From NCBI GenBank assembly GCA_035995165.1, contig DASYKU010000044.1, positions 1-64,000 on the forward strand: a stretch of DNA of 64,000 nt, in the 5' to 3' direction. Position 1 is the first letter of the stretch. The number at the start of each line of letters is the position of its first letter. This document shows positions 1-64,000 of the stretch, piece by piece. The notes beneath the pieces were generated by a model, which saw nothing but the letters and a program-made list of their open reading frames with translations, was not told the origin of the DNA and did not search any database. A program made the translations under genes and the position numbers. Source of the DNA: Mycobacteriales bacterium. Lineage in GTDB: Bacteria > Actinomycetota > Actinomycetes > Mycobacteriales > CADCTP01.

Positions 1-3000
1 GGACGCTGGGGCGGCGCGAGGGAGCGACGCCGTACATGGTGGTGCTCTCCGCCTTCCAGGTGCTGCTGTCGAAGTACAGCGGGAGCACGGACATCGTCGT
101 CGGGAGCCCCATCGCGGGCCGGACGAGGAAGGAGGTCGAGGAGCTGATCGGCTTCTTTGTCAACACGCTGGTGCTGCGCGCCGACCTCTCGGGAGACCCG
201 AGCTTCCGGGAGGTGCTGGGGCGGGTGCGGGAGGCGACGCTGGGCGCGTACGCGCACCAGGAGCTTCCCTTCGAGAAGCTGGTGGCCGAGCTGCAGCCGG
301 AGCGCAGCTTGAGCCACTCGCCGCTCTTCCAGGTGATGTTCGCGCTGCAGAACGCCGAGGGCGGGGGCGCTCTTCCGGGGCTGGAGGTCAGCGGAGTCGG
401 AGCGGCCATGGAGATCGCCCAGTTCGATCTCTCCCTGACGCTCTGGACGACCCCCAAGGGGCTGCGTGGCGCGCTGAACTACGGCACGGACCTCTTCGAG
501 CGCGGCACGGTCGAACGGATGCTCGGCCACCTGGAGCGGGTGCTGGAGCAGGTCACCGCGGACGCGGACGTGCGGCTTTCGCGGCTGGAGCTGCTCGGCG
601 AGGCGGAGCGCGCGCTGGTGGTGGAGGCGTGGAACCGGACCGAAGCGGAGTATCCGGCGGAGCTGTGCATCCACGTGCTGTTCGAGGAACAGGCGGCGCG
701 CACGCCGGGGGCGGTCGCGGTCGTCTACGAAGGAGAGGCGCTAAGCTACGCGGAGCTGAACGCAAAGGCCAACCGTCTCGCCCACCACCTGCGCGGCCAC
801 GGCGTGGGCCCGGAGGTGCGGGTGGGCGTGCTGATGGAGCGGAGCCTGGAGATGGTGGTCGGCATCCTGGCCATCCTCAAGGCCGGCGGCGCGTACGTGC
901 CGCTGGATCCCGGGTATCCCGCGGAGCGTCTCGCCTTCACCCTGTCCGACGCCGGCGTGCCCATCGTGCTGGCGCAGGAGACGGTGCGCGCGACCCTCGC
1001 GGTGCCGGATGGCGTGGAGCTGATCAGCCTCGACGCCGCGCGTGTGGAGATCGCGGCGGAGCCGGCGGAGAACCCGGCGGGCGGCGCGGGGCCGGATTCG
1101 GTGGCGTACGTCATCTACACCTCCGGCTCCACCGGCCGCCCCAAGGGCGCCATGAACAGCCGCCGGGGGCTGGACAACCGGCTGCGCTGGATGCAGCGCG
1201 CGTACGGGCTGACGGCGGCGGACGCGGTGCTGCAGAAGACCCCGGTCGGCTTCGACGTGTCGGTCTGGGAGTGCTACTGGGGCCTGCTCACCGGCGCCCG
1301 CACGGTGGTCGCCCGGTCCGGCGGGCACCGCGATCCCGCCTATCTGACCGAGCTGATCGAGACCCAGCGGGTCACCGTCGCGCACTTCGTGCCGTCCATG
1401 CTGCGGGTCTTCCTGGACACCGCGGACCTGGGCCGGTGCGGCTCGCTGCGCCAGGTCGTGGTCAGCGGCGAGGAGCTGACGGCCCGGCTGCAAAGGCGGT
1501 TCTTCGACAGCGGCCTGCGCGCCGGCCTCGACAACCTGTACGGGCCGGCCGAGGCGGCCATCGACGTGACCCGCTGGCAGTGCGGGCCGGGGGACGAGCC
1601 GGCGGTGCCGATCGGCCGCCCGGTCGAGCAGACCAGCACGTACGTCCTGGACGCCGCCGGCCGGCCGCTGCCGGCGGGGGCCGAGGGCGAGCTGCACCTC
1701 GGCGGGGTCCAGGTCGGGCGCGGCTACCTGGGGCGGCCGGGGCTGACCGCGGACCGGTTCGTGCCGGACCCGTTCTCGGACACCCCCGGCAGCCGGCTCT
1801 ACCGGACCGGGGACCGGGCCCGGCTGCGCCCGGACGGCGCGCTGGACTACCTGGGCCGGCTGGACGAGCAGATCAAGCTGCACGGCGTACGGATCGAGCT
1901 CGGCGAGGTCGAGGCCGTGCTCGCGGCCCAGCCCGGCGTCCGGGCGGCCGCGGCGGCGGTGCGCGGGACCGCCGACGACGCCGTCCTGGTCGGGTACGTG
2001 GTGGGGGACGCCGAGCCGCGGGCGCTGCGGACCCGGCTGGCCGAGCTGCTGCCCGAGCACACCGTGCCCGGCGTCGTCGTCGGGCTGGACGCGCTGCCGC
2101 TGTCGGCCAACGGCAAGCTCGACCGCCGGGCCCTGCCGGACCCGCCATCCGCCGGGGACGGTCTCGCCGACGGCGCGGGTAGCCCGCTGGAACGGGAGCT
2201 CGCGACCCTGTGGGGCGAGCTGCTCGGCCGCGGGCCGATCGGCCTGGACGACGACTTCACCGAGCTCGGCGGCAACTCGCTGCACGCGGTCCGCTTCCTG
2301 ACCCGGATCCGGAGCCGGTACGAGCAGCCGCTGACCCTGTGGCAGCTGTTCACCGCGCGGACGCCGCGGGAGCTGGCGGCCCTGCTGGAGCAGGACGCCG
2401 AGGGCGACGCCCTGCCGCCCCTGCGGCACCGGGCCGACACGGCGCTGGTGCCCTCGTCGGGCCAGCAGCGGCTCTGGTTCCTGGACCACCTCAGCCCGGC
2501 TGCCGGTGTGGCGTACAACGTGCCGACCGCGTCCCGGTTTCGCGGGCCGCTCGACGTGGCCGCGCTGGAGGCCGCGCTGAGCGACGTCGCCGGCCGGCAC
2601 GAGCAGCTGCGGACGTCCTTCGAGCTGGTCGGGGGGTCGCTCGGCGCGCGGGCGCAGGACCGGCCGCTGCCGCTGCACGTGGTCGACCTGCGCGGGCAGC
2701 CCGACGCCGAGCGGGAGGCGCGCGAGCAGGCCGACCGGGTCGCGGCCGAGCACCTGGACCTGGCCGCCGCGCCGCTGGGCCGGAGCGTGCTGTTCCGGTT
2801 GGGCGACGAGGACCACCTGCTCGTGACCGTCCTGCACCACCTGGTCGCCGACGGGTGGACGATGGACGTCGTCGATCGCGACCTGGCCGACGCGTACGCC
2901 GCGCGGGTCCAGGGCCGGCCGCCCGGGTGGGTTCCGCCCGGCCTGACGTACCGCGACTTCACCGCCTGGCAGCTCACGCTGCCCGATCTGCTCGCGTACT

Positions 3001-6000
3001 GGCGGGATGCGCTCGACGGCGCCCCGGTCGTGCTGGAACTGCCGGCCGACCACCCGCGGCCCGCCACCCGCAGCCACCGCGGCCGGCGGATCGGTCTCCG
3101 CGCGCCGGCCGGCCTGCTGGCGACCGTCCGGGAGCTGGCCGGCCGGACCCGGAGCACGCCGTACGTGGTCTGCCTGGCCGCGTTCGGCCTGCTGCTGCGG
3201 GAGCTCACCGGCCGGACCGACCAGCTCGTCGCCTCGCCCGCGGCGGGCCGGCCCGACCCCGCGCTGGAGGACGTGGCCGGCTTCTTCGCCACCACCGTGC
3301 CCGTCCGCGTACGCCCCGGCGACGGGTCCTTCCGGGCGCTCGTCGGGGCTCTGCACCGCACGGCCCTGGACGCGCTGGACCACCAGTACGTGCCGTTCGA
3401 GAAGCTCGTGGCCGAGCTCGCGCCGGCCGGCGACCTGTCCCGGCCGCCGCTGGCGCAGGTGGCGCTGGCCTATCAGGGGCCGCTGCGGCCGTACGCGCGG
3501 CTCGACGGGCTGGCTGTGGCGCCGGTCCCGGTGGACAACGGGACCGCGAAGTTCGACCTGACCGTCGAGCTGCACGAGGTCGGGGACGAGCTGCACGTGG
3601 TCCTCGAGTACTGCACCGACCTGTTCGAGGCCGAGCGGGCCGAGGCGATGCTCGACCGGTACGTCGACCTGCTGGGCACCGCCGTCGGCGATCCCGACGC
3701 CGCGGTCCCGGCGCTCATCACCCCGCTCGTCGAGCCGGCGCCGCTTGCCGAGCCGGCGCCGCTTGCCGAGGCGGCGCCGTTTGCCGAGGCGGCCTCGCTC
3801 GCTGAGGCGGCGCCGTTTGCCGAGGCGGCGCCGCTCGTCGAGCCGGCGCCGTTTGCCGAGGCGGCCTCGCTCGCTGAGGCGGCGCCGCTTGCCGAGGCGG
3901 CCGCTGCGGATCGGCGTTGTCTGCATGAGATCTTCGCCGACGCCGCCGCGCGCTGGCCGGACCGGATCGCCGTCTCCGATCCCGGCCGCGGGCTCGCGTA
4001 CCGGGACCTGGACCTGGCCGCGAACCGGCTCGCCCACCGGCTGCGCCGGGCCGGCGCCGGTCCCGGGGTACTGGTCGGGCTGTGCGCCGACCGTACGGTC
4101 GACCTCGTCGTCGGCGTGCTGGCCGTGCTCAAGGCCGGGGCCGCGTACCTGCCGCTTGATCCCTCCCATCCGGCCGCCCGGCTGGACCTGGTCCTGGCCG
4201 ACGCCGACTGCCGGATCCTGCTGGCGGACGCGGAGTGGGCGGCCGCGCTGGCCGGATCCGGCCGCGCGGTGGTCGGCCTGGACGAGCCGACGACCGGCGA
4301 GCCCGAGGACCCGCCCCGGACCGGCGTACGGCCCGAGGACGCGGCCTACGTCATCTACACCTCCGGCTCGACCGGCCGGCCCAAGGGCGTCGTCGTCAGC
4401 CATGCGAACGTCACCCGGCTGTTCACCGCGACCGACGCCGACTTCGGCTTCGGACCCGAGGACGTCTGGACGCTGTTCCACTCGATCGCCTTCGACTTCT
4501 CGGTCTGGGAGCTGTGGGGCGCGCTCCGGTACGGCGGCCGCCTCGTCGTGGTCCCGCACCTGACCAGCCGGGAGCCGGCCGCGTTCCTCGACCTGCTCCG
4601 GGTCGAGCGGGTGACCGTGCTCAACCAGACGCCGACGGCGTTCCGGCAGCTGGCGGCCGTCGCCGAGGACGCCGGCTTCCCCGCCCACGACCTGCGCGTG
4701 GTGGTCTTCGGCGGGGAGGCGCTGGACCCGGCGACGCTGCGCGGCTGGGTCGGCGGCTACGGCACCGCCCGGCCGCGGCTGGTCAACATGTACGGGATCA
4801 CCGAGACCACCGTGCACGTGACCGTCCGCCCGATCGCCCTGGCCGACCTCACCGACGCGGGCAGCCCGATCGGCCGGCCGATCGGGGACCTCCGGGTGCA
4901 CGTCCTCGGCCCGGACCTGGCCGAGCTGCCGGCCGGCACCGAGGGCGAGATGTACGTCGGCGGACCGGGCGTGGCCCGTGGCTACCTGGACCGGCCGGCC
5001 CTGACCGCGGACCGGTTCGTGCCGGACCCGTGGGGCACCCCGGGCGACCGGCTGTACCGCACCGGCGACCTCGCCGTACGGCGTCCGGACGGCGAGCTGG
5101 AGTACCGGGGGCGGGCGGACAGCCAGGTGAAGGTCCGGGGGTTCCGGGTCGAGCTCGGCGAGATCGACCGGGCGTTGCTGGACCAGCCCGGTGTCCGGGC
5201 GGCGGCCTGCGTGCTGCGGGCGGACGAGCCGGGCGCGCCCAGGCTGGTCGCCTACCTCGTCCCGGAGCCGGGCCGGGCGGCCCGGCCGGCGGACGTCCGC
5301 GCGGCGCTGCTGGAGCGGCTGCCCGGGCACATGGTGCCGGCCGCCTTCGTCCCGCTCGACGCGCTGCCGCTGTCGCCCAACGGCAAGCTCGACCGGGCCG
5401 GCCTGCCGCGGCCGTCGTCCGACGACCTCGCGCTGTCCGGGCCCGGGGTGCGGCCGCGGACCGAGACCGAGCGCGCGCTGGCGCAGGCGTGGTCGGGGGT
5501 GCTCGGCGTCGACGAGCCCGACGTGCACGACAACTTCTTCGCCGCCGGCGGCGACTCGATCGTCGCCATCCGACTGGGGGTGGCGGCCCGCGCGGCCGGG
5601 CTGCCGGTCACCGTCGAGGCGCTCTTCCTGCATCCGACGATTGCCGAGCTCGCCGCGGAGTGCGACCGGCTCGGGGGCGGCCCGGCCGAGACGTCCGGTC
5701 CGGTGGTGTCGACCGGGCTGGCCGACCTCGACCCGGCGGACCTGCCCGCCGACGTGGTCGACGCCTACCCGACCGCGGCGATGCAGCTCGGGATCCTCTT
5801 CGAGTGCGAGCTGTCCGACGAGTCCGAGCTCTACCACGACCTGATGAGCGTGCAGGTCGCCGCCCGGTTCGACCGGCCGGCGCTGGAACGGGCGCTGGCC
5901 GGCCTCTGCGCCCGGCACGAGATCCTGCGGACCACCTTCGACCTGGGCGGCTTCCGGGAGCCGATGCAGTTCGTGCACCGCAGCGCCGTGGTGCCGGTGA

Positions 6001-7034
6001 CCGTGCAGGACCTCGGGTCCGGCTCGGCCGAGGAGGCGCTGGCGGACTGGTGGCGCCGGGAGCAGGCCGACCCGTTCGACCTGGGCCGGGCGCCGCTGGT
6101 CCGCTGTGCCGTGCTGCGCCGGACGCCCGGGTCGTTCCAGCTTTCGCTGGCCGTCCACCACATCGTGCTCGACGGCTGGAGCCTCGCGCAGCTGATGACC
6201 GAGCTGCTGCTGCGGTACGACGCCGGGCTGCGCGGCCAGGACGCCGAGCTGCCACCCCCGGCCGCGCGCTACCGCGACTTCGTCGCCGCCGAGCAGGCGG
6301 CGGCGGCCGACCCGACCGCTGAGCTCTTCTGGACCGAGCGGCTCGGCCCCGACAGCGCTCCGTCCGCGGCGCCGGACCAGGCGTCGCAGGGGGGCGCCTT
6401 CCGGGAGCTGCTGCCGGACGAGCTGGACGCGGACCTCCGGCGTACTGCGGCGGACCTGGGCCTGCCGGTGAAGAGCCTGTTCTTCGCCGCCCACCTGGCC
6501 GCCCTGGCCGCGCTGACCGAGCGGCCCGGCGTGGTCAGCGGCCTGGTCTCCAGCGGCCGGCCGGAGCAGGAGGACTCCGACCAGGTCCTCGGCCTGCTGC
6601 TGAACATCCTGCCGATCCGGGCGACCGTGTCCGGGTCCTGGGCCGAGCTGGCCCGGGCGGCGTTCGACGCCGAGCGGGAGACCCTGCCGTTCCGGCGCTT
6701 CCCGCTGGCCCGCATCCAGCGGCTGGCCGGACGCGATCGCGCGGTCTTCGAGGTGGCGTTCAACCACACGGACTTCCACGTGCTGGCCGGGCTCGACGCG
6801 CTGCGGGAGGTCCGCGTCCTGGACTGGTGGTTCTCCGACCAGCACAGCTTCCCGCTGATGGTCGAGGTGAACCGGGTGCCCGGCTCGGGACGACGGCTGC
6901 TGGAGGTGACGGCGAGCGCGGACAGCCGGCTCGCGGACTCGGCGACCCGGCTCGGTGCGCTCCTCCGGCAGGCCCTGGAGCGCCTCGCCGCCGACCCGTC
7001 CGCGTCCGCCGAGCACTGGTCGGTGGCCCGGTAG
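1..7034 (+). CDS. Nonribosomal peptide synthetase, 5'-truncated by window edge (C*-A(Ser)-PCP-C-A(Thr)-PCP-C)
   Basis: Cytoplasmic peptide assembly line; 2343 residues are visible and the reading frame is open from base 3, so the true start lies upstream. Order by base: end of a condensation domain (3-640), adenylation 1 (about 690-2130, A3 motif YTSGSTGRPKG near 1110, NGKLDRR), carrier 1 (GGNSL near 2270), condensation 2 (HHLVADG, about 2440-3700), repeat linker (3726-3905), adenylation 2 (about 3920-5400), carrier 2 (GGDSI near 5550), terminal condensation domain (HHIVLDG, 5755-7010). Aligning the A4-A5 segments to GrsA by eye gives pocket codes DVWHVSLID(K), close to the serine code, and DFWNVGMVH(K), close to threonine. 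There is no thioesterase, reductase or epimerase domain, so release or transfer happens elsewhere or through the last C domain. The following ABC genes may export the product (inference). Confidence 0.95.
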   Translation, partial: TLGRREGATPYMVVLSAFQVLLSKYSGSTDIVVGSPIAGRTRKEVEELIGFFVNTLVLRADLSGDPSFREVLGRVREATLGAYAHQELPFEKLVAELQPERSLSHSPLFQVMFALQNAEGGGALPGLEVSGVGAAMEIAQFDLSLTLWTTPKGLRGALNYGTDLFERGTVERMLGHLERVLEQVTADADVRLSRLELLGEAERALVVEAWNRTEAEYPAELCIHVLFEEQAARTPGAVAVVYEGEALSYAELNAKANRLAHHLRGHGVGPEVRVGVLMERSLEMVVGILAILKAGGAYVPLDPGYPAERLAFTLSDAGVPIVLAQETVRATLAVPDGVELISLDAARVEIAAEPAENPAGGAGPDSVAYVIYTSGSTGRPKGAMNSRRGLDNRLRWMQRAYGLTAADAVLQKTPVGFDVSVWECYWGLLTGARTVVARSGGHRDPAYLTELIETQRVTVAHFVPSMLRVFLDTADLGRCGSLRQVVVSGEELTARLQRRFFDSGLRAGLDNLYGPAEAAIDVTRWQCGPGDEPAVPIGRPVEQTSTYVLDAAGRPLPAGAEGELHLGGVQVGRGYLGRPGLTADRFVPDPFSDTPGSRLYRTGDRARLRPDGALDYLGRLDEQIKLHGVRIELGEVEAVLAAQPGVRAAAAAVRGTADDAVLVGYVVGDAEPRALRTRLAELLPEHTVPGVVVGLDALPLSANGKLDRRALPDPPSAGDGLADGAGSPLERELATLWGELLGRGPIGLDDDFTELGGNSLHAVRFLTRIRSRYEQPLTLWQLFTARTPRELAALLEQDAEGDALPPLRHRADTALVPSSGQQRLWFLDHLSPAAGVAYNVPTASRFRGPLDVAALEAALSDVAGRHEQLRTSFELVGGSLGARAQDRPLPLHVVDLRGQPDAEREAREQADRVAAEHLDLAAAPLGRSVLFRLGDEDHLLVTVLHHLVADGWTMDVVDRDLADAYAARVQGRPPGWVPPGLTYRDFTAWQLTLPDLLAYWRDALDGAPVVLELPADHPRPATRSHRGRRIGLRAPAGLLATVRELAGRTRSTPYVVCLAAFGLLLRELTGRTDQLVASPAAGRPDPALEDVAGFFATTVPVRVRPGDGSFRALVGALHRTALDALDHQYVPFEKLVAELAPAGDLSRPPLAQVALAYQGPLRPYARLDGLAVAPVPVDNGTAKFDLTVELHEVGDELHVVLEYCTDLFEAERAEAMLDRYVDLLGTAVGDPDAAVPALITPLVEPAPLAEPAPLAEAAPFAEAASLAEAAPFAEAAPLVEPAPFAEAASLAEAAPLAEAAAADRRCLHEIFADAAARWPDRIAVSDPGRGLAYRDLDLAANRLAHRLRRAGAGPGVLVGLCADRTVDLVVGVLAVLKAGAAYLPLDPSHPAARLDLVLADADCRILLADAEWAAALAGSGRAVVGLDEPTTGEPEDPPRTGVRPEDAAYVIYTSGSTGRPKGVVVSHANVTRLFTATDADFGFGPEDVWTLFHSIAFDFSVWELWGALRYGGRLVVVPHLTSREPAAFLDLLRVERVTVLNQTPTAFRQLAAVAEDAGFPAHDLRVVVFGGEALDPATLRGWVGGYGTARPRLVNMYGITETTVHVTVRPIALADLTDAGSPIGRPIGDLRVHVLGPDLAELPAGTEGEMYVGGPGVARGYLDRPALTADRFVPDPWGTPGDRLYRTGDLAVRRPDGELEYRGRADSQVKVRGFRVELGEIDRALLDQPGVRAAACVLRADEPGAPRLVAYLVPEPGRAARPADVRAALLERLPGHMVPAAFVPLDALPLSPNGKLDRAGLPRPSSDDLALSGPGVRPRTETERALAQAWSGVLGVDEPDVHDNFFAAGGDSIVAIRLGVAARAAGLPVTVEALFLHPTIAELAAECDRLGGGPAETSGPVVSTGLADLDPADLPADVVDAYPTAAMQLGILFECELSDESELYHDLMSVQVAARFDRPALERALAGLCARHEILRTTFDLGGFREPMQFVHRSAVVPVTVQDLGSGSAEEALADWWRREQADPFDLGRAPLVRCAVLRRTPGSFQLSLAVHHIVLDGWSLAQLMTELLLRYDAGLRGQDAELPPPAARYRDFVAAEQAAAADPTAELFWTERLGPDSAPSAAPDQASQGGAFRELLPDELDADLRRTAADLGLPVKSLFFAAHLAALAALTERPGVVSGLVSSGRPEQEDSDQVLGLLLNILPIRATVSGSWAELARAAFDAERETLPFRRFPLARIQRLAGRDRAVFEVAFNHTDFHVLAGLDALREVRVLDWWFSDQHSFPLMVEVNRVPGSGRRLLEVTASADSRLADSATRLGALLRQALERLAADPSASAEHWSVAR
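3726..3905 (+). repeat. 18-bp tandem repeat (10 units) coding a Pro/Ala/Glu linker in the NRPS
   Basis: Ten consecutive 18-bp units encode hexapeptides of the form (L/F)(A/V)E(P/A)A(P/S/A), such as LAEAAP, FAEAAS and LVEPAP. The array joins condensation domain 2 to adenylation domain 2. The units are nearly identical at DNA level, so copy number is probably unstable between strains. A flexible or extended interdomain spacer is the likely role. Confidence 0.9.
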
Positions 7035-7094
7035 CGGGTCCGGATTGCCCAGGATCGGCGGTTATGCTCGGCGCCCCGGTCCGAGGAGAGTGGG

Positions 7095-7949
7095 TTGCCC
7101 GACGACGCGGTGATCGTGTGCGACAACCTCGTGCGGATCTATCAACGGGGATCGATCGAGGTCCAGGCGCTGCAGGGGTTGGATCTGCGGGTCGGGGCCG
7201 GCGAGATGGTCGCGGTGGTGGGCGCGTCGGGGTCCGGGAAGTCGACGCTGCTGTCGCTGCTGGCGGGCACGGACGTGCCGACCGCCGGACGCGCGACGGT
7301 CGACGGCTGGGACCTGCTGAGGATGACCCGGGCCGAGCGGGTGCGGTACCGGCGCCACACGGTCGGGTTCGTCCGGCAGCGGACGACCGCGAACCTCGTC
7401 CCGTACCTGACCGCACGGCAGGTGGTCGAGCTGCCGATGTCGTTCGCGCGGACGACCGGCCGCAAGACCCGGGCGACGGCGCTGCTGGAGACGCTCGGGG
7501 TCGCGCACTGCGCGGACCGGCGCCCGGCCCAGCTGTCCGGCGGCGAGCAGCTGCGGGTCGCGCTGGCCGTCGCACTGGCCAACCGTCCGACGGTCCTGCT
7601 GGCCGACGAACCGACCGGCGAGCTCGACACCGAGACGTCGGTCGAGGTGTTCGGCGCGCTGCGGGCTGCGAACCAGGAGCTGGGCGTGACCATCGTGATC
7701 GTCACGCACGATCCGGCGGTCAGCGGCGAGGTCGAGCGTACGGTCGCCATCCGCGACGGCCGGACCAGCAGCGAGGTGCTGCGCCGGCAGGTCGACGGCG
7801 GTGTCGTCGCGGAGGAGTACGCGGTGATGGACCGCGCCGGACGGGTACAGGTGCCGAAGGACTACCGGGAGGCGCTCGCGCTGACGCGCCGGGTGCGGCT
7901 CGCGCTCGAGTCCGACCACGTCACCGTACGGCCGGACCGCGGGCCGTGA
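7095..7949 (+). CDS. ABC transporter ATP-binding protein (LolD/MacB-type), first of a pair
   Basis: ATPase of 284 residues that would energise the FtsX-like permeases encoded downstream. Walker A GASGSGKST is near residue 40, the signature is LSGGEQLRVA (Leu where Gln or Arg is usual), Walker B is VLLADEP and the switch His is in VTHDP. About 45 residues after the ATPase core (VPKDYREAL and onward) form an extra C-terminal tail. The TTG start at 7095 is chosen because GAGGAGAG lies at 7083-7090 and no better start follows. The gene begins 60 nt after the NRPS stop in the same direction and its stop overlaps the next start (GTGA at 7946-7949), so the two ATPases are translationally coupled. 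Confidence 0.9.
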   Translation: MPDDAVIVCDNLVRIYQRGSIEVQALQGLDLRVGAGEMVAVVGASGSGKSTLLSLLAGTDVPTAGRATVDGWDLLRMTRAERVRYRRHTVGFVRQRTTANLVPYLTARQVVELPMSFARTTGRKTRATALLETLGVAHCADRRPAQLSGGEQLRVALAVALANRPTVLLADEPTGELDTETSVEVFGALRAANQELGVTIVIVTHDPAVSGEVERTVAIRDGRTSSEVLRRQVDGGVVAEEYAVMDRAGRVQVPKDYREALALTRRVRLALESDHVTVRPDRGP

Positions 7950-8614
7950 GCCCGCGGCCGATGCTCGCCGTCCGCGGTGTCACCCGCAGCTTCGGCACCG
8001 TGCACGCGCTGACCGACGTCTCCTTCGACGTCGAGGCCGGGACCCTGGTCGCGCTGGTCGGCCGGTCCGGGTCGGGCAAGACCACGCTGCTCAACGTCGT
8101 CGGCGGGCTGGACCGACCGGACGCCGGCACCGTCACCGTCGACGGCACCGACGTCACCGCGCTGGACGAGGAGGGCTTGAGCCGGCTCCGCCGGGAGACC
8201 GTCGCGTACGTCTTCCAGACCTTCGGGCTCATCCCGGTCCTGTCCGCGGCCGAGAACGTCGGCGTCCCGCTGCGCCTGAGCCGGACGCCGGTGGCCGAGC
8301 GGGAGCGCCGCGTCGCCGTCCTGCTCGACCTCGTCGGGCTGGCCGACCACGCCGAGCAGCACCCGGACGAGCTGTCGGGCGGGCAGCAGCAGCGGGTCGC
8401 GATCGCCCGTGCGCTGGCGGCGTCGCCGCGGCTGCTCGTCGCGGACGAGCCGACCGGGCAGCTCGACGCCGAGACCGGGCTGGCGGTGATGGCGCTGATC
8501 CGCGGCGTGGTCGAGTCCGAGGGCGTGACCGCGCTCGTCTCCACCCACGACCCGGTGATGGTCGCGTTGGCCGACCGGGTCGTCCGAATCGCCGACGGGC
8601 GGGTCAGCGCGTGA
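7946..8614 (+). CDS. ABC transporter ATP-binding protein (LolD/MacB-type), second of a pair
   Basis: ATPase of 222 residues with Walker A GRSGSGKTT, a Q-loop in VFQTFGL, canonical signature LSGGQQQRVA, Walker B LLVADEP and switch His in STHDP. It is a compact LolD-type subunit without the C-terminal tail of its neighbour. GTG at 7946 overlaps the upstream stop; an in-frame ATG at 7961 is the alternative start. Two non-identical ATPases ahead of two large permeases suggest a heterodimeric motor, or one ATPase per permease. Confidence 0.9.
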   Translation: MSPRPMLAVRGVTRSFGTVHALTDVSFDVEAGTLVALVGRSGSGKTTLLNVVGGLDRPDAGTVTVDGTDVTALDEEGLSRLRRETVAYVFQTFGLIPVLSAAENVGVPLRLSRTPVAERERRVAVLLDLVGLADHAEQHPDELSGGQQQRVAIARALAASPRLLVADEPTGQLDAETGLAVMALIRGVVESEGVTALVSTHDPVMVALADRVVRIADGRVSA

Positions 8615-8645
8615 CGGCACCGGGCCGGGCCCGGCGGCCACGTCG

Positions 8646-11600
8646 ATGCTGAGGTTGCTCGTACGCCGGGCGGCGGCGCAGTGGCCGATGCTGGCGGCGG
8701 TCCTGGCCGTGGTGACGATCGGGGCGACGGTCCTCGGCGTGTGCGCGCTGCTGCTGACAACGGCGCAGGAAACGGCTCTGCGGCAGGGGATCTCACGCTC
8801 GCCGGCGTCCACTGTGGACGTCACGGCGTTCGTCGGCGGGGTGCCCGGGAGAGCCGGCGAGGCGGTCGCCGCCGACGCGGGCACGGTGGTCGCCGGGGCG
8901 CTGACGCCGCTGGCCGCGACGACCGCCACCCGGGCCTCGTCCGCGGTGCGGTTGCTCAGCGCCGAGCCCCGCCGGGTCGGCTATCTGTCCGGTGTGGACG
9001 GTCTGCCGCAGCGGGCGGTGCTGACGGCCGGCCGCTGGCCGCGGGCCGGGTCCGATCCGACCGAGGCGGTGGTGCTGGAGCCGACCGCTCGGCAGCTCCG
9101 GATCGAGCTGGGCAGCCGGGTCCGGCTCGGTGCCGAGGTCGGGTCGGGCAGCGCCCCGGACGTCACCGTCGTGGTCGTCGGCGTCTTCCGGCCGCGGCCC
9201 GACGCCGGCTGGGACCGGGACCCCCTCGGGGCGGCCGGCTACGACCCGGACCACCGCGATCCCCGCCCGGCCAGCGCGTACGGGCCGTTCGTGGTCGACC
9301 TCGCCGACCTCTACCGAAGCGGCTCGACGGTCGACCGGCTGCAGGTGACCGCCCATCCCGACCTGTCGGCGGTGTCGGGTCCGTCGCTGCGGGCGGCGCA
9401 GGCCTCGCTCGCCGGCGCGGACGGCCGGCTGACCGCGGCGATCGGGGACCGCGTCCGGATCGAGCGCGTCGCCTCCGAGCTGCCCGGCACGCTGGCCCGG
9501 GCGCACGCCCAGCAGGACGCGACCCGCTCGACCGTGCTCGTCGTCGTGGTGCTCGGGGCGGCGCTGGCCGCGGTCGCGCTCGGCCTGGCCGGGCGGCTGG
9601 TGACCACGCTGCGGGCGGAGGAGACCGCGCTGCTCGGGACGCTCGGCGCGAGCCGGCGACAGCTGGCCGGGATCGCATCGCTGGAGGCGGTCGCCCTCGC
9701 GGTCGCCGGGGCGCTGCTCGCGGTCCCGCTGTCCGGGCTCGCGTACGCCGTCCTCACCCGCCACTCGGGCCTCGTCGATGCGGGCCTGACCGTCACGGGC
9801 ATCCAGGTTCTCGGAGTGGCGATCGGTGCGCTGCTGCTGGCCGCGGTGCTGGTCCGGCCGGGCCGGGCCACCGGAGTGCTGGTCCGCTCGGGGGCCGACG
9901 TCCTGCTGGTCGTGCTCGCCGTCGGTGGCTGGTGGCAGCTGCGGGACCAGCCCGACACCTCGACGGGTGTGGACGCGGTGCGCATCGCCGCTCCGGTCCT
10001 TGTCCTGATCGCAGGCGCCGCGTTGGCATTGCGGTTGGTGGCGGTGCCGCTGTGGCTGGCCGAGCGGGTCGCGCGCCGGTCCCGCGGGCTCGTCCTCCCG
10101 CTCGGCGCGGTCGAGGCCGCGCGCCGGCCCCGGGCGGTCGCGGCCGCCGTACTGCTCGGGCTCGCCGCGGCGACGGGCACCTTCGGGTTGGCGTTCGGCG
10201 CGACCTGGGAGAGTTCCCAACAGGACCAGGCCGACGTCCAGGTCGGTACGGACCTTGCGCTCACGCTGGCCGCCCCGCCCGTGGCCGGTGAGGGCGCCAC
10301 CGTGCGGGCCGCGACCGGCGGCACGGTCTCGCCGGTGACGAACCGCGCCGTCGTCGTCGGGCAGGCGATCGGCGGCGATGCGCCCCGGCTCGTCGCCGTC
10401 GACACCCGGCACTCGGCGGAGATCCTGCGCGGCCGGGTGGACGGGGGCTGGGCCGCGGTCGGGGCGCGCCTCACGCCCGCCGCGGTCACCGGGTTGCCGG
10501 CCGGGGATGCCACCATCACGGGGACCGCGACCGGCGGGACCGGGCTGCGGCTGACGCCGCGGCTGGTGCTCCAGGACGGCACCGGCCTCCGTACGCCCTG
10601 CGACTCGGCGGCGGTTCCCCTGGACGGGCGGCCGCACCGGCTCACCTCCTGCGGACCGGCGTCCCGGATCGTCGCGCTCGACCTGCGGATCGATCTCGAA
10701 CCCGGCGCGCCCGGCGGCGACGGCACCAGCCGGGTGACGGTCGACCTCGCCGGGCCCGGATCGGCGGCCGGCGCGTGGAGCGCGACGGCGGCCACGCCGG
10801 ACTGGGTCACGAGCGCGGGCGCCGAGGTCCGGGCGGCCGGCGGCAGGACGGTCGTGCGGACCACGGCCACGGTCGACCTGACCGCGCTCGGGTTCGTGCC
10901 GGCCGAGGTCGTGGCGACGGCGTTCCCGCGGACGGCGGCGGTGCCGGTCGCGGTGTCGAGCCGGTTCGCGGACGCGCTCGGGGCCGGGCCCGGCGACCGG
11001 CTGGCGGTCACGGTCGGGACCACACCGGTTCCGGTCGTCGTGGCGACGGTCGTGCCGGCCGTGCCGTCGGCGCCGGGGCAGGTCGCGATGCTGGCCGACG
11101 TGGACGCGCTGTCCCGGGCGCTGATCGGCGCGGGTGAGCTCGCGCCCGCGGTCGACGCCTGGTGGGTGGGCGGGCCGGCGCGGTCCGACGGGATCCCCGG
11201 CCTGGGCACCGTGCTGACCCGGGCCGGCGTGGCCGACGATCTCGCGCACGGGCCGCTGCGGGCCGGGCTCCCGGCCGCGCTCGTCGTCCTCGTCCCGGCG
11301 GCGGTGGTGCTCGCCCTGGCCGGCACGGTGCTGCACGTCAGCTCCGACCTCGAGTCCCGGGCGCTGGAGGTGGCCCGGTTGCGGGCGCTCGGCGTACGGC
11401 GGCGCGGCGTGGTCGGCGGGCTGCTGGCCCAGCACGGCGGGGTGCTGGTCCTCCTGCTCGGGGCCGGTGCGGTCGTCGGTGCGCTGGCCGCGCGCGTGGT
11501 CGGGCCGTTGCTGATCCGGTCCGACGTCGGGGCGGCGCCGGTGCCGGCGGCCCGGACGCGCTGGCCCTGGCCGGCCGAGGGCGTGCTCCTTCTCGTACTT

Positions 11601-11687
11601 CTCGCCGGCTGCACGCTGGCGGTCGCGCTCGTCGTCCTCGTCCAGGTCCGCCGCGCCAACGCGAGCCACCTCCGGGTCGGCCCATGA
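8646..11687 (+). CDS. FtsX/MacB-type ABC permease, large (1013 aa)
   Basis: Inner-membrane subunit of a mechanotransmission-type ABC system. An N-terminal membrane segment (residues about 15-40) is followed by a long extracytoplasmic region, a first helix group near residues 290-480 (helices in VLVVVVLGAALAAVALGLAG and nearby), a second extracytoplasmic region and a C-terminal helix group near 880-1000. This is the duplicated layout of large FtsX-like proteins. ATG at 8646 is used, without a clear ribosome binding site. The stop overlaps a short bridging ORF (ATGA at 11684-11687). The substrate is unknown; the NRPS product is one possibility. Confidence 0.85.
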   Translation: MLRLLVRRAAAQWPMLAAVLAVVTIGATVLGVCALLLTTAQETALRQGISRSPASTVDVTAFVGGVPGRAGEAVAADAGTVVAGALTPLAATTATRASSAVRLLSAEPRRVGYLSGVDGLPQRAVLTAGRWPRAGSDPTEAVVLEPTARQLRIELGSRVRLGAEVGSGSAPDVTVVVVGVFRPRPDAGWDRDPLGAAGYDPDHRDPRPASAYGPFVVDLADLYRSGSTVDRLQVTAHPDLSAVSGPSLRAAQASLAGADGRLTAAIGDRVRIERVASELPGTLARAHAQQDATRSTVLVVVVLGAALAAVALGLAGRLVTTLRAEETALLGTLGASRRQLAGIASLEAVALAVAGALLAVPLSGLAYAVLTRHSGLVDAGLTVTGIQVLGVAIGALLLAAVLVRPGRATGVLVRSGADVLLVVLAVGGWWQLRDQPDTSTGVDAVRIAAPVLVLIAGAALALRLVAVPLWLAERVARRSRGLVLPLGAVEAARRPRAVAAAVLLGLAAATGTFGLAFGATWESSQQDQADVQVGTDLALTLAAPPVAGEGATVRAATGGTVSPVTNRAVVVGQAIGGDAPRLVAVDTRHSAEILRGRVDGGWAAVGARLTPAAVTGLPAGDATITGTATGGTGLRLTPRLVLQDGTGLRTPCDSAAVPLDGRPHRLTSCGPASRIVALDLRIDLEPGAPGGDGTSRVTVDLAGPGSAAGAWSATAATPDWVTSAGAEVRAAGGRTVVRTTATVDLTALGFVPAEVVATAFPRTAAVPVAVSSRFADALGAGPGDRLAVTVGTTPVPVVVATVVPAVPSAPGQVAMLADVDALSRALIGAGELAPAVDAWWVGGPARSDGIPGLGTVLTRAGVADDLAHGPLRAGLPAALVVLVPAAVVLALAGTVLHVSSDLESRALEVARLRALGVRRRGVVGGLLAQHGGVLVLLLGAGAVVGALAARVVGPLLIRSDVGAAPVPAARTRWPWPAEGVLLLVLLAGCTLAVALVVLVQVRRANASHLRVGP

Positions 11688-11791
11688 CCACCCGTCCGTC
11701 CGGGGTCGCGCCGTCCGGGGTCGCACCGTCCGGGGTCGCACCGTGCGGGGTCGCACCGTGCGGGGTCGTGGCGCACTGGGTCCCGGGGTGA
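11684..11791 (+). CDS. Bridging ORF of 35 codons made of 15-bp tandem repeats
   Basis: The ATG overlaps the stop of the upstream permease (ATGA) and the TGA overlaps the GTG start of the downstream permease (GTGA). The coding DNA is mostly a 15-bp tandem repeat (about five units between 11697 and 11769), giving pentapeptides GVAPS and GVAPC. A functional peptide is doubtful. The arrangement would let ribosomes pass from one permease cistron to the next. The alternative is an untranslated spacer whose overlaps are accidental. Confidence 0.45.
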   Translation: MTTRPSGVAPSGVAPSGVAPCGVAPCGVVAHWVPG

Positions 11792-13767
11792 GGGCGCTCG
11801 TGCGGGGGGCGTGGGCGGAGCGGTGGTCGCTGCTGCTGGCCGCGGTCGTGGTCGGCGTCGCGACGCTGCTCGCGTCCGCCGTACCGGTCGCGATCGGGAG
11901 GACCGCCGACGACGCCGTCCGGGACGCCGTCACCCGGGCCGGGACCGACGCGACCGTCGTGGTGAACGCGCCGTTCGAAGAGGAGGACCCGTCCCAGCGG
12001 CTGCGGGTCTCGCGCACGGCCGCGATCCTCGACCAGGACGCGAGCCTGGCCCGGTTCCAGCTCGGGCCCGCGCTGGCGGCGGCGTTCCGGCCGCCGGTGC
12101 CGGCGCTGCGCAGCACGCTGCTGCAGGTCACCGGCGGCGGCCCCGGCCGCACGTTCCGGCTCGCGTACGTCGGCGGCGCCCGGGTCGCCTGGGTCGCCGG
12201 CGGCCCGCCCGCGGCGGCGGTCCCGGCCGCGGCCGCCGGCGACGTCGTCCCGCCGGACTCCGGTCCGTGGCCGGTGCAGGTCGCCCTGTCCCAGCCGGTC
12301 GCGGCCGCGCTCGGGGTCGGCCCGGGCGACCGCGTCCCCGTCCGGGACCCGCGGGGTCAGGCGCTCGACGTCCGGGTCAGCGGCGTCTTCCGCCCGCTCG
12401 ACGCGGCCGACCCGGGCTGGGGGACCGCGCCGCTGCTCGCCGGCGGCGCCACGACGGCCGGGCTGCTGAGTGCCGACTCGGTGCCCGACGCGCGGCTCGC
12501 ACTCAACCCGGACGAGGTGACGCCGACGGTCACGTTCACGCCGGAGCCGAGCCGACTGCGCTCCCGGGACGCGGAGCCGTTCGCCGCCGCGATCGTCGCC
12601 CTCAAGGCCTCCTCCGGCACGGAGGAGGCCTCGTTCTTCCGGTGGCAGAGCGGGCTCGACGGCGTGCTGCGGGACGCGCAGGCCCGGATCGTGGCCGCGA
12701 CCGCCCAGGCCGACGTGCTCCTCGTCGGCCTCGTGGTGAGCGCGGCGCTGATGCTGCTGCTCGCGGCCGACCTGCTCGTCCGGCGGCGTACGCCGGTGCT
12801 CGCCACCCTGCGCGAGCGCGGCGCGTCCCTGCCTCAGCTTGGCGCCGGGCTCGTCGGGGAGTCGGCCGTGGTCGCACTGGTGGGGGCGGCGGCCGGACGG
12901 GCGGCCGGCCTCTGGACCGTGCCGGTCCTGGTGGTCGCCGTGCTCGCCACTCCCGGGTTCGGCCTCTGGGCGGCGGCCCGGGCGACCCCGGCCCGGCGGG
13001 TCCCGGCGAACCGTACGGCCCGGCGGTCGGCCGCCCGGACGAGGCAGCTGCGCCGGGCGGCCGGCGAGCTCGCGGTCGTCCTGCTCGCGGTCGGGGCGTT
13101 CGCCGCGCTGGTCCAGCGGGGCGCGCAGGGCGTCCTGCCGGCGGCGGCGCCGACACTCGGGGCCGTGGTCGGCGCGCTCGTGGTGCTGCGGCTGCTCCCG
13201 GCCGGCGTCGCGTTCGGGCTGGCGCGCGCCCTGCGTTCGCCCCGCAGCCTTCCCGTGCTCGGTGCTGCCAGAGCCGCGGCGACGTCCACACGGGCGCTGC
13301 CGCTGCTCGTCCTGGTCGTGCCGACCGCGCTGCTCGCGGTCGCCCTCGCGGTCCGCGGCACCGAGGGCGACCGTCCGCTGGAGGAGGGGCTCCGCCGCCT
13401 GGCGTCCGTCTCGGCCGTCGTGCTGCTCGTCCTGGCGGCGCTCGGCGTCGTGCTGGCCGCCGCGACGACCGCCCCCGCCCGCGCCGTCACGCTGGCCCGG
13501 TTGCGCACCCTCGGCCTGCGACCCCGCGACGCCCGCCTGGTCGCGGCCGGCGAGCTCCTCCCGCCGGTCCTCGCCGGCGCGATCGCCGGCACCGCCCTCG
13601 GCGTGCTCCTGGCCCACCTCGCCGTCGCCCGCGTCGTCGGCCACGCCGTCACCGTCCCCTGGACGGCCGCCCTCCCGATCCCCCTGCTCGCCCTCACCGC
13701 CACCCTCGTCGTCGCCACCGAGTCCCGGGGCCGCCTCGCCCAGACGCTCCGCGCCGGCACCGCGTGA
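11788..13767 (+). CDS. FtsX/MacB-type ABC permease (659 aa)
   Basis: Second permease of the export system. It starts with VRALVRGAWAERW followed by a membrane segment (about residues 10-30), then an extracytoplasmic domain to about residue 300, a helix near 305-330 (VLLVGLVVSAALMLLLAADLL), further helices near 370-480, and a C-terminal group. GTG at 11788 is chosen because it overlaps the stop of the bridging ORF and directly precedes the conserved N terminus; an in-frame GTG at 11743 would add residues encoded by the tandem repeat. It ends 4 nt before the convergent DUF5655 gene. Confidence 0.85.
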   Translation: MRALVRGAWAERWSLLLAAVVVGVATLLASAVPVAIGRTADDAVRDAVTRAGTDATVVVNAPFEEEDPSQRLRVSRTAAILDQDASLARFQLGPALAAAFRPPVPALRSTLLQVTGGGPGRTFRLAYVGGARVAWVAGGPPAAAVPAAAAGDVVPPDSGPWPVQVALSQPVAAALGVGPGDRVPVRDPRGQALDVRVSGVFRPLDAADPGWGTAPLLAGGATTAGLLSADSVPDARLALNPDEVTPTVTFTPEPSRLRSRDAEPFAAAIVALKASSGTEEASFFRWQSGLDGVLRDAQARIVAATAQADVLLVGLVVSAALMLLLAADLLVRRRTPVLATLRERGASLPQLGAGLVGESAVVALVGAAAGRAAGLWTVPVLVVAVLATPGFGLWAAARATPARRVPANRTARRSAARTRQLRRAAGELAVVLLAVGAFAALVQRGAQGVLPAAAPTLGAVVGALVVLRLLPAGVAFGLARALRSPRSLPVLGAARAAATSTRALPLLVLVVPTALLAVALAVRGTEGDRPLEEGLRRLASVSAVVLLVLAALGVVLAAATTAPARAVTLARLRTLGLRPRDARLVAAGELLPPVLAGAIAGTALGVLLAHLAVARVVGHAVTVPWTAALPIPLLALTATLVVATESRGRLAQTLRAGTA

Positions 13768-13770
13768 GGC

Positions 13771-14136
13771 TCAGGAGCTGAGGTGGGCGCCGGCGCCGAC
13801 GGCGTAGGCCTCGTGGACCCAGCCGGCGAACTCACTGTCCATTTCGGACGGTGCGGTGAGGCGGAAGTGGTGGACGTACAGGCGTTTCGTGTACGGGACC
13901 GCGCTGGTGAAGCGCGGGTCCTCGACCGCGCGCTGCAGGTCGAGGTACCCGGTGAGGCCGGTCGGGGTCGGGCGGGCGCCGGCGAAACCGCGGCGGACGC
14001 CCTTGAAGGTGATCGTCGTCTTGGCCACCGCGTACGTGAACGGGCCGCAGACCTCGACCAGGCGGACGAAGTCGTGGAACAACGACACCGACGACTCCGG
14101 CTTGTCCCGCAGATGATCCTCGACCGTCCACTCCAT
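13771..14136 (-). CDS. DUF5655 domain protein
   Basis: A 121-residue soluble protein starting MEWTVEDHLRDKPES and ending with a YVHHFRL...EFAGWVHEAY region, matching the DUF5655 pattern as I remember it. The function of this family is not known to me. ATG at 14136 is preferred over a longer reading with a low-quality Arg-rich extension. It converges on the permease gene with a 3-nt gap and is divergent from the aldehyde dehydrogenase. Confidence 0.75.
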   Translation of the reverse strand: MEWTVEDHLRDKPESSVSLFHDFVRLVEVCGPFTYAVAKTTITFKGVRRGFAGARPTPTGLTGYLDLQRAVEDPRFTSAVPYTKRLYVHHFRLTAPSEMDSEFAGWVHEAYAVGAGAHLSS

Positions 14137-14381
14137 GAGCGGCGACGCTAGCCCGACGCCCGACGCCCGGCGGACGGTGACGACGGTGCCCGCCGCAGCC
14201 CGTCCGGGACGAAGTGCCCGAGCAACCAGCCCCGGTACGCGTTCCCGTCGCTCGCCGCGTTCCCCCGCTCCCCGAGTCCGGAAGCATGCCACGGGCGGGT
14301 CTGGACGGGTGATCCGTGGGACTGTTGACTGGCGAACCATTGGCGGCGCCGGTGCTGCCGAGGTGACTGCGGAGGTCGAGC

Positions 14382-15842
14382 GTGCCCCTTCTCGATGGCG
14401 ACGGCTGGCAGGGCAAGATCTACTCGGGCGGGTGGATCGACGGCTCCGGGGCCGCGTACGACGTGGTCTCGCCGTCGACCGGCGAGACCCTGGGCCGGTC
14501 CGGGCGCGCGACTCCGGACGACGTGCACAAGGCGGCGGCCCGGGCCGCCGACGCGCAACGCGCGTGGGCCGCGCTGCCGTACGTGGAGCGGGCCGCGGTG
14601 CTGCGCCGCGCCGGCGACCTCTGGAACTCCAGCGCCGAGGAGATCGGCGGCTGGCTGATGCGGGAGACGGGCGCGATCGGCCCGTTCGGCGGCTTCCAGG
14701 TCATGACGAGCGCCGAGGAGTGCTACGAGGCGGCCGCGCTGGCCTCCGCTCCCTACGGCGAGTTGTTGCGATCCGCGCTGCCGCGCCTGTCGATGGCGCG
14801 CCGGATCCCGGTCGGCGTGGTCGGGGTGATCGCGCCGTTCAACGTGCCCACGATCCTGTCGATCCGCGCGGTCGCGCCGGCCCTGGCGCTGGGCAACGCG
14901 GTGCTGCTCAAGCCGGACCCGCGCACGGCGGTCAGCGGCGGCGCCGTGCTGGCCGCGATCTTCGAGCAGGCCGGCCTGCCCGAGGGGCTGCTGCATGTGC
15001 TGCCCGGTGGCGCCGACGTGGGCGAGGCGCTGGTCACCGAGCCGGCCGTGCGGGTGGTCTCGTTCACCGGCTCGACCAAGGCCGGCCGGGCCGTCGCGAC
15101 GCTGGCCGCGCAGCACCTCAAGCGGGTGCACCTGGAGCTCGGCGGCAACTCGGCGCTGCTCGTGCTCGACGACGTCGATCCGGACGCGGCGTCCTCGGTC
15201 GGTGCGTGGGGTTCGTTCGCGCACCAGGGGCAGGTCTGCATGACCGCCGGCCGGCACCTGGTCCAGTCCGGCATCGCCGACGCGTACGTGTCGGCCCTCG
15301 TGGCCCGGGCGGATCGGCTCCCGGTCGGCGACCCGGCGTCCGGGCAGGTCGCACTCGGGCCGATCATCGACGCCGGGCAGCGGGACAAGATCCACTCGCT
15401 GGTGACCCGGTCGGTGGACGCGGGTGCGCGGCTGGCCAGCGGCGGGACGTACGAGGGGCTGTTCTACCGGCCGACCGTGCTGGCGGACGTGCCGGTGACG
15501 GCGCCGGCGTACTCCGAGGAGGTCTTCGGCCCGGTCGCCCCGGTGGTCCGCTTCGACACCGTCGACGACGTGGTCAAGCTGGCCGCCGACACCGCGTACG
15601 GGCTGTCGCTGGGGATCCTGACCAACGACGTCATGCGCGGGCTGGAGATCGCCGAGCGGATCCCGACCGGGTTGGTGCACATCAACGACCAGACCGTGAA
15701 CGACGAGGCGACGATCCCGTTCGGCGGGGTGAAGGACTCCGGGACCGGCGCCCGGCACGGCGGCGCCCAGGCCAACCTCGATGCCTTCACCGACACCCAG
15801 TGGGTCACCATCCGGGGCACCCTCCCGCAGTACCCGATGTAG
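14382..15842 (+). CDS. Aldehyde dehydrogenase, benzaldehyde-dehydrogenase-like
   Basis: NAD(P)-dependent oxidation of an aldehyde to the acid; 486 residues, normal ALDH length. The general base is Glu252 in LELGGNS, the nucleophile is Cys286 in GQVCMTAGRH, and the FTGST cofactor motif is present. The N terminus (GWQGKIYSGGW) and the GQVCM segment resemble bacterial benzaldehyde dehydrogenases of the XylC type, so an aromatic aldehyde is the best guess. GTG at 14382 follows a GGAGG at 14371-14375. The gene is not in an operon: it converges on the following gene with 1 nt between. Confidence 0.9.
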   Translation: MPLLDGDGWQGKIYSGGWIDGSGAAYDVVSPSTGETLGRSGRATPDDVHKAAARAADAQRAWAALPYVERAAVLRRAGDLWNSSAEEIGGWLMRETGAIGPFGGFQVMTSAEECYEAAALASAPYGELLRSALPRLSMARRIPVGVVGVIAPFNVPTILSIRAVAPALALGNAVLLKPDPRTAVSGGAVLAAIFEQAGLPEGLLHVLPGGADVGEALVTEPAVRVVSFTGSTKAGRAVATLAAQHLKRVHLELGGNSALLVLDDVDPDAASSVGAWGSFAHQGQVCMTAGRHLVQSGIADAYVSALVARADRLPVGDPASGQVALGPIIDAGQRDKIHSLVTRSVDAGARLASGGTYEGLFYRPTVLADVPVTAPAYSEEVFGPVAPVVRFDTVDDVVKLAADTAYGLSLGILTNDVMRGLEIAERIPTGLVHINDQTVNDEATIPFGGVKDSGTGARHGGAQANLDAFTDTQWVTIRGTLPQYPM

Positions 15843-15843
15843 A

Positions 15844-16308
15844 TCAGGGGCGGAGCGCGCGGACGAAGGCCTCGGCTTCGGGCGCGCTCATCCCGGTCTC
15901 GTCGGCGACCAGCCGGACGGCGTCGGCCTCGCGGCCGGCGCCGGCCAGCGACCGCGCCCGGTACGCCAGGTCGCCGCGCGGGTCCCCGGACGCGGACCCG
16001 GCGGACGCGGACCCGGCGGACGCGGACCCGGCCGGGGGAGCGACCGGCAGCGACGCCCCGGCCGCGATCGCGTCGACCGCGTTCTTGGCGTCGAGCAGGC
16101 TCAGCCCGGTCGCCTCCCGCAACTCCTTCACGGCCTGGATCCGCTGGCCCGCCCCGGTCAGCTCCCGCACCCGGGCCTGCAGCTGCGCGCTGACCGGCGT
16201 CGTCACCGGCCGCGGCGGGCTGTCCCGCCCCGGCCGCCGCGCCACCCGCACGACGACGAGCAGCACGAGCACCACCAGCACCAACACCACGATCTCCCCG
16301 ACCCCCAC
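15844..16308 (-). CDS. Membrane-anchored protein with ribosomal bL12 C-terminal-like domain
   Basis: 154 residues. An N-terminal helix (VLVLVVLVLLVVV) is followed by a basic stop-transfer, a region with IQAVKELREATGLSLLDAKN that matches the C-terminal domain of ribosomal protein L7/L12, a Ser/Ala/Gly linker encoded by three 15-bp DNA repeats near 15988-16032, and a second helical repeat with the same alternation of GMSAPEAEAFV type. It is not a ribosomal stalk protein because it has a membrane anchor and lacks the N-terminal dimerisation domain. GTG at 16308 is the only useful start. An operator-like dyad pair lies 66-101 bp upstream. Confidence 0.7.
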   Translation of the reverse strand: MGVGEIVVLVLVVLVLLVVVRVARRPGRDSPPRPVTTPVSAQLQARVRELTGAGQRIQAVKELREATGLSLLDAKNAVDAIAAGASLPVAPPAGSASAGSASAGSASGDPRGDLAYRARSLAGAGREADAVRLVADETGMSAPEAEAFVRALRP

Positions 16309-16373
16309 CCTCGGACCCTAGCGGCCCGACTTTCTCCGAGCGGGCGGCCCGAGCGACATGCCTGCCGGCGCCT

Positions 16374-16409
16374 TACTACTCACGGCGGTAATTACCACTC
16401 TCAGTAGTA
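16374..16409. promoter_or_regulatory. Paired 17-bp dyads (candidate operator), copy 1
   Basis: TACTACTCACGGCGGTA (16374-16390) and TACCACTCTCAGTAGTA (16393-16409) are separated by 2 bp. The same architecture with closely related half-sites occurs at 25822-25857. It sits upstream of the bL12-like gene and beside a gene remnant. The binding protein is unknown; a TetR-like repressor binding two dimers is plausible. Confidence 0.5.
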
Positions 16410-16440
16410 CGGCTCCTGCCCGTGCTGCCCCGGTCGCCGG

Positions 16441-16755
16441 TCCGCGAGGGACTGTGGATCTAGCGGTGTCTCTGGCCTGACGCGCCGGTCCTGGTGGCCG
16501 GCGGGGAAGATCGAGGCCCGGTTCGGGGGTGGGACAAGGCGGGATGCGACCAACAGCCGGGAGGCCGTCCGCACCGCTCTCGGCCAGTTGCTGGACTATC
16601 GCGAGTGGATCGAGTCGCCGGTCCGAAGCATGGTGGTGATCTCGGGGCAACCGCCGGTCGGCATGGTCGATGTACTCAACCGCGTCGGAGTCGGGCTGAT
16701 CTACGAAGACCCAGACACCGGCGCCTTCGTACGCCGTGATCCGCCGAGGTACTAG
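16441..16755 (+). pseudogene. C-terminal remnant of a restriction-endonuclease-like protein
   Basis: The frame is open from 16408 to the TAG at 16753-16755 but has no start before an internal ATG at 16630. It reads GKIEARFGGG, then TNSREAVRTALGQLLDYREW, then PVRSMVVISGQPP, then GVGLIYEDPDTGAFV and a stop. The REAVRTALGQLLDYR pattern followed by a hydrophobic strand resembles the end of uncharacterised PD-(D/E)XK-type nuclease-fold proteins, where IEAR would be a decayed IE(V/A)K catalytic strand. The N-terminal part is absent. The rest of 16309-17001 holds the dyad pair, the sedolisin promoter region and nothing else I can recognise. Confidence 0.4.
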
Positions 16756-17001
16756 GCCGGTCGAGGGGTGGTGGACGCAGGCTGAACTGCGGTGGGCTCG
16801 GGGCCGTGGTAGTTCGGCCGTACACGGTTCCTGTGCGCGGTGCTGGGCATTCGACCAAAGCTTTGCCTTTCCCTGGGAATTTCTGGGCTCTGCCGGACCT
16901 CCGTGTCTGGATACGGTCCGGTCGCTTCCGTCGCGCATCCGATCGCGGCGACCGTCCTGGGGGGCGTCGGACGACCCCGCTGCCCTCCGAAGGGGGAACG
17001 C

Positions 17002-18345
17002 ATGGTCAACCGGTCCTGGTGGCAGGGACGCGCTGCCACCGTGTCCTGGCTGGTGGCACTCCTCGCCGGCCTGCTCGTCGCCGCGGCGTACCCGGCCGCC
17101 GCCGCGTCGTCGGGGGGTTCCAAGACGCCGTCGATCGCCGTCGCGCCGCACTACAAGGTGGCCGGCAAGGCCAACCCGGGCGTGCCGCCGACGTTCACCT
17201 GCCAGACTCAGCCGTCGGGCCAGTGCTTCGGCCCGGCCCAGATCCGCGCCGCGTACGGCATCGACAAGGTCAACGCCACCGGCGCGGGCCGCTCGATCGT
17301 CATCGTGGACGCCTTCCAGAGCCCGACGATCCAGCACGACCTCGACCTCTTCGACTCGGTCTTCGAGCTGCCCGCGGCGACGGTGAACATCGTCGCGCCG
17401 GACGGCCTGACCCCGTTCGACCAGGCCGACGCCAACCAGACCGGCTGGGCCGGCGAGATCAGCCTCGACGTGGAGTGGGCGCACGCCGTCGCTCCCGCCG
17501 CCAAGATCACGCTGGTGCTGTCGAAGACCAACGACGACGCCGACATCCTCTCGGCGACCAAGTTCGCGGTCGACCACAACCTGGGCGACGTCATCTCGCA
17601 GTCCTTCGGCGAGGACGAGCGCTGCGTGGACCCGGCCATCGCCGCCCAGCAGCACCGCGTCTTCCAGGCGGCGACGCTCAAGGGCATCACGCTGCTCGCG
17701 TCCTCGGGTGACCAGGGTGCGGCGCAGCCGACCTGCGACGGCAGCACGTTCAGCAAGGCTGTCAGCTCCCCGGCGACCGACCCGCTGGTGACCGCGGTCG
17801 GTGGCACGCTGCTCGACGCCGACGGCATCACCGGCGCGTACCACAGCGAGACCACCTGGAACGAGCCGGACTTCGAGGCCGGTGGCGGCGGCGGGTTCAG
17901 CACGCTGACCCCGACCCCGATCTTCCAGAAGCAGCTGCACCTGCCCTCCCGCGGCGTGCCGGACGTCTCGTACAACGCCGGCATCAACACCGGTGTGCTC
18001 GCGGTCTGGAGCACCTCGGGTCAGGGCGCGGACCTGCTGTTCATCTTCGGTGGCACCAGTGCGGGTTCCCCGCAGTGGGCCGGTCTGGTCGCGCTGTCGG
18101 CCCAGCTCCGGCACGCCCGGGTCGGCTGGCTCAACCCCCAGCTGTACGCCCTGTCGCTGGTCAAGCCCGTCTACAACGCGCTGTTCCACGACATCACCAC
18201 GGGAGACAACACCTTCCACGGTGAGGCGTTCGGCGACCCGACCATTCCCGGGTTCGCGGCCAAGAAGGGCTGGGACGCGGCGACGGGTCTCGGCACACCC
18301 AAGGCGAACACGATCGTCCCGGTCCTCGGCGGCAAGCTGCCGTAG
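17002..18345 (+). CDS. Secreted sedolisin (S53) serine-carboxyl peptidase
   Basis: Extracellular acid peptidase of 447 residues. A signal peptide occupies about residues 1-35. Catalytic residues can be placed: Glu152 and Asp156 in EISLDVEW, oxyanion Asp237 in SSGDQGA and Ser353 in GGTSAGSPQ; HDITTGDN near the C terminus is the expected calcium site. Unusually, only about 45 residues separate the signal from the catalytic core, so the long N-terminal prodomain typical of kumamolisin-like sedolisins is missing. ATG at 17002 follows AGGGGGAA (16991-16998). A strong hairpin terminator follows. A remnant of a second sedolisin lies at 20906-21009. Confidence 0.9.
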   Translation: MVNRSWWQGRAATVSWLVALLAGLLVAAAYPAAAASSGGSKTPSIAVAPHYKVAGKANPGVPPTFTCQTQPSGQCFGPAQIRAAYGIDKVNATGAGRSIVIVDAFQSPTIQHDLDLFDSVFELPAATVNIVAPDGLTPFDQADANQTGWAGEISLDVEWAHAVAPAAKITLVLSKTNDDADILSATKFAVDHNLGDVISQSFGEDERCVDPAIAAQQHRVFQAATLKGITLLASSGDQGAAQPTCDGSTFSKAVSSPATDPLVTAVGGTLLDADGITGAYHSETTWNEPDFEAGGGGGFSTLTPTPIFQKQLHLPSRGVPDVSYNAGINTGVLAVWSTSGQGADLLFIFGGTSAGSPQWAGLVALSAQLRHARVGWLNPQLYALSLVKPVYNALFHDITTGDNTFHGEAFGDPTIPGFAAKKGWDAATGLGTPKANTIVPVLGGKLP

Positions 18346-18360
18346 GCACCGGTAGTTCGG

Positions 18361-18394
18361 AGGGCGGCGCGGGGTCCGGTCCCCGCGCCGCCCT
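18361..18394 (+). terminator. Hairpin terminator after the sedolisin gene
   Basis: A 14-bp perfect stem (AGGGCGGCGCGGGG at 18361-18374 paired with 18381-18394) with a 6-nt loop, 15 nt after the stop codon. There is no U-run, as is usual in high-GC actinomycetes. Confidence 0.8.
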
Positions 18395-18509
18395 TCGGCG
18401 TCTCCGGACGGTCCGGAAGGATCGGCTGGGAACGTTCCCGGTCTTGTCCCAGCAGGTCTCACCGGGTAGAGATAGTGCTGGCCAGGTCGATGTCGACCCG
18501 GCAGCCGGA

Positions 18510-18533
18510 CCGGTGTCGAGGCGGCGACACCGG
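18510..18533 (+). other. Leader hairpin upstream of the beta-helix gene
   Basis: CCGGTGTCG (18510-18518) pairs perfectly with CGACACCGG (18525-18533) around a 6-nt loop; a second GGGGC/GCCCC hairpin follows near 18538-18554. The 196 nt between the upstream terminator and the ATG at 18591 is longer than most leaders here. No riboswitch class was recognised. Confidence 0.35.
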
Positions 18534-18590
18534 CGAGCGGGGGCAGGCAAGCCCCGGCCGGCTCTCCTCTACCTCAGGCAGGTTGCCCAG

Positions 18591-20447
18591 ATGCAGCTTT
18601 CCCCTGTCCGCAGGAGATTCGGGATCGGGTTGGCGGCCGCGGTCGTCGCCTCGTTCCTGACCACCGGCGCCCTCGCCGCCCCGGCGAGCGCGGCGCCCAC
18701 CCCGGCCGCCCCGCACTCGGCCGCCGCGGCCGGCGACCCGGCCTTCGGGCCGAACGTCCTGATCTTCGACCCGAGCATGCCGCAGGCCCAGATCCAGGCC
18801 ACCGTCGACGCGCTCCACACCCAGCAGGTGTCCGACCAGTTCGGCACCGGGCGGTTCAGCCTGCTGTTCAAGCCGGGCACGTACGGGTCGGTGGCCCAGC
18901 CGCTGCGCTTCAGCGTCGGCTACTACACCGAGGTCGCCGGCCTCGGCCGCAACCCCGGCGACACCGTCATCAACGGTTCGATCGACGTCGAGAACCAGTG
19001 CTTCCCGACGGCGCCGGGCGCGCCGACCGACTGCACCGCGCTGGTGAACTTCTGGCGCTCGATGTCGAACCTGTCGATCAACGTGACCGGCCAGACCGGC
19101 TGCCAGACCGGCAACGAGTTCTGGGCCGTGTCCCAGGCCGCGCCGATGCGCCGGGTGCAGATCAACGGCGGCCTGTCGCTGATGGACTTCTGCTCGGCCG
19201 GCCCGCAGTTCGCCTCCGGTGGCTTCATCTCCGACTCGGCGGTCTCCGGCACCACGATCAACGGCAGCCAGCAGCAGTTCATCGTGCGCAACTCCAGCCT
19301 CAACGGCTGGTCCAACGGCGTCTGGAACCAGGTCTTCGCCGGCGCCGTGGGCGCTCCGGCGCAGAGCTTCCCGACCCCGCCGTACACGACCCTGGACACC
19401 AACCCGGTGTCGAAGGAACGCCCCTACCTGTACGTCGACGCGGCCGGCAAGTGGAACGTCTTCGTCCCGTCCCTGCAGCGCAACGGCGCCGGCACGACCT
19501 GGGCCACCGGGCCGACCCCGGGCCGCTCGCTGCCGCTGTCCAGCTTCTACCTGGCCCGGCCGGGCGACAGCGTCACCAAGATCAACCTGCAGCTGCTGCT
19601 GGGCCGCAACCTCATCCTGACCCCGGGCGTGTACGACGTGGCCAGCACGATCCTCGTCTCGCACCCGAACCAGGTCGTGCTCGGCATGGGCATGGCCACG
19701 CTCACCGCCCAGCGCGGCTCGACCCCGCTGGCGACGCTGGACCTGCCCGGCATCGACGTGGCCGGGCTCATGATCGACGCCGGCCCGCAGAACTCGCCGG
19801 TGCTGTTCAAGGTCGGCACCAGGCTGCTCGGCGCGATCGGCAGCACCACCAACCCGGTGGCGATCCAGGACGTGTTCTTCCGGATCGGCGGCCCGCACGT
19901 GGGCAAGGCCACGACCAGCCTCGAGGTCAACACCCGCGGCACGCTGCTGGACGACATCTGGGCCTGGCGGGCCGACCACGGTGACGGCGTCGGCTGGACC
20001 GTGAACACCGCGGACACCGGCGTGGTCGTCAACGGCGCGGACGTCACCGCGACCGGCCTGTTCGTCGAGCACTACCAGAAGTTCAACGTGATCTGGGCCG
20101 GCGAGCGCGGCCGGACGATCTTCTTCCAGAACGAGATGCCGTACGACTCCCCGACCCAGGCCGACTGGTCGCACGACGGGGTCGACGGGTTCGCCGCGTA
20201 CAAGGTGCTGGACTCGGTCCGGACGCACGAGGCGTGGGGGCTGGGCAGCTACATCTTCACCAACGTGAACCCGGCGCTGCACTCCACCAACGCGTTCGAG
20301 GTGCCGAACCGGCCCGGGATCGCGATGCACGACCTGCTCACGATCTCGCTCAACAAGGCCGGCACAATCGACCACGTGATCAACGGGGTCGGCGCGGCCG
20401 TGACCCCGGACCGGCAGGGTCCGGAGAACGTGATCAGCTACCCGTAG
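18591..20447 (+). CDS. Secreted right-handed beta-helix protein, probable carbohydrate-active enzyme
   Basis: 618 residues with a signal peptide (about 1-37, ending near APASAAP). The mature protein opens with GPNVLIFDPSMPQAQIQ and a pectate-lyase-fold type series (FKPGTYG, VAGLGRNP, FWRSMSNLSI, QAAPMRRVQI, QDVFFRIGG, IWAWRADHG, FVEHYQKFNVIW). The whole domain is repeated with close similarity in the C-terminal part of the protein at 43431-46037, where it is joined to discoidin modules. Relatives are often labelled adenylyl cyclase or coagulation factor 5/8 protein in annotations, which I regard as unreliable; the position beside beta-glucanases points to a glycosidase or lyase. ATG at 18591 starts a clean signal peptide; an upstream in-frame ATG at 18444 would add an atypical extension. 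Confidence 0.7.
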   Translation: MQLSPVRRRFGIGLAAAVVASFLTTGALAAPASAAPTPAAPHSAAAAGDPAFGPNVLIFDPSMPQAQIQATVDALHTQQVSDQFGTGRFSLLFKPGTYGSVAQPLRFSVGYYTEVAGLGRNPGDTVINGSIDVENQCFPTAPGAPTDCTALVNFWRSMSNLSINVTGQTGCQTGNEFWAVSQAAPMRRVQINGGLSLMDFCSAGPQFASGGFISDSAVSGTTINGSQQQFIVRNSSLNGWSNGVWNQVFAGAVGAPAQSFPTPPYTTLDTNPVSKERPYLYVDAAGKWNVFVPSLQRNGAGTTWATGPTPGRSLPLSSFYLARPGDSVTKINLQLLLGRNLILTPGVYDVASTILVSHPNQVVLGMGMATLTAQRGSTPLATLDLPGIDVAGLMIDAGPQNSPVLFKVGTRLLGAIGSTTNPVAIQDVFFRIGGPHVGKATTSLEVNTRGTLLDDIWAWRADHGDGVGWTVNTADTGVVVNGADVTATGLFVEHYQKFNVIWAGERGRTIFFQNEMPYDSPTQADWSHDGVDGFAAYKVLDSVRTHEAWGLGSYIFTNVNPALHSTNAFEVPNRPGIAMHDLLTISLNKAGTIDHVINGVGAAVTPDRQGPENVISYP

Positions 20448-20453
20448 TCCGAA

Positions 20454-20488
20454 GGCGGCGGACCGTCCGGTGTGGACGGTCCGCCGCC
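20454..20488 (+). terminator. Perfect 15-bp hairpin terminator after the beta-helix gene
   Basis: GGCGGCGGACCGTCC (20454-20468) pairs with GGACGGTCCGCCGCC (20474-20488) around loop GGTGT. It starts 7 nt after the stop. One copy of the GTCCRNNNYGGAC palindrome forms its apex. Because the GTG at 20470 lies in this loop, a later start is preferred for the next gene. Confidence 0.85.
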
Positions 20489-20496
20489 CGGGCATC

Positions 20497-20919
20497 GTGT
20501 CCGATGTGGACTTCGATCTCGAGCGGTTCGTGACGGCTCAGGACAGTACCTATGAGGCCGCGCTGGCCGAGCTGCGCGCCGGGCACAAGCGCGGCCACTG
20601 GATGTGGTTCGTGTTCCCGCAGATCGCCGGCCTCGGCTTCAGCTCGATGGCGCAGCGGTACGCGGTCGCGGATCTGGCCGAGGCCCGGGCGTACCTGGCC
20701 CATCCGGTGCTGGGGCCGCGGCTGGTCGCGGCCGCCCGGGCGCTGACCGAGCTGGACGCGACGGATCCGGTCGCTGTGCTCGGCTCGGTGGACGCGCTCA
20801 AGCTGCGCTCCTCGATGACGTTGTTCGCGCACGCCACCGAGGACGAGCCCGTGTTCACCGAGGTCCTGCACCGGTACTACGGCGGCACCGAGGACGACGC
20901 GACGCTCAGCCGGCTCTGA
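20497..20919 (+). CDS. DUF1810 family protein
   Basis: About 140 residues. It contains FDLERFVTAQDSTYEAALAE, HWMWFVFPQIAGLG, YLAHPVLGPRL and ALKLRSSMTLF, the hallmark segments of DUF1810 (calpastatin-like in older annotation). The function is unknown. GTG at 20497 or 20506 are both possible; 20470 is rejected because it sits in a terminator loop. The 3' end overlaps the remnant of a sedolisin gene on the other strand. Confidence 0.8.
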   Translation: MSDVDFDLERFVTAQDSTYEAALAELRAGHKRGHWMWFVFPQIAGLGFSSMAQRYAVADLAEARAYLAHPVLGPRLVAAARALTELDATDPVAVLGSVDALKLRSSMTLFAHATEDEPVFTEVLHRYYGGTEDDATLSRL

Positions 20920-21009
20920 GGATCTCCAGCAGGGCGGTGCCGCCGGGGGTGCCGAGGCCGGTGCAGGCATCCCAGCCCGGTCCGGCCGAGTACGCGCCGC
21001 CTGGTCCCG
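20906..21009 (-). pseudogene. C-terminal tail of a sedolisin (S53) gene
   Basis: On the minus strand the frame reads GPGGAYSAGPGWDACTGLGT, then PGGTALLEILRAG and stop. This is the typical end of kumamolisin-type sedolisins (compare GWDAATGLGTPKAN in the intact protein at 17002-18345). Upstream it runs into low-complexity 15-bp repeats (CCCGCGCCCGGCCCG units, about 21011-21060) and then the next gene, so only the tail survives. Its stop lies inside the DUF1810 gene. Confidence 0.55.
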
Positions 21010-21846
21010 GCGCCCGGCCCGCCCGCGCCCGGCCCGCCCGCGCCCGGCCCGCCCGGCCCGGCGGCTCAGCGGGAGAGCCGGCCGATCGCGGCGCCGGCGG
21101 CGCAGATCCCGCCGACCGCCGTCGCGATGAGCACGCCGAAGTCGAGCCAGTAGTTCGTCGGCACGCCGATGAGCAGCCCGCGCAGCGCCCCCACCTCGTA
21201 CGAGAGCGGGTTGATGTGGCTGAGCACCCTCAACCACCCGGGCATGATCGCGACCGGGTAGAGCGCGTTGGAGGCGAAGAACAGCGGCATCGTGATCGCC
21301 TGCCCGATGCCCATCAGCCGCTCCCGTTTGAGCACCCAGCCGGCCAGCGTGACCGACAGGCAGCAGAAGAACGCGGTGCCCAGCACGACCGCGGCGAACG
21401 TGCCGAGGATCTTCAGCGGGTTGTCGGTGAGCCCGACCCCGAGCAGCGCGGCCACGATCAGCACCACGATCGCCTGGACCAGCGCCCGGACCCCGGCCGC
21501 GAACGCCTTGCCCGCGACCAGCGCGACCCGCGGCGTCGGCGTGGCCAGCAGCTTGGTCAGCACGCCGGCGTCGCGCTCCCAGATGATCTGGATGCCGTAG
21601 AAGATCGCGATGAACAACGCGGACTGGGCGATGATCCCGGGCGCGAGGTAGTCCAGGTACGGCACGCCGCCGGTCGGGATGGCCCGGATCCGGCTGAACG
21701 TGGTGCCGAAGATCAGCAGCCAGAGGATCGGCTGGATCGCCCGGGTGATCAGCTCGCTGCGGTCGTGCCGCAGGCGCTGCATCTCGACCAGGCAGAACGT
21801 GTAGATCCGGGAGAGCAGCCGGCCGGCGCCGGACCGGGTCTCGGGC

Positions 21847-22646
<800 letters not shown>

Positions 22647-22650
<4 letters not shown>

Positions 22651-23111
22651 GCGGTCACCTCCTCCCGGGTCAGGTCGGTGGCGACGCCGGCCAGCACCGG
22701 CAGTGCCCGCTCCAGCGCGGCCCGGTCCGCGGGTGACAGCCCGGCGATGGCCCGGGCGGTGACCGCGGTCCGGCGGTCGCGCCACTGCTCGACCCGGCGC
22801 CGGGTCTCCGGGGTCAGCTGCAGCCGGGCGACCCGGCCGTCGGCGGCGTCCCGGTGCCGCTCCAGCACGCCGCTGCCGGTGAGCTGGCGGACCAGCGTGG
22901 AGACGGTGTTGGGGGCGACGCCGAGCTCGGCCGCGGCGTCGGCCACCGACAACCCCGGCGTACGGCGGACCAGGCGGATCAGCTCCAGCTGCGCGGTGGT
23001 GGGCCCGTCGTTCGGGAACGGCCGTTCGCCGATCTTGCGGGCGTGCCGGCGCAACAGGCCGACCGTCGCGTACAGCTGCTCGGCGAGCGCGGTGTCGGTC
23101 TCGGTGTCCAT
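22647..23111 (-). CDS. MarR family transcriptional regulator
   Basis: 154 residues with the winged-helix signature LSVADAAAELGVAPNTVSTL, the wing DAADGRVARLQLT and C-terminal dimerisation helices. It heads the ATPase-permease operon, so it probably represses it and is released by the exported compound. ATG at 23111 is chosen over GTG at 23135 because the latter lies inside a near-perfect palindrome that is best read as the operator. Confidence 0.88.
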
Positions 23112-23121
23112 CGCCGTCCAC

Positions 23122-23144
23122 GATACCTCTGCCACAGAGGTATC
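23122..23144. promoter_or_regulatory. Palindromic operator upstream of the MarR operon
   Basis: Arms GATACCTCTG (23122-23131) and CAGAGGTATC (23135-23144) are perfect inverted repeats around CCA, ending 11 bp before the MarR start codon. Size and position fit autorepression of the marR-ATPase-permease operon. Confidence 0.75.
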
Positions 23145-23239
23145 TGCCGGCCGAGATTGCGATCAGGCGTCGGATCCGCTCGGTCCGGTCACCTCCGGGG
23201 CGGTTCCGGCCAGAATCAGGCGAGACCGGCGGGAGGGTC

Positions 23240-24463
23240 GTGGACGACGACGACGTCATCGGCAGCGAGTCGGAGCGCGCACCCGAGCCGCGGGGGACCC
23301 TCCGTCGTGGCGTGCCGCTCCCGGCCGCGGTGCACTCGCACCGGCGGCTGGCTGTGACGCTGCTCGTCCTCGTCGCGTTCGGCGGGGTGGTGGCGATCAG
23401 CCGGGCCGGGGTGCACGGCCTGAAGTCCGCCGAGCCCGCCGTCCAGGCCGCCGGACCGCCGGCACCGCCGCTGTCCGGTCAGATCCTCGCCCTCGCCGCC
23501 GGCCAGAACGTCGTGTACGTCGTGGCCGACGACTGCGCCCAGGACTGCCGTCCGCTGCTCGTCGCCACCGGCGACGACGGCCGGACCTGGGCCGGCCTGC
23601 GGCTGCCGGGCGCCCCGGTGACCGCCGCGACGGCCCGGACCTGGCGGCTGACCGTGACCGGCGGCGAGGACCTGCTCGCGATCCAGGACCCGGCCGGCAA
23701 GACCGTCACGGTCGGCAGTACGAGCTCCCGGTTCCAGACCCACAAGATCGTCGACGGGCCGCCGCTGGCGCGGGCCCCGGCCGGCTGGGAGGCGATGCTC
23801 GACCTCTGCCCGCGGATCCGGTGCGCGACCCCGGCCCTGGAGTACGTCGAGCCCCGGACCGGCGTCCGGAGCCTGCTGGAGACCCAACCCCCGGTCCCGG
23901 CCCGGGTGCTCGGGGTGGGCGGGTCCCAGATCTGGGTGGCGGGCGTGGACCCCGGGACCCGGCAGTGGGCCGCCGCGGTCTCCGCCGACGACGGCGCGAC
24001 CTGGGCCACCAGCGCGCTGCCCGGGGTCAGCACCGCCGCCGGGCTGGTGGCGCAGCTGCTGCCGGTGCCCGAGCTGGACCAGGCGTACCTGGTGCTGGGC
24101 AAGCCGGACGGCCAGGGCGGCCAGGCCCTCACCGACATCTGGTCGGTCCGGGCGAGCGGCGCCCCGAGCCAGGTCCGGCCCTCGACCGCGCTCGGCGCCG
24201 TCGAGGGCGCGGTCGCGACCAAGGACGGCCGCCTGGTGCTGACCGGGACGACGACCACCGTGCTGTCCCCGGACGGCGGCGAGAAGCGGTCCGACGCCTC
24301 GGACGTGGACTCGACCCGGTTCGTGCTCAGCAACCCGATGCGGGGGCCGCACCAGCTGCTGGTGGCGGCCGCGATCCGCACCGACGGAGCCGCCTCGATC
24401 GCGCTCTCCGGCACCGGCGACGCCGGCGACTGGGACGTACGCCCGATCGTCCTCGCCCGCTAG
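23240..24463 (+). CDS. Membrane-anchored BNR/sialidase-like repeat protein
   Basis: 407 residues: a cytoplasmic N terminus of about 35 residues, one membrane segment (LAVTLLVLVAFGGVVAI), a Pro/Ala linker and an extracytoplasmic beta-rich domain. Asp-box-like repeats are visible (TGDDGRTWAGL near residue 110, SADDGATWATS near residue 250), so a beta-propeller is likely. Cys pairs in DDCAQDC and DLCPRIRC may form disulfides. No catalytic set of true sialidases is seen, so a binding or sensing role is more likely. GTG at 23240 follows GGGAGG. The gene is divergent from the MarR gene. Confidence 0.65.
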   Translation: MDDDDVIGSESERAPEPRGTLRRGVPLPAAVHSHRRLAVTLLVLVAFGGVVAISRAGVHGLKSAEPAVQAAGPPAPPLSGQILALAAGQNVVYVVADDCAQDCRPLLVATGDDGRTWAGLRLPGAPVTAATARTWRLTVTGGEDLLAIQDPAGKTVTVGSTSSRFQTHKIVDGPPLARAPAGWEAMLDLCPRIRCATPALEYVEPRTGVRSLLETQPPVPARVLGVGGSQIWVAGVDPGTRQWAAAVSADDGATWATSALPGVSTAAGLVAQLLPVPELDQAYLVLGKPDGQGGQALTDIWSVRASGAPSQVRPSTALGAVEGAVATKDGRLVLTGTTTTVLSPDGGEKRSDASDVDSTRFVLSNPMRGPHQLLVAAAIRTDGAASIALSGTGDAGDWDVRPIVLAR

Positions 24464-24535
24464 TTCCTCTCTGACCTGCGCGTTCTTTCTGGATGGCGGC
24501 CGTCTCGATATTACCCGTTGCGTTGCCGACGATCG

Positions 24536-24545
24536 CGATATATCG
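24536..24545. promoter_or_regulatory. AT-rich palindrome upstream of the PadR gene
   Basis: CGATATATCG is a perfect 10-bp palindrome in an unusually AT-rich patch (24505-24555), 30 bp before the PadR start. A related GATATTA lies at about 24507. Autoregulation by the PadR protein is the natural reading. Confidence 0.5.
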
Positions 24546-24575
24546 TTATCTCACCAACCACGAGAGGAGTGCACA

Positions 24576-25322
24576 ATGCACACCCACACCACACAGAACC
24601 GGCAGGGTCACCCTGACCGGCATCCGCACCGGCACGGGCCGTTCGGTCGCGAGTTCGGTCCCGGCGTCGACCGGGGCGAGCGCGAGGACCGGCGCGGCCG
24701 GCACGGCGGGTTCGGGCGCCTGCCCGGCTTCCCGCCGACCCCAGGAGGCCCCGGCCCCGGCTTCGGCCCGGGCATGGGCCCGGGTCCGGGCTTCGGTCCG
24801 GGCATGCGTCCGGGTCCCGGACGCGGCCGGCACCGCGGTCGCGGCGCCCGCCGCGGCGACGTCCGGGCCGCCGTGCTCGCGCTGCTCATCGAGCGGCCGA
24901 TGCACGGGTACGAGCTCATCCAGCAGATCGAGGAGCGGTCCGGCGGCGTCTGGCGGCCGAGCCCGGGCTCGATCTATCCGACCCTCCAGCTGCTCGCGGA
25001 CGAGGGTCTGGTCTCCGGCGACGAGACCGGCGGGCGGCGGCTGTTCACGCTGACCGACGCCGGCCGCGAGGAGGACGCCAAGCACGAGGGCCAGTCGCCC
25101 TTCACCCAGGAGCGGGACGAGACCTTCGAGGTCGCGCACCAGTTCCGGGAGGAGATGGCGCAGCTCGGGATGGCGGTCTGGCAGGTCGCCCAGGTGGGCA
25201 CCGAGGCGCAGCGCACCGAGATCCTCGGGGTGCTGGCCGAGGCTCGGCGGCGGGCCTACCAGCTGCTGGCCGACGGCGGGTCCGAGGACTCCGCCGCGCC
25301 CGACCCCGCCCCGGCGGAGTGA
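24576..25322 (+). CDS. PadR family transcriptional regulator with His/Gly/Pro-rich N-terminal extension
   Basis: 248 residues. The first 90 or so are low complexity: a His-rich start followed by GPGFGPGM-type repeats. The PadR winged helix follows (VLALLIERPMHGYELIQQIE, PSPGSIYPTLQLLADEGLV, GGRRLFTLTDAGREE), then a helical dimerisation tail. Similar Gly-rich PadR proteins are common in actinomycetes and usually control an adjacent transporter; here no exporter follows directly. GAGAGGAG (24560-24567) and ATG at 24576 fix the start. A strong terminator follows. Confidence 0.88.
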   Translation: MHTHTTQNRQGHPDRHPHRHGPFGREFGPGVDRGEREDRRGRHGGFGRLPGFPPTPGGPGPGFGPGMGPGPGFGPGMRPGPGRGRHRGRGARRGDVRAAVLALLIERPMHGYELIQQIEERSGGVWRPSPGSIYPTLQLLADEGLVSGDETGGRRLFTLTDAGREEDAKHEGQSPFTQERDETFEVAHQFREEMAQLGMAVWQVAQVGTEAQRTEILGVLAEARRRAYQLLADGGSEDSAAPDPAPAE

Positions 25323-25330
25323 ACCAGCCC

Positions 25331-25363
25331 TGCGGCCCCGGAAGAAACCCTTCCGGGGCCGCA
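25331..25363 (+). terminator. Hairpin terminator after the PadR gene
   Basis: TGCGGCCCCGGAAG (25331-25344) pairs perfectly with CTTCCGGGGCCGCA (25350-25363) around a 5-nt loop, 8 nt after the stop codon. Confidence 0.85.
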
Positions 25364-25389
25364 CCTGTCTGCGGGCACAATCTCCAGTC

Positions 25390-25752
25390 ATGACGACGCC
25401 CCGCAGCATCGGATCGCTGTCCTCTATCGAGAGCGCCGCCTCGACCGGCTCGGTCGGCTCGGCCGGGTCCCTGGCCTCGGTCGGGAGCGCGGGCTCGATC
25501 GCCTCGATCGGGTCGGCCGGCTGCATCGGCTCGATCGGCAGCGCCGGCTGCATCGCCTCGGTCGGGAGCGCGGGCTCGGTCGCCTCGATCGGCAGCGTGG
25601 GGTCCTTCGGCTCGATCGCGAGCGTCGGGTCCTTCGGCTCGATCCTCAGCGTCGGAAGCTCGGGCGCGATCGGCGCCGTGTTCGGACGCCCGGTCCTCGG
25701 CCCCGCCCTCGAACGCCTCACCGCCGCGGTCAGCACCCGCCTCTCCCGCTAG
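25390..25752 (+). CDS. (Ser-X-Gly/Ala)n tripeptide-repeat protein, function unknown
   Basis: 120 residues. From residue 6 to about 95 the sequence is an almost unbroken three-residue repeat: Ser (rarely Cys or Ala), a hydrophobic or small residue (I, V, F, A, L), then Gly or Ala, for example SIGSAGCIGSIGSAG. About 30 triplets are present. The last 25 residues (AVFGRPVLGPALERLTAAV) leave the repeat and look like an amphipathic helix. No signal peptide or catalytic motif is seen. Such a strict period suggests a beta-solenoid or polyglycine-II-like rod. ATG at 25390 has no ribosome binding site, and CACAAT about 10 nt upstream would fit a leaderless transcript. I do not recognise a characterised family. 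Confidence 0.65.
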   Translation: MTTPRSIGSLSSIESAASTGSVGSAGSLASVGSAGSIASIGSAGCIGSIGSAGCIASVGSAGSVASIGSVGSFGSIASVGSFGSILSVGSSGAIGAVFGRPVLGPALERLTAAVSTRLSR

Positions 25753-25754
25753 AT

Positions 25755-25981
25755 GTACTGCCCAGGGGCGCTGGCCCGGCGGCGGCTCTCGGCGAGAGCG
25801 GCGTAGGTCCTGCTGAACCCTGACCACTGTCAGTGGTATCTACCACCGACAGTGGTACGAGCTCGGAAGACATGGGTGCCCCAGCGCCCAGGACAGGCCG
25901 GCCCGGCCGGCCCTGATCGACGATCAGACGCGGCGGCCGTGGTCGGGCCCCGCGGCGTCAGAGCCCGTCTGTGGGCAGTAC
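25755..25981. repeat. 10-bp inverted repeat bounding a gene-free 227-bp segment
   Basis: GTACTGCCCA (25755-25764) and TGGGCAGTAC (25972-25981) are perfect inverted repeats. The left one begins 2 nt after the stop codon of the tripeptide-repeat gene and the right one ends 2 nt before the end of the MFS gene. The segment holds the second dyad pair and no convincing gene. It could be a miniature element, or long-range pairing between convergent transcripts. Confidence 0.4.
25822..25857. promoter_or_regulatory. Paired 17-bp dyads (candidate operator), copy 2
   Basis: GACCACTGTCAGTGGTA (25822-25838) and TACCACCGACAGTGGTA (25841-25857) are separated by 2 bp, the same design as 16374-16409. Here no gene starts nearby: both flanking genes end toward the site. 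Confidence 0.55.
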
Positions 25982-25983
25982 GG

Positions 25984-27441
25984 CTAGAGCGAGCGGCCGT
26001 GGCGGGAGCCGCGGAGGGCCAACCCGATGGCGGCGAGTCCGAAGAGGACGGACACCCCGAGCGCCAGCCCGTACGCCTGCCCGTACGACGCGGCGGGATC
26101 CGGCCCGGGGGAGCGGGACGAGGCGTAGAAGACCGCGCTGATGACCGCGGCCCCGATCGCGTTGCCGATCCGCTGTGACGTCTGCAGCGTGCCGCCCGCG
26201 GTCGAGCCGCCGGCGGCGTCGACGTCGGCCAGCGAGAGCGCCTGGTTCGGGGTGATCACGCTGCCGCCGCCGAGCCCGGAGACCAGCAGCGGCACCAGCA
26301 GCAGCAACGCCACCCCGGTCGGCCAGACCCGGCCGGCCGCGAGCAGCCCGGTCAGCCCGGATGCGGCCACGCCGAGGGTGAACAGCACCAGCCCGTCGAC
26401 GAGCACCCGCGATCCCATCCGGGGCAGCAACCGGCCGGCGATCGGCGCCGCGACCGTCACCCCGACCGCGTACGCCGAGGACGTCAGCCCGGCCTGCAAC
26501 GGCGAGAACCCCAGCCCCTGCTGCAGGAACAGCGCCAGCACCAGCGGCGTCCCCGTGTAGGCGCAGAAGAACAGGATCGCCAGCCAGATCCCGTCCGAGT
26601 ACGAGGAGATGCGGAACAGGTCGAGGTCGATCAGCGGGTGCCCGCGGCGCTTGGCCGGCCCGCGCTCCCAGAGGTAGAAGGCGGCCAGCAGGGCCACCGC
26701 CGGCACCAGCAGCACCGCCAGCCGCGGGTCGTGGTTGGCGTCGTACTGGACCGCCGGCAACAGCAGCACGAACACCCCGGCCGCCAGCAGCGCCGCGCCC
26801 GGCAGGTCCAGGGCCCGGGCCGGCCCGTCCCGCCGGCCCGGCGCGGGCAGCCAGAGCCGGCAGAGCACGAACGCGACGATCCCGATCGGCACGTTGATGA
26901 GGAAGCAGAGCCGCCAGCCGTACCGGTCGCCGCCGAGGGCGAGGATCACCCCGCCGAGCACCGGTCCGGTCGCGGTCGCGACGCCGACCGCGGTGCCGAT
27001 GACGCCGAAGGCCCGGCCGCGTTCCCAGCGCGGGAACAGCTGCTGCACCAGCCCGGACACCTGCGGGTTGAGCAGCCCGCCGGCCAGCCCCTGCAGCACC
27101 CGCCCGGCCACCAGCACGGTGGGGTTCGGGGCCAGCCCGACCGCGGCGCTGAAGACGACGAACGCGGCGATCCCGATCAGCAGCAGCAGCCGCCGGCCGC
27201 GGTCGTCGCCGAGCCGGCCGGCGATGATCGGCACCATCCCGAACGCCAGCGCGTACCCGGAGACGACCCACTGCAGCTGCGCCGGCCCGGCCCCGGTGTC
27301 CCGGCCGATGGAGAACAGCGCGACGTTGACGATGCTGACGTCCAGCAGCGTGATGTAGAGCGCGCAGACGCAGGTGCCCAGCGCCCGCCAGCGGAGGGGG
27401 TCGAGCTGCGCGCCCGACCCGCCGTCCGCCACTGTGCTCAC
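25984..27441 (-). CDS. MFS multidrug exporter, 14-TM EmrB/QacA type
   Basis: Proton-driven efflux protein of 485 residues with about 14 membrane segments. LLDVSIVNVAL in helix 1, GRLGDDRGRR in the 2-3 loop and GPVLGGVI (motif C of drug:H+ antiporters) identify the family. GTG at 27441 is chosen because it overlaps the stop of a short upstream ORF (GTGA) and precedes STVADGGS, after which helix 1 begins. The gene is divergent from cytosine deaminase. Confidence 0.9.
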   Translation of the reverse strand: MSTVADGGSGAQLDPLRWRALGTCVCALYITLLDVSIVNVALFSIGRDTGAGPAQLQWVVSGYALAFGMVPIIAGRLGDDRGRRLLLLIGIAAFVVFSAAVGLAPNPTVLVAGRVLQGLAGGLLNPQVSGLVQQLFPRWERGRAFGVIGTAVGVATATGPVLGGVILALGGDRYGWRLCFLINVPIGIVAFVLCRLWLPAPGRRDGPARALDLPGAALLAAGVFVLLLPAVQYDANHDPRLAVLLVPAVALLAAFYLWERGPAKRRGHPLIDLDLFRISSYSDGIWLAILFFCAYTGTPLVLALFLQQGLGFSPLQAGLTSSAYAVGVTVAAPIAGRLLPRMGSRVLVDGLVLFTLGVAASGLTGLLAAGRVWPTGVALLLLVPLLVSGLGGGSVITPNQALSLADVDAAGGSTAGGTLQTSQRIGNAIGAAVISAVFYASSRSPGPDPAASYGQAYGLALGVSVLFGLAAIGLALRGSRHGRSL

Positions 27442-27560
27442 GGTTCGCTCCGGTCGGGCGCTCCCGGCGGCGTCTTCCCTCCGCGCCCCCACGGTCGGCG
27501 CACGCCCGGGGCCGGCAGGCGCTGCGGTCCAGACACCGCCGCGCCCGACCTCCCACTCAC
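27438..27560 (-). CDS. Bridging ORF of 40 codons, dispersed repeat family A, copy 1
   Basis: Starts MSGRSGAAVSGPQR and ends APDRSEP; the TGA overlaps the GTG start of the MFS gene. It aligns without gaps for 37 codons to the ORF at 34418-34552 (25 identities). No gene precedes it on this strand and no ribosome binding site is visible. Codon changes between copies are mostly non-synonymous (12 against 3), so the DNA element rather than the peptide is probably what is conserved. Confidence 0.35.
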   Translation of the reverse strand: MSGRSGAAVSGPQRLPAPGVRRPWGRGGKTPPGAPDRSEP

Positions 27561-27563
27561 GAC
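27444..27563. repeat. Dispersed repeat family A, copy 1 (about 120 bp)
   Basis: Aligns with 34435-34555 at about 82% identity over the compared 111 nt, same orientation relative to the downstream minus-strand gene. Shared blocks on the plus strand include CGGTCGGGCGCT, CGTCTTCCCT, GGTCCAGAC and CGCCGCGCCC. All three frames tested by eye are about equally conserved, as expected of a non-coding element. Confidence 0.75.
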
Positions 27564-27597
27564 GGCGAACGCTACCCCGGGGCCGTACGGTGGATCG

Positions 27598-28062
27598 GTG
27601 ACCGCTGCCCGGACCATGCTGGCCGTCGCCGTCGAGGAGGCCCGGGCCGGGCTGGCCGAGGGCGGCATCCCCATCGGCGCCGCGGTGTTCGGCCCCGGCG
27701 GCGAGCTGCTCGGCCGCGGCCACAACCGCCGGGTCCAGGACGACGACCCGTCCGTGCACGGCGAGACCGCCGCGTTCCGGGCCGCCGGCCGGCAGCCGAC
27801 GTACCGCGGCACGACGATGGTGACGACGCTCTCGCCCTGCTGGTACTGCAGCGGGCTGATCCGGCAGTTCGGCATCTCCCGGCTCGTCGTGGGCGAGACC
27901 CGGACGTTCACCGGGCAGCACGAGTGGCTGGCGTCCGCGGGTGTCGACGTCACGCTCGTCGACGACCCGGAGTGCGTCCGCATGATGGAGGAGTTCATCG
28001 CCGCGCGGCCCGAGCTCTGGTTCGAGGACATCGGGGTCGACCCGGGCTTTGCCGGGCCTTGA
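27598..28062 (+). CDS. Cytosine deaminase, yeast FCY1-type
   Basis: Hydrolyses cytosine to uracil and ammonia. 154 residues, the length of the zinc-dependent CDA-fold enzymes. Zinc ligands and base: His54 and Glu56 in VHGETAA, Cys81 and Cys84 in SPCWYCSG. The C-terminal half (VVGE, VDDPECVRMM, RPELWFEDIG) follows yeast Fcy1 closely. GTG at 27598 is the best start; the ribosome binding site is poor. It is followed 90 nt later by a cytosine/purine permease, giving an uptake-and-deaminate salvage pair. Confidence 0.9.
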   Translation: MTAARTMLAVAVEEARAGLAEGGIPIGAAVFGPGGELLGRGHNRRVQDDDPSVHGETAAFRAAGRQPTYRGTTMVTTLSPCWYCSGLIRQFGISRLVVGETRTFTGQHEWLASAGVDVTLVDDPECVRMMEEFIAARPELWFEDIGVDPGFAGP

Positions 28063-28084
28063 GGCCGGAAACGCGAACGTAGCC

Positions 28085-28129
28085 GGGCGGACATGACGAA
28101 CGCCGCGCTTTTGTCTAGCGTTCGCCCGA
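28085..28129 (+). other. Bulged stem-loop in the leader of the permease gene
   Basis: CGGGCG and GAACGC, separated by an 8-nt bulge, pair with GCGTTCGCCCG near 28119-28129. It lies between cytosine deaminase and the permease start at 28153. It could be an mRNA processing or attenuation structure; I do not recognise a riboswitch. Confidence 0.35.
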
Positions 28130-28152
28130 GGATCCTCCGGGAGGTGTCGGCA

Positions 28153-29550
28153 ATGGCGGTCACTGTTCCTGCCGAAGCGGTACGCGAGGGCACGTACGGC
28201 GACCGGGTGGTCGCGGTCGAGCCCGGCGGCGTCGGCTTCATTCCGCTGGAGGAGCGGCACGGCCGCCCCCGGCAGCTGCTGTGGACCTGGGCCTCGCCCA
28301 ACCTCGAGTTCGCCACGGTCTTCGTCGGCGTGCTCGCGGTGGCCGCGTTCGGGCTCGGGTTCTGGGTCGCGCTGGCCGCGATCGTGCTCGGCACCGGCCT
28401 CGGCGCGGTCTCGCACGGCGTGCTGTCCGCGCGCGGTCCCGCCCACGGCGTACCGCAGATGGTGCTGTCGCGGCTGGGCTTCGGCTACTGGGGCAACGTG
28501 CTGCCGGCCGGGCTGAACGCGATCACCGCCGGCATCGGCTGGTTCGCGGTCAACAGCGTCAGCGGCGCGCTCGCCCTGAACACGCTCACCGACCTGCCCA
28601 AGGTCGTCTGCCTGATCGTCATCGTGGCGGTCCAGCTCGGGGTCGCGTTCTTCGGCCACAACCTGGTCCAGGCCTTCGAGCGGTACGCCTTCCCGATCCT
28701 GGCCGTCATCTTCCTCATCGCCGCGATCACGATCTTCGCCAAGACCACCCCGAGCGCCGGCGCGGGCGGCGGCAGCGGCAGCCTCGGCGGCTTCCTGCTC
28801 ACCGTCGGCGCGACGTTCGGCTACGCGGCCGGCTGGAACCCCTACGCCGCCGATTACACCCGCTACTTCCGGGCCGACGTCAGCAAGCGGGCGGTCGGCT
28901 GGTGCGCCGGGCTCGGCGTGTTCGTCTCCTGCGTGCTGCTGGAGACGGTCGGGGCCGGGGCGGCCACGCTGGTCGACCCGGGCGCGGCGCTGGGCGACCC
29001 GACCGGCAGCTTCACCGGCAACCTGCCGTCGGTGACGGCGAACCTGACGCTGCTGGCGATCGCGCTCGGCGCGGTCTCGGCCAACGCGCTGAACGTCTAC
29101 TCCGGCGCGATGTCGTTCGTCGCGCTCGGCGTGAACCTGCCACTGGCCGCCCGCCGGGCGATCTCCGCTCTCGGCTTCGGCCTGATCGGCTTCGTCGTCG
29201 CGCTCACCGGCCTGGACGACGCGGGCGCGAAGTACGAGAGCTTCCTGCTCGTCATCGCGTACTGGATCGGGCCCTGGCTCGGGGTCATGTTCGTCGACCA
29301 GGCGCTGCGCCGCGGGCAGCCGCTGGCACAGTTCCTCTACGACAAGCGGTACGCGAACTGGGCCGGCCCGATCGCGATGCTGTCGGGGATGCTGATCTCG
29401 ATCCTGCTGTTCTCCAACCAGACCCGGTTCGTCGGCTACGTGGCCCGGCAGTCCTCGTCCTTCGGCGACATCGCCTTCGAGGTCGGGTTCCTCGTCGCGG
29501 CCGGGGTCTACTACGCGCTGGCCGCGAACAAGGTTCGCGCCCGGACCTAG
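28153..29550 (+). CDS. NCS1 family cytosine/purine permease
   Basis: 465 residues, about 12 membrane segments. Family motifs include GLGAVSHGVLSARGPAHGVPQ, NAITAGIGWFAVN, GYAAGWNPYAADYTRYF and ALNVYSGAMSF, matching CodB-type nucleobase:cation symporters. It imports cytosine or a related base for the deaminase upstream. ATG at 28153 follows GGGAGG. The stop codon is embedded in a 13-bp tandem repeat. Confidence 0.9.
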   Translation: MAVTVPAEAVREGTYGDRVVAVEPGGVGFIPLEERHGRPRQLLWTWASPNLEFATVFVGVLAVAAFGLGFWVALAAIVLGTGLGAVSHGVLSARGPAHGVPQMVLSRLGFGYWGNVLPAGLNAITAGIGWFAVNSVSGALALNTLTDLPKVVCLIVIVAVQLGVAFFGHNLVQAFERYAFPILAVIFLIAAITIFAKTTPSAGAGGGSGSLGGFLLTVGATFGYAAGWNPYAADYTRYFRADVSKRAVGWCAGLGVFVSCVLLETVGAGAATLVDPGAALGDPTGSFTGNLPSVTANLTLLAIALGAVSANALNVYSGAMSFVALGVNLPLAARRAISALGFGLIGFVVALTGLDDAGAKYESFLLVIAYWIGPWLGVMFVDQALRRGQPLAQFLYDKRYANWAGPIAMLSGMLISILLFSNQTRFVGYVARQSSSFGDIAFEVGFLVAAGVYYALAANKVRART

Positions 29551-29576
29551 CGCCCGGACCTAGCACCCGGACCTAG
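29538..29576. repeat. 13-bp tandem repeat containing the permease stop codon
   Basis: Three units of CGCCCGGACCTAG (29538, 29551, 29564; one mismatch in the third). The first contains the TAG stop. The 13-bp period shifts frame, so a stop appears in every frame. A partial inverted copy (CCGGTCCTAG) follows at 29581. Confidence 0.8.
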
Positions 29577-29639
29577 TTCCCCGGTCCTAGGCCCAACGGC
29601 GGATGGCGCCGTCGCGACCGGGGGAGTGGAATCGGGTCC

Positions 29640-30401
29640 GTGGATGTGGACGCGTACCTGAAGCGGATCGGTGCCGACCGGCCGTCCCGAGTGGACGTCG
29701 CCGCGTTGCGGGAGCTGCAGGAGCGGCACCTGGCGACGGTACCGTTCGAGAACCTCGACGTGATCCTGGGCGTGCCGATCGAGCTGGACGAGGACCGGCT
29801 GCTGGCCAAGGTGATCGGCGGCCGCGGCGGCTACTGCTACGAGCTGAACACCGCGTTCGGCGCGCTGCTGCGGGCGCTCGGCGCCGAGGTCACGCTGCTC
29901 GGTGCGGCCGTGTACGGACCGAACGGGCTCGGTCCACCGTTCGACCACCTGGCATTGCGGGTGGACCTGGACTCGCCGTGGCTCGTCGACGTCGGCTTCG
30001 GGCGGCACAGTCTCCACCCGCTGCGGCTGGACTCCCGTACCGACCAGCCCGACCCCGGCGGCACGTTCCGGCTGGTGGAGGCCGGCGGCGACCTCGACGT
30101 GGTCAAGGACGACGCCCCGCAGTACCGGCTGGAGCCGCACGCGCGGGTGCTGGCCGACTTCGCGCCGACCAACTGGTGGCAGCAGACCTGGCCCGGCTCG
30201 CACTTCCGGCGCGGCGCGGTCGCGTCGCTGCAGACCGCGGCCGGTCAGGTCACGGTCGCCGGCCGGACGCTGATCCGGACCTCCGCCGCGGGCCGGACCG
30301 AGACCGCGCTGCACAGCGATGCCGAGGTGGTCGCGGCGTACCGCGAGCACCTCGGCATCGAGCTGGACCTAGCCCTGGCGCAGGATCTCGGCCGCGGCTG
30401 A
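29640..30401 (+). CDS. nat: Arylamine N-acetyltransferase
   Basis: Transfers acetyl from acetyl-CoA to arylamines or arylhydrazines. 253 residues with the complete triad: Cys66 in RGGYCYELN, His103 in FDHLAL and Asp117 in LVDVGFG. VPFENLDV near residue 35 is the family signature. GTG at 29640 follows GGGGAG (29621-29626). The 3' end overlaps the convergent MetE-like gene by 33 nt. In mycobacteria NAT is tied to sterol catabolism; nothing here shows that. Confidence 0.92.
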   Translation: MDVDAYLKRIGADRPSRVDVAALRELQERHLATVPFENLDVILGVPIELDEDRLLAKVIGGRGGYCYELNTAFGALLRALGAEVTLLGAAVYGPNGLGPPFDHLALRVDLDSPWLVDVGFGRHSLHPLRLDSRTDQPDPGGTFRLVEAGGDLDVVKDDAPQYRLEPHARVLADFAPTNWWQQTWPGSHFRRGAVASLQTAAGQVTVAGRTLIRTSAAGRTETALHSDAEVVAAYREHLGIELDLALAQDLGRG

Positions 30402-31388
30402 CATCGCGCGCATCTTGCCGTCGGCCGACTCGCGCGGCAGGTACTTCATGCCGCAGTCGGGCGCCAGCACGATGTTCTCCGCCGGCACGTACGGCAGCGC
30501 CCGCCGGACCCGCTCGGCGACCGTCCCGGCCGTCTCCACCGCCGGGTCGGACAGGTCGATCACCCCGAGGATGATCGTCTTGCCGGTCAGGCCGGCGAGC
30601 ACCGACGGGTCCAGATTGGACTGGGCCGTCTCGATCGAGATCATGTCGGCCGGGGAGTCGGCCAGCTCCGGCAGGAAGGAGTAGCCCGACGGCCGCTCGT
30701 GGATGATCGCCGCGTAGCCGAAGCAGATGTGCACGGCGGTGGTGCCGACGACGCCGTCCAGGGCCCGGTTCAGCGCCTCCAGGCCGTACTTGCGGGCGGG
30801 CTCCGGGCGCGCCTGCATGTACGGCTCGTCCAGCTGGACGATGTCGGCGCCGGCCGCGAAGAGGTCCTTGACCTCCTGGTTGACCGCGTCGGCGTAGGCC
30901 AGCGCGAGCGCCCGCGGGTCGCCGTAGTGGTCGTCCTGGGCCTGCTGCGACATCGTGAACGGCCCGGGCACGGTGATCTTGACCGTACGGTCGGTGTGCG
31001 CCTTCAGGAACTCCAGGTCCGAGCGCTGGATCGGGCCGGAACGCACCACGTCGCCGACCACCCGCGGCACCGGGTTGGGGTGCCCGCTGCGGTCCAGCGC
31101 CGCGCCCGGGTGGTCGATGTCCACACCGGACAGTGCGGTGGCGAAGTGGTTGGAGTAGCTCTCCCGGCGGATCTCGCCGTCGGTGAGGACGTCCAGCCCG
31201 GCCTCCTCCTGGGCCCGGATCGCGATCCGGGTCGCGTCGTCCTGGGCCTGGGCCAGGAACTCGGGCGCCGGGCGCCACAGCTCCTTCGCCCGCACCCGGG
31301 GCGGGAACCGGCCGGCCAGCTTGGCCCGGTCGATCAGCCACTCCGGCTGCGGGTAGCTGCCGACCAGCGACGTGGGGAACAGGGTCAT
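30369..31388 (-). CDS. MetE-like (cobalamin-independent methionine synthase C-terminal type) methyltransferase
   Basis: 339 residues covering only the catalytic barrel of MetE. Zinc ligands are present: His and Cys in VHICFGY, Glu in ISIETAQ and Cys in APDCGMKYL. LTDGEIRRESYSNHF near residue 70 is shared with MetE-like proteins in catabolic operons. It is the last gene of the coupled minus-strand operon (ATGA overlap with the MDR gene), so it may move a methyl or thiol group during breakdown of the operon's substrate rather than make methionine. That role is inference. Confidence 0.8.
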   Translation of the reverse strand: MTLFPTSLVGSYPQPEWLIDRAKLAGRFPPRVRAKELWRPAPEFLAQAQDDATRIAIRAQEEAGLDVLTDGEIRRESYSNHFATALSGVDIDHPGAALDRSGHPNPVPRVVGDVVRSGPIQRSDLEFLKAHTDRTVKITVPGPFTMSQQAQDDHYGDPRALALAYADAVNQEVKDLFAAGADIVQLDEPYMQARPEPARKYGLEALNRALDGVVGTTAVHICFGYAAIIHERPSGYSFLPELADSPADMISIETAQSNLDPSVLAGLTGKTIILGVIDLSDPAVETAGTVAERVRRALPYVPAENIVLAPDCGMKYLPRESADGKMRAMSAAAEILRQG

Positions 31389-32314
31389 GGGACAACCACC
31401 AATCTGCCGTCCGGCGTCGCGCCGGCCCGGGTCCACGCGTCGGCCACCGCGTCGAGGCCGACGGTCTCGTACGTGACCGTGCACCGGTGCGCCAGCACGG
31501 CGCCGAGCGCCTGGGTCCGCTGCGCGGCCGTCAGCGCGTTGTTCGTGTAGCCCAGGATGCTGTGCGAGCCGCTGCGCACCGCGGCACTGGAGAACGTGGC
31601 CGTCGGCCCGCCGCTGGCGCCGAGGTGCACGAGCCGGCCGTGCTCGCCCAGCGCCAGCAGGGCCGCGGTCGCGGTGACGCCGCCGACCGGGTCGATCACC
31701 ACGTCGACCGGGCCGCCGGCCGCCTCCCGGAACCGCTCGGTCAGACCATCCACGGTGGACAGGTCGACCGTGGCGGTGGCGCCGCGCTCGGCGGCGAGCG
31801 AGCGGTGCGTCAGCCGCCGGCTGGCCGCGACGACGGCGGACGCGCCGAGCGCCGTCGCCGCCTGGACGGCGACCTGGCCGACCGCGCCGCCGGCCCCGAG
31901 CACCAGCACCCGCTCGCCCGGCTGGACCTTCGCCCGCCAGCTCAGGCTCATCCAGGCCGCGACCGCGGACAGCCCGAGCGCGGCGACCAGCTCGTCCGGC
32001 ACGTCGTCGGCCAGCGGGACCACGTCGCCGGACACGGCCAGCTCGGCCAGGCTGCCGTCGCCCGGCTTCATCCCGGCGCTGGTGGAGAAGAACACCCGCG
32101 CGCCGGAGGAGAGCGTGCCGACCCCCTGGACGCCGGGCACGTACGGCAGCGGGGGCGCGCCGAAGTAGGACGTGCCGGTCGCGCACAGCAGGTCCAGCGG
32201 GACGATCGGGGCCGCGGTGACCCGGATCAGCTCCTGGTCCGGGCCGGCGACCGGGTCCGGCCGCTCGGCCGGCTCCGGGGCGGCGCCGTACGCGGTGAGG
32301 ACGGCTGCTCTCAC
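31385..32314 (-). CDS. Quinone-reductase-type MDR oxidoreductase
   Basis: 309 residues. NAD(P)-binding signature LGAGGAVGQVAVQAA near residue 145, VIDPVGG, and no zinc-ligand cysteines of true alcohol dehydrogenases, so a zeta-crystallin/QOR-type NADPH reductase is most likely. The GTG start at 32314 overlaps the LigA stop (GTGA) and the stop overlaps the MetE-like start (ATGA). It probably reduces an enone or quinone intermediate of the pathway. Confidence 0.82.
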   Translation of the reverse strand: MRAAVLTAYGAAPEPAERPDPVAGPDQELIRVTAAPIVPLDLLCATGTSYFGAPPLPYVPGVQGVGTLSSGARVFFSTSAGMKPGDGSLAELAVSGDVVPLADDVPDELVAALGLSAVAAWMSLSWRAKVQPGERVLVLGAGGAVGQVAVQAATALGASAVVAASRRLTHRSLAAERGATATVDLSTVDGLTERFREAAGGPVDVVIDPVGGVTATAALLALGEHGRLVHLGASGGPTATFSSAAVRSGSHSILGYTNNALTAAQRTQALGAVLAHRCTVTYETVGLDAVADAWTRAGATPDGRLVVVP

Positions 32315-32673
32315 GTCGAGATGTCCGCGTACGGCAGGGAGAAGTGGGCCAGCCGCTGCGCGTACTCCAGCTGGAAGCCCAGCGGCTCCTCGTGGTCCCG
32401 CTCGAACATCGCGATGAACAGGGTCAGCGTGAGGAACGGGTGCGCGCCCATCTCGAACAGGGCCGGGTAGTCGTGTGTGGACAGTGCCGCCCGCTCCGCG
32501 TCGGTGAAGGCCTGGTACGTGCTGGCCTCCCGCGCCGCGCAGTTCAGCAGCTCGTTGGCCTTCTCGGCCTCCCACCACGTCACCGTGCCGGCGGGGTCCT
32601 CCCGGTACCGCTCCACGAGCGAGGGGTCCCGGTCGATCGTGAACAGGAACTTGTTCAGCAGATACTTGCTCAT
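32311..32673 (-). CDS. LigA-like extradiol dioxygenase small (alpha) subunit
   Basis: 120-residue helical protein with the LigA pattern: YLLNKFLF at the N terminus, FTDAERAALSTHDYPALFEM and GAHPFLTLT. It forms the lid over the active site of the LigB-type subunit encoded just upstream. It overlaps genes or bridging ORFs on both sides. Separate LigA and LigB genes are the protocatechuate 4,5-dioxygenase arrangement. Confidence 0.82.
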   Translation of the reverse strand: MSKYLLNKFLFTIDRDPSLVERYREDPAGTVTWWEAEKANELLNCAAREASTYQAFTDAERAALSTHDYPALFEMGAHPFLTLTLFIAMFERDHEEPLGFQLEYAQRLAHFSLPYADIST

Positions 32674-32765
32674 CTCCCGCTCCTCGATCGGACCCGGCCT
32701 CGTCCCTCGGCCGGCTCGGCTCTCGTCGCTCCCCGTTCGCGCTGCGAGCGCTCGCGCTCACTCAT
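32670..32765 (-). CDS. Bridging ORF of 31 codons, dispersed repeat family B, copy 1
   Basis: The ATG overlaps the LigB stop (GAATGA) and the TGA overlaps the LigA ATG. It encodes an Arg/Glu-rich peptide starting MSERERSQRERGATRAEP. It aligns without gaps to the first 31 codons of 60839-60982: 23 identical residues, about 85% DNA identity. LigA and LigB are normally adjacent, so this looks like an element inserted at their junction without breaking coupling. Synonymous and non-synonymous changes number 5 and 8, so peptide-level selection is not shown. Confidence 0.45.
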   Translation of the reverse strand: MSERERSQRERGATRAEPAEGRGRVRSRSGR

Positions 32766-33625
32766 TCCGGCGCTCCGTTCGGGTACCAGGTGAAGTACGC
32801 CTCCATCGTGTGGAAGAGGTCGTACGTGTCGACGTAGTCGGCCTTCGCGTTCTCGCCCGCGACGCCCATCATCAGCATGAAGTCCATGAACCCGTGGGTC
32901 GCGTTGCCCGGCGCGTGCAGGCTGTCCAGCGTCACCTCGGACAGGCAGCCGTCCAGGTCGCCGTCGGCGATCCACTGGACCGCCTTGGCGTCGAACTCCG
33001 GGTCGGGCCCGTGCGGCCCGAACTGGCGCGGGCCGCCCAGCTCCAGCGAGAGGTGCCCGGTGCCGATGATCGCGACCTTCTTCTCGCTCGGCCAGGACTC
33101 GACCATCTCCCGGATCGCCTTGCCCAGCTGGACGAAGCGCTTCGGCTGCGGCAGCGGCGGCGCGAAGATGTTCGTGTAGACCGGCACGATCGGCAGGTCG
33201 TTCTGCGGTCGCAGCGTGATGATCGGGCAGGTGACGCTGTGGTCGATCCGCAGCTCGTTGGAGAACGCGAGGTCGAAGCCGGCGTCCAGGCCGGTGCGCA
33301 GCAGGTGACCGGACAGGTCCCTGTCCCCGGCCATGCGCATCTGCGGGAGCCCGAACTCGCGCTCCTCGTTGTACCAGTTGGCGTCGTACTGGTCGGCATG
33401 GCCGACGAGGAACTGCGGCATGTTGTCCAGCCAGAGCTGGTGGAAGTGGTCGGAGCCGACCATCACCAGCACGTCCGGGGCGGCCTTGGTCAGCGTCTCC
33501 CGGAACGCCTCGACCTTGCGCACCCACTCCGTAGCGAACGGCGGCGCCTCCTCGGGCGGCGCGGTGCTCGCCTTGTAGTAGAAGGGATGGTGGGTCGACG
33601 CGATCACCGCCGTGATCTCAGCCAT
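32762..33625 (-). CDS. LigB-type class III extradiol ring-cleavage dioxygenase (beta subunit)
   Basis: Fe(II)-dependent aromatic ring opening. 287 residues, LigB fold. The metal and catalytic histidines are in STHHPFYY near residue 12, GSDHFHQLW near residue 60 and GTGHLSLEL near residue 190. With the LigA-like protein it would cleave a catecholic or methoxy-catecholic carboxylate. The start overlaps the stop of the citryl-CoA-lyase-like gene by 8 nt. The substrate cannot be read from sequence. Confidence 0.88.
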   Translation of the reverse strand: MAEITAVIASTHHPFYYKASTAPPEEAPPFATEWVRKVEAFRETLTKAAPDVLVMVGSDHFHQLWLDNMPQFLVGHADQYDANWYNEEREFGLPQMRMAGDRDLSGHLLRTGLDAGFDLAFSNELRIDHSVTCPIITLRPQNDLPIVPVYTNIFAPPLPQPKRFVQLGKAIREMVESWPSEKKVAIIGTGHLSLELGGPRQFGPHGPDPEFDAKAVQWIADGDLDGCLSEVTLDSLHAPGNATHGFMDFMLMMGVAGENAKADYVDTYDLFHTMEAYFTWYPNGAPE

Positions 33626-34421
33626 CGGACTCTCCCTCGGTCACGGGCACCTCGACCGCGTTCCGGTCGATCTCCAGGTACATGTCCATCGCCAGCGGGT
33701 GACGCCGTTCCTCCGCGAGCTGGCCGAGCAGGCCGGCCGCGCGGGCCAGCAGCGCGACCCCGCGCAGCAGCTCGACCGGCAGGTCGAGGTCGGCCAGCGC
33801 GGCCCCGCAGACGCCGGCCCCGTTCAGCGGCAGCGTGCGCCCCAGCACCTGCGGGTGGACCCGGCCGATCGCCTCGTACAGCCGCAGGTGCGGGCCGCGC
33901 AGGCCCTCCTCCTCGGCGATCGCGAGCAGTCGCGGGGTCCGCGGGTCCTGGACCTTGTGCACCGGGTGGCCGAGACCGGGGACGAACTTCTTCTCGGCCC
34001 GGGCCTTCTGCACCAGCGGCAGCGCCAGCGCGTCCCAGCCGGCGTCGTCGGCCGGCAGCGCACCGTCCACTTCGGACAACGCCCGGTGCAGGTAGCCGCC
34101 GGCGTCCTCGGTCACGCCGAGGAAGCGGGAGCCGCCGCCGAGCAGACCGGCCGCCAGCGCGCCCTGCAGCGAGTCCGGCGCGGAGAGGTAGGTGACGCGG
34201 GCGGCGATCGCGGTCGGGGTGAAGCCGTGGTCGGCCAGCGCGACGAGCACCGACTCGAACACCCGGGCCTCGCCCGGGGTCGGTCGCCGGGCCGCCAGCA
34301 GCCAGAACGCCAGCTCGCCGAAGCCGATCTTCCCCATCAGGTCGTCGGCCAGGTCATGTCCCAGCAGCCGGATGTGGTCGGCATCGGAGGTGCCCAACGA
34401 CGAAGGATAGGAACGACTCAC
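33618..34421 (-). CDS. Citrate-synthase-fold citryl-CoA-lyase-like protein
   Basis: 267 residues, much shorter than citrate synthase (about 370-430) but keeping the active-site strand: PGLGHPVHKVQDPRT holds the conserved His, and an Asp-containing region follows. Proteins of this size are annotated as citryl-CoA lyase. With the CoA-transferase just upstream, it would cleave a CoA-activated hydroxy acid to acetyl-CoA and an oxo acid (inference). GTG at 34421 overlaps the stop of a bridging ORF (GTGA). Confidence 0.75.
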   Translation of the reverse strand: MSRSYPSSLGTSDADHIRLLGHDLADDLMGKIGFGELAFWLLAARRPTPGEARVFESVLVALADHGFTPTAIAARVTYLSAPDSLQGALAAGLLGGGSRFLGVTEDAGGYLHRALSEVDGALPADDAGWDALALPLVQKARAEKKFVPGLGHPVHKVQDPRTPRLLAIAEEEGLRGPHLRLYEAIGRVHPQVLGRTLPLNGAGVCGAALADLDLPVELLRGVALLARAAGLLGQLAEERRHPLAMDMYLEIDRNAVEVPVTEGESDG

Positions 34422-34552
34422 TCTGTCCCCCTTGTTCGCTCCCGGTCGGGCGCTGGTGGCGACGTCTTCCCTACGCGCCTGCGTGGTGGGCGCGGGCGCG
34501 GGGCCGGGCGGCGCTCCGGTCCAGACGTCGCCGCGCCCCACCTCCCGCTCAC
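34418..34552 (-). CDS. Bridging ORF of 44 codons, dispersed repeat family A, copy 2
   Basis: GTG at 34552 overlaps the CoA-transferase stop (GTGA); the TGA at 34420-34418 overlaps the GTG of the next gene. The peptide is Arg/Pro-rich, begins MSGRWGAATSGPER and is homologous to 27438-27560. It carries translation across what is otherwise an untranslated insertion in a fully overlapping operon. Confidence 0.4.
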   Translation of the reverse strand: MSGRWGAATSGPERRPAPRPRPPRRRVGKTSPPAPDRERTRGTE

Positions 34553-34555
34553 GGC
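34435..34555. repeat. Dispersed repeat family A, copy 2 (about 120 bp)
   Basis: Second copy of the element at 27444-27563, lying in the junction between the CoA-transferase and citryl-CoA-lyase-like genes. The ends of the similarity coincide with the gene borders. Confidence 0.75.
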
Positions 34556-35769
34556 TTGTCCTCCAGCCAGGCGCGGATCTCGGCGCCGTGCTCGTCCAGC
34601 CCCGGCGGCGGCAGCCGGTAGCCGGCCGGCGTCTCGGAGAACGTGATCGGGTTGCGGATCGAGGGCACCCCGCCGACCTCGACCACCGGTTCGAGACCGA
34701 GCTCCTCGGCGAACGCGACGCCCTGGTTGACCGTGTTGATCGGCCCGCACGGGACACCGGCGCCGATGATCTCCCGGAACCACTCGTCCTTGCCCCTGGT
34801 CATGAGCCGCTCGACCAGCAGCGGGCGCAGCTCGTCCCGGTTGGCCGTGCGGTCCTTGTTCAGCACGAACCGCGGGTCGTCGGCCAGCTCGGGCAGGCCG
34901 AGGACCTCGCAGAGCTTGCGGAACTGCCGGTCGTTGCCGGCGGTGATGATGAGCTCGCCGTCGGCCGTCGGCATCAGGTCGTACGGGAAGAGGCTGGGGT
35001 GGGCGTTGCCCATCCGGGTCGGCGTCGCGCCGGCCGAGACGACGGAGCCGGAGTGGTTGACCAGTCCGGACAGGGCCGAGGACAGCAGGTTGACCTCGAC
35101 GTGCTGGCCGCGGCCGGTCGACTGTCGCGAGTGGAGCGCGGCCAGCACGCCGATCGTCGCGTGCAGCCCGGCCATCACGTCGAAGACCGAGATCCCGGCC
35201 CGGTACGGCGGCCCGTCGGGGGAGCCGGTCAGGCTCATCAGCCCGGCGATCGCCTGCACGATGAGGTCGTAGCCGGGCAGCGCCGCCCCGCCGCCGGTGC
35301 CGAAGCCGGTGATCGAGGCGTAGATGACGCCGGGGTTGGTGGCGGCGACCGCGTCGTAGTCCAGGCCGAACCGGGCCAGCCCGCCGACCCGGAAGTTCTC
35401 CATCACGATGTCGGCCCGCGAGGCCAGCTCCCGGGCCAGCGCGGCGTCGTGCTCGTCCTTGAGGTCGAGCGCGATCGAGCGCTTGTTCCGGTTGATCGAG
35501 AGGTAGTACGTCGCCTCGCCGTCGCGTACGGGCGGCATCCAGGTGCGGGTGTCGTCCCCGCCCGGGCTCTCCACCTTGACCACCTCGGCCCCGAGGTCGG
35601 CCAGCAGCATGGACGAATACGGCCCGGCCAGGATCCGGGAGAAGTCGGCCACCAGCAGGCCGCTCAGCGGGCCCGGCGCGGCCTGTCCGTCGGTCGCTCC
35701 GCTCGGCTCCACAGCACCTCCTTGTCCGGTCGACGGACGGTCGTCCGGAAATCCGAGTCTTGCACTCAT
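34549..35769 (-). CDS. CaiB/BaiF family (type III) CoA-transferase
   Basis: 406 residues. Family landmarks: VADFSRILAGPYSSMLLADL, GAEVVKVESPGGDDTR, NKRSIALDLK, ADIVMENFRVG, and the catalytic Asp in LPGYDLIVQAIAGL. It moves CoA between carboxylic acids. ATG at 35769 overlaps the IclR stop (ATGA). With the lyase-like protein downstream it forms an activate-and-cleave pair. Confidence 0.9.
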   Translation of the reverse strand: MSARLGFPDDRPSTGQGGAVEPSGATDGQAAPGPLSGLLVADFSRILAGPYSSMLLADLGAEVVKVESPGGDDTRTWMPPVRDGEATYYLSINRNKRSIALDLKDEHDAALARELASRADIVMENFRVGGLARFGLDYDAVAATNPGVIYASITGFGTGGGAALPGYDLIVQAIAGLMSLTGSPDGPPYRAGISVFDVMAGLHATIGVLAALHSRQSTGRGQHVEVNLLSSALSGLVNHSGSVVSAGATPTRMGNAHPSLFPYDLMPTADGELIITAGNDRQFRKLCEVLGLPELADDPRFVLNKDRTANRDELRPLLVERLMTRGKDEWFREIIGAGVPCGPINTVNQGVAFAEELGLEPVVEVGGVPSIRNPITFSETPAGYRLPPPGLDEHGAEIRAWLEDKP

Positions 35770-36569
35770 CCCGCGGGCAGCGCCACCGGCACGGACTGGT
35801 AGCGGGCGAAGTCGGCGCTCACCTCGCCGGCCGTCTGCAGCAGCATCGGCAAGTAGTCGCCGGTGAGGGTGCCGACGGGCGTTTCGGCCGCGTGCACGGT
35901 GACGTTCATCGCCGCGATCACCCGGCCGGCGCCGTCCCGCAGCGGCGCGGCCACCGACCGGATCCCGGGCGCCAGCGCCTCGTCGGTCAGCGTCCAGCCC
36001 TTGGCCCGGACGTCCCGCAGCAGCCCGTCCAGCTCGGCCCGGCCGGGTACGTGCCGGGCGGTCACGCCGGAGCGGGACGGCTCGGCCAGCACCGCGTCGA
36101 GCTCGGCCGGCGGCAGCCCGGCCAGCAGCACCTTGCCCAGCGAGGTCGACGGGGCCGGGAACCGGGTGCCGATGTCGACCCGCAGCGCGATGATCTTCGG
36201 CACCGCCACCCGGGCCACGTAGACGATGTCGGAGCCGTCCAGCTGGGCGATGGAGCTGGACTCGCCGGTCCGTCCGACCAGCGCCTCCAGGTGCGGCCGG
36301 GCGACGTCCCACAGCCCCAGCGACTGCACGTACGCCATGCCGAGCTCGAGCACCCGCGGGGTCAGCCGGAAGCCGCCGGGGCCGCCGCGCGCGTACCCCA
36401 GGGCCTCGAGGGTGAGCAGGATCCGGCGCGCGGTCGGCCGGGCCAGCCCGGACGCGGTGGCCACCTCGCTGAGCGTCAGCACCGGCCGGTGCGGCCCGAA
36501 CGCCTTGATCACGTCGAGGCCGCGCGCGATCGCCTCGACGAAGTCGGGGCTGTCGGTACGGCGGGCCAC
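35766..36569 (-). CDS. IclR family transcriptional regulator (PcaR-like)
   Basis: 267 residues. An N-terminal winged helix (LTLSEVATASGLARPTARRI) is followed by the IclR effector domain (GTRFPAPSTSLGKVLLAGLP, ALAPGIRSVAAPLRD, AMNVTVHA). The AIARGLDVIKAFG start is typical of PcaR/PobR-type activators of aromatic catabolism. It is the first gene of the coupled operon and divergent from the amidohydrolase, so it probably controls both from the shared intergenic region. Confidence 0.9.
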   Translation of the reverse strand: MARRTDSPDFVEAIARGLDVIKAFGPHRPVLTLSEVATASGLARPTARRILLTLEALGYARGGPGGFRLTPRVLELGMAYVQSLGLWDVARPHLEALVGRTGESSSIAQLDGSDIVYVARVAVPKIIALRVDIGTRFPAPSTSLGKVLLAGLPPAELDAVLAEPSRSGVTARHVPGRAELDGLLRDVRAKGWTLTDEALAPGIRSVAAPLRDGAGRVIAAMNVTVHAAETPVGTLTGDYLPMLLQTAGEVSADFARYQSVPVALPAG

Positions 36570-36588
36570 GCCGGCAGCCTAGCGCCTG

Positions 36589-36605
36589 TGTCCGCTGTGC
36601 GGACA
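36589..36605. promoter_or_regulatory. Palindrome between IclR gene and amidohydrolase (candidate IclR operator)
   Basis: TGTCCGC (36589-36595) and GCGGACA (36599-36605) are perfect 7-bp arms around TGT, 20-36 bp upstream of the IclR start and in the shared divergent region. It also resembles the dispersed GTCC...GGAC palindrome, so it may be an instance of that instead. Confidence 0.5.
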
Positions 36606-36729
36606 GGGTCAACCGGGGTAATCCGGCAGAAACGGGCAACGGTCCTTGACGGCCTCCCGGACGCGGTACAAGGTGCTCCCATTCCTCGAGGTGTCCGTCA
36701 CGCGGACGTCCGTACGTGAAGGAGGACCT

Positions 36730-38172
36730 GTGGACGAGCTCGCGTCCGGCCGGCCGGTGGTGTTCCGCGGCGGCACCGTGCTGCCGATGGACGACCAGCG
36801 CAGCGTCCTGACCGGCGCCGACGTGCTGGTCGTCGGCGAGCGGATCGAGGCGGTCGGCCCGGACCTGCCGGTGCCGGACGGCACGCTGGAGATCGACGCG
36901 ACCGGCGGCATCGTCATGCCCGGCATGATCGACACCCACCGGCACATGTGGCAGACCGCGATGCGCGGCTACGGCGCCGACTGGACCCTCACGCAGTACT
37001 TCGTCTGGTACTACCTGGAGCACGGCAAGACCTTCCGCCCGCAGGACATCCACGCCGGCAACCTGCTGGCCGGGATCGAGTCCCTGGACGCGGGCGTGAC
37101 GACCACGGTCGACTGGTCGCACGGGTTGCAGACCACCGAGCACGCCGACGCCGCGGTGGACGCGCTGCAGGCGGTGCCGGGCCGGTTCGTCCTGGCGTAC
37201 GGCAACATCCAGGCCGGGCCGTGGGAATGGTCGGCCGCGCCGGAGTTCCGCGACTTCGTCAGCCGCCGGATCACCCCGGGCGACGACATGCTCGGCTTCC
37301 AGATGGCCTTCGACGTGACCGGCGACCCGTCCTTCCCGGAGAAGGCCGCGTTCGAGGTCGCCCGCGACCTCGGCGTCCCGGTCACCACCCACGCCGGCGT
37401 CTGGGGCGCGACGAACGACGACGGCATCCGGCTCATGTACGACAACGGCTTCGCCGTCCCCGGCACCGTCTACGTGCACGCGGCCACGCTCTCGGAGGAC
37501 TCGTACCAGCGGATCGCGGCCAGCGGCGGCACCGTCTCGGTCTCCACCGAGAGCGAGCAGAGTGCCGGCCAGGGCTACCCGCCCACCTGGAACCTCCGCT
37601 CGTACGACATCCCGGTGTCGCTGTCGATGGACACCAGCGTCTGGTGGAGCGGCGACCTGTTCTCGGCCATGCGGACCACGCTCGGCGCGGACCGGTCCCG
37701 CGAGCACCACGAGGCCCACGCCAAGGGCGACACCGTGACCAACTGCCACCTGCGGGCGGACCAGGTCGTGGAATGGGCGACCCGCGGCGGGGCCAAGGCG
37801 CTCGGCCTGGACGGCGTGGTCGGTCAGCTGAAGCCCGGGATGAAGGCCGACGTCGTGCTGATCAAGAACGACCGGTCGCCGGCGATGTTCCCGCTGCTCA
37901 ACCCGTACGGGCACGTGGCGTTCCAGGCCCAGCGCGGGGACGTGCACACGGTCCTGGTCAACGGGCGGATCGTGAAGCACGAGCACGAGCTGGTCGGCAT
38001 CGACCTCAAGGCCGCGCAGAACGAGGTCCGGTCCACTGTGGACCACCTGCGCTCGGCGCTCGGCGAGGACGTCTGGGCCAAGGGGATGAACCCCGAGGTG
38101 CCGGAGACCGCGATGCTCGACAACCCGTACCAGTACACGGATTACTCGTCCGGCACCACGCACGGACACTGA
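36730..38172 (+). CDS. Amidohydrolase superfamily protein (chlorohydrolase/deaminase type)
   Basis: 480 residues. Metal ligands appear in order: HRH in DTHRHMWQTAMRG near residue 75, His in VTTHAGVWGA, His in YVHAATL and Asp in SMDTSVWW. AVLGLDGVVG-type C-terminal segments (ALGLDGVVGQLKPGMKADVV) are typical of subtype III deaminases and of AtzA/TrzN-like hydrolases. It would remove an amino or other leaving group from a ring substrate before ring opening by the divergent LigAB operon (inference). GTG at 36730 follows GAAGGAGG (36718-36725). Confidence 0.85.
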   Translation: MDELASGRPVVFRGGTVLPMDDQRSVLTGADVLVVGERIEAVGPDLPVPDGTLEIDATGGIVMPGMIDTHRHMWQTAMRGYGADWTLTQYFVWYYLEHGKTFRPQDIHAGNLLAGIESLDAGVTTTVDWSHGLQTTEHADAAVDALQAVPGRFVLAYGNIQAGPWEWSAAPEFRDFVSRRITPGDDMLGFQMAFDVTGDPSFPEKAAFEVARDLGVPVTTHAGVWGATNDDGIRLMYDNGFAVPGTVYVHAATLSEDSYQRIAASGGTVSVSTESEQSAGQGYPPTWNLRSYDIPVSLSMDTSVWWSGDLFSAMRTTLGADRSREHHEAHAKGDTVTNCHLRADQVVEWATRGGAKALGLDGVVGQLKPGMKADVVLIKNDRSPAMFPLLNPYGHVAFQAQRGDVHTVLVNGRIVKHEHELVGIDLKAAQNEVRSTVDHLRSALGEDVWAKGMNPEVPETAMLDNPYQYTDYSSGTTHGH

Positions 38173-38176
38173 GACG

Positions 38177-38216
38177 CGGCGTCGCGGCGGGTGCCCCCGT
38201 GCCCGTCGCGACGCCG
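38177..38216 (+). terminator. Hairpin terminator after the amidohydrolase gene
   Basis: A 15-bp stem with one G-U pair: CGGCGTCGCGGCGGG (38177-38191) against CCCGTCGCGACGCCG (38202-38216), 10-nt loop, 4 nt after the stop codon. Confidence 0.8.
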
Positions 38217-38265
38217 TCCCAGGAACGACGCCGTCCCAGGAACGACGCCGTCCCAGGAACGACGC
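38209..38265. repeat. 17-bp tandem repeat between amidohydrolase and SDR genes
   Basis: Three full units of CGACGCCGTCCCAGGAA (38209, 38226, 38243) plus a partial fourth. The first overlaps the 3' arm of the terminator, so the array grew from the terminator stem. No coding role is seen. Confidence 0.85.
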
Positions 38266-38334
38266 GTTGCCTCCGGACCGGGACCGGATGCGCGCGGGCG
38301 ACGGGGCCGTCATCCCGACCTGCTGGTCGGGTGT

Positions 38335-39123
38335 CTAGGACTCCGGCTCCGCCATGTTCCGGTGCATGCCGGCCTTGAGCTTGTCCGGCAGCACCTTGGC
38401 CGCGGTGCCCTGGGCGCGCGACTTCAGCGATCCCGCCAGCACCTTGTCCTCGGCGTCCATGAGGGCGTCGAAGCCCTGCCGGGCGACCTGGGCCGGGTCG
38501 TCCTTGGACCCCTGGCCGACCGGGGTGTCGTCCATCCCGGCCCGGTGGAAGAAGTTGGTGTCGGTGGGGCCGGGCATCAGCGACGTGATCACCACGGCGG
38601 TGTCCTCGAGCTCGTTCTGCAGCGCCTGGGTCCAGGACTGCAGGAACGACTTGGTCGCGTTGTAGACCGACTGGAACGAGCCGGGCATGGTCGAGGCGAC
38701 CGAGGACGTCACCAGGATCGAGCCGGCGTCGCGGGCGATCAGGTCCGGCAGCAGCCGCTTGGCCAGGTGCACGGTGCCGGTGACGTTGAGGTCGATCAGC
38801 CTGATCTCGTCGGCCAGCTCGGTGTCGGCGAACGCGCCGCCGAGACCGACCCCGGCGTTCAGCGCGACCGCGGACAGCGGCCGGCCGGCCACGGTGACGG
38901 CGGCGTAGAGCTTCTCCACGCCGTCGTACGTGGCCAGGTCGGCGGTCACCGCGGACACCTGGGCGCCGGTCGAGCGCAGCTGCGCCGCGGCCGCCTCCAG
39001 GCCCGGGTCCTCCGCGCAGATCAACAGGTCGTAGTCGTGCTGGGCGAACTGCTTGGCCAGCTCGAGGCCGATGCCGCTGGAGGCACCGGTCACGAGCGCG
39101 AGGGCCTTGTCGGTCTCCGTCAT
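38335..39123 (-). CDS. Short-chain dehydrogenase/reductase
   Basis: 262 residues with the classical SDR set: TGASSGIG cofactor motif near residue 13, NAG in ALNAGVG, catalytic Ser in LVTSSVAS and Tyr-Lys in SVYNATKSF. NAD(P) preference and substrate are not evident. A C-terminal segment after residue 200 (AEDKVLAGSLKSRAQG) is typical of uncharacterised SDRs that lack an assigned pathway. It lies 29 nt downstream of the GH1 gene in the same direction. Confidence 0.9.
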   Translation of the reverse strand: MTETDKALALVTGASSGIGLELAKQFAQHDYDLLICAEDPGLEAAAAQLRSTGAQVSAVTADLATYDGVEKLYAAVTVAGRPLSAVALNAGVGLGGAFADTELADEIRLIDLNVTGTVHLAKRLLPDLIARDAGSILVTSSVASTMPGSFQSVYNATKSFLQSWTQALQNELEDTAVVITSLMPGPTDTNFFHRAGMDDTPVGQGSKDDPAQVARQGFDALMDAEDKVLAGSLKSRAQGTAAKVLPDKLKAGMHRNMAEPES

Positions 39124-39152
39124 GGGCGCGGGACTACCCGGATCGGCGGCCC

Positions 39153-40505
<1,353 letters not shown>

Positions 40506-40590
40506 GACTCTCCTCTGTGGACGGTCACTCGCTCCCCGCCCCCTGCCGGTGGGGGTACGTCGTCAAGGAGTGAATGGCACGCCCGGGGAG

Positions 40591-40610
40591 TTAATTTGAT
40601 GCTTGAATTA
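40591..40610. promoter_or_regulatory. AT-rich motif in the GH1/ROK control region (candidate ROK operator)
   Basis: TTAATTTGATGCTTGAATTA lies in the AT-rich part of the divergent region. Its reverse complement matches a site at 51205-51224 upstream of the GH16-GH3 genes in 8 of the first 9 and 5 of the last 6 positions. It has TAATT/AATTA arms, as expected for a dimeric repressor. Confidence 0.5.
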
Positions 40611-40691
40611 TCACTAGCATTTAACTGGTGAGGCAGGGTGGCGTCAAGACACCGGACGCGGTGACGCGGCGCGCCGAGGAGGGGGACGGAC

Positions 40692-41921
40692 GTGCAGGCG
40701 AGACGTACGGTGCGGGACCTGAGACGGCACAACCGATCGGTCCTGCTCTCCAGCCTCTACCTGGGCGAGCCGCAGAGCCGGCAGGACCTCGGCCGCTCCA
40801 GCGGGCTGAGCCAGGGCACGGTCAGCAACGTCGTCGGCGAGCTCATCGACGAGGGCCTGGTGATCGAGGCCGGCCTGGTCGACTCCGACGGCGGCCGGCC
40901 GCGCACGCTGCTGCGGGTCAACCCCGGCTACACCCACATCGTCGGCGTCGACGTCGGCGAGACCGGCACCCGGGTCGAGGTCTTCGACCTCGCGATGCGG
41001 CCGCTGGCCACAGTCGAGCTGCCGCTGCCCTCGGCCCGGCCGGACCCGGCCGCGGTCGTGGCCCAGGTGCACGAGGGGCTGGAGCAGGTGCTGCGGGAGG
41101 CCGCGGTGTCCACCGACGACGTGCTGGGCATGGGAGTCGGCGTGTTCGGCAGCGTCGAGCAGGGCCCCGAGGCGACCGTGCACGTGCAGACCATCGGCTG
41201 GGACTCGGTGCCGCTGGAGCGGATGCTGCGGGCCGGCACCGCGCTGCCCATCTACCTGGAGAACGGCGCGAAGACCCTCGGCCAGGCCGAGCTCTGGTTC
41301 GGCGCCGGCCGCGGCGTGCAGCACGCGGTGATCACGCTGGTCGGCTCCGGCGTCGGCGCCGCGGTCATCAGCAACGGCGCCATCACCCGGGGCGCGACCA
41401 GCAGCGCCGGCGAGTGGGGGCACACGTCGCTGGTCTACGACGGCCGGGCCTGCCGCTGCGGCTCCCACGGCTGCCTGGAGGCGTACGTCGGGGCGGAGGG
41501 GATCCTGGACCGCTGGAAGGCCGCCCGCAACGGCCGGCCGGTGCCCGGCACCGACGAGCAGTCCTCGCTGGACCTGCTGCTGGCCGACGGCGGCAAGGTG
41601 GCCGAGCGGGTGCTGGCCGAGACCGCGGGCTACCTCGGGGCCGGGATGGCCAACCTGGTCAACCTCTTCAACCCGGAGCGGATCGTGCTGGCCGGCTGGG
41701 CCGGGGAGGCGCTGGGGCAGCGGCTGCTGCCGCAGATCCGGGCCGCGGCCCAGGAGCGGGCGCTGCGGCACCCGTTCGGGCAGACCTCGATCCAGCTCGG
41801 CCAGCTCGGCGTGGACGCGGTCGCGATGGGGGCGGCGACGCTGCCGGTGGCGGACCTGCTGGCCCGGGGCGCCGCCCCGACCGAGCGCCCGCGCTCCCTG
41901 CGCCTGGACGCCCCGGCCTGA
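40692..41921 (+). CDS. ROK family transcriptional repressor
   Basis: 409 residues. An N-terminal winged helix (SRQDLGRSSGLSQGTVSNVV) precedes a ROK sugar-binding domain with GVDVGETGTRVEVFDL and the zinc motif CRCGSHGCLE (Cys254, 256, 261). The kinase signature NDAN is NGAK here, so the catalytic Asp is missing and it should bind sugar without phosphorylating it. GTG at 40692 is used. A terminator follows. It probably represses GH1 and the secreted glucanase genes until a glucoside appears. Confidence 0.9.
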   Translation: MQARRTVRDLRRHNRSVLLSSLYLGEPQSRQDLGRSSGLSQGTVSNVVGELIDEGLVIEAGLVDSDGGRPRTLLRVNPGYTHIVGVDVGETGTRVEVFDLAMRPLATVELPLPSARPDPAAVVAQVHEGLEQVLREAAVSTDDVLGMGVGVFGSVEQGPEATVHVQTIGWDSVPLERMLRAGTALPIYLENGAKTLGQAELWFGAGRGVQHAVITLVGSGVGAAVISNGAITRGATSSAGEWGHTSLVYDGRACRCGSHGCLEAYVGAEGILDRWKAARNGRPVPGTDEQSSLDLLLADGGKVAERVLAETAGYLGAGMANLVNLFNPERIVLAGWAGEALGQRLLPQIRAAAQERALRHPFGQTSIQLGQLGVDAVAMGAATLPVADLLARGAAPTERPRSLRLDAPA

Positions 41922-41923
41922 GC

Positions 41924-41952
41924 GCGCCCGGCCCCGCTGAGGGGCCGGGCGC
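41924..41952. terminator. Bidirectional hairpin between ROK and DUF1996 genes
   Basis: GCGCCCGGCCCC (41924-41935) and GGGGCCGGGCGC (41941-41952) pair perfectly around a 5-nt loop between two convergent genes. Confidence 0.8.
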
Positions 41953-41958
41953 GAACCC

Positions 41959-43326
41959 TTACGGCAGGCGGTAGTTCGGGCCCAGCGCGGCGCCGCGCTC
42001 CGGGTGCGCCTGGTCGAAGCCGCGGGCGTCACACTGCAGGCCGCCGACGATGCAGTGGTTCACCAGCGCCGCCTGGGTGGCCGCGTCCCAGGCGTTGAAG
42101 AAGTCGTAGTGGAACGTGTAGCCGCGACCGCTGGACAGCCGTACGCCGGAGAGGTTGCCGCTGACCGGGAACGCCATCTTGAACTCGATCATCGGCAGCG
42201 CGACCGGGTGGTCGACCGTGCAGCGCCCGTCCACCGGGTACGCCAGGTGGCTCTTGTGGTCGGGCGTGTCCAGGTAGAGCCCGTTCCAGCAGCTCGGGGC
42301 CTGGAACCGGACGTTGAGCTGGGTGCCGGCCGGGCAGCTGACCGGGATGTCGGCGTTGTGGAAGGACTCGCCGCACTCCCAGCCCTCGACCGACTGCGCG
42401 AGGAACTCGTCCGGCCCGTTGGTCGGCGCGCCGACCAGCATCCGCAGCCCCAGCGGGAACGGCCGCACGCTGGTGTAGTCGATGAGGTTGGTCTTGTAGT
42501 AGATGACCTGCGGGCCGGCCGGCATGACCGGGGTGTCGCCGTTGAGCATCGTCGGCATCCAGTAGCCGGACCTGTCGTCCGGGGTCAGGCAGGAGGACGT
42601 ACCGGCCTGCAGCGAGGCCAGCGTGGTCGCGGCCGTCGTGGTGGTGTTGCCCATGAACGTGTGCAGGTGCGAGGCCCCGGGCTGGTTCGGGAACACGATC
42701 GGGTCGTCGGACAGGTTGCCCCGGCTGACCGCGCAGTCGGCCTGGAACTCGTGGAAGAACGCGTGCGGCGGGTTCGCCGTCGACGGGACCACGCCGGTCA
42801 CCTGAGGATTGGCCAGGATGAAGCCGTCGGTCGGGGCCTGCGCGGTGCCGAAGACCTTGAACTCGAACAGCGAGTAGCCGAAGCCGGTGGCGCGGTGGGT
42901 GCCGAACATCCGGACGTACCGGCCGGTGCCGGTGACCGGGATGCTCTGGGTGCCGCCGGTGCCGGTGGTGGTGGAGAAGATCGTGGTCCAGGCCGCGCCG
43001 TCCTCGGAGGTCTGCAGCTGGAACGCCGTCGCGTACGCGGCCTCCCACTGCAGCACGACCCGGCTGATCACCGACGACCGGCCGAGGTCGACCCGCAGCC
43101 ACTGCGGGTCGGCGAACTGGCTGGACCAGCGGGTGCCGGCGTTGCCGTCGAACGCGGCCGGCGCGCTGTTGGCGCCGTTCTCCCCGGACGACGCCAGCGC
43201 CGGATGGTCCTGCGACAGCAGGGCTTCCGCGGCCGACGCGGTCGTGGCCGGGCCGCCGAGCAGCGACGCGACGATGATCGCGGCCGCGGCGGGGACGGCG
43301 ATGCGCCAGAAGCGACTGACTCTCAT
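41959..43326 (-). CDS. Secreted F5/8C (discoidin) plus DUF1996 protein
   Basis: 455 residues: signal peptide (about 1-32), one F5/8 type C module (about 33-165, ending FGYSLFEFKVFG) and a DUF1996 domain (from about residue 180: FHEFQADCAVSRGNLSDDP, QPGASHLHTFMGNT, RSGYWMPTMLNGD, CPAGTQLNVRFQAPSCW). DUF1996 is common in fungal and actinomycete secreted proteins and has no function known to me. The conserved His residues in HLHTFMG suggest a metal or catalytic site. It is the last gene of the secreted glucan-degradation set. Confidence 0.85.
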   Translation of the reverse strand: MRVSRFWRIAVPAAAAIIVASLLGGPATTASAAEALLSQDHPALASSGENGANSAPAAFDGNAGTRWSSQFADPQWLRVDLGRSSVISRVVLQWEAAYATAFQLQTSEDGAAWTTIFSTTTGTGGTQSIPVTGTGRYVRMFGTHRATGFGYSLFEFKVFGTAQAPTDGFILANPQVTGVVPSTANPPHAFFHEFQADCAVSRGNLSDDPIVFPNQPGASHLHTFMGNTTTTAATTLASLQAGTSSCLTPDDRSGYWMPTMLNGDTPVMPAGPQVIYYKTNLIDYTSVRPFPLGLRMLVGAPTNGPDEFLAQSVEGWECGESFHNADIPVSCPAGTQLNVRFQAPSCWNGLYLDTPDHKSHLAYPVDGRCTVDHPVALPMIEFKMAFPVSGNLSGVRLSSGRGYTFHYDFFNAWDAATQAALVNHCIVGGLQCDARGFDQAHPERGAALGPNYRLP

Positions 43327-43388
43327 GGTGGGTCCTCAACCTCGGAAGGTGGGCGCCCGCCGGAACGCCGTTGTGGGGTGGGTGGTGC

Positions 43389-43420
43389 GCCGCCGGGCGG
43401 TGGGGGGACCGCCCGGCGGC
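43389..43420 (-). terminator. Hairpin terminator after the discoidin/beta-helix gene
   Basis: GCCGCCGGGCGGT (43389-43401) pairs perfectly with ACCGCCCGGCGGC (43408-43420) around a G6 loop, 10 bp beyond the stop of the minus-strand gene. Confidence 0.8.
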
Positions 43421-43430
43421 ACGTCACGAT

Positions 43431-46037
43431 CTAGGGGAAGCTGACGATGTTCACCGGGATGGTCGACGTCCCCTGCGCCGCCGCACCGGTGTTGTTGATG
43501 ACGTGGTCGATGACGCCGACGCCACCGAGGGAGACGGTGAGCAGGTCGTGGAAGCGGACGCCGGCGTTCACCGGTGTCTCGAACCCGCGGTCGGCGTGCA
43601 CGGCCGGGTTGGTCTGGAAGAAGCAGTAGCTGCCGAGCCCCCAGGCCTCATGGCTGGTCACGGTGTCCGCGACCTTGTAGGCGGCGTACCCGAGTGCCCC
43701 GGTCCGCCAGGTCGCGTTGTCCGGCGGGTCGTACGGCAGCTCGTTCTGGAAGAAGTACGTCCGCCCGCCGTTGCCGTTCCAGGTCACCTCGTACTTCTGG
43801 TAGTGCTCGACGAACAGCCCGTACGCCGTGACGTTCTGGCCGTTGACGATGAGCCCCTGGTCCGCGGTGTTCACGGTCCAGCCGATGCCGGCGCCGTGGT
43901 CCGCCCGCCAGGCCCAGATGTGGTCGATGATCACGTTGCTGGAGTTGACCAGCAGGCTGGTCGTGGCCTTGCCGGCGATCCGGCCGCCGATCCGGAAGAA
44001 CACGTCCTGGACCGTCGTCGGGTTCGCGGCGTGGGACGCGGTCGAGCCGTTCTGCCCCACCTGCAGCAGCACCGGCGAGTTGACGGTGCCGGCGTCGAAG
44101 AGCAGGCCGGCGATCTTGACACCGTCCACATCGGACACCGACATCGGGACGACGCCGCCGACCGGGACCAGGGTGGCGTAGCCGATGCCGAGCACGACCG
44201 TGTTGGCCCGGGTCACGTTGATGGTCTGGTCGACGTTGTAGATGCCGGGGGTGAAGAGCAGGTTCAGGCCCTGGGCCAGCGCCTGGTTGATGGTGGCGGC
44301 CGTGTCGGTCGGCTTGGCCACGTAGAACTGGGTCAGCGGGATGACCGTGCCCGGAGTGGCGGCGGTCAGCCAGGTCGCCCCGGCGGTGTTGGTACGCAGG
44401 TTCGGCACCAGCACCTGGAAGTTGCCGGCCGCGTCCATGAACAGGTACGGCTTCTCCCGGATCACCGGGGTGGTCGCGACCGTCGTGTAGACCGGGTTGG
44501 GGAAGCTCTGCGCCGGCGCGCCCTGGGTGCCGACGAAGACCTGGTTCCAGACGCCGTTGGTGACGCCGCCGATGGTCGAGTCGCGGGTCAGCCACTGCTG
44601 CTGGGAGAACTGGCCCTCCATGCCGGTGATCCGGCTGTCGGCGATGTAGCCGCCGGAGGCGAAGCCGAAGCCGGTCGGGGCCAGGTTGAGCTCGCCGCGG
44701 ATGTCCACCCGCCGCATCGGGGCGGCCTGCGACACCGCCCACCGGGCCGAGCCCGGGACCATGAAGTTCTCCGCCGAACGCCAGAAGTTCTGGGTCGCGT
44801 TGCCGCCGGAGGAGTTGGCGTCCACGGTGAGCCCGCCGATGTTGACGTCGTCGGGGTTGCGGCCGAGGCCCATCACCGAGGTGTTGTAGCCGACGTTGAC
44901 GTTGATGTTGTACTGGCCGGGCTTGAACAGCAGCGCGTCCCGGCGGGTGCCGAACTGGTTGGTGTCCTGGGCGGCGAAGACCGCGTCGACCGCGGCCTGC
45001 TCGGACGCGGTGGTCATCGACGGGTCGAAGATGTGCACGTTCGGACCGAGGTCACCCCCGCCGGGCAGCGGGTTGCCGGGAGGGGTGGTGGTGCCGCCGG
45101 TGGTGAACACGGCCATCTCGAACAGCGAGTAGCCGAAGGCCGACCCGCGCGCGGTGCCGTTCATCCGGACGAACCGGCCGCTGCCGTTGACGGTCAGCGT
45201 CTGCGTCCCGCCGGTCCCGGTGGTGGTGGTGAAGATCGTGGTGAACGGACCGGTCGCGGCCGGCGCGACCTGGATCTGGAACCCGCTGGCGAACGCGGCC
45301 TCCCAGGTCAGCACGACCCGGCAGACGGTCGCGGTCGCGCCCAGGTCGACCTGCAGGAACTGCGGGTCGGCGAAGGCGGAGGACCAGCGGGTGCTGCCGT
45401 TGCCGTCGAAGGCGGCGCTCGCGGGCGTCCCGGCGTTCTCGGTGGTGGACGCCGTCGCGGCGTGGTTCAGCGCCGCGTTCGTGGTGCCGCAGCCGGCCGG
45501 CGGCGTCGTGGTGCCGAACGTGCCGAAGACCTGGAATTCGAACAGCGAGTAGCCGAACTGGGAGCCGCGGGCGGTCCCGTTCATCCGGACGAAGCGGCCG
45601 GAGCCGGTGACCGGCAGCGTCTGGATGCCGCCGGTCCCGGTGGTGGTAGAGAAGATCGTGGTGAAGGGCCCAGTGGCGCCGGCTGCCGTCTGGATCTGGA
45701 AGGCCCGCCCGAAGGCGGCCTCCCACTGCAGCGTGACCTGGGTGACGGTGGCGGTCGCGCCGAGGTCGACCTGGATCCACTGCGGATCGGTGAACTGCGA
45801 GGACCAGCGGGTGCCGAGGTTGCCGTCGACGGCGGCCGACGCCGGGTTCGCGGCGGCGTTCTCGGTGCTCGACGCGGTGGCCGGCTTGCCCTGCGAGATC
45901 AGCGGGTCGGCGGCCGAGGCCGAGCCCGGCAGCAGGACGACGGCGGCGGTCGCCGCGACGGTGACGGCCGCGATGCCCGCGGCCAGCAACGACCGCAGCC
46001 GGCCAGGGCCGCGGGCGCTCGTACGGAGGGTGGACAT
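43431..46037 (-). CDS. Secreted protein: two F5/8C modules plus right-handed beta-helix domain
   Basis: 868 residues: signal peptide (about 1-40), two discoidin modules (about 45-175 and 190-325), a short Gly/Pro/Thr linker and a beta-helix domain of about 520 residues that is a paralogue of the mature protein at 18591-20447 (shared GPNVHIFDPSM, FKPGQYN, GLGRNPDDV, QAAPMRRVDI, QDVFFRIGG, WAWRADHGAGIGWTVNTAD, EHYQKYEVTW, YFFQNELPYDPP). No catalytic residues can be assigned. Discoidin modules probably bind the polysaccharide. ATG at 46037 is preceded by AAGGAGAG. Confidence 0.8.
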   Translation of the reverse strand: MSTLRTSARGPGRLRSLLAAGIAAVTVAATAAVVLLPGSASAADPLISQGKPATASSTENAAANPASAAVDGNLGTRWSSQFTDPQWIQVDLGATATVTQVTLQWEAAFGRAFQIQTAAGATGPFTTIFSTTTGTGGIQTLPVTGSGRFVRMNGTARGSQFGYSLFEFQVFGTFGTTTPPAGCGTTNAALNHAATASTTENAGTPASAAFDGNGSTRWSSAFADPQFLQVDLGATATVCRVVLTWEAAFASGFQIQVAPAATGPFTTIFTTTTGTGGTQTLTVNGSGRFVRMNGTARGSAFGYSLFEMAVFTTGGTTTPPGNPLPGGGDLGPNVHIFDPSMTTASEQAAVDAVFAAQDTNQFGTRRDALLFKPGQYNINVNVGYNTSVMGLGRNPDDVNIGGLTVDANSSGGNATQNFWRSAENFMVPGSARWAVSQAAPMRRVDIRGELNLAPTGFGFASGGYIADSRITGMEGQFSQQQWLTRDSTIGGVTNGVWNQVFVGTQGAPAQSFPNPVYTTVATTPVIREKPYLFMDAAGNFQVLVPNLRTNTAGATWLTAATPGTVIPLTQFYVAKPTDTAATINQALAQGLNLLFTPGIYNVDQTINVTRANTVVLGIGYATLVPVGGVVPMSVSDVDGVKIAGLLFDAGTVNSPVLLQVGQNGSTASHAANPTTVQDVFFRIGGRIAGKATTSLLVNSSNVIIDHIWAWRADHGAGIGWTVNTADQGLIVNGQNVTAYGLFVEHYQKYEVTWNGNGGRTYFFQNELPYDPPDNATWRTGALGYAAYKVADTVTSHEAWGLGSYCFFQTNPAVHADRGFETPVNAGVRFHDLLTVSLGGVGVIDHVINNTGAAAQGTSTIPVNIVSFP

Positions 46038-46075
46038 GGCTCTCCTTGGGTGGGAGGGACACCGACAGGATTGGG

Positions 46076-46108
46076 GGTCCGACCGCGGCGGCGGTCCGCG
46101 GCCGGACC
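46076..46108 (-). terminator. Hairpin terminator after the GH3 gene
   Basis: A 13-bp stem with one G-U pair: plus-strand GGTCCGACCGCGG (46076-46088) and CCGCGGCCGGACC (46096-46108), 7-nt loop. It is followed toward the GH3 gene by two copies of CACTGTGGACGGT in tandem (46112-46138). Confidence 0.7.
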
Positions 46109-46139
46109 GGTCACTGTGGACGGTCACTGTGGACGGTGG

Positions 46140-49016
46140 TCAGGAGAACGCCGTCAGTTCCGCGATCGACCACCAGAACGTCGAGCTCCCGGTCTGCACG
46201 ATCCGCACGTACCGGGCCGTGCGGGCCGGGAAGCTCACCGTCACCACCGCGGCGGTGCCGGTCCCGGTCGCGACCGGGGTGCCGAAGTTCACGCCGTCGG
46301 TGGACGTGAACACCTGGTAGCCGCGGGCGAAGTCGCTCGCCGAGCCCGCGGAGTCCATCACGATCCGGCTGATGCTCCGCGGCGCGGCCATGTCGACGGT
46401 CAGCGTCTGCCCGTTCGCCATCGGTGTGCCGGTGCTCCACCGGGTGGCCGCGTTGCCGTCGAACAGGTTCGCCGGGACGTCGCCGGAGCTGGGCGTGGAC
46501 GTCGCCGTCCAGCCCGTACGGGGGAGCGGCTGGCTGGTGCCGCCGCCGATCGTGACCGAGCCGGTCAGCCGGACGTCCCGGGAGGAGGCGCCGACGAAGA
46601 CCTGGTTCACCCCGGCCGCGGTGGTCCAGCCGTTGTTCCAGAACTGGAAGCTGCGCGCGTCCAGCGGGATCGTCACGTGCTGGGACAGGCCCGGCGCGAG
46701 CGTCACCTTGGTGAAGCCGCGCAGGTTCTTCGGCGGCTCACCGGTGCTGGCGGGCTGCCCGACGTACACCTGCGGGGTCTCGGTGCCGGTCCGGGGCCCG
46801 GTGTTGGTCACGTCGAAGCCGACCGTCACGATCCCGCTCGCGTCCGGCGCGGACACGGTCAGGTTCGCGTAGCCGAAGGACGTGTACGACAACCCGAAGC
46901 CGAACGGGAACAGCGGGGTCCGCGCGGTCGCGTCGTACCAGCGGTAGCCGACGTCGATGCCCTCCGAGTACTGCACGGTGCCGGCCGTGCCCGGGAACTG
47001 GGCCGCGGTGGCGGCCGGCACGTCGGCCAGCGACTGCGGGAACGTGACCGGCAGCCGGCCGGAGAAGTTCACGTCGCCGAACAGCAACCGGGCCAGCGCC
47101 GTGCCGTACTCCTGGCCCGGGTACCAGGCCTCGACGATGCCGCGGACCGCGGCGGCCCAGGGCATCGCGACCGCGGAGCCGCTGTTGACCACGACCACCG
47201 TGTTGGGGTTGGCCGCGGCCACGTCGGCGACGAGCTGGTTCTGCGCCGCCGACAGGGAGATGTTCGCCAGGTCCGAGCCCTCGGACTCGAAGTTGTTGAC
47301 CACCACGACGGCCAGGTCGCTGGTCGCCGCCGTGCTGACGGCCTGGTCGTGCAGGGTCTGGCCGGGCGGCTGCCAGCCGAAGGTCACGTTGCTGGCCCCG
47401 CCGGCCTGGAAGTAGTCGATCTCGATCGGCACGGTCTGGCCGGCGGTCAGCGCGATGCTGCCGGTCCGGGTCGTGCTGCCCTGGTTGAAGAAGTTGTTGA
47501 TGACCTGGGTGTTGTTCACGAACAGCCGGCTACCGTCGTCGCTGGTCAGCGAGAACTGGTACGTCCCGGTGGTCGGCGCCCGCAGCGTCCCGGTCCACTT
47601 GGCCGACCAGTTGGTCGCGGTGACGCCCGGCTGCGGGGAGGCGCCGCCGAACATGAAGTCGATGCTCGAGTCGGTCCGGGTCGCCACCGGCGCTCCGGTC
47701 AGCGTGGTGTTGTTGAAGAACTGGGTCGTGAAGGCGCCGGTGAAGGCGGGCAGCGCACCGCTCGCGGACGGGGCGCCCTGGGCGTACCGGACGGTGACGC
47801 CGGCCGGGGCGCGGGCGGTGAGGCCCTGCACCGGGGTGACCAGCCGGGAGGCGTTGACCGCGGCGCTGCCGCCGCCCTGCGGCATCGCGTCCGGACCGGC
47901 ACCGGGCCCGACGACCGCGATCGAGTGCACGGCCGGGGCGACCGGCAGCACCGGGCCGGCGTTCTTCAGCAGCACCGAGCCCTGCTCGGCGATCTGCTGC
48001 GCGGTGGCCTGGTGCGCGGCCGTGGTCACGACCGCGCCGGTGGTCCCGGTCTGGGCCCGGTCGAACAGGCCCAGCCGGAACATCTGGGTGAGGATCCGGC
48101 GCACCTTGTCGTCCACTGTGGACTGGGCGACGGAGCCGTTCTGTACGGCGGTCTTCAGTGCGGCGCCGAAGAAGTCGGCGCCGGGCATCTCCATGTCCAG
48201 CCCGTTGTTCGCGGACGCGACGGTGGAGTGGGTGGCGCCCCAGTCGGCGGTGACGAAGCCCGGGAAGGCCAGGTCGCCCTTGAGGATCCCGTTCAGCAGC
48301 GGCCCGTTCTCGCAGGCGAACGGCCCGTTGATCGCCGAGTACGAGCACATCGCCGAGGCCGCCTGCCCGGACGTGATCGCGGTCTCGAACGCGGGCAGGT
48401 AGATCTCCCGCTCGGCCCGGGCCGAGACGATCGCGTTGTCGGCCGGGGAGTTGCGGCTGGTCTCCTGGTTGTAGACCGCGTAGTGCTTCACCTGGGCCAG
48501 CGGGCCCTGGCCCTGGATGCCGGTGATGTCGGCCGCGCCGACCTGCCCGGCCAGGTACGGGTCCTCGCCGAAGGACTCGAACGCCCGGCCCCAGCGGGGA
48601 TCGCGCACGATGTTCACGGTCGGCGCGAGCACGACGTTCGTGCCCTTGCCCCACTGCTCGGAGCCCAGCACCGCGCCGTACTGGCGCATCGCGTCGACGT
48701 CGAACGTGGCCGCGCCGGCCACCGGCGCCGGCAGCTGGGTGACCCCGGTCAGGCCGTCGCCGACGCCGACCGGGCCGTCCTGCAGGTGGATCGGCGGGAT
48801 GCCGAGCCGGGTGTTGGCGGGCACGCAGCCGACGTAGCCGCAGTTGCCGCCGCCGTGCAGCTCGGCGATCTTCTCGTCCAGCGTCATCTGGGCCAGCAGC
48901 GCGTTGGCCCGGTCCACCGGTGCCAGCGCCGCGTCGGCCCAGGGGCGCACGTCGGCGTGGGCGGGAGCCGCCGGCAGGAGCAGGAGGGCGGCGACGGCCG
49001 CCAGCGCGGCCCTCAC
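46140..49016 (-). CDS. Secreted GH3 beta-glucosidase with PA14, fibronectin-III-like and F5/8C domains
   Basis: 958 residues. Signal peptide (1-21), GH3 N-terminal barrel with nucleophile Asp258 in FVTADWGATHS and substrate-binding KHYAVYNQE, GH3 C-terminal domain interrupted by a PA14 insertion (about residues 410-560, RAPTTGTYQFSLTSDDGSRL), fibronectin-III-like domain (FGLSYTSFGYANLTVS, NTGPRTGTETPQVYVGQPA), and a C-terminal discoidin module of a different subtype (about 820-958). It releases glucose from beta-glucans or oligosaccharides outside the cell. GTG at 49016 overlaps the stop of the GH16 gene (GTGA), so both are made together. Confidence 0.92.
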   Translation of the reverse strand: MRAALAAVAALLLLPAAPAHADVRPWADAALAPVDRANALLAQMTLDEKIAELHGGGNCGYVGCVPANTRLGIPPIHLQDGPVGVGDGLTGVTQLPAPVAGAATFDVDAMRQYGAVLGSEQWGKGTNVVLAPTVNIVRDPRWGRAFESFGEDPYLAGQVGAADITGIQGQGPLAQVKHYAVYNQETSRNSPADNAIVSARAEREIYLPAFETAITSGQAASAMCSYSAINGPFACENGPLLNGILKGDLAFPGFVTADWGATHSTVASANNGLDMEMPGADFFGAALKTAVQNGSVAQSTVDDKVRRILTQMFRLGLFDRAQTGTTGAVVTTAAHQATAQQIAEQGSVLLKNAGPVLPVAPAVHSIAVVGPGAGPDAMPQGGGSAAVNASRLVTPVQGLTARAPAGVTVRYAQGAPSASGALPAFTGAFTTQFFNNTTLTGAPVATRTDSSIDFMFGGASPQPGVTATNWSAKWTGTLRAPTTGTYQFSLTSDDGSRLFVNNTQVINNFFNQGSTTRTGSIALTAGQTVPIEIDYFQAGGASNVTFGWQPPGQTLHDQAVSTAATSDLAVVVVNNFESEGSDLANISLSAAQNQLVADVAAANPNTVVVVNSGSAVAMPWAAAVRGIVEAWYPGQEYGTALARLLFGDVNFSGRLPVTFPQSLADVPAATAAQFPGTAGTVQYSEGIDVGYRWYDATARTPLFPFGFGLSYTSFGYANLTVSAPDASGIVTVGFDVTNTGPRTGTETPQVYVGQPASTGEPPKNLRGFTKVTLAPGLSQHVTIPLDARSFQFWNNGWTTAAGVNQVFVGASSRDVRLTGSVTIGGGTSQPLPRTGWTATSTPSSGDVPANLFDGNAATRWSTGTPMANGQTLTVDMAAPRSISRIVMDSAGSASDFARGYQVFTSTDGVNFGTPVATGTGTAAVVTVSFPARTARYVRIVQTGSSTFWWSIAELTAFS

Positions 49017-51139
49017 TGGAACACCCGCACGTAGTCGACGAGCATCCGCTGCGGCATGACCGTGGTGGCGTCCGGGTTGCCCGGGAAGTCGCCGCCGACG
49101 GCGTTGTTGAGGATCACGAAGAACGGGTGGTCGTAGACCCAGGGCCCGCGGGTCGCCTCGACCTGGGCCTTGGTCAGCGTGAAGAACGGGTTGCCGTCGA
49201 CGAGGAACGTCATGTGCGCGGCGTCCCAGTCCATCCCGTACGTGTGGAACGCGGCGGCGAAGTCGCCGGTCCCGGTGAACGGCTGGCCGTCGCCGTTGCC
49301 GCCGTTGTAGGCCGGCGCGTGCAGCGTCGAGAACACCTGGTTCGGCAGCCGGCCGACGTGCTCCATCACGTCGATCTCACCCGAGGCGGGCCAGCCGACG
49401 GTGGGGAAGTTCGCCCCCAGCATCCAGAACGCCGGCCAGAGGCCCTGCGTCCCGGACACCTTGATCCGCGCCTCCACGTGCCCGTACGTGAAGCTGAACT
49501 TCCCGGCGGTGTTGATCCGGCCGGAGGTGTACTGGCACGGACCGCCGGGGCAGGCGGAGCCGGCCGTGGTCTCCCGCCGGGCCTCGATGACGAGGTTGCC
49601 GGTGCCGTCGGTGCTGGCGTTGCGGTTCGGCGTGTAGAACTCGAGCTCGTTGTTCTGGCCGCTGCCGGTCTCCGCGGTCCAGCGGGCGGTCGACGGGGTG
49701 ACCCCGGCGGCGTCGTTGAACTCGTCGTCGAAGACCATCCGGGTGGCCGGGAGGCTCACGTTCGGCGGCGGCGCGGGCGGCGCGACCGGGCTGCCGCCGG
49801 TGCCGTAGACCTGGAACTCCCAGAGCGAGTAGCCGAAGGTGGTGGCCCGGGCGGTGCCGAACATCCGGACGAACCGGCCGGTGCCGTCGACGGTCAGCGT
49901 CTCCTTGAACCCGCGGCCCGTCGTGGTCGAGAAGATCGGCGTCCAGTTCACCCCGTCCGGCGAGACCTGGATCTGGTACGCGGTGGCGAACGCCGGGTCC
50001 CACTGCAGGACGACCTTGGTCACGTGCGCGGTGGCGCCGAGGTCGACGGCGATCCAGCCCGGGTCGGTCCAGGCCGAGGTGGCCCAGCGCGAGGCCGGGT
50101 CGAAGTCCATCGCCTTGGCCGGCAGGCAGTTCGAGCACTGGCCGTCGTTCTGCGCGGAGGACGCGGTGGCCGGCTTGCCGAAGGACAGCGGGATCTCGGT
50201 GCCGGTCGGCGGCGGGGTCGTGGTGCCGCCGGTGGTCCGGACCTGGAACTCGAACAGCGAGTAGCCGAAGGCGGTGGCGCGGGCGGTCCCGTTCATCCGG
50301 ACATACCGGCCGGTGCCGGTCACGGGCAGGGTCTGGGTGCCGCCGGTGCCGGTGGTGGTCGAGAAGATCGTGGTGAACGGGCCGCCCGGGGCGGTCGCGG
50401 TCTGGATCTGGAAGCCGCGGGCGAACGCCGCCTCCCACTGCAGCACGACCTGGCAGACCGTGGCGGACGCGCCCAGATCCACCTGCAGCCACTGCGGGTC
50501 GGCGAAGGCCGAGGACCAGCGGGTGGTGCCGTTGCCGTCGACCGCGGCGCTCGCGGGCGTGCCGGCGTTCTCGGTGCTGGAGGCGGTCGCGGGCCGGTTC
50601 AGCGCGGCGTCGGCGGTGCCGCAGCTGCCGGCCGTCCCCATCGTCCCGAACACCTGGAACTCGAAGAGCGAGTAGCCGAACTGGGTCGCGCGGGCGGTGC
50701 CGAGCACCCGGACGTACCGGCCGGTGCCGGTGACCGGGAGGGTCTGGCTGCCGCCGGTGCCGGTGGTGGTCGAGAAGACGGTGGTCCAGCCGACCGCGTC
50801 CGCGCTGGTCTGGAGCTGGAACGCGCGTGCGAACGCGGCCTCCCAGGTCAGCGAGACCTGGCTGATCGTCGCGGTCGCGCCGAGATCCACCTGGAGCCAC
50901 TGGGGGTCGGCCGCGGCCGAGGACCAGCGCGTGCCGGTGTTGCCGTCCACCGCGGCGCTCGCGGGGAAGGCCGCGTTCTCGGTGGAGGACGCCGTGGCCG
51001 GTCTCCCCTGCGAGAGCAGCGGGTCGACGGCGCCCGCGGCCGGGGTCAGCGCGGGCAGGCCGAGCACGGCCGCCGCCAGGACCAGGAGCAGGAGCACGGC
51101 GCGGGGAATCCGCCCGCGCGGAACGACTCGGAGAACCAT
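49013..51139 (-). CDS. Secreted GH16 beta-glucanase (laminarinase type) with three N-terminal F5/8C modules
   Basis: 708 residues: signal peptide (about 1-38), discoidin modules at about 40-170, 180-310 and 325-460, and a GH16 domain to the end. The catalytic motif GEIDVMEH places nucleophile Glu588, Asp590 and acid/base Glu593. WPAFWMLG and the VDYVRVFQ ending are typical of endo-beta-1,3-glucanases. The third discoidin module contains a Cys pair (CSNC) and is a different subtype. ATG at 51139 gives a clean signal peptide. It is first in the GH16-GH3 operon, with a candidate ROK site 66-85 bp upstream. Confidence 0.92.
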   Translation of the reverse strand: MVLRVVPRGRIPRAVLLLLVLAAAVLGLPALTPAAGAVDPLLSQGRPATASSTENAAFPASAAVDGNTGTRWSSAAADPQWLQVDLGATATISQVSLTWEAAFARAFQLQTSADAVGWTTVFSTTTGTGGSQTLPVTGTGRYVRVLGTARATQFGYSLFEFQVFGTMGTAGSCGTADAALNRPATASSTENAGTPASAAVDGNGTTRWSSAFADPQWLQVDLGASATVCQVVLQWEAAFARGFQIQTATAPGGPFTTIFSTTTGTGGTQTLPVTGTGRYVRMNGTARATAFGYSLFEFQVRTTGGTTTPPPTGTEIPLSFGKPATASSAQNDGQCSNCLPAKAMDFDPASRWATSAWTDPGWIAVDLGATAHVTKVVLQWDPAFATAYQIQVSPDGVNWTPIFSTTTGRGFKETLTVDGTGRFVRMFGTARATTFGYSLWEFQVYGTGGSPVAPPAPPPNVSLPATRMVFDDEFNDAAGVTPSTARWTAETGSGQNNELEFYTPNRNASTDGTGNLVIEARRETTAGSACPGGPCQYTSGRINTAGKFSFTYGHVEARIKVSGTQGLWPAFWMLGANFPTVGWPASGEIDVMEHVGRLPNQVFSTLHAPAYNGGNGDGQPFTGTGDFAAAFHTYGMDWDAAHMTFLVDGNPFFTLTKAQVEATRGPWVYDHPFFVILNNAVGGDFPGNPDATTVMPQRMLVDYVRVFQ

Positions 51140-51204
51140 GCGACTCCGCCTTCCGGATGCGAAAGGTCTGCCGCCGCCGCCGTACGGCCGCAATTCTCAG
51201 TGCT

Positions 51205-51224
51205 TATTTCAAGGCATGATTTAA
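51205..51224. promoter_or_regulatory. Candidate ROK operator upstream of the GH16-GH3 operon
   Basis: TATTTCAAGGCATGATTTAA lies 66-85 bp upstream of the GH16 start in an AT-rich patch. It matches the motif at 40591-40610 in reverse complement at both ends, with a variable 5-bp centre. Confidence 0.5.
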
Positions 51225-51376
51225 CGCAGGCTTCACGGCGGTCGTCAAGACGTCGACAGGCGTCGAGTGACCCGTTCCGGCTAGTCCGAATGTCCGACTC
51301 GTACGGCCTTACGGGGGAACGCTCCTGGGTCAGGCGGCGTCAGGGCAGAATGGACGGCCGGGTTTCAGGAGGCGCG

Positions 51377-53572
51377 GTGGTCGACACCGAACGCAAGGCC
51401 GAACAGCAACACCTCGATCTTCTCTACACACGACTGGACGAGCTGCGCGTCCGCAGCGAACGGGCGCTGGCGGCTGTCCGGATGGCGCCGACCGTCGGCA
51501 CCCCGGGCGCGCGCAGCGAGCGGGACGCGTTCATCGCGCTGCACGCGAGCCGGCTGTCCCAGCTGCGCGCGGTCGAGGAGCGGCTCTGCTTCGGGCGGCT
51601 GGACCTGCTCGGCGGCGAGCGCCGGTACGTCGGCCGGATCGGGCTGTCCGACGAGGAGCACCGCCAGCTGTTGCTGGACTGGCGCGCGCCCGCGGCCGAG
51701 CCGTTCTACCGGGCCACCGCGGTCTCCCCGGCCGGCGTGGTCCGGCGCCGCCAGCTCGGCAGCAAGGCCCGGCAGGTCACCAGCATCGAGGACGAGGTGC
51801 TGGACCTGGAGGCGTACGACGTCGACCGGGACGGCCCCGCCGTAGCCGGCGAGGGCGCGCTGATGGTCGCGCTGGACGCCGCCCGCACCGGCAAGATGCG
51901 CGACATCGTCGGCACCATCCAGGCCGAGCAGGACCGGGTCATCCGGGCGCCGGTCAACGGGGTGCTGGTCGTGCAGGGCGCACCCGGGACCGGCAAGACC
52001 GCGGTCGCGCTGCACCGCACGGCGTACCTGCTCTACACGTACCGGGACCGGGTCGCCTCGGCCGGCGTGCTCGTGGTCGGGCCGAACGAGCGGTTCCTGC
52101 GCTACATCGACGCGGTGCTGCCGGCGCTGGGCGAGGCCGACGCGACCGTGCTCGCCACGCCGGGACGGCTCTACCCGGGCGTGGACGCGACCGGGTCGGA
52201 GGGCCCGGCCGTGGCCGCGGTCAAGGGCGACCTGCGGATGGTGACCGTGCTGTCCCGGGCCGTACGGGACCGGCAGCAGGCGATCAGCGAGCCGGTGTCG
52301 CTGACCGTCGACGGCAGCCGGATCATGCTGCGGCCGCACGACGTCCGGGCCGCGCTGGACCGGGCCCGCCGCTCGGGCAAGCCGCACAACCAGGCCCGGG
52401 TGATCTTCGTCAAGCAGCTGCTGGGCCAGCTCGCCGGTCAGCTCGGTGGCAGCCGCGACCTGGACCAGGAGGAGCGGGCGGCCCGGATCGCCGACCTGCG
52501 CGAGTCCAGGGACGTCCGGCGCGAGCTCAACGGCTGCTGGCCCCCGATCAGCCCGGAACGGCTGCTGCGCGACCTCTACGCCCAGCCCTGGCGGCTGGAG
52601 TCGGCCGGCCGGTCACTGTCCACTCAGGAGCGTGCCCTGCTGCGGCGGGACCGGGCCGCGGACTGGACGCCCGGGGACGTACCGCTGCTGGACGAGGCGG
52701 CCGAGCTGCTCGGCGACGCCGAGGAGGCCGGCGCGGGCGGCAGCCCGTCGGAGTCGGACCTGGACGTCGCCCGGCGGACGCTGGAGGACTCCGGCGCGGC
52801 CGGGATGATGAGCGCGGAGCAGCTGGCCGCGCGCTGGTCCGACGAGACCGTCCGGCGGTCGGTGGCCGAGCACGCCGAGACCGACCGGGAGTGGACGTAC
52901 GGGCACGTGGTCGTGGACGAGGCCCAGGAGCTGGCGCCGATGGCCTGGCGGCTGCTCATGCGGCGCTGCCCGACCCGGTCCATGACGATCGTCGGCGACC
53001 TGGCCCAGACCGGCGCGCTCGGCGGGGTGTCGTCCTGGTCGGCCACGCTCCGCCCGTACGTGGGGGACCGGGCCACGATCGAGACGCTGACCGTGAACTA
53101 CCGGACGCCGGCCCAGCTGATGGCGCTGGCCGTCCGGGTGCTGCGGGCCGGCGGGGTGCCCGTCACCGAGCCGACCTCGGCCCGCACGACCGAGTGGGCG
53201 CCGGTGCTGACCGCGGTGCCGGACGTGCTCGCCGCGGTCGCGCCGGCGGTGAAGGAGGAGCTCGACCTGATCGGCCCGGGCACGCTGGGCGTGCTCTGCC
53301 CGCGGGCGCTGCTGGAGCCGGTCGCGGCCGCGGTCGGGATCGGCGGCCCGGACGCGGACCGGGTCTCGGTGCTCACCGTCGAGCAGGCCAAGGGCCTGGA
53401 GTTCGACGGCGTACTGCTGCTGGAGCCGGCCGCGATCGTCTCCGACTCGCCGCGCGGCGTACACGACCTCTACGTCGCCATCACCCGCCCCACCCAGCGC
53501 CTGCACGTCCTGCACGCGACCCCGCTACCGCCCGGCTTCGAGGAAGCCCCGCAGGGGGGCGGGGCTCGCTGA
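51377..53572 (+). CDS. HelD/HelR-like UvrD-superfamily ATPase (RNA polymerase recycling)
   Basis: 731 residues. Walker A GAPGTGKT at residues 201-208, Walker B VVVDEAQEL, NYRTPAQLM (motif IV-like) and a C-terminal VTRP-type motif (AITRPTQRLHVLHA). A coiled coil of about 60 residues at the N terminus, before the ATPase core, and a large insertion between the two RecA lobes distinguish HelD/HelR proteins from DNA helicases. HelR rescues stalled RNA polymerase and can give rifampicin tolerance in other actinomycetes. GTG at 51377 follows AGGAGG (51367-51372). No rifampicin-associated element was found upstream. Confidence 0.85.
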   Translation: MVDTERKAEQQHLDLLYTRLDELRVRSERALAAVRMAPTVGTPGARSERDAFIALHASRLSQLRAVEERLCFGRLDLLGGERRYVGRIGLSDEEHRQLLLDWRAPAAEPFYRATAVSPAGVVRRRQLGSKARQVTSIEDEVLDLEAYDVDRDGPAVAGEGALMVALDAARTGKMRDIVGTIQAEQDRVIRAPVNGVLVVQGAPGTGKTAVALHRTAYLLYTYRDRVASAGVLVVGPNERFLRYIDAVLPALGEADATVLATPGRLYPGVDATGSEGPAVAAVKGDLRMVTVLSRAVRDRQQAISEPVSLTVDGSRIMLRPHDVRAALDRARRSGKPHNQARVIFVKQLLGQLAGQLGGSRDLDQEERAARIADLRESRDVRRELNGCWPPISPERLLRDLYAQPWRLESAGRSLSTQERALLRRDRAADWTPGDVPLLDEAAELLGDAEEAGAGGSPSESDLDVARRTLEDSGAAGMMSAEQLAARWSDETVRRSVAEHAETDREWTYGHVVVDEAQELAPMAWRLLMRRCPTRSMTIVGDLAQTGALGGVSSWSATLRPYVGDRATIETLTVNYRTPAQLMALAVRVLRAGGVPVTEPTSARTTEWAPVLTAVPDVLAAVAPAVKEELDLIGPGTLGVLCPRALLEPVAAAVGIGGPDADRVSVLTVEQAKGLEFDGVLLLEPAAIVSDSPRGVHDLYVAITRPTQRLHVLHATPLPPGFEEAPQGGGAR

Positions 53573-53759
53573 CGGGACTTCGAGCCAGGGGAGGTGGCCG
53601 ACGCCGGGCAGGGTGACCCGGGCGACGTCGGGAGGGGCGGCCGCCAGGAAGTCGTACGCCAGGGCGAGCTGCGCGCCCCAGCGGTGCTCCGGTCCCGGAG
53701 ACCGGCGTCCACAGCTCCCGCCCGTCATCCGCCAGCACAGCCCGTACCCTAGGAGCCAT
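53525..53759 (-). pseudogene. Alpha/beta-hydrolase scar: N-terminal and C-terminal ends only
   Basis: The minus-strand ATG at 53759 reads MAPRVRAVLADDGRELWTPV then SGTG, the usual start of a proline-iminopeptidase-type hydrolase. In another frame, ending at 53525, the sequence reads AYDFLAAAPPDVARVTLPGV, then GHLPWLEVPSASPAPLRGFL, the usual end with the catalytic His in GHLPW. The 200 or so residues between, including the nucleophile elbow, are gone. This is an internal deletion with frame change. Its 3' end overlaps the HelR-like gene. Confidence 0.6.
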
Positions 53760-53776
53760 GGACGAAGTGGGCAGCG

Positions 53777-54688
53777 GTGCTTGAGCCGAGCGGGCTGTAC
53801 GAGCTGGCCCCCGAGCTGCCCGAACTGGACCGCCCGGTCCTCGTCGTGGCGATGACCGGGTTCGTGGACGCGGCCGGGGCGACCAAGCTCGCCGCCGAGC
53901 ACCTGCGCGAGACCGGCGACCCGGTCGACGTGGCCAGCTTCGACGTCGACCAGCTCTACGACTACCGCGCCCGGCGGCCTCCGATGATGTTCGTCGAGGA
54001 CCACTGGGAGGGCTACGAGACCCCGGAGATCCGGGTCCAGGCGCTCACCGACACCACCGGCACCCGGTTCCTCATGCTCGACGGCCCGGAGCCGGACGTG
54101 CAGTGGGAGCGGTTCGTGGCCGCGGTCGAGCTGTTGTGCCAGCGCCTGGACGTCAGCGCCAGCGTCGGCTTCAACTCGATCCCGATGGCGGTGCCGCACA
54201 CCCGCCCGCTCGGGGTGACCGCGCACGCCAGCCGGCGCGAGCTGATCAACGACTACCAGCCCTGGCTGCAGCGGGTGCAGGTGCCGGGCAGCGCCGTGCA
54301 CCTCCTGGAATACCGCCTGGGCGAGGCCGGCCGGGACTCGATGGGCTTCTCCGTGCACGTGCCGCACTACCTCGCCCAGACCGACTATCCGGCGGCCGCG
54401 CAGACGATGCTGGAGGCGGTGTCGAAGGCGACCGGGCTGTCCCTGGTCGGCGACTCGCTCAAGGCCGCCGCCGACGCGGTCCGGGCCGACGTGGACGGGC
54501 AGGTCGAGCGGTCGGAGGAGGTGGCGAGCGTGGTCCGGGCACTGGAGGAGCAGTACGACGCGTACGTGTCGGGGCGCGGGGAGAACCTGCTCGCCTCCGA
54601 CGCCGGCCCGCTGCCCACCGCGGACGAGCTCGGGGCCGAACTGGAGCGGTTCCTGGCCGAGCAGACGGATCGTCCGGACCAGCAGTAG
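53777..54688 (+). CDS. PAC2 family (proteasome assembly chaperone-like) protein
   Basis: 303 residues with the PAC2 pattern: LVVAMTGFVDAAGATKLAAEHL, FDVDQLYDYRARRPPM, FLMLDGPEPDVQWERFV, GFNSIPMAVPHTRP, and a C-terminal helical region. Actinomycetes that own proteasomes encode such proteins, but their role is not settled. GTG at 53777 is used. It is followed 7 nt later by the BrkB-type gene, so the two are probably co-transcribed. Confidence 0.88.
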   Translation: MLEPSGLYELAPELPELDRPVLVVAMTGFVDAAGATKLAAEHLRETGDPVDVASFDVDQLYDYRARRPPMMFVEDHWEGYETPEIRVQALTDTTGTRFLMLDGPEPDVQWERFVAAVELLCQRLDVSASVGFNSIPMAVPHTRPLGVTAHASRRELINDYQPWLQRVQVPGSAVHLLEYRLGEAGRDSMGFSVHVPHYLAQTDYPAAAQTMLEAVSKATGLSLVGDSLKAAADAVRADVDGQVERSEEVASVVRALEEQYDAYVSGRGENLLASDAGPLPTADELGAELERFLAEQTDRPDQQ

Positions 54689-54695
54689 CCATCCG

Positions 54696-55709
54696 GTGGA
54701 CCTGTCCGCGCGGGTCGACCGCTTCCAGCAGCGCCACCCGGCCGTCGGGTACCCGCTCGCCGTCATCTACAAGTTCTTCGACGACCAGGGCAACTACCTG
54801 ACCGCGATGATCACGTACTACGCGTTCCTCTCGCTGTTCCCGCTGCTGCTCCTGCTGCTGTCGATCCTCGGCTTCGCGCTGCACAACGACCAGGCCCTGC
54901 AGGACCGGGTCGTGGACTCGGCGGTCAGCCGGCTGCCGGTGATCGGCACCCAGATCGCGGACAACGTCCAGTCGCTGCGCGGCAACACGCTGGCCGTCGT
55001 CATCGGCGCGCTCGGCGGCCTGTACGGCAGCCTCGGCGTCGTGCAGGCGGCGCAGAACGCGTTCAACAAGGTCTGGGCGGTGCCGCGCAACTCCCGGCCG
55101 AACCCGGTCATGGCCCGGGTCCGCAGCCTGTCGATGCTGGTCGTGCTCGGCATCGGGCTGGTCGTGTCCACCGGCCTGTCGGCGCTGTCGGCAGTGGCCG
55201 GCCGGGTCGGCGACTCCGACCTCGACAGCGGGCTGCGTGCGCTGCTCGGGCTGGCCGCGGTGGTGGTCAACGTGGCCCTGCTGGTGTTCGCGTTCCGGCT
55301 GCTCACCGCCGCCTCGGCCGGCACCCGCCGGGTGCTGCCGGGCGCGATCTTCGCCGCGGTGATCTGGCAGGTGCTGCAGATCTTCGGCACCTACTACTTC
55401 GGGCACACGCTGCGCGGCAGCACCGCGACGTACGGGCTGTTCGGCATCGTGCTGGGGTTGCTGGTCTGGCTCTACCTGTCCGCGTTCGCGGTCGTGCTCG
55501 GCGCCGAGGTGAACGCGGTCCGGGACGGGCGGCTCTGGCCGCGCAGCCTGCTCACGCCGTTCACCGACGACGTGCGGCTGACCCACGGCGACCGGAAGGC
55601 GTACGCGTCGTACGCGGAGACCGAGCGGCACAAGGGGTTCGAGACGGTCGAGGTGGGCTTCGACCAGGACCCGCCCGAGGACGATCCGGGAAGGCGACGC
55701 CCGCACTGA
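54696..55709 (+). CDS. YihY/BrkB family membrane protein
   Basis: 337 residues with about six membrane helices. Signature segments: LTAMITYYAFLSLFPLLLLL, GLYGSLGVVQAAQNAFNKVW and YGLFGIVLGLLVWLYLSAF, followed by GAEVNAVRDGR. The family is often misnamed ribonuclease BN; an envelope role is more likely. The C-terminal 50 residues are cytoplasmic and acidic. The GTG start at 54696 lies 7 nt after the PAC2 stop. Confidence 0.9.
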   Translation: MDLSARVDRFQQRHPAVGYPLAVIYKFFDDQGNYLTAMITYYAFLSLFPLLLLLLSILGFALHNDQALQDRVVDSAVSRLPVIGTQIADNVQSLRGNTLAVVIGALGGLYGSLGVVQAAQNAFNKVWAVPRNSRPNPVMARVRSLSMLVVLGIGLVVSTGLSALSAVAGRVGDSDLDSGLRALLGLAAVVVNVALLVFAFRLLTAASAGTRRVLPGAIFAAVIWQVLQIFGTYYFGHTLRGSTATYGLFGIVLGLLVWLYLSAFAVVLGAEVNAVRDGRLWPRSLLTPFTDDVRLTHGDRKAYASYAETERHKGFETVEVGFDQDPPEDDPGRRRPH

Positions 55710-55898
55710 GCTTCCCCCGAGGCTCGCGGGCCGGCGTGGCGGGGCCACGTCGGAGGGCGTCCGGGTCGTCCTCCCGGGCCCCCCGTTTCCCTCAGCAGTC
55801 CCACTTCCGGCGAGCCGTGCCGAACCGCGGCGGGCGTCGCTCCCGGCCGCAAGACTGCCTGGTCAACGAGGATCCCGCTTCGGTCCCACTGTGCCTAC

Positions 55899-58751
55899 TT
55901 AACCGGTTTGGCTCCCGGACTTAATGCGGGCCCGGGCCAGCGCGACCAGACCGGCGCGGTTGGGCACGCCGGTCTTCGCGACCAGGTTCGCCACGTGCGT
56001 CTCGATGGTGCGCGGGGAGAGCACCAGCCGCTGCGCGATCGCGGTGTTCGTCAGCCCGTCGCCCATCAGCGCGAGCACGTCGACCTCGCGGCTGGTCACC
56101 CCGACCGCGCGCAGCGCCGCCGGCACCGGGGTGTCGCCCCGCCCCGGCCGCGGCACCGGGGCGCCGGCCTTGCGCAGCACCTCGCGGCAGCGGCTGGCCA
56201 GCCGGCTCTCGCCCCGCCCGGCGAAGACCGGCAGGGCCTCCCGGGCCCAGCCGATCGGATCGCCCCAGCCGTCGGTGAGCGCGGCGTCGGCGACCAGCAG
56301 CCGGATCCGGTGCTGCCACCAGGGCAGCCGGGCCATCGCCCGGTCGGCCGCGGCCAGCTCGGCGTCGGCCTCCCGGCGGCGGCCCCGGCGGCCGCAGTCG
56401 ACCGCCGCCGCGTACCCCAGCAGCGCGGTGTTCTCCCAGTTCACGGTCGAGGGCTGGGCCTCGGCCCGGGCCGCGTCGCCGTCCTTGCCGGCCAGCGTCC
56501 GGACCAGCGCCCACAGGCCGCGGGTCGGGGTCGGGGTGACCGCGAGGCTGCGGCGCAGGTAGTCGGCCGCGGTGTCGAGCACCTTCAGCAGCTGCTCCTG
56601 GTCGTCCGCGACCAGGGCGGCATGCGTCCGGACCTGGCCCCAGACGGCCGCGTTGACGTCCAGGTCGTCCGGGGCCAGCGTGAGCGACTGGGCCGAGCAC
56701 TTCTCGGCCTCCTCGGCGTTGCCGAGCTCCTCGTACGCGATCGCCTGGAAGCAGACCGCGGTGGCCCAGAGCCGGTCCGTCCGCAACCGCCGGGCCACGT
56801 CCGCGCACCGCTGCGCGTACGTCAGCGCGCGGGTCGGCTCCCGGTGCAGCAGGCCGGCCGCGATCTGCAGGTCCAGGGTCGCGGCCAGGCCGACCAGGCC
56901 GGCGTCCTCGGCCAGCCCGCGGGCCCGCTCCAGCCGGTCGGTGGAGCCGTTCTCGAGCAGGTCGACTGTGCCGAGCTCGTGCAGCGCGGAGACCCGGTCC
57001 AGCGGCAGGTCCTGCTCCCGGGCCAGCGCCTCGGCCGCGGAGAACGCGTCCCGGGCGGCGGCCGCGTCGTCCAGCCGGGCCACCCGGCCGATCACCAGCA
57101 GGGCCTGGCAGGCGACCGACCAGAGCTTGCGGTCGCGGGCGGTGCCGAGGCCGGCCTGGGCCATCTGCCGGGCCCGGACCGGCTCACCCCGGGCGTACGC
57201 CAGCCGGGCCGCGAGCACGCCGACCAGCGGGTCGCCGTCCGGCCCCGCGTCCGGGATCGCGGACAGGTACGCCGCGGCCACGTCCCAGCGCTCGGCGTCC
57301 GCGGCCACCTGGGCCAGCACCAGCCGGACCCCGGTGTCGCCCTCCCGGAGCAGCCGCTCGCCCAGCGCCAGCGCCCGCTCGGCGTCGCCCTTGTTGGCCA
57401 GCACGGACAGCAGCTCGCGGTCGGCCGTGGCCTTGACCCCGGGGGTGGCGGCCAGCTTCGCGGCCCGGGTCAGCAGCAGGTCGGCCGAGTGCAGCGCGCC
57501 CCGGCGGGCCGCGACCCGGCCGGCGGCCACGGACAGCTCGGCCGCCCGCTCGTCCTCACCCGCCGCCGCCCGCAGACCCGCCGCCAGGTCGTACGCCTCC
57601 GGGTCGCGGCGTTCGACGATCTCGGCCGCGGCGTGCGCCAGCGAGCGGCGCTCCGGCGGCAGCAGGTCGTCGCGGACCGCGTCCCCGGTCAGCGCGTGCC
57701 GGAAGTGGAACGTGTCGCCGTCGCCCGCCTCGACCAGCCCGGACTGGACCGCGGCCCGCAGCCCGGCCAGCACCTGGACCTCGGACAGCCCGGTCACCTC
57801 GGGCAGCAGTGACCAGTCGAACCGGCGGCCGAGCACCGCGGCGGCCCGGACGACCGACTGCGCGGCCGGGTCCAGGTGCTCGACCCGGCGCTGCACGGTG
57901 GCCGCGAACGTCCGCGGCACGGCCGGGGTCAGCGGCCCGACCAGCCGGCCGGCCGGGCTGAGCGCGCCGACCGAGCCGAGCCCGGTGAGCAGCTCCTCGA
58001 CCAGCAGCGGCAGGCCGTCGGCGTTCTCCCGGACGAACGCGACGACCTCCTCCGGCGGCCGGCCGGACAGGCAGGCCTCGACCACCTCGCGGACGTCGCC
58101 GGCATCGAGGCGCCCCAGCGGCAGCTCGGTGGCCTGGGTCGCGGCGACCAGCTCCAGCAGCGACTGCGGCAGCCCGCGTTCCTCCCGGGCGGTGGCGACC
58201 AGCAGCAGCGGGGCCGACTCGGCCGCGTGGGTCAGGTAGGTCAGCACGGTCAGCGTGTCCGGGTCGACCCAGTGCAGGTCCTCCAGCACCAGCAGGGTGC
58301 CGTGGCCGGAGCGCCCGGCGGCCAGCGCGGCCAGCAGCCGCAGAATCGCCTCGCCGAGAACGGCGCCACCGCGCGGGTCGGTCCGCCCGCCGGCGACGGC
58401 GGCATCCGGCAGCACCGCCGCCAGCACCGGGAGATAGGGCCGCAGCGCGTCGTCGTCGGGCAGCCCGCGCTCCCGCAGGGCCGCGCCCAGCGCCTCCACC
58501 AGCGGCCGGTACGGCTCCCCGTTCGGCACCGCGCGCCCGGTCAGCACGGTCACCCCGGCCTGCTCGGCCAGCCCGGCGGCCTCCCGGACCAGCCGGGACT
58601 TGCCCACCCCGGGCTCGCCCGAGACCACCACCAGCCCGCCGGTGCCCTCCGTACGGAGGCGGTCCACCCGGGCGCGCAGCGCGCTCAGCTCGGCGCTGCG
58701 GCCGACCAGCCGGCCCGCGGCGGCCTGCCAGGGCAGCACCGTCCGGCTCAT
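55899..58751 (-). CDS. Large ATP-binding LuxR-type (LAL) transcriptional regulator
   Basis: 950 residues: AAA-type ATPase at the N terminus (GRLVGRSAEL, Walker A SGEPGVGKSRL near residue 45, Walker B LLVLEDLHW), a long alpha-solenoid of TPR-like repeats, and a C-terminal LuxR HTH (VTSREVDVLALMGDGLTNTA, LSPRTIETHVANLVAKTGV). LAL proteins act as pathway activators that respond to a ligand in the solenoid. ATG at 58751 directly precedes the conserved N terminus; an upstream in-frame start would add an unrelated tail. It lies 97 bp downstream of the esterase gene. Confidence 0.9.
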   Translation of the reverse strand: MSRTVLPWQAAAGRLVGRSAELSALRARVDRLRTEGTGGLVVVSGEPGVGKSRLVREAAGLAEQAGVTVLTGRAVPNGEPYRPLVEALGAALRERGLPDDDALRPYLPVLAAVLPDAAVAGGRTDPRGGAVLGEAILRLLAALAAGRSGHGTLLVLEDLHWVDPDTLTVLTYLTHAAESAPLLLVATAREERGLPQSLLELVAATQATELPLGRLDAGDVREVVEACLSGRPPEEVVAFVRENADGLPLLVEELLTGLGSVGALSPAGRLVGPLTPAVPRTFAATVQRRVEHLDPAAQSVVRAAAVLGRRFDWSLLPEVTGLSEVQVLAGLRAAVQSGLVEAGDGDTFHFRHALTGDAVRDDLLPPERRSLAHAAAEIVERRDPEAYDLAAGLRAAAGEDERAAELSVAAGRVAARRGALHSADLLLTRAAKLAATPGVKATADRELLSVLANKGDAERALALGERLLREGDTGVRLVLAQVAADAERWDVAAAYLSAIPDAGPDGDPLVGVLAARLAYARGEPVRARQMAQAGLGTARDRKLWSVACQALLVIGRVARLDDAAAARDAFSAAEALAREQDLPLDRVSALHELGTVDLLENGSTDRLERARGLAEDAGLVGLAATLDLQIAAGLLHREPTRALTYAQRCADVARRLRTDRLWATAVCFQAIAYEELGNAEEAEKCSAQSLTLAPDDLDVNAAVWGQVRTHAALVADDQEQLLKVLDTAADYLRRSLAVTPTPTRGLWALVRTLAGKDGDAARAEAQPSTVNWENTALLGYAAAVDCGRRGRRREADAELAAADRAMARLPWWQHRIRLLVADAALTDGWGDPIGWAREALPVFAGRGESRLASRCREVLRKAGAPVPRPGRGDTPVPAALRAVGVTSREVDVLALMGDGLTNTAIAQRLVLSPRTIETHVANLVAKTGVPNRAGLVALARARIKSGSQTG

Positions 58752-58848
58752 GAGGGCGGTCGGGTCACGGGCGAGCTCACTGCAGACCTCCCGATGCGCC
58801 CCCAGGGAGGGCCACCCTAACGTCCGGGAACGTGCTCGGCACCCTCCG

Positions 58849-60003
58849 TCACTCGTACACATACTTGCGCGGTCCCGGAAAGACGTAGGACAAGCCGTCG
58901 CGGAGCCGGTCGCGCCAGTTCTCCCAGGAGTGACCGTCGCGGGACTCGACGTACCGGACCCGCATGCCGGTGTCGGTGAAGACCGGGACCATCGAGCGGT
59001 TGGGCACGATCAGCGGCTCGTAGACGCCGCAGCTGACGAAGACCTTGTCCGCCACCGCCCGCGGCCGGGCCCGGTAGCGGTTGGTGAAGCGGACCACCGG
59101 GTCGAACGCCGGCCCGCCGCCGTGGTCCGAGCCGATGTCGGTGAACACGAACGAGCCCGACTGCAGCAGCAGCGACCCGTACGTGTCCGGGTGCCGGTAG
59201 GCCGTCGAGAGCGCCGCGACCGCGCCGAAGGAGGCGCCCAGCAGGCAGCGCCCGGCCGGCTGCGCGTTCAGCGGGAACCGCCGCTCCAGGTACGGCAGCA
59301 GCTCGTCGGTGACGAACCGCGCGTGCGCGGTGGAGTCCGCGTACTCGACCAGCCGGTCGCCGGGGTGCAGGAACGCGCCCACCAGCTCGGCCACCTCGTT
59401 GCGGTGCACCAGGTTGTCCAGCACGGTCTTCGCCGCCGCGTACTGCAGGTAGTCCGGGCCGTCGTGCACCACCAGCAGCGGGTACGAGGCGGTCCGCCGG
59501 AACCGGGCCGGCAGGTAGAGCGTGACCCGGGCGTCGCGGTGCAGCGCCCGGGACGGCACGGTCAGCTCCAGCAGCTCGCCGGGCCGGGTCTCCGGGTCGT
59601 GCTCGGCCCACTCCGGGCCCTCGTAGCCGGTGCCGAAGACGACGCTGGAACCGCCGACCGGCGAGTGCGACCGGTGCGGGTTCAGCGGGTCGTTGATCCG
59701 TTCGTAGTGCTCGCCGCGGCGCAGCTCGAGCTGGTACTCGACCCGCGACCGCTCCGGCAGCTCCATCACCACGGACCAGAGGTCCGTCCCGCGCAGCCGG
59801 CGCAGCGGCAGCCGGTCCGGCAGCCCGAGCACCCGGTGCGTCACCCAGACCTCGTCGGCCTCACCGCGGAACAGGAACGTGCATCGCAGGCCCTCGACGA
59901 TCGGCACCTGCTGGCGGGCCAGGAACCGCTCGACCGTGTCCCCGTCCAGCGGCCCGCGCTCCTTGAGGCGGTTGATCGCCAGCCGCCGGGTCGAGCCGGT
60001 CAC
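58849..60003 (-). CDS. Enterochelin-esterase-like (D/Fes family) alpha/beta hydrolase
   Basis: 384 residues without a signal peptide. An N-terminal beta domain (about 1-150, FLFRGEADEVWVTHRVLGLP) precedes the esterase fold: nucleophile Ser in LLGASFGAVAAL, LLQSGSF, and His in SRDGHSWENWRD. Fes-type enzymes cleave trilactone siderophores, but sequence alone does not show that substrate. GTG at 60003 overlaps the stop of the upstream gene (GTGA). It is the last gene of the ATP-grasp operon. Confidence 0.8.
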   Translation of the reverse strand: MTGSTRRLAINRLKERGPLDGDTVERFLARQQVPIVEGLRCTFLFRGEADEVWVTHRVLGLPDRLPLRRLRGTDLWSVVMELPERSRVEYQLELRRGEHYERINDPLNPHRSHSPVGGSSVVFGTGYEGPEWAEHDPETRPGELLELTVPSRALHRDARVTLYLPARFRRTASYPLLVVHDGPDYLQYAAAKTVLDNLVHRNEVAELVGAFLHPGDRLVEYADSTAHARFVTDELLPYLERRFPLNAQPAGRCLLGASFGAVAALSTAYRHPDTYGSLLLQSGSFVFTDIGSDHGGGPAFDPVVRFTNRYRARPRAVADKVFVSCGVYEPLIVPNRSMVPVFTDTGMRVRYVESRDGHSWENWRDRLRDGLSYVFPGPRKYVYE

Positions 60004-60842
60004 GCGACCCGGCCGTCGGCGCCGACGACCCGCCCCCGGTCCAGGCCCCGGACCCCGTCGTCCAGCACCACGCAGCGGGCCGGCGCGAACCGCCGGGCCA
60101 GCGCGCCCAGCCGGGCCGGGTCATCCATCGGCAGCCGGCGGCGCGCGTGCGGCAGCAGCACGGTGTCGTTCACGACACCGAGCCCGGGCGCGTACGCCTC
60201 GGCCCGGCCGTCGGTGAACAGCACCACCCGATCGGTCAGCGCCATCGCCCCGGCCGACCAGGCCACCACGTCGGCCGGCGGCGTCACCGCGAACAGGCCC
60301 AGCACGTGCAGCAGCACGCCGACGTGCCCGCCCGTGACCACCAGCAGGCTGGTGTCCTCCAGCACCGCGGCGACCTGGGCCCGCTGCTGGGCCACCGCGT
60401 CCCGCTCACCCGGGCGCCAGGCCGCCTCGAAGTCGGCCCGGACCTCGGTCACCCGGGCCAGGTGCCGGGCGTCCAGCAGCCGCAGCGCCTCCTCGGAGTC
60501 GGCCAGCGCGGCGGCCCGGGTGCGGGGCCGGGTGCTGCTGCGCCGGATCGCGACCGCGGCCTGCTCGGCGTTGCCCACCTGCAGCGCGTAGAGGTCCTGC
60601 AGCTCCTCCAGCACGGCCCGGTGGTTCAGCTCGGCGTCGGCCAGCTCGGGGTCGGCGTCCAGCACGGTCAGCCAGCGGGTGTGCAGCCGGAGGTTGACCG
60701 TGCTCCCCCCGAGCAGGCCGTCCAGCTCGGCGTCGTCGGCCTCGCGCTCGCGCCAGCCCGCGGTGACCGTGGCGGCGACGGTGCCCGGCGGCACCGGCTG
60801 GACCGTGGGCCGCCGCTGCGGCCCCAGGACCGTGACGGTCAT
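60000..60842 (-). CDS. Uncharacterised protein with peptidase S51/cyanophycinase-like domain
   Basis: 280 residues. The N-terminal half is helical (ELADAELNHRAVLEELQDLY). The C-terminal half has a class-I glutaminase/S51-like core: LLVVTGGHVGVLLHVLGLF, then VVAWSAGAMALTDRVVL, where the Ser in WSAGA sits at the nucleophile-elbow position of S51 peptidases. An ending such as RFAPARCVVLDDGVRGLDRG matches uncharacterised actinomycete proteins. Start and stop both overlap neighbours. With an ATP-grasp ligase next door it may act on a peptide-like bond (inference). Confidence 0.6.
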   Translation of the reverse strand: MTVTVLGPQRRPTVQPVPPGTVAATVTAGWREREADDAELDGLLGGSTVNLRLHTRWLTVLDADPELADAELNHRAVLEELQDLYALQVGNAEQAAVAIRRSSTRPRTRAAALADSEEALRLLDARHLARVTEVRADFEAAWRPGERDAVAQQRAQVAAVLEDTSLLVVTGGHVGVLLHVLGLFAVTPPADVVAWSAGAMALTDRVVLFTDGRAEAYAPGLGVVNDTVLLPHARRRLPMDDPARLGALARRFAPARCVVLDDGVRGLDRGRVVGADGRVA

Positions 60843-60982
60843 CCCCCGCTCATCCCCCGCTCGCCCTGCGGGCGCTCGGGCTCGCTCATCCCCCCGTTCC
60901 TCGGCCGGACCCGGCCTCGTTCCTCGGCCGGCACAGCCCTCGTCGCTCCCCGCTCGCCCTGCGGGCGCTCGGGCTCGCTCAT
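60839..60982 (-). CDS. Bridging ORF of 47 codons, dispersed repeat family B, copy 2
   Basis: The ATG overlaps the stop of the ATP-grasp gene (GGATGA); the TGA overlaps the ATG of the S51-like gene. The first 31 codons match 32670-32765 without gaps (about 85% DNA identity). A partial second unit (MSEPERPQGERG) follows in frame, so the element duplicated by 12 codons while keeping the frame open. The peptide is Arg/Glu/Pro-rich. Confidence 0.45.
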   Translation of the reverse strand: MSEPERPQGERGATRAVPAEERGRVRPRNGGMSEPERPQGERGMSGG

Positions 60983-62196
60983 CCCGCGTGCACGTGTACG
61001 GACCGGCCGACGTCGTCGAGCATGCCCCGCAGCACGTCGTAGTCCGGGTGCCGCATCCGGACGTACGCGTTGGCCATGTAGCCGGCCTCGACCGGCTGGG
61101 TCGGCGTCCCCGGCGCGGGCAGGTGCGCGTCCAGCACCCAGTCGCCGAACCGGCCCTGCACCTCGTCGATGCCCTCGATCCAGGTGATCGCGCCGTCGGC
61201 GTCCGGGCGGAGCGCGACGATCCCGGCCGCGTACGCCCGGGTCGGGGCCGGGCCGACGTGCCCGTGCACGATCGCGTCGGCCCAGGCTCCGTACAGGTCG
61301 ATCTCGTTGCCGGCGGAGTAGAGGTCCCAGGCGCCGACGCCCGGCGGCCGGCAGCCGATCTCGGAGAACCGCAGCCCCTTCGGGCCGAAGAACCACTCCA
61401 TGTGGGTCGCGGTGGTGCCGATGCCGAGCGCCTCGTTGACGTCCCGGCCGAGCTCGCGCAGCTGCCGGTAGTCGGCCTCGGTGTCGATCCGGTTGGTCGC
61501 CACGAACTGGGGCGAGATCCAGCGGGTCCGCATCGCCTCCAGCACGTTCGGGAAGTAGTGCGAGACGAAGTCGAGCTTCGGGTCGCCGTCCACGGAGAGC
61601 GTGTCGTAGAAGCCCTCGTGGCCCTCGACGAACTCCTCGACCGCGATCGAGTCGGCCGCACCCATGCCGCCCAGCGCGCCGGCCAGCTCGTCGCGGGTGT
61701 CGACCCGGACGGTGTCCAGCGCGCCGGCGCCGGTGCGGGGCTTGAGGATCAGCGGGAAGCCGACCGAGTCGGCGAACGCGTACACCTCCTCGACGTGGGC
61801 GGCGGCGGTGGAGGCCGCGGTCGGGACGCCGACCTCCCGCAGGGCCTGCTTCATCGACGGCTTGTCCCGGCACAACCACGCCGTCCGCGAGCTCGTCCCG
61901 GGGATGGAGCAGGCCTCCCGGACGTGCGCCACCGGCAGCGTGTGGGCCTCGATCGTGGTCTCCAGCCGGTCGACCCACAGCCGGGTCTGCACCCAGCGGA
62001 CGAAGTCGGTCAGATGGCCGACGTCGGTGACGTTGTCGATCTGGTGGTACTCGCTCAGCCAGCCGCGCAGCTCGTCGTCGAGCCAGTCGGCGGGCCGTTC
62101 CCCGATCCCGATCACGTACGCCCCGGTCCCGGCCAGGGCCCGGGTGAAGTGCCGCTGGGTCGGGGGGAACGACGGCTCCACGAAGACCACGTTCAT
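60979..62196 (-). CDS. ATP-grasp domain protein (carboxylate-amine ligase-like)
   Basis: 405 residues. A Rossmann-like N-terminal domain (MNVVFVEPSFPPTQRHFTRA) is followed by CRDKPSMKQALREVGVPTAA, FPLILKPRTGAGA (ATP loop), AVEEFVEGHEGFYD and FSEIGCRPPG (metal-binding Glu). Such enzymes join a carboxylate to an amine or thiol through an acyl phosphate. It is the first gene of a coupled operon (ATP-grasp, bridging ORF, S51-like, esterase) and divergent from alkaline phosphatase. The substrate is unknown. Confidence 0.82.
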   Translation of the reverse strand: MNVVFVEPSFPPTQRHFTRALAGTGAYVIGIGERPADWLDDELRGWLSEYHQIDNVTDVGHLTDFVRWVQTRLWVDRLETTIEAHTLPVAHVREACSIPGTSSRTAWLCRDKPSMKQALREVGVPTAASTAAAHVEEVYAFADSVGFPLILKPRTGAGALDTVRVDTRDELAGALGGMGAADSIAVEEFVEGHEGFYDTLSVDGDPKLDFVSHYFPNVLEAMRTRWISPQFVATNRIDTEADYRQLRELGRDVNEALGIGTTATHMEWFFGPKGLRFSEIGCRPPGVGAWDLYSAGNEIDLYGAWADAIVHGHVGPAPTRAYAAGIVALRPDADGAITWIEGIDEVQGRFGDWVLDAHLPAPGTPTQPVEAGYMANAYVRMRHPDYDVLRGMLDDVGRSVHVHAG

Positions 62197-62267
62197 GACC
62201 CGACCCTAGATCCCCACCACCGCGGCCGTCTCGACATGGTTCCGTGCCGAAGGGTAGAACGAGGGCT

Positions 62268-62281
62268 GTTCAATGCTGAAC
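62268..62281. promoter_or_regulatory. Dyad GTTCA-N4-TGAAC upstream of alkaline phosphatase
   Basis: GTTCAATGCTGAAC is a 14-bp dyad, 21-34 bp before the phosphatase start. GTTCA and the following GTTTACC recall PHO-box half-sites, but their 14-bp spacing does not fit the 11-bp direct repeat, so a phosphate-control assignment is weak. Confidence 0.35.
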
Positions 62282-62301
62282 GTTTACCTCCGGGAGGCCC
62301 C

Positions 62302-63588
62302 ATGGTCCGGTCGCTCGCATCCCGTCCCGGTCGCCGCGTCCAGGGCCTCGCCCTGGTCGCCGCGGTGGTCGCCGCGCTGGCCGGAGTCGGTGGTGCGGTC
62401 GCGGGACCGGCGTCACCGGCCGCCCCGGCCGCCCTGACCGGTTCCGCGGACCGGGCCCGGAACGTGATCTTCATCCAGGGCGACGGGATGGGGATCGCGC
62501 ACCGCGAGTTCATCCGGCTCGCGACCAAGGGCCGGCACGGTGAGCTCGCGATGGACTCGCTGCGCTACTCGGGGTGGACGCACACCGACCCGGCCGACCC
62601 GGAGCAGGCCGTCACCGACTCGGCCGCCGCGGCGACCGCGTTCGCCAGCGGGGTCAAGACCGTCAACGGCGCGGTCGGGGTCGACCCGGCCGGGCGGTCG
62701 GTGCCGACGCTGCTGGAGCGGGCCCGGGCCATGGGCAGATCGACCGGCCTGGTCACGACCGCACAGGTGACGGACGCGTCGCCGGCCGCGTTCGGCGCGC
62801 ATGTCCCCGACCGGGACGACCAGAGCGAGATCGCCCGGCAGTTCCTGGTCGGCAGCCGGCCGGACGTCATCCTCGGCGGCGGCGAGGACCGGTGGTTCCC
62901 GCCCGGCACGCCCGGCGCGTACCCGGACGACGAGGAGGAGCAGAGCAGCGGCACCGAGGGCAACCTGGTCCGGCGGGCCGAGGCGCTGGGCTACGACTAC
63001 GTGAGCACCCGGGCCCAGCTGCGGGCCAGCCGGTCGGCGAGGCTCCTGGGCCTGTTCGCCAACGAGGAGATGTTCACGGCCGCGAACGAGGGCGAGGGCG
63101 CCGCGTACGCGCCGGTCGTGCCGCTGCCGGAGATGGCGACCAAGGCGCTGGACGTGCTGTCGAAGGACCGGGACGGGTTCTTCCTCTTCCTGGAGGAGGA
63201 GGGCATCGACGAGATGGCGCACTCGAACAACGCCCACCTGGTGCTCGCCGCCGGGCAGGCGCTGGACCGGACCGTCGCGGTGGCCAAGGCGTTCGCGGCG
63301 CGGCACCCGGGGACGCTGATCCTGGTCGAGGGTGACCACGAGACCGGCGGGCTCGCGATCGAGAACGTCGACCCGGCTGACGAGTCCGGCGACGCGGCGT
63401 CGGCCGAGGACGGGCCGTTCACCGTCGCCGGTACGGACCTGCAGTTCACCGTCGACTGGACCAGCGGCCAGCACACCGGCGCCGCGACGCCGTTGACCGC
63501 CGAGGGACCGGGCGCCGAGCGCCTCGCCCGCTCCCAGCAGAACACCGCCGTCCACGACGCCGTCCTGTCCGCCATGCGCGGTCGCTGA
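62302..63588 (+). CDS. Secreted alkaline phosphatase (PhoA family)
   Basis: 428 residues with signal peptide (about 1-45). Metal and catalytic motifs: FIQGDGMG near residue 55, nucleophile Ser107 in VTDSAAAATAFASGVKT, EEGIDEMAH, EGDHETGG and QHTGAATP. It releases phosphate from organic esters outside the cell. ATG at 62302 follows GGGAGG (62292-62297). A perfect hairpin terminator follows. Confidence 0.93.
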   Translation: MVRSLASRPGRRVQGLALVAAVVAALAGVGGAVAGPASPAAPAALTGSADRARNVIFIQGDGMGIAHREFIRLATKGRHGELAMDSLRYSGWTHTDPADPEQAVTDSAAAATAFASGVKTVNGAVGVDPAGRSVPTLLERARAMGRSTGLVTTAQVTDASPAAFGAHVPDRDDQSEIARQFLVGSRPDVILGGGEDRWFPPGTPGAYPDDEEEQSSGTEGNLVRRAEALGYDYVSTRAQLRASRSARLLGLFANEEMFTAANEGEGAAYAPVVPLPEMATKALDVLSKDRDGFFLFLEEEGIDEMAHSNNAHLVLAAGQALDRTVAVAKAFAARHPGTLILVEGDHETGGLAIENVDPADESGDAASAEDGPFTVAGTDLQFTVDWTSGQHTGAATPLTAEGPGAERLARSQQNTAVHDAVLSAMRGR

Positions 63589-63599
63589 CCCGTCCGTCT

Positions 63600-63639
63600 G
63601 CCTCCCCGGGGGAGCGGCCATCCGTGCCCCCGGGGAGGC
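63600..63639 (+). terminator. Hairpin terminator after alkaline phosphatase
   Basis: GCCTCCCCGGGGG (63600-63612) pairs perfectly with CCCCCGGGGAGGC (63627-63639), 14-nt loop, 11 nt after the stop codon. Confidence 0.82.
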
Positions 63640-63679
63640 GGCTGTCCGTCCTGCACCGGCGAAGGCGCAGGATGGACAC

Positions 63680-64000
63680 GTGAGCTCGGACGACGGTGTG
63701 CCCGTGGGGCGGCGGGTCGTGCTCGGGGCGTTGGGTCTCGGGGCGCTGGCGCTCGCGTTCGGGCGCCGGTTGTCCGACGCCGAACAGGCCGTACTCGGCG
63801 TCGTCGGCCCCCGCGACCCGACCGGCCTGACCCAGCTCATCCCCGCCGGCGCCGGCTTCCGGTTCTACTCGGTGACCGGCTCGATCCCGCGCCGCACCGC
63901 CGCCGAGGTCCGCATCGGCATCGGCGGCCTGGTCGCCGCCCCGCGGACCTGGACGATGCCCGAGCTGGCCCGCCTCCCGCAGACCTCGCTGGTCCGCGAC
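63680..64000 (+). CDS. Molybdopterin-dependent (sulfite-oxidase-fold) oxidoreductase, 3'-truncated by window edge
   Basis: The first 107 residues are visible. An N-terminal hydrophobic stretch (VVLGALGLGALALAFG) is preceded by RR, which could be a Tat-type signal or a membrane anchor. It is followed by FRFYSVTGSIPRR and VGGLVAAPRTWTMPELARLP-like sequence, the start of the oxidoreductase molybdopterin-binding domain. The catalytic Cys segment should lie just beyond the window. GTG at 63680 is the only plausible start. Confidence 0.8.
   Translation, partial: MSSDDGVPVGRRVVLGALGLGALALAFGRRLSDAEQAVLGVVGPRDPTGLTQLIPAGAGFRFYSVTGSIPRRTAAEVRIGIGGLVAAPRTWTMPELARLPQTSLVRD

Follow-up and report, generated by a model that had tools for sequence, protein, structure and literature searches.

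What does a 120-residue open reading frame encode when most of its translation is a run of serine-led tripeptides, and is it a gene at all? This question is raised by a locus in the window, that is, the whole stretch of 64,000 nucleotides analyzed here (positions 1 to 64,000 of contig DASYKU010000044.1 from a Mycobacteriales bacterium). The first-pass annotation had described it as a strict Ser-X-Gly/Ala repeat of about 30 triplets with Ser or Cys in first place. The ORF at 25390-25752 (+) translates to MTTPRSIGSLSSIESAASTGSVGSAGSLASVGSAGSIASIGSAGCIGSIGSAGCIASVGSAGSVASIGSVGSFGSIASVGSFGSILSVGSSGAIGAVFGRPVLGPALERLTAAVSTRLSR, and its parts are the following.

25390..25752, + strand: coding sequence of the Ser-X-Gly/Ala repeat protein, 120 aa, one complete ORF with ATG start and TAG stop
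25405..25665, + strand: repeat core, residues 6-92, 29 consecutive Ser/Cys-first triplets (repeat analysis)
25405..25665, + strand: nonapeptide superperiod S-x-A S-I/V-G S-A/V-G within the core
25666..25749, + strand: C-terminal tail AIGAVFGRPVLGPALERLTAAVSTRLSR, net +3, with the (A/G)xGxVFxxPV motif, which by alignment it shares with the closest subfamily

A serine-triplet gene under purifying selection

Indeed, the repeat is strict in the window protein: its longest period-3 run of Ser/Cys comprised 29 triplets, whereas this run never exceeded 9 (mean 3.4) in 10,000 composition-preserving shuffles. Over residues 18-93, triplet position 1 was occupied by Ser (23), Cys (2) or Ala (1), position 2 mainly by Ile, Val, Ala or Phe, and position 3 by Gly (19), Ala (5) or Leu (1); in the complete core, Gly took the third position in 20 of the 29 triplets, and neither His nor Asp occurred. 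Judged by eye, the protein is consistent with the absence of a signal peptide noted before. GC3 of the coding sequence was 0.96, and its codon use fits a coding gene of the same genome. Since the serines of the gene are encoded by a mixture of 21 TCN and 10 AGY codons, the amino-acid repeat does not merely reproduce a repeated DNA unit.

By chance, Ser-x-Gly might nevertheless be read from a repeat in DNA or RNA, or from the strand opposite another ORF: the repeat is visible at the DNA level, a long antisense ORF lies at 24546-25736, and some weak matches in other genomes consist simply of GSVGSV runs embedded in other ORFs. Comparison of the 44 members of the family that we identified (see below) argues against this, as the sense frame was open in all of them, whereas each of the five other frames was broken in at least 16. 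Furthermore, dN/dS among the Nocardia orthologues was only 0.07-0.28. The protein of the congener L031 is 63% identical to the window protein with a naive dN/dS of 0.73, a ratio raised by TCN<->AGY codon-box switches, which inflate dN; such switches affected 12 of the 26 serines shared by the two proteins, showing that serine is kept at the protein level. A putative promoter is also positioned at the start codon. The non-protein reading is already refuted in practice, and its probability is negligible. We conclude that this is a real, single-copy, stand-alone protein-coding gene under purifying selection.

Distribution and repeat unit of the family

The assignment of the window protein to an Actinomycetota-wide family, with members in Nocardia, Janibacter, Streptomyces and many other genera, is well supported. 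Relatives of the window protein were detected in Nocardia and Janibacter, and homologues with identical frame and register were found across the phylum, so that the absence of such homologues, named in the first-pass annotation as a refutation, does not apply. Among 61 genomes of close and distant relatives, 20 had a relative; matches were present in 70 of 399 genomes of the order and in 37 of 396 genomes sampled from the phylum, not all of the latter being true members. The gene is nearly always present in a single copy per genome. Profile-search scores are raised by the repeat itself, and five weak matches from the phylum scan (L062, L071, L073, L075 and L077), consisting of plain GSVGSV/GSAGSA runs, were left out as non-members. 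Homology across classes is likely, not proven, given the equal core length, the similar start and end motifs and the matching promoter arrangement.

None of the libraries searched describes the family. In profile scans of the family proteins, no model of Pfam or NCBIfam exceeded its cut-off, PADLOC gave no match, and literature searches, based on repeat strings as well as descriptive terms, returned nothing on the family, so that the earlier statement that no characterized homologue is known was borne out. Among solved structures, the matches were limited to collagens and to the Ser-rich linkers of fusion constructs and thus reflect composition, and matches to PHROGs tail fibres were rejected as low-complexity hits obtained with the window protein only. 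With the window protein as query, plasmid and phage collections gave no match; with a Streptomyces member, eight Streptomyces plasmids, including linear ones, were matched. The Streptomyces members, and the plasmid-borne ones where annotated, are labeled ‘hypothetical protein’.

Autocovariance of third-position Gly and second-position Ala peaked at lags 3 and 6 (in triplets), and the true repeat is thus nine residues long, S-x-[L/A] S-[I/V]-G S-x-G. Of the 44 members, 42 contained two or more tandem nonamers of the form S-x-[LAG] S-[IVF]-[GA] S-x-[GY], and the window protein with its 29 triplets fits this pattern. Core length was held at 17-31 triplets, mostly 21-29, which argues against free slippage. 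This superperiod and the conserved length had been overlooked in the first-pass annotation. Of its Ser-X-Gly/Ala pattern, the serine part stands, the Ser columns being invariant in the family alignment, whereas Gly/Ala at the third position is not strict across relatives (Gly in 451 of 1009 family triplets, 45%). Pro and Asp are rare, with 5 and 15 occurrences, respectively, in 3027 core residues. Streptomyces-type cores start with SLWSxxS and end with SWLSxGSxxSAxSxxSxLSWRS, and the C-terminal motif (A/G)xGxVFxxPV is common to the closest subfamily, which comprises congeneric members and genera from two further families of the order; it is also present in L096.

The family may be placed among short-period repeat proteins, and it lacks a defining feature of each of the collagen, His-Xaa-Ser, RTX and hexapeptide β-helix proteins. 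Collagen (PF01391), the best Pfam match at a sub-threshold 25.0 vs 27.2 bits, and collagen-like proteins such as Scl/Lcl adhesins share period 3 and frequent Gly with it. However, collagen expects Gly at every third residue and Pro at X/Y, in contrast to the Gly and Pro counts given above.

Putative promoter and genomic neighborhood

Upstream and downstream of the repeat gene, we identified the following features.

24576..25322, + strand: PadR-family regulator (Pfam PF03551, E 1.3e-21), upstream neighbor with Gly/Pro-rich N-terminus
25331..25363, + strand: GC-rich hairpin with a perfect 14-bp stem between the PadR gene and the promoter, −33.6 kcal/mol, z = −7.3 (−7.26), no T-run
25376..25381, + strand: −10-like hexamer CACAAT, 8 nt before the ATG, putative leaderless promoter (family comparison)
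25984..27432, − strand: MFS-type transporter, convergent downstream neighbor, identified from its sequence, 79% identical in the congener L031

The window ATG is not preceded by a Shine-Dalgarno sequence, and CACAAT with its context occurs only once in the genome at zero mismatches. A [TCG]AnnAT hexamer whose end lies 4-9 nt (in most cases 6-7 nt) upstream of the start codon was found in 17 of 37 members vs 16 of 418 neighboring genes (Fisher p 3e-12, a value that is descriptive only, since start codons were partly chosen by eye before counting and the motif was noticed before testing); for a wider hexamer pattern, the numbers were 24 of 37 and 48 of 418. Nocardia and L032-34 members have the related hexamer forms TGTGGTAGACC and AGTGGGAGACT, and in most members GG stands just 5′ of the hexamer. 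In actinobacteria, leaderless genes are marked by TA-like signals some 10-12 bp upstream of the start (PMC3160421). The leaderless start proposed before is thus supported by the comparison, and the repeat gene very probably has a promoter of its own that yields a leaderless mRNA. A shared regulon, searched for with the Nocardia promoter TGTGGTAGAC, was rejected, as the one other match in four genomes was no better than the reversed-pattern control. The strong terminator reported upstream of the gene is real as a stable hairpin, and it is the probable terminator of the PadR gene; since the T-run is missing, the terminator search found no consensus terminator.

The repeat gene is a stand-alone unit. 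In the 40 loci compared, no neighbor was common beyond genus level, save members of very large families (e.g., MFS transporters), and the downstream gene was convergent in 22. No functional association was found. ABC-exporter, MFS and acyl-CoA dehydrogenase neighbors were rejected as partners, as each is limited to one lineage or belongs to a very large family, and a serine-codon attenuator was rejected because the downstream genes are not conserved and in many cases convergent. The PadR neighbor is probably not functionally linked to the repeat gene either, since L031 has kept an intact repeat gene and an intact convergent MFS gene although its PadR gene is reduced to a C-terminal remnant by decay.

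The surroundings showed several further features. Ahead of its winged helix, the PadR protein has a long Gly/Pro/Phe-rich low-complexity N-terminus (GFGPGMGPGPGFGPGMRPGPGRGRHRGRG), and TRF located a 30-bp repeat within its gene at 24747-24820. The L031 remnant (3438-4027, − strand; ..AARRRAYQLLAEDTG) adjoins a DUF1810-like gene, whereas in the window this gene is found at a distance of 4 kb, which points to a deletion between them. In Nocardia (L003-L009, L038, L039), the repeat gene is flanked by a conserved, secreted-looking protein of 215-250 aa and, in most, on the other side by a DUF1906-like glycoside-hydrolase-type gene, a block conserved only within this genus. The window itself begins with a large NRPS-like ORF (36-7034, 2332 aa called), which contains an in-frame 18-bp tandem repeat at 3721-3902, and short near-perfect tandem repeats lie in the gaps between called genes or at gene ends at 11696-11782 (15 bp), 29537-29576 (13 bp) and 38209-38265 (17 bp).

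The neighborhood also bears on the possibility that the regularly spaced serines are substrate sites of a modifying enzyme (phosphorylation, glycosylation or dehydration), as considered by analogy to the His-Xaa-Ser proteins (HxsA, NCBIfam NF038313), which likewise consist of tripeptide repeats with a fixed position for Ser. In the present family, no other residue is nearly as constant as Ser, which is replaced only occasionally, sometimes by Cys, and NCBIfam HxsA4 was the top match, with 34 bits against a curated cut-off of 55. However, the window repeat has no His, no enzyme is conserved next to the gene, and the HxsB/HxsC radical-SAM pair is missing beside it. TIGR03977 (HxsC) did not exceed its cut-off anywhere in the source genome, where only generic matches were obtained, as in all 14 control genomes. 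We therefore consider a role as modification substrate quite improbable.

Possible folds of the core and a possible role of the tail

Structure prediction had been proposed as a check of the repeat. We ran AlphaFold2 for the window protein with 25 relatives and for a Streptomyces member with 17, and neither run gave a confident structure for the core, most of which had a pLDDT of ~36-41. A C-terminal helix was predicted in both runs, spanning residues 103-119 of the window protein, with a pLDDT of ~69-79 over the last 20 residues. The amphipathic tail of the first-pass annotation was thus upheld as a predicted helix, whereas its amphipathicity was not significant, the hydrophobic moment not being above shuffled order (p = 0.23).

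The tails differ between members. Many have a C-terminal 19-residue hydropathy of ~1.5 or more, and in the Streptomyces-type and several other members the tail is a clear single hydrophobic segment resembling a membrane anchor, with a 19-residue average of up to 2.5; that of the window protein is weakly hydrophobic, with a best average of 0.88. Several members have acidic or Cys-rich tails in place of an anchor, so that membrane tethering cannot be universal. Among these, the related L046 and L048 both carry GECDCCGSAG at their Cys-rich end, and the Nocardia proteins terminate in CHCQT/CHSQT, in contrast to the hydrophobic tails of other members. Given the modest hydropathy of the Ser-rich core (19-residue maxima of 1.2-2.1), it is unlikely that the core itself forms a transmembrane bundle.

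Without a fixed monomer fold, the low-complexity core could self-associate into a functional amyloid or condensate. Its repetitive, nearly uncharged, Ser/Gly-rich composition with regularly spaced Ile/Val would suit this, as would the lack of a confident AlphaFold2 fold, but the strict register, the invariant Ser columns and the conserved length and end motifs would not usually be expected of a disordered region, which makes this explanation distinctly doubtful.

The core could also form a short β-solenoid of 4-5 coils, in which two nonapeptides make a coil of 18 residues, as in left-handed β-helices or RTX rolls, with Ser ladders stacked along the axis and the Trp/Arg-containing ends as caps. 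Eighteen residues are a classical coil length and agree with the superperiod of 9; the core length is conserved, and the conserved end motifs (SLWSxxS; SWLSxGS..SWRS, Streptomyces-type) resemble caps. However, AlphaFold2 usually finds β-solenoids and did not find one here, and hydrophobicity showed no β-type periodicity. The hexapeptide motif [LIV]-[GAED]-x2-[STAV]-x of left-handed β-helix proteins, whose 18-residue coil would be compatible with periods of 3 or 9, matched only 2 of 14 window hexads in the best frame and 27 of 479 (6%) family-wide, and no confident β structure was predicted. RTX proteins share the nine-residue, Gly-rich unit, but GGxGxDxUx with its Asp is missing here, there is practically no Asp, and the locus has no type I secretion context. 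A β-solenoid is, therefore, rather unlikely.

What we favor, tentatively and as possible rather than probable, is that this selected, phylum-wide, probably leaderless gene encodes a membrane-tethered, self-assembling rod with three residues per turn. The core, of ~75-90 residues, would form an extended, polyproline-II/polyglycine-II-like helix whose three edges are lined by Ser, by Ile/Val/Ala and by Gly/Ala/Leu, respectively. Because a single chain lacks turns through which it could fold back, the rods are proposed to pack side by side between molecules. Through the C-terminal helix, the assembly may be tethered to the membrane on its cytoplasmic side; in Streptomyces-type members this helix would act as a hydrophobic anchor, and in the subfamily of the window protein it would be short, basic and peripheral. 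The protein would more likely serve as a scaffold or other structural element at the membrane than as an enzyme. Both fold and function are inferred.

In favor of such a rod, hydrophobicity is periodic at 120° only (moment 0.276 vs 0.053-0.08 at α and β angles), which is expected for a three-residues-per-turn helix but is also a direct result of a triplet repeat. The low pLDDT of the core counts against it, and so does Gly at only 45% of third positions, since the known polyproline-II bundle proteins are Gly-rich and fold back through turns (PMC8409303). Against the tether count the weak hydropathy of the window tail and its amphipathicity not above shuffles, and the lack of any functional association counts against this explanation as well. 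The snow-flea antifreeze protein and other Gly-rich bundles resemble the core in their exact three-residue period, the small residue on one edge and the lack of α/β periodicity, but they fold back as 6-13 short helices, whereas the window core runs through 29 triplets without a turn (PMC8409303). In addition, the strict residue here is Ser and not Gly, and the locus has no link to cold or secretion. The polyglycine-II or β-solenoid fold suggested in the first-pass annotation was thus not established, given the Gly content, the absence of turn breaks and the AlphaFold2 result, and its antifreeze comparison found no support as to role. That these are single rods of ~80 residues with a serine edge in an intermolecular, membrane-tethered lattice, i.e., a fold not yet seen and a previously unknown type of bacterial structural element found across Actinomycetota, appears rather unlikely.

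If intermolecular three-fold rods proved true, they would extend the small set of glycine-rich polyproline-II bundle proteins by a further structural class. The locus belongs to a well-defined, usually single-copy, selected family without a curated family model in a medically and industrially important phylum. Its repeat defeats AlphaFold2, and since the protein is short, simple and easy to express, the question of how a Ser-X-Gly nonapeptide repeat folds is directly testable.

What the first reader, a model, noticed from the sequence alone, without database searches (positions are those of the whole stretch)
32670..60982. Dispersed repeat family B forms ATGA-to-ATGA bridging ORFs at two unrelated gene junctions
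32670-32765 (LigB/LigA junction) and 60839-60982 (ATP-grasp/S51-like junction) share 31 ungapped codons, 23 identical residues and about 85% DNA identity. In both places the ORF's ATG overlaps the upstream stop and its TGA overlaps the downstream ATG. LigA and LigB are normally direct neighbours, so this looks like an inserted element that keeps stop-start reinitiation working across itself. An alternative is insertion at an ATGA target with 4-bp duplication, which would produce the same ends without any selection on translation.
Basis: partly seen in the sequence, partly recalled or inferred. Interest (0 to 1): 0.8.

Follow-up and report, generated by a model that had tools for sequence, protein, structure and literature searches.

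The report
Mobile start-codon translation relay elements
Short mobile DNA repeats have inserted exactly at the start codons of operon genes in this bacterium and in many relatives, each carrying a tiny reading frame that seems to hand the ribosome on to the next gene, so that the insertion does little harm.

Summary
The host genome (G000) has 19 copies at 18 junctions. In 18 of 19 the upstream stop overlaps the element's 5' RTGA; in 15 its ORF ends on the downstream start; 3 more fuse in frame to the downstream gene. Empty sites exist: the one other genome of the genus has a single ATGA at the window's ATP-grasp junction and at trpB-trpA, and LigB-LigA is a direct 4-nt overlap in 75 of 80 records. 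Three of the other five carry different inserts of the same design; two of these belong to large families in Actinophytocola. A similar design occurs across the order. Length variants keep frame, with one rescued exception, while amino-acid changes look neutral: frame is kept, peptide is not. The closest known kind is MIRU of mycobacteria. New here: spread outside the published mycobacterial cases, the frame-not-peptide signature, a left-end hairpin and, in sister families only, pairing of the start codon's first base with an internal base. The mobilising enzyme is unknown: PF01797 was not found in G000 or in 14 of 15 other element-carrying genomes. Translation and present mobility are inferred.

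The parts
32670..32765 (-). Element copy 1: 96-nt bridging ORF between LigB and LigA
   Evidence: orthologous junction is a direct 4-nt overlap in 75 of 80 records
32762..32765 (-). 5' ATGA: LigB stop and element start
32735..32761 (-). Left-end hairpin (element positions 5-12 with 24-31)
   Evidence: compensatory changes among 17 family copies
32680..32685 (-). Shine-Dalgarno-like GAGGAG before the LigA start
   Evidence: conserved in the family alignment
32670..32673 (-). 3' ATGA: element stop and LigA start
32762..33625 (-). Upstream gene, LigB-type dioxygenase
   Evidence: Pfam PF02900
32311..32673 (-). Downstream gene, LigA-like (homologue found near LigB in 80 of 80 records; no Pfam hit at 1e-5)
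60839..60982 (-). Element copy 2: 144-nt bridging ORF (full unit, truncated second unit, remnant)
   Evidence: empty site in the same genus
60886..60982 (-). First, full unit of copy 2, up to and including the second ATGA
60855..60889 (-). Truncated second unit (35 nt identical to the start of the first)
60979..62196 (-). Upstream gene, ATP-grasp
60000..60842 (-).

Best explanation
It is a non-autonomous mobile repeat that inserts exactly at the start-codon tetranucleotide RTGA of a gene, most often one whose start overlaps the stop of the gene before it. It leaves RTGA at both ends and carries an open frame from the first RTG to the last TGA, plus a GAGGAG-type ribosome-binding site before the last RTG. 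A ribosome that finishes the upstream gene restarts on the element, reads its 23 to 47 codons, and restarts again on the real downstream gene. The peptide is not needed; selection keeps an unbroken stop-start relay. Shown: the copies, the exact sites, empty sites, frame kept across length variants, neutral amino-acid change, compensatory changes in the hairpin. Inferred: actual translation, present mobility, and the enzyme.
For: Same-genus empty site with the window's flanks on either side of one ATGA; trpB-trpA also a single ATGA in G001; LigB-LigA direct overlap in 75 of 80 records. G000: 18 of 19 begin on an upstream stop, 15 of 19 end on a downstream start, 3 fuse in frame, and 1 (C31) ends 10 nt inside the next gene; Pfam families for 34 of 36 neighbours scanned. 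Relatives: 55 of 59 scored Actinophytocola sites bridge; 52 of 70 distinct motif sites across the order bridge, and 3 more onto short ORFs. An automatic test finds a relay in frame 0 at 121 of 149 rows, in frame +2 at 23 of 149, and at 264 of 3029 other RTGA sites. Nonsynonymous fraction equals the null (0.765 vs 0.762, n=20; 0.766 vs 0.753, n=30; window family 0.712 vs 0.719, n=5). Random placement of the substitutions would give 9.4 of 50 copies a premature stop, and none has one. L225 has two compensating 1-nt indels; L238 lost one net base but has a new internal ATGA that rebuilds the relay (sequences, read by eye).
Against: No ribosome profiling or reporter data. The 50 copies of the stop test were chosen as open ORFs; L238 is the broken copy left out, and L225, L230, L236, L244 and L257 are other irregular copies. 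Bridging ORFs also arise by chance in GC-rich DNA (8.7% of other RTGA sites). Within a family of fixed length the frame is inherited, so only length variants and frameshifted copies test selection, and I counted those by eye. In G000 the ribosome-binding energy beats its shuffled mean in only 10 of 15 copies. No enzyme was found.
Confidence: 0.82

Rival explanations
1. Pure target-site insertion: the element inserts at RTGA with a 4-bp duplication and nothing about translation is selected; the frame is a by-product of fixed element length.
For: RTGA at both ends; agreement of the two first bases (combined p = 7e-4); pairing of the 5' base with an internal base in sister families.
Against: Length variants stay in frame (own 72-144 nt; relatives 60-111 nt for single units), one frameshift is compensated and one rescued, and premature stops are depleted. 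The bridging and fused copies all point the same way as the downstream gene and sit at gene starts, although the inner 60 kb of the window alone has 517 RTGA sites, 26 of them with ORFs of 100 codons or more on both sides.
Confidence: 0.1
2. A small-protein gene family whose peptide has a function and was copied into several operons.
For: Open ORF with start codon and ribosome-binding site in the 15 bridging copies of G000.
Against: No amino-acid constraint; L225 keeps its place with a scrambled peptide; unrelated peptides occupy the same LigB-LigA junction in other genera; no Pfam hit for three consensus peptides up to E 0.1.
Confidence: 0.03
3. A nucleic-acid structure at the stop/start codon (for example a hairpin after the stop that promotes re-initiation) is the selected feature.
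For: The left-end hairpin lies right at the stop/start codon and shows compensatory changes; a 2020 paper (PMC7518266; only the start of its abstract seen, in the listing) describes stable structures just after stop codons.
Against: Overall folding of three consensus units is no better than shuffles (z -0.33, 0.65, -0.03). In the sister families A:C (7) is commoner than G:T (1) among mismatches of the start base, the reverse of what RNA pairing tolerates; the numbers are small. It does not explain frame conservation.
Confidence: 0.12

Closest known systems
MIRU (mycobacterial interspersed repetitive units; Supply et al. 1997 as cited in PMC12548453)
   Same: Described as mobile repeats at start codons with an internal ORF coupled to the next gene at -4 nt (PMC12548453, one passage). 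Tandem arrays. MIRU lengths 77 and 53 bp (PMC4213456, passages) are both 2 mod 3, like the 74-, 77-, 80-, 89- and 95-bp stop-start arrays seen here.
   Different: Several families with different bodies, in Actinophytocola and in many genera of the window's order; frame-not-peptide evidence; hairpin and start-base pairing. Sequence homology with MIRU was not tested. The two papers differ on MIRU range: many mycobacteria, or, for the senX3-regX3 repeats, only M. leprae and the M. tuberculosis complex.
REP / IS200-IS605-derived miniature elements (features recalled, not from a call)
   Same: Short, hairpin at the end, a defined tetranucleotide beside the left end, and in sister families an internal base that pairs with it.
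   Different: No Y1 transposase (PF01797) found in G000 or in 14 of 15 other element-carrying genomes; carries a coupled ORF and a ribosome-binding site.

Membership tests
[quoted passage not shown]
   15 of 19 copies in G000
MIRU | Insertion at start codons, with empty sites | tested here: met
MIRU | Head-to-tail arrays sharing the stop-start tetranucleotide | tested here: met
   In relatives: seven 77-bp units in G260, 80-bp arrays in G298. In the window only a decayed array whose first unit is not in stop-start register with the second
MIRU | Sequence similarity to mycobacterial MIRU | not tested
   No MIRU sequence was fetched
MIRU | Host is a mycobacterium | not testable with these tools
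IS200/IS605 or REP-RAYT miniature element | Y1 (HUH) transposase PF01797 in the genome | tested here: not met
   0 in G000; 1 of 15 other genomes, G107, with a stop inside
IS200/IS605 or REP-RAYT miniature element | Imperfect hairpin near the end | tested here: met
   Window family: 8 pairs, 4 with changes on both sides, 6 such cells, covariation score above 500 of 500 shuffles; 77.9% of cells paired, 14 of 17 copies being unpaired (G.A type mostly) at two of the eight pairs
IS200/IS605 or REP-RAYT miniature element | Target tetranucleotide recognised by an internal guide | tested here: inconclusive
   One base pair covaries in sister families, not in 7 sites of G298 and not in the window family
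Functional small protein | Amino-acid constraint | tested here: not met

The most novel reading that the evidence does not exclude
A class of actinobacterial mobile elements finds start codons by base pairing: an internal base (C or T at position 22, or 24 in the longer form) matches the first base of the target start codon (GTG or ATG), so the element inserts where a ribosome starts and brings a portable translation relay with it. Every coupled junction is then a safe harbour, and MIRU would be one branch of the class.
Probability: 0.3. Interest if true: 0.87.

Novelty: new variant of a known kind. Interest (0 to 1): 0.7.

Why it matters
These insertions are natural experiments on translational coupling. 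They suggest that what an operon needs at a coupled junction is an unbroken stop-start chain, not a particular sequence or peptide. They can explain unlikely short ORFs and odd N-terminal extensions (MSER..., MSELASE...) in actinobacterial genomes, and they make it testable how a mobile element can aim at start codons.

Tried and rejected
Small-protein function: rejected by neutral amino-acid change. RNA structure of the whole element: no excess folding. IS200/RAYT mobilisation: PF01797 not found in G000 and in 1 of 15 other genomes. Copies of the window family in G001: none convincing (two loci read). Outside the genus, in a sample of 298 order genomes, two genomes had weak hits, and the three loci read showed no RTGA-ended element. 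The sister motif is absent from G000 itself (0 matches), so the window family and the sister families share a design; homology is not shown.

Rows dropped or counted oddly: G000 hits C62 and C109 were dropped as chance, and weaker hits were not pursued beyond the stretches. The codon-position test in the second half of the element was set aside as confounded by two body types. Frame +1 (136 of 149) is no control, because its first codon is TGA. L244 had no DTGA near the expected end and was not scored. L230 was counted as bridging through a wrong 213-nt ORF; its own frame, from an ATGC start, is 81 nt and also ends on GTGA. L313 and L335 are the same place, so the 71 rows are 70 sites. The totals counted some Actinophytocola places twice and its third group was not G298 alone; one search gives the corrected numbers used here. 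In the order-wide 81-nt set many columns are linked with the start base because bodies differ between genera, so that set alone cannot show pairing. In the 78-nt Actinophytocola set the link has p = 0.008 among 77 columns and would not stand alone.

Literature: 8 of 10 searches used; their listings showed no paper on such elements outside mycobacteria. Only the open library was searched. Passages of PMC12548453, PMC4213456 and PMC2267715 were seen, no whole paper.
Full report
What is in the window. On the minus strand two ORFs bridge gene pairs exactly from RTGA to RTGA: 32765-32670 between LigB and LigA, and 60982-60839 between an ATP-grasp gene and a 280-aa gene. They are 86.7% identical over 90 ungapped bp. 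The second copy is one full unit followed by a truncated unit and a remnant; its first unit runs through the second ATG in frame, so the whole is one 144-nt ORF.

Copies in the genome. G000 (5.37 Mb, 162 contigs) has 16 matches to the 96-bp query; with a 99-nt consensus and a sequence profile the total is 19 copies. The profile alone gives 18 of them at E below 0.002; the nineteenth, C31, has E 0.25 there but 3.9e-8. The 19 lie at 18 junctions, because C132 and C20 are the same trpB-trpA junction on two contigs. Hits C62 and C109 were read and dropped. The upstream stop overlaps the element start in 18 of 19; at C5 it lies 4 nt before. The ORF ends on the downstream start in 15 of 19 (for C132 the contig ends 12 codons later); C94, C5 and C98c run in frame into the downstream gene; C31 has an internal deletion and ends 10 nt inside the next gene. 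Of 36 neighbouring proteins scanned with Pfam, 34 had a family: LigB, ATP-grasp, Alpha-E and transglutaminase, two BPD_transp_2, CCG and LUD, transhydrogenase subunits, YjgF and NUDIX, RimK and luciferase-like, two BPD_transp_1, arginyl-tRNA-synthetase domains and PLP decarboxylase, DnaJ and RNA methyltransferase, two ABC-3, AP endonuclease and GT87, transpeptidase and FtsW, GntR and Fer2, PALP and TrpA, RNase HII and DUF2469, GatC and amidase. LigA and the 280-aa protein had none at 1e-5.

Empty sites. In G001, the only other genome of the genus held, the ATP-grasp orthologue (84%) ends in ...CACGCGGGATGACCGTCACC..., a single ATGA between the same flanks as in the window, and the orthologue of the next gene (81%) starts there with a 4-nt overlap. 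Two other relatives with this pair have no element there but longer gaps. At trpB-trpA, G001 also has a single ATGA, at which trpA starts by extrapolation of the alignment. Of 80 named LigB records, LigB and LigA overlap by 4 nt in 75; the other five are L070, L074, L078, L096 (gaps of 236, 1379, 40 and 70 nt) and L110 (8-nt overlap).

Other inserts at the same place. L078 (Thermocatellispora, 48 nt) and L096 (Actinophytocola gossypii, 78 nt) carry in-frame RTGA-to-RTGA ORFs, and L070 (an Actinophytocola MAG) carries three 84-nt ORFs in a chain of 80-bp period. The L070 unit has 36 matches in its own genome, 1 weak one in a second, and none in 12 others. I took 13 loci and could read 11: 7 end on a gene start, 2 fuse in frame, 1 meets the contig end, 1 is unresolved. 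The L096 unit has matches in 5 of 6 Actinophytocola genomes (15, 6, 0, 14, 42 and 74). From the listed matches of four of these genomes I fetched 60 sites, not all that exist. 59 were scored and 55 bridge; the others are L236, L239, L245 and L257. L239 and L245 fuse in frame through 30-bp repeats, and L257 ends in TAATG, still stop-start. At 11 of the 59 the upstream stop ends 3 to 26 nt before the end of the RTGA, and at L218 and L240 no upstream ORF was seen. So the target looks like the start codon, and the overlap follows because such starts often overlap a stop.

Spread. The motif TGAGCG(N)AGCNNGCG(N)AGCGAA occurs in 55 of 298 genomes of the order, not in G000; the reversed control pattern matched once, in G049. 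I read 70 loci (30 returned by that search, 40 fetched): 71 rows, 70 distinct sites. 52 bridge; 10 rows are 8 in-frame fusions and 2 contig ends; 7 end otherwise, of which 3 bridge onto short ORFs (L290, L307, L322; by eye NuoK-, ACP- and KH-like); 1 (L318) has no RTGA. The upstream stop overlaps in 45 of the 71 rows and is near in 11; in 15 none was seen. Array periods are 74, 77, 89 and 95 (2 mod 3, chained stop-start) or 63, 75 and 78 (0 mod 3, read through); none that I read is 1 mod 3.

Frame, not peptide. In Actinophytocola units the nonsynonymous fraction equals the null (0.765 vs 0.762 and 0.766 vs 0.753), as in five 99-nt copies of the window family (0.712 vs 0.719). In the window family the first 15 codons after the start differ from consensus 18, 16 and 7 times at positions 1, 2 and 3. 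Random placement of the substitutions would give 9.4 of 50 copies a premature stop; none of the 50 has one. The 50 were picked as open ORFs of 78 or 81 nt; the broken copy outside them is L238, net one base short, whose internal ATGA restarts translation in the right frame. L225 carries two compensating single-base indels (by eye). An automatic walk finds a relay in frame 0 at 14 of 19, 53 of 59 and 54 of 71 rows, in frame +2 at 1, 13 and 9, and at 264 of 3029 other RTGA sites.

Ends. The window family has a left hairpin, positions 5-12 with 24-31: 4 of 8 pairs change on both sides and the covariation score exceeds all 500 shuffles. 14 of 17 copies have mismatches, mostly G.A, at two of the eight pairs, and three copies replace both by Watson-Crick pairs. 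In the sister families a shorter hairpin can be drawn that includes the RTGA itself. Its first base goes with base 22 (24 in the longer form): in 138 distinct places A:T 48, G:C 79, A:C 7, G:T 1, other 3, p = 9e-28 (tandem units and orthologous places are not independent). Within the Actinophytocola 81-nt set this is the only column linked to the start base at p < 0.01 (p = 5e-5), and likewise in the 78-nt set (p = 0.008); both states occur side by side in seven genomes, which speaks against simple descent of two subfamilies. Against it: 7 places in G298 show no link, and the window family shows none. A right-end hairpin (C-GA-GC-GNA-GC-GA-G) is my reading by eye and was not tested. Before the 3' RTG lies GAGGAG, GAGGGG or the like; duplex energy with the rRNA end is better than the shuffled mean in 10 of 15 G000 copies and 50 of 54 Actinophytocola sites.

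Mechanism. Insertion at RTGA, perhaps with duplication of the tetranucleotide (5' and 3' first base agree: p = 0.02 in Actinophytocola, 0.03 in G000, 7e-4 combined; but no link of the 3' base with any column of single Actinophytocola units), followed by selection for an unbroken relay. The enzyme is unknown: PF01797 was not found in G000 and was found in 1 of 15 other element-carrying genomes.

Relation to what is known. MIRUs are described as mobile repeats at start codons with an ORF coupled at -4 nt (PMC12548453, passage; it cites Supply et al. 1997) and with lengths of 77 and 53 bp (PMC4213456, passages). The way of working looks the same. I did not compare sequences with MIRU, and the listings of my eight searches showed no paper on such elements outside mycobacteria.

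Noticed in passing
L006:34-131 and L025 (G000 contigs C132 and C20): The trpB-trpA junction with its element occurs twice in G000, at contig ends, with 95% identity over the shared TrpB part: a second strain in the assembly or a duplication.
   Followed up: partly
L016:1500, L008:1561, L026:1500: Three element copies have become the N-terminus of the downstream protein (Fer2-type subunit, NUDIX protein, GT87 protein).
   Followed up: partly
L239 and L245 (G303, the genome of Actinophytocola algeriensis): A 30-bp piece of the element is repeated in tandem, in frame, at the N-terminus of an ORF.
   Followed up: no
L074: About 1.4 kb separates LigB from LigA in Actinomadura geliboluensis; the content was not examined.
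   Followed up: no
L261 and L288 (trpB-trpA of G013 and G018): Two further relays at trpB-trpA, read by eye: two chained mini-ORFs, and one 72-nt bridging ORF; not shown to be repeats.
   Followed up: no
L068 and L060 (Dactylosporangium sucinum, Planosporangium mesophilum): LigB has a C-terminal extension of repeat-like sequence just before the ATGA.
   Followed up: no
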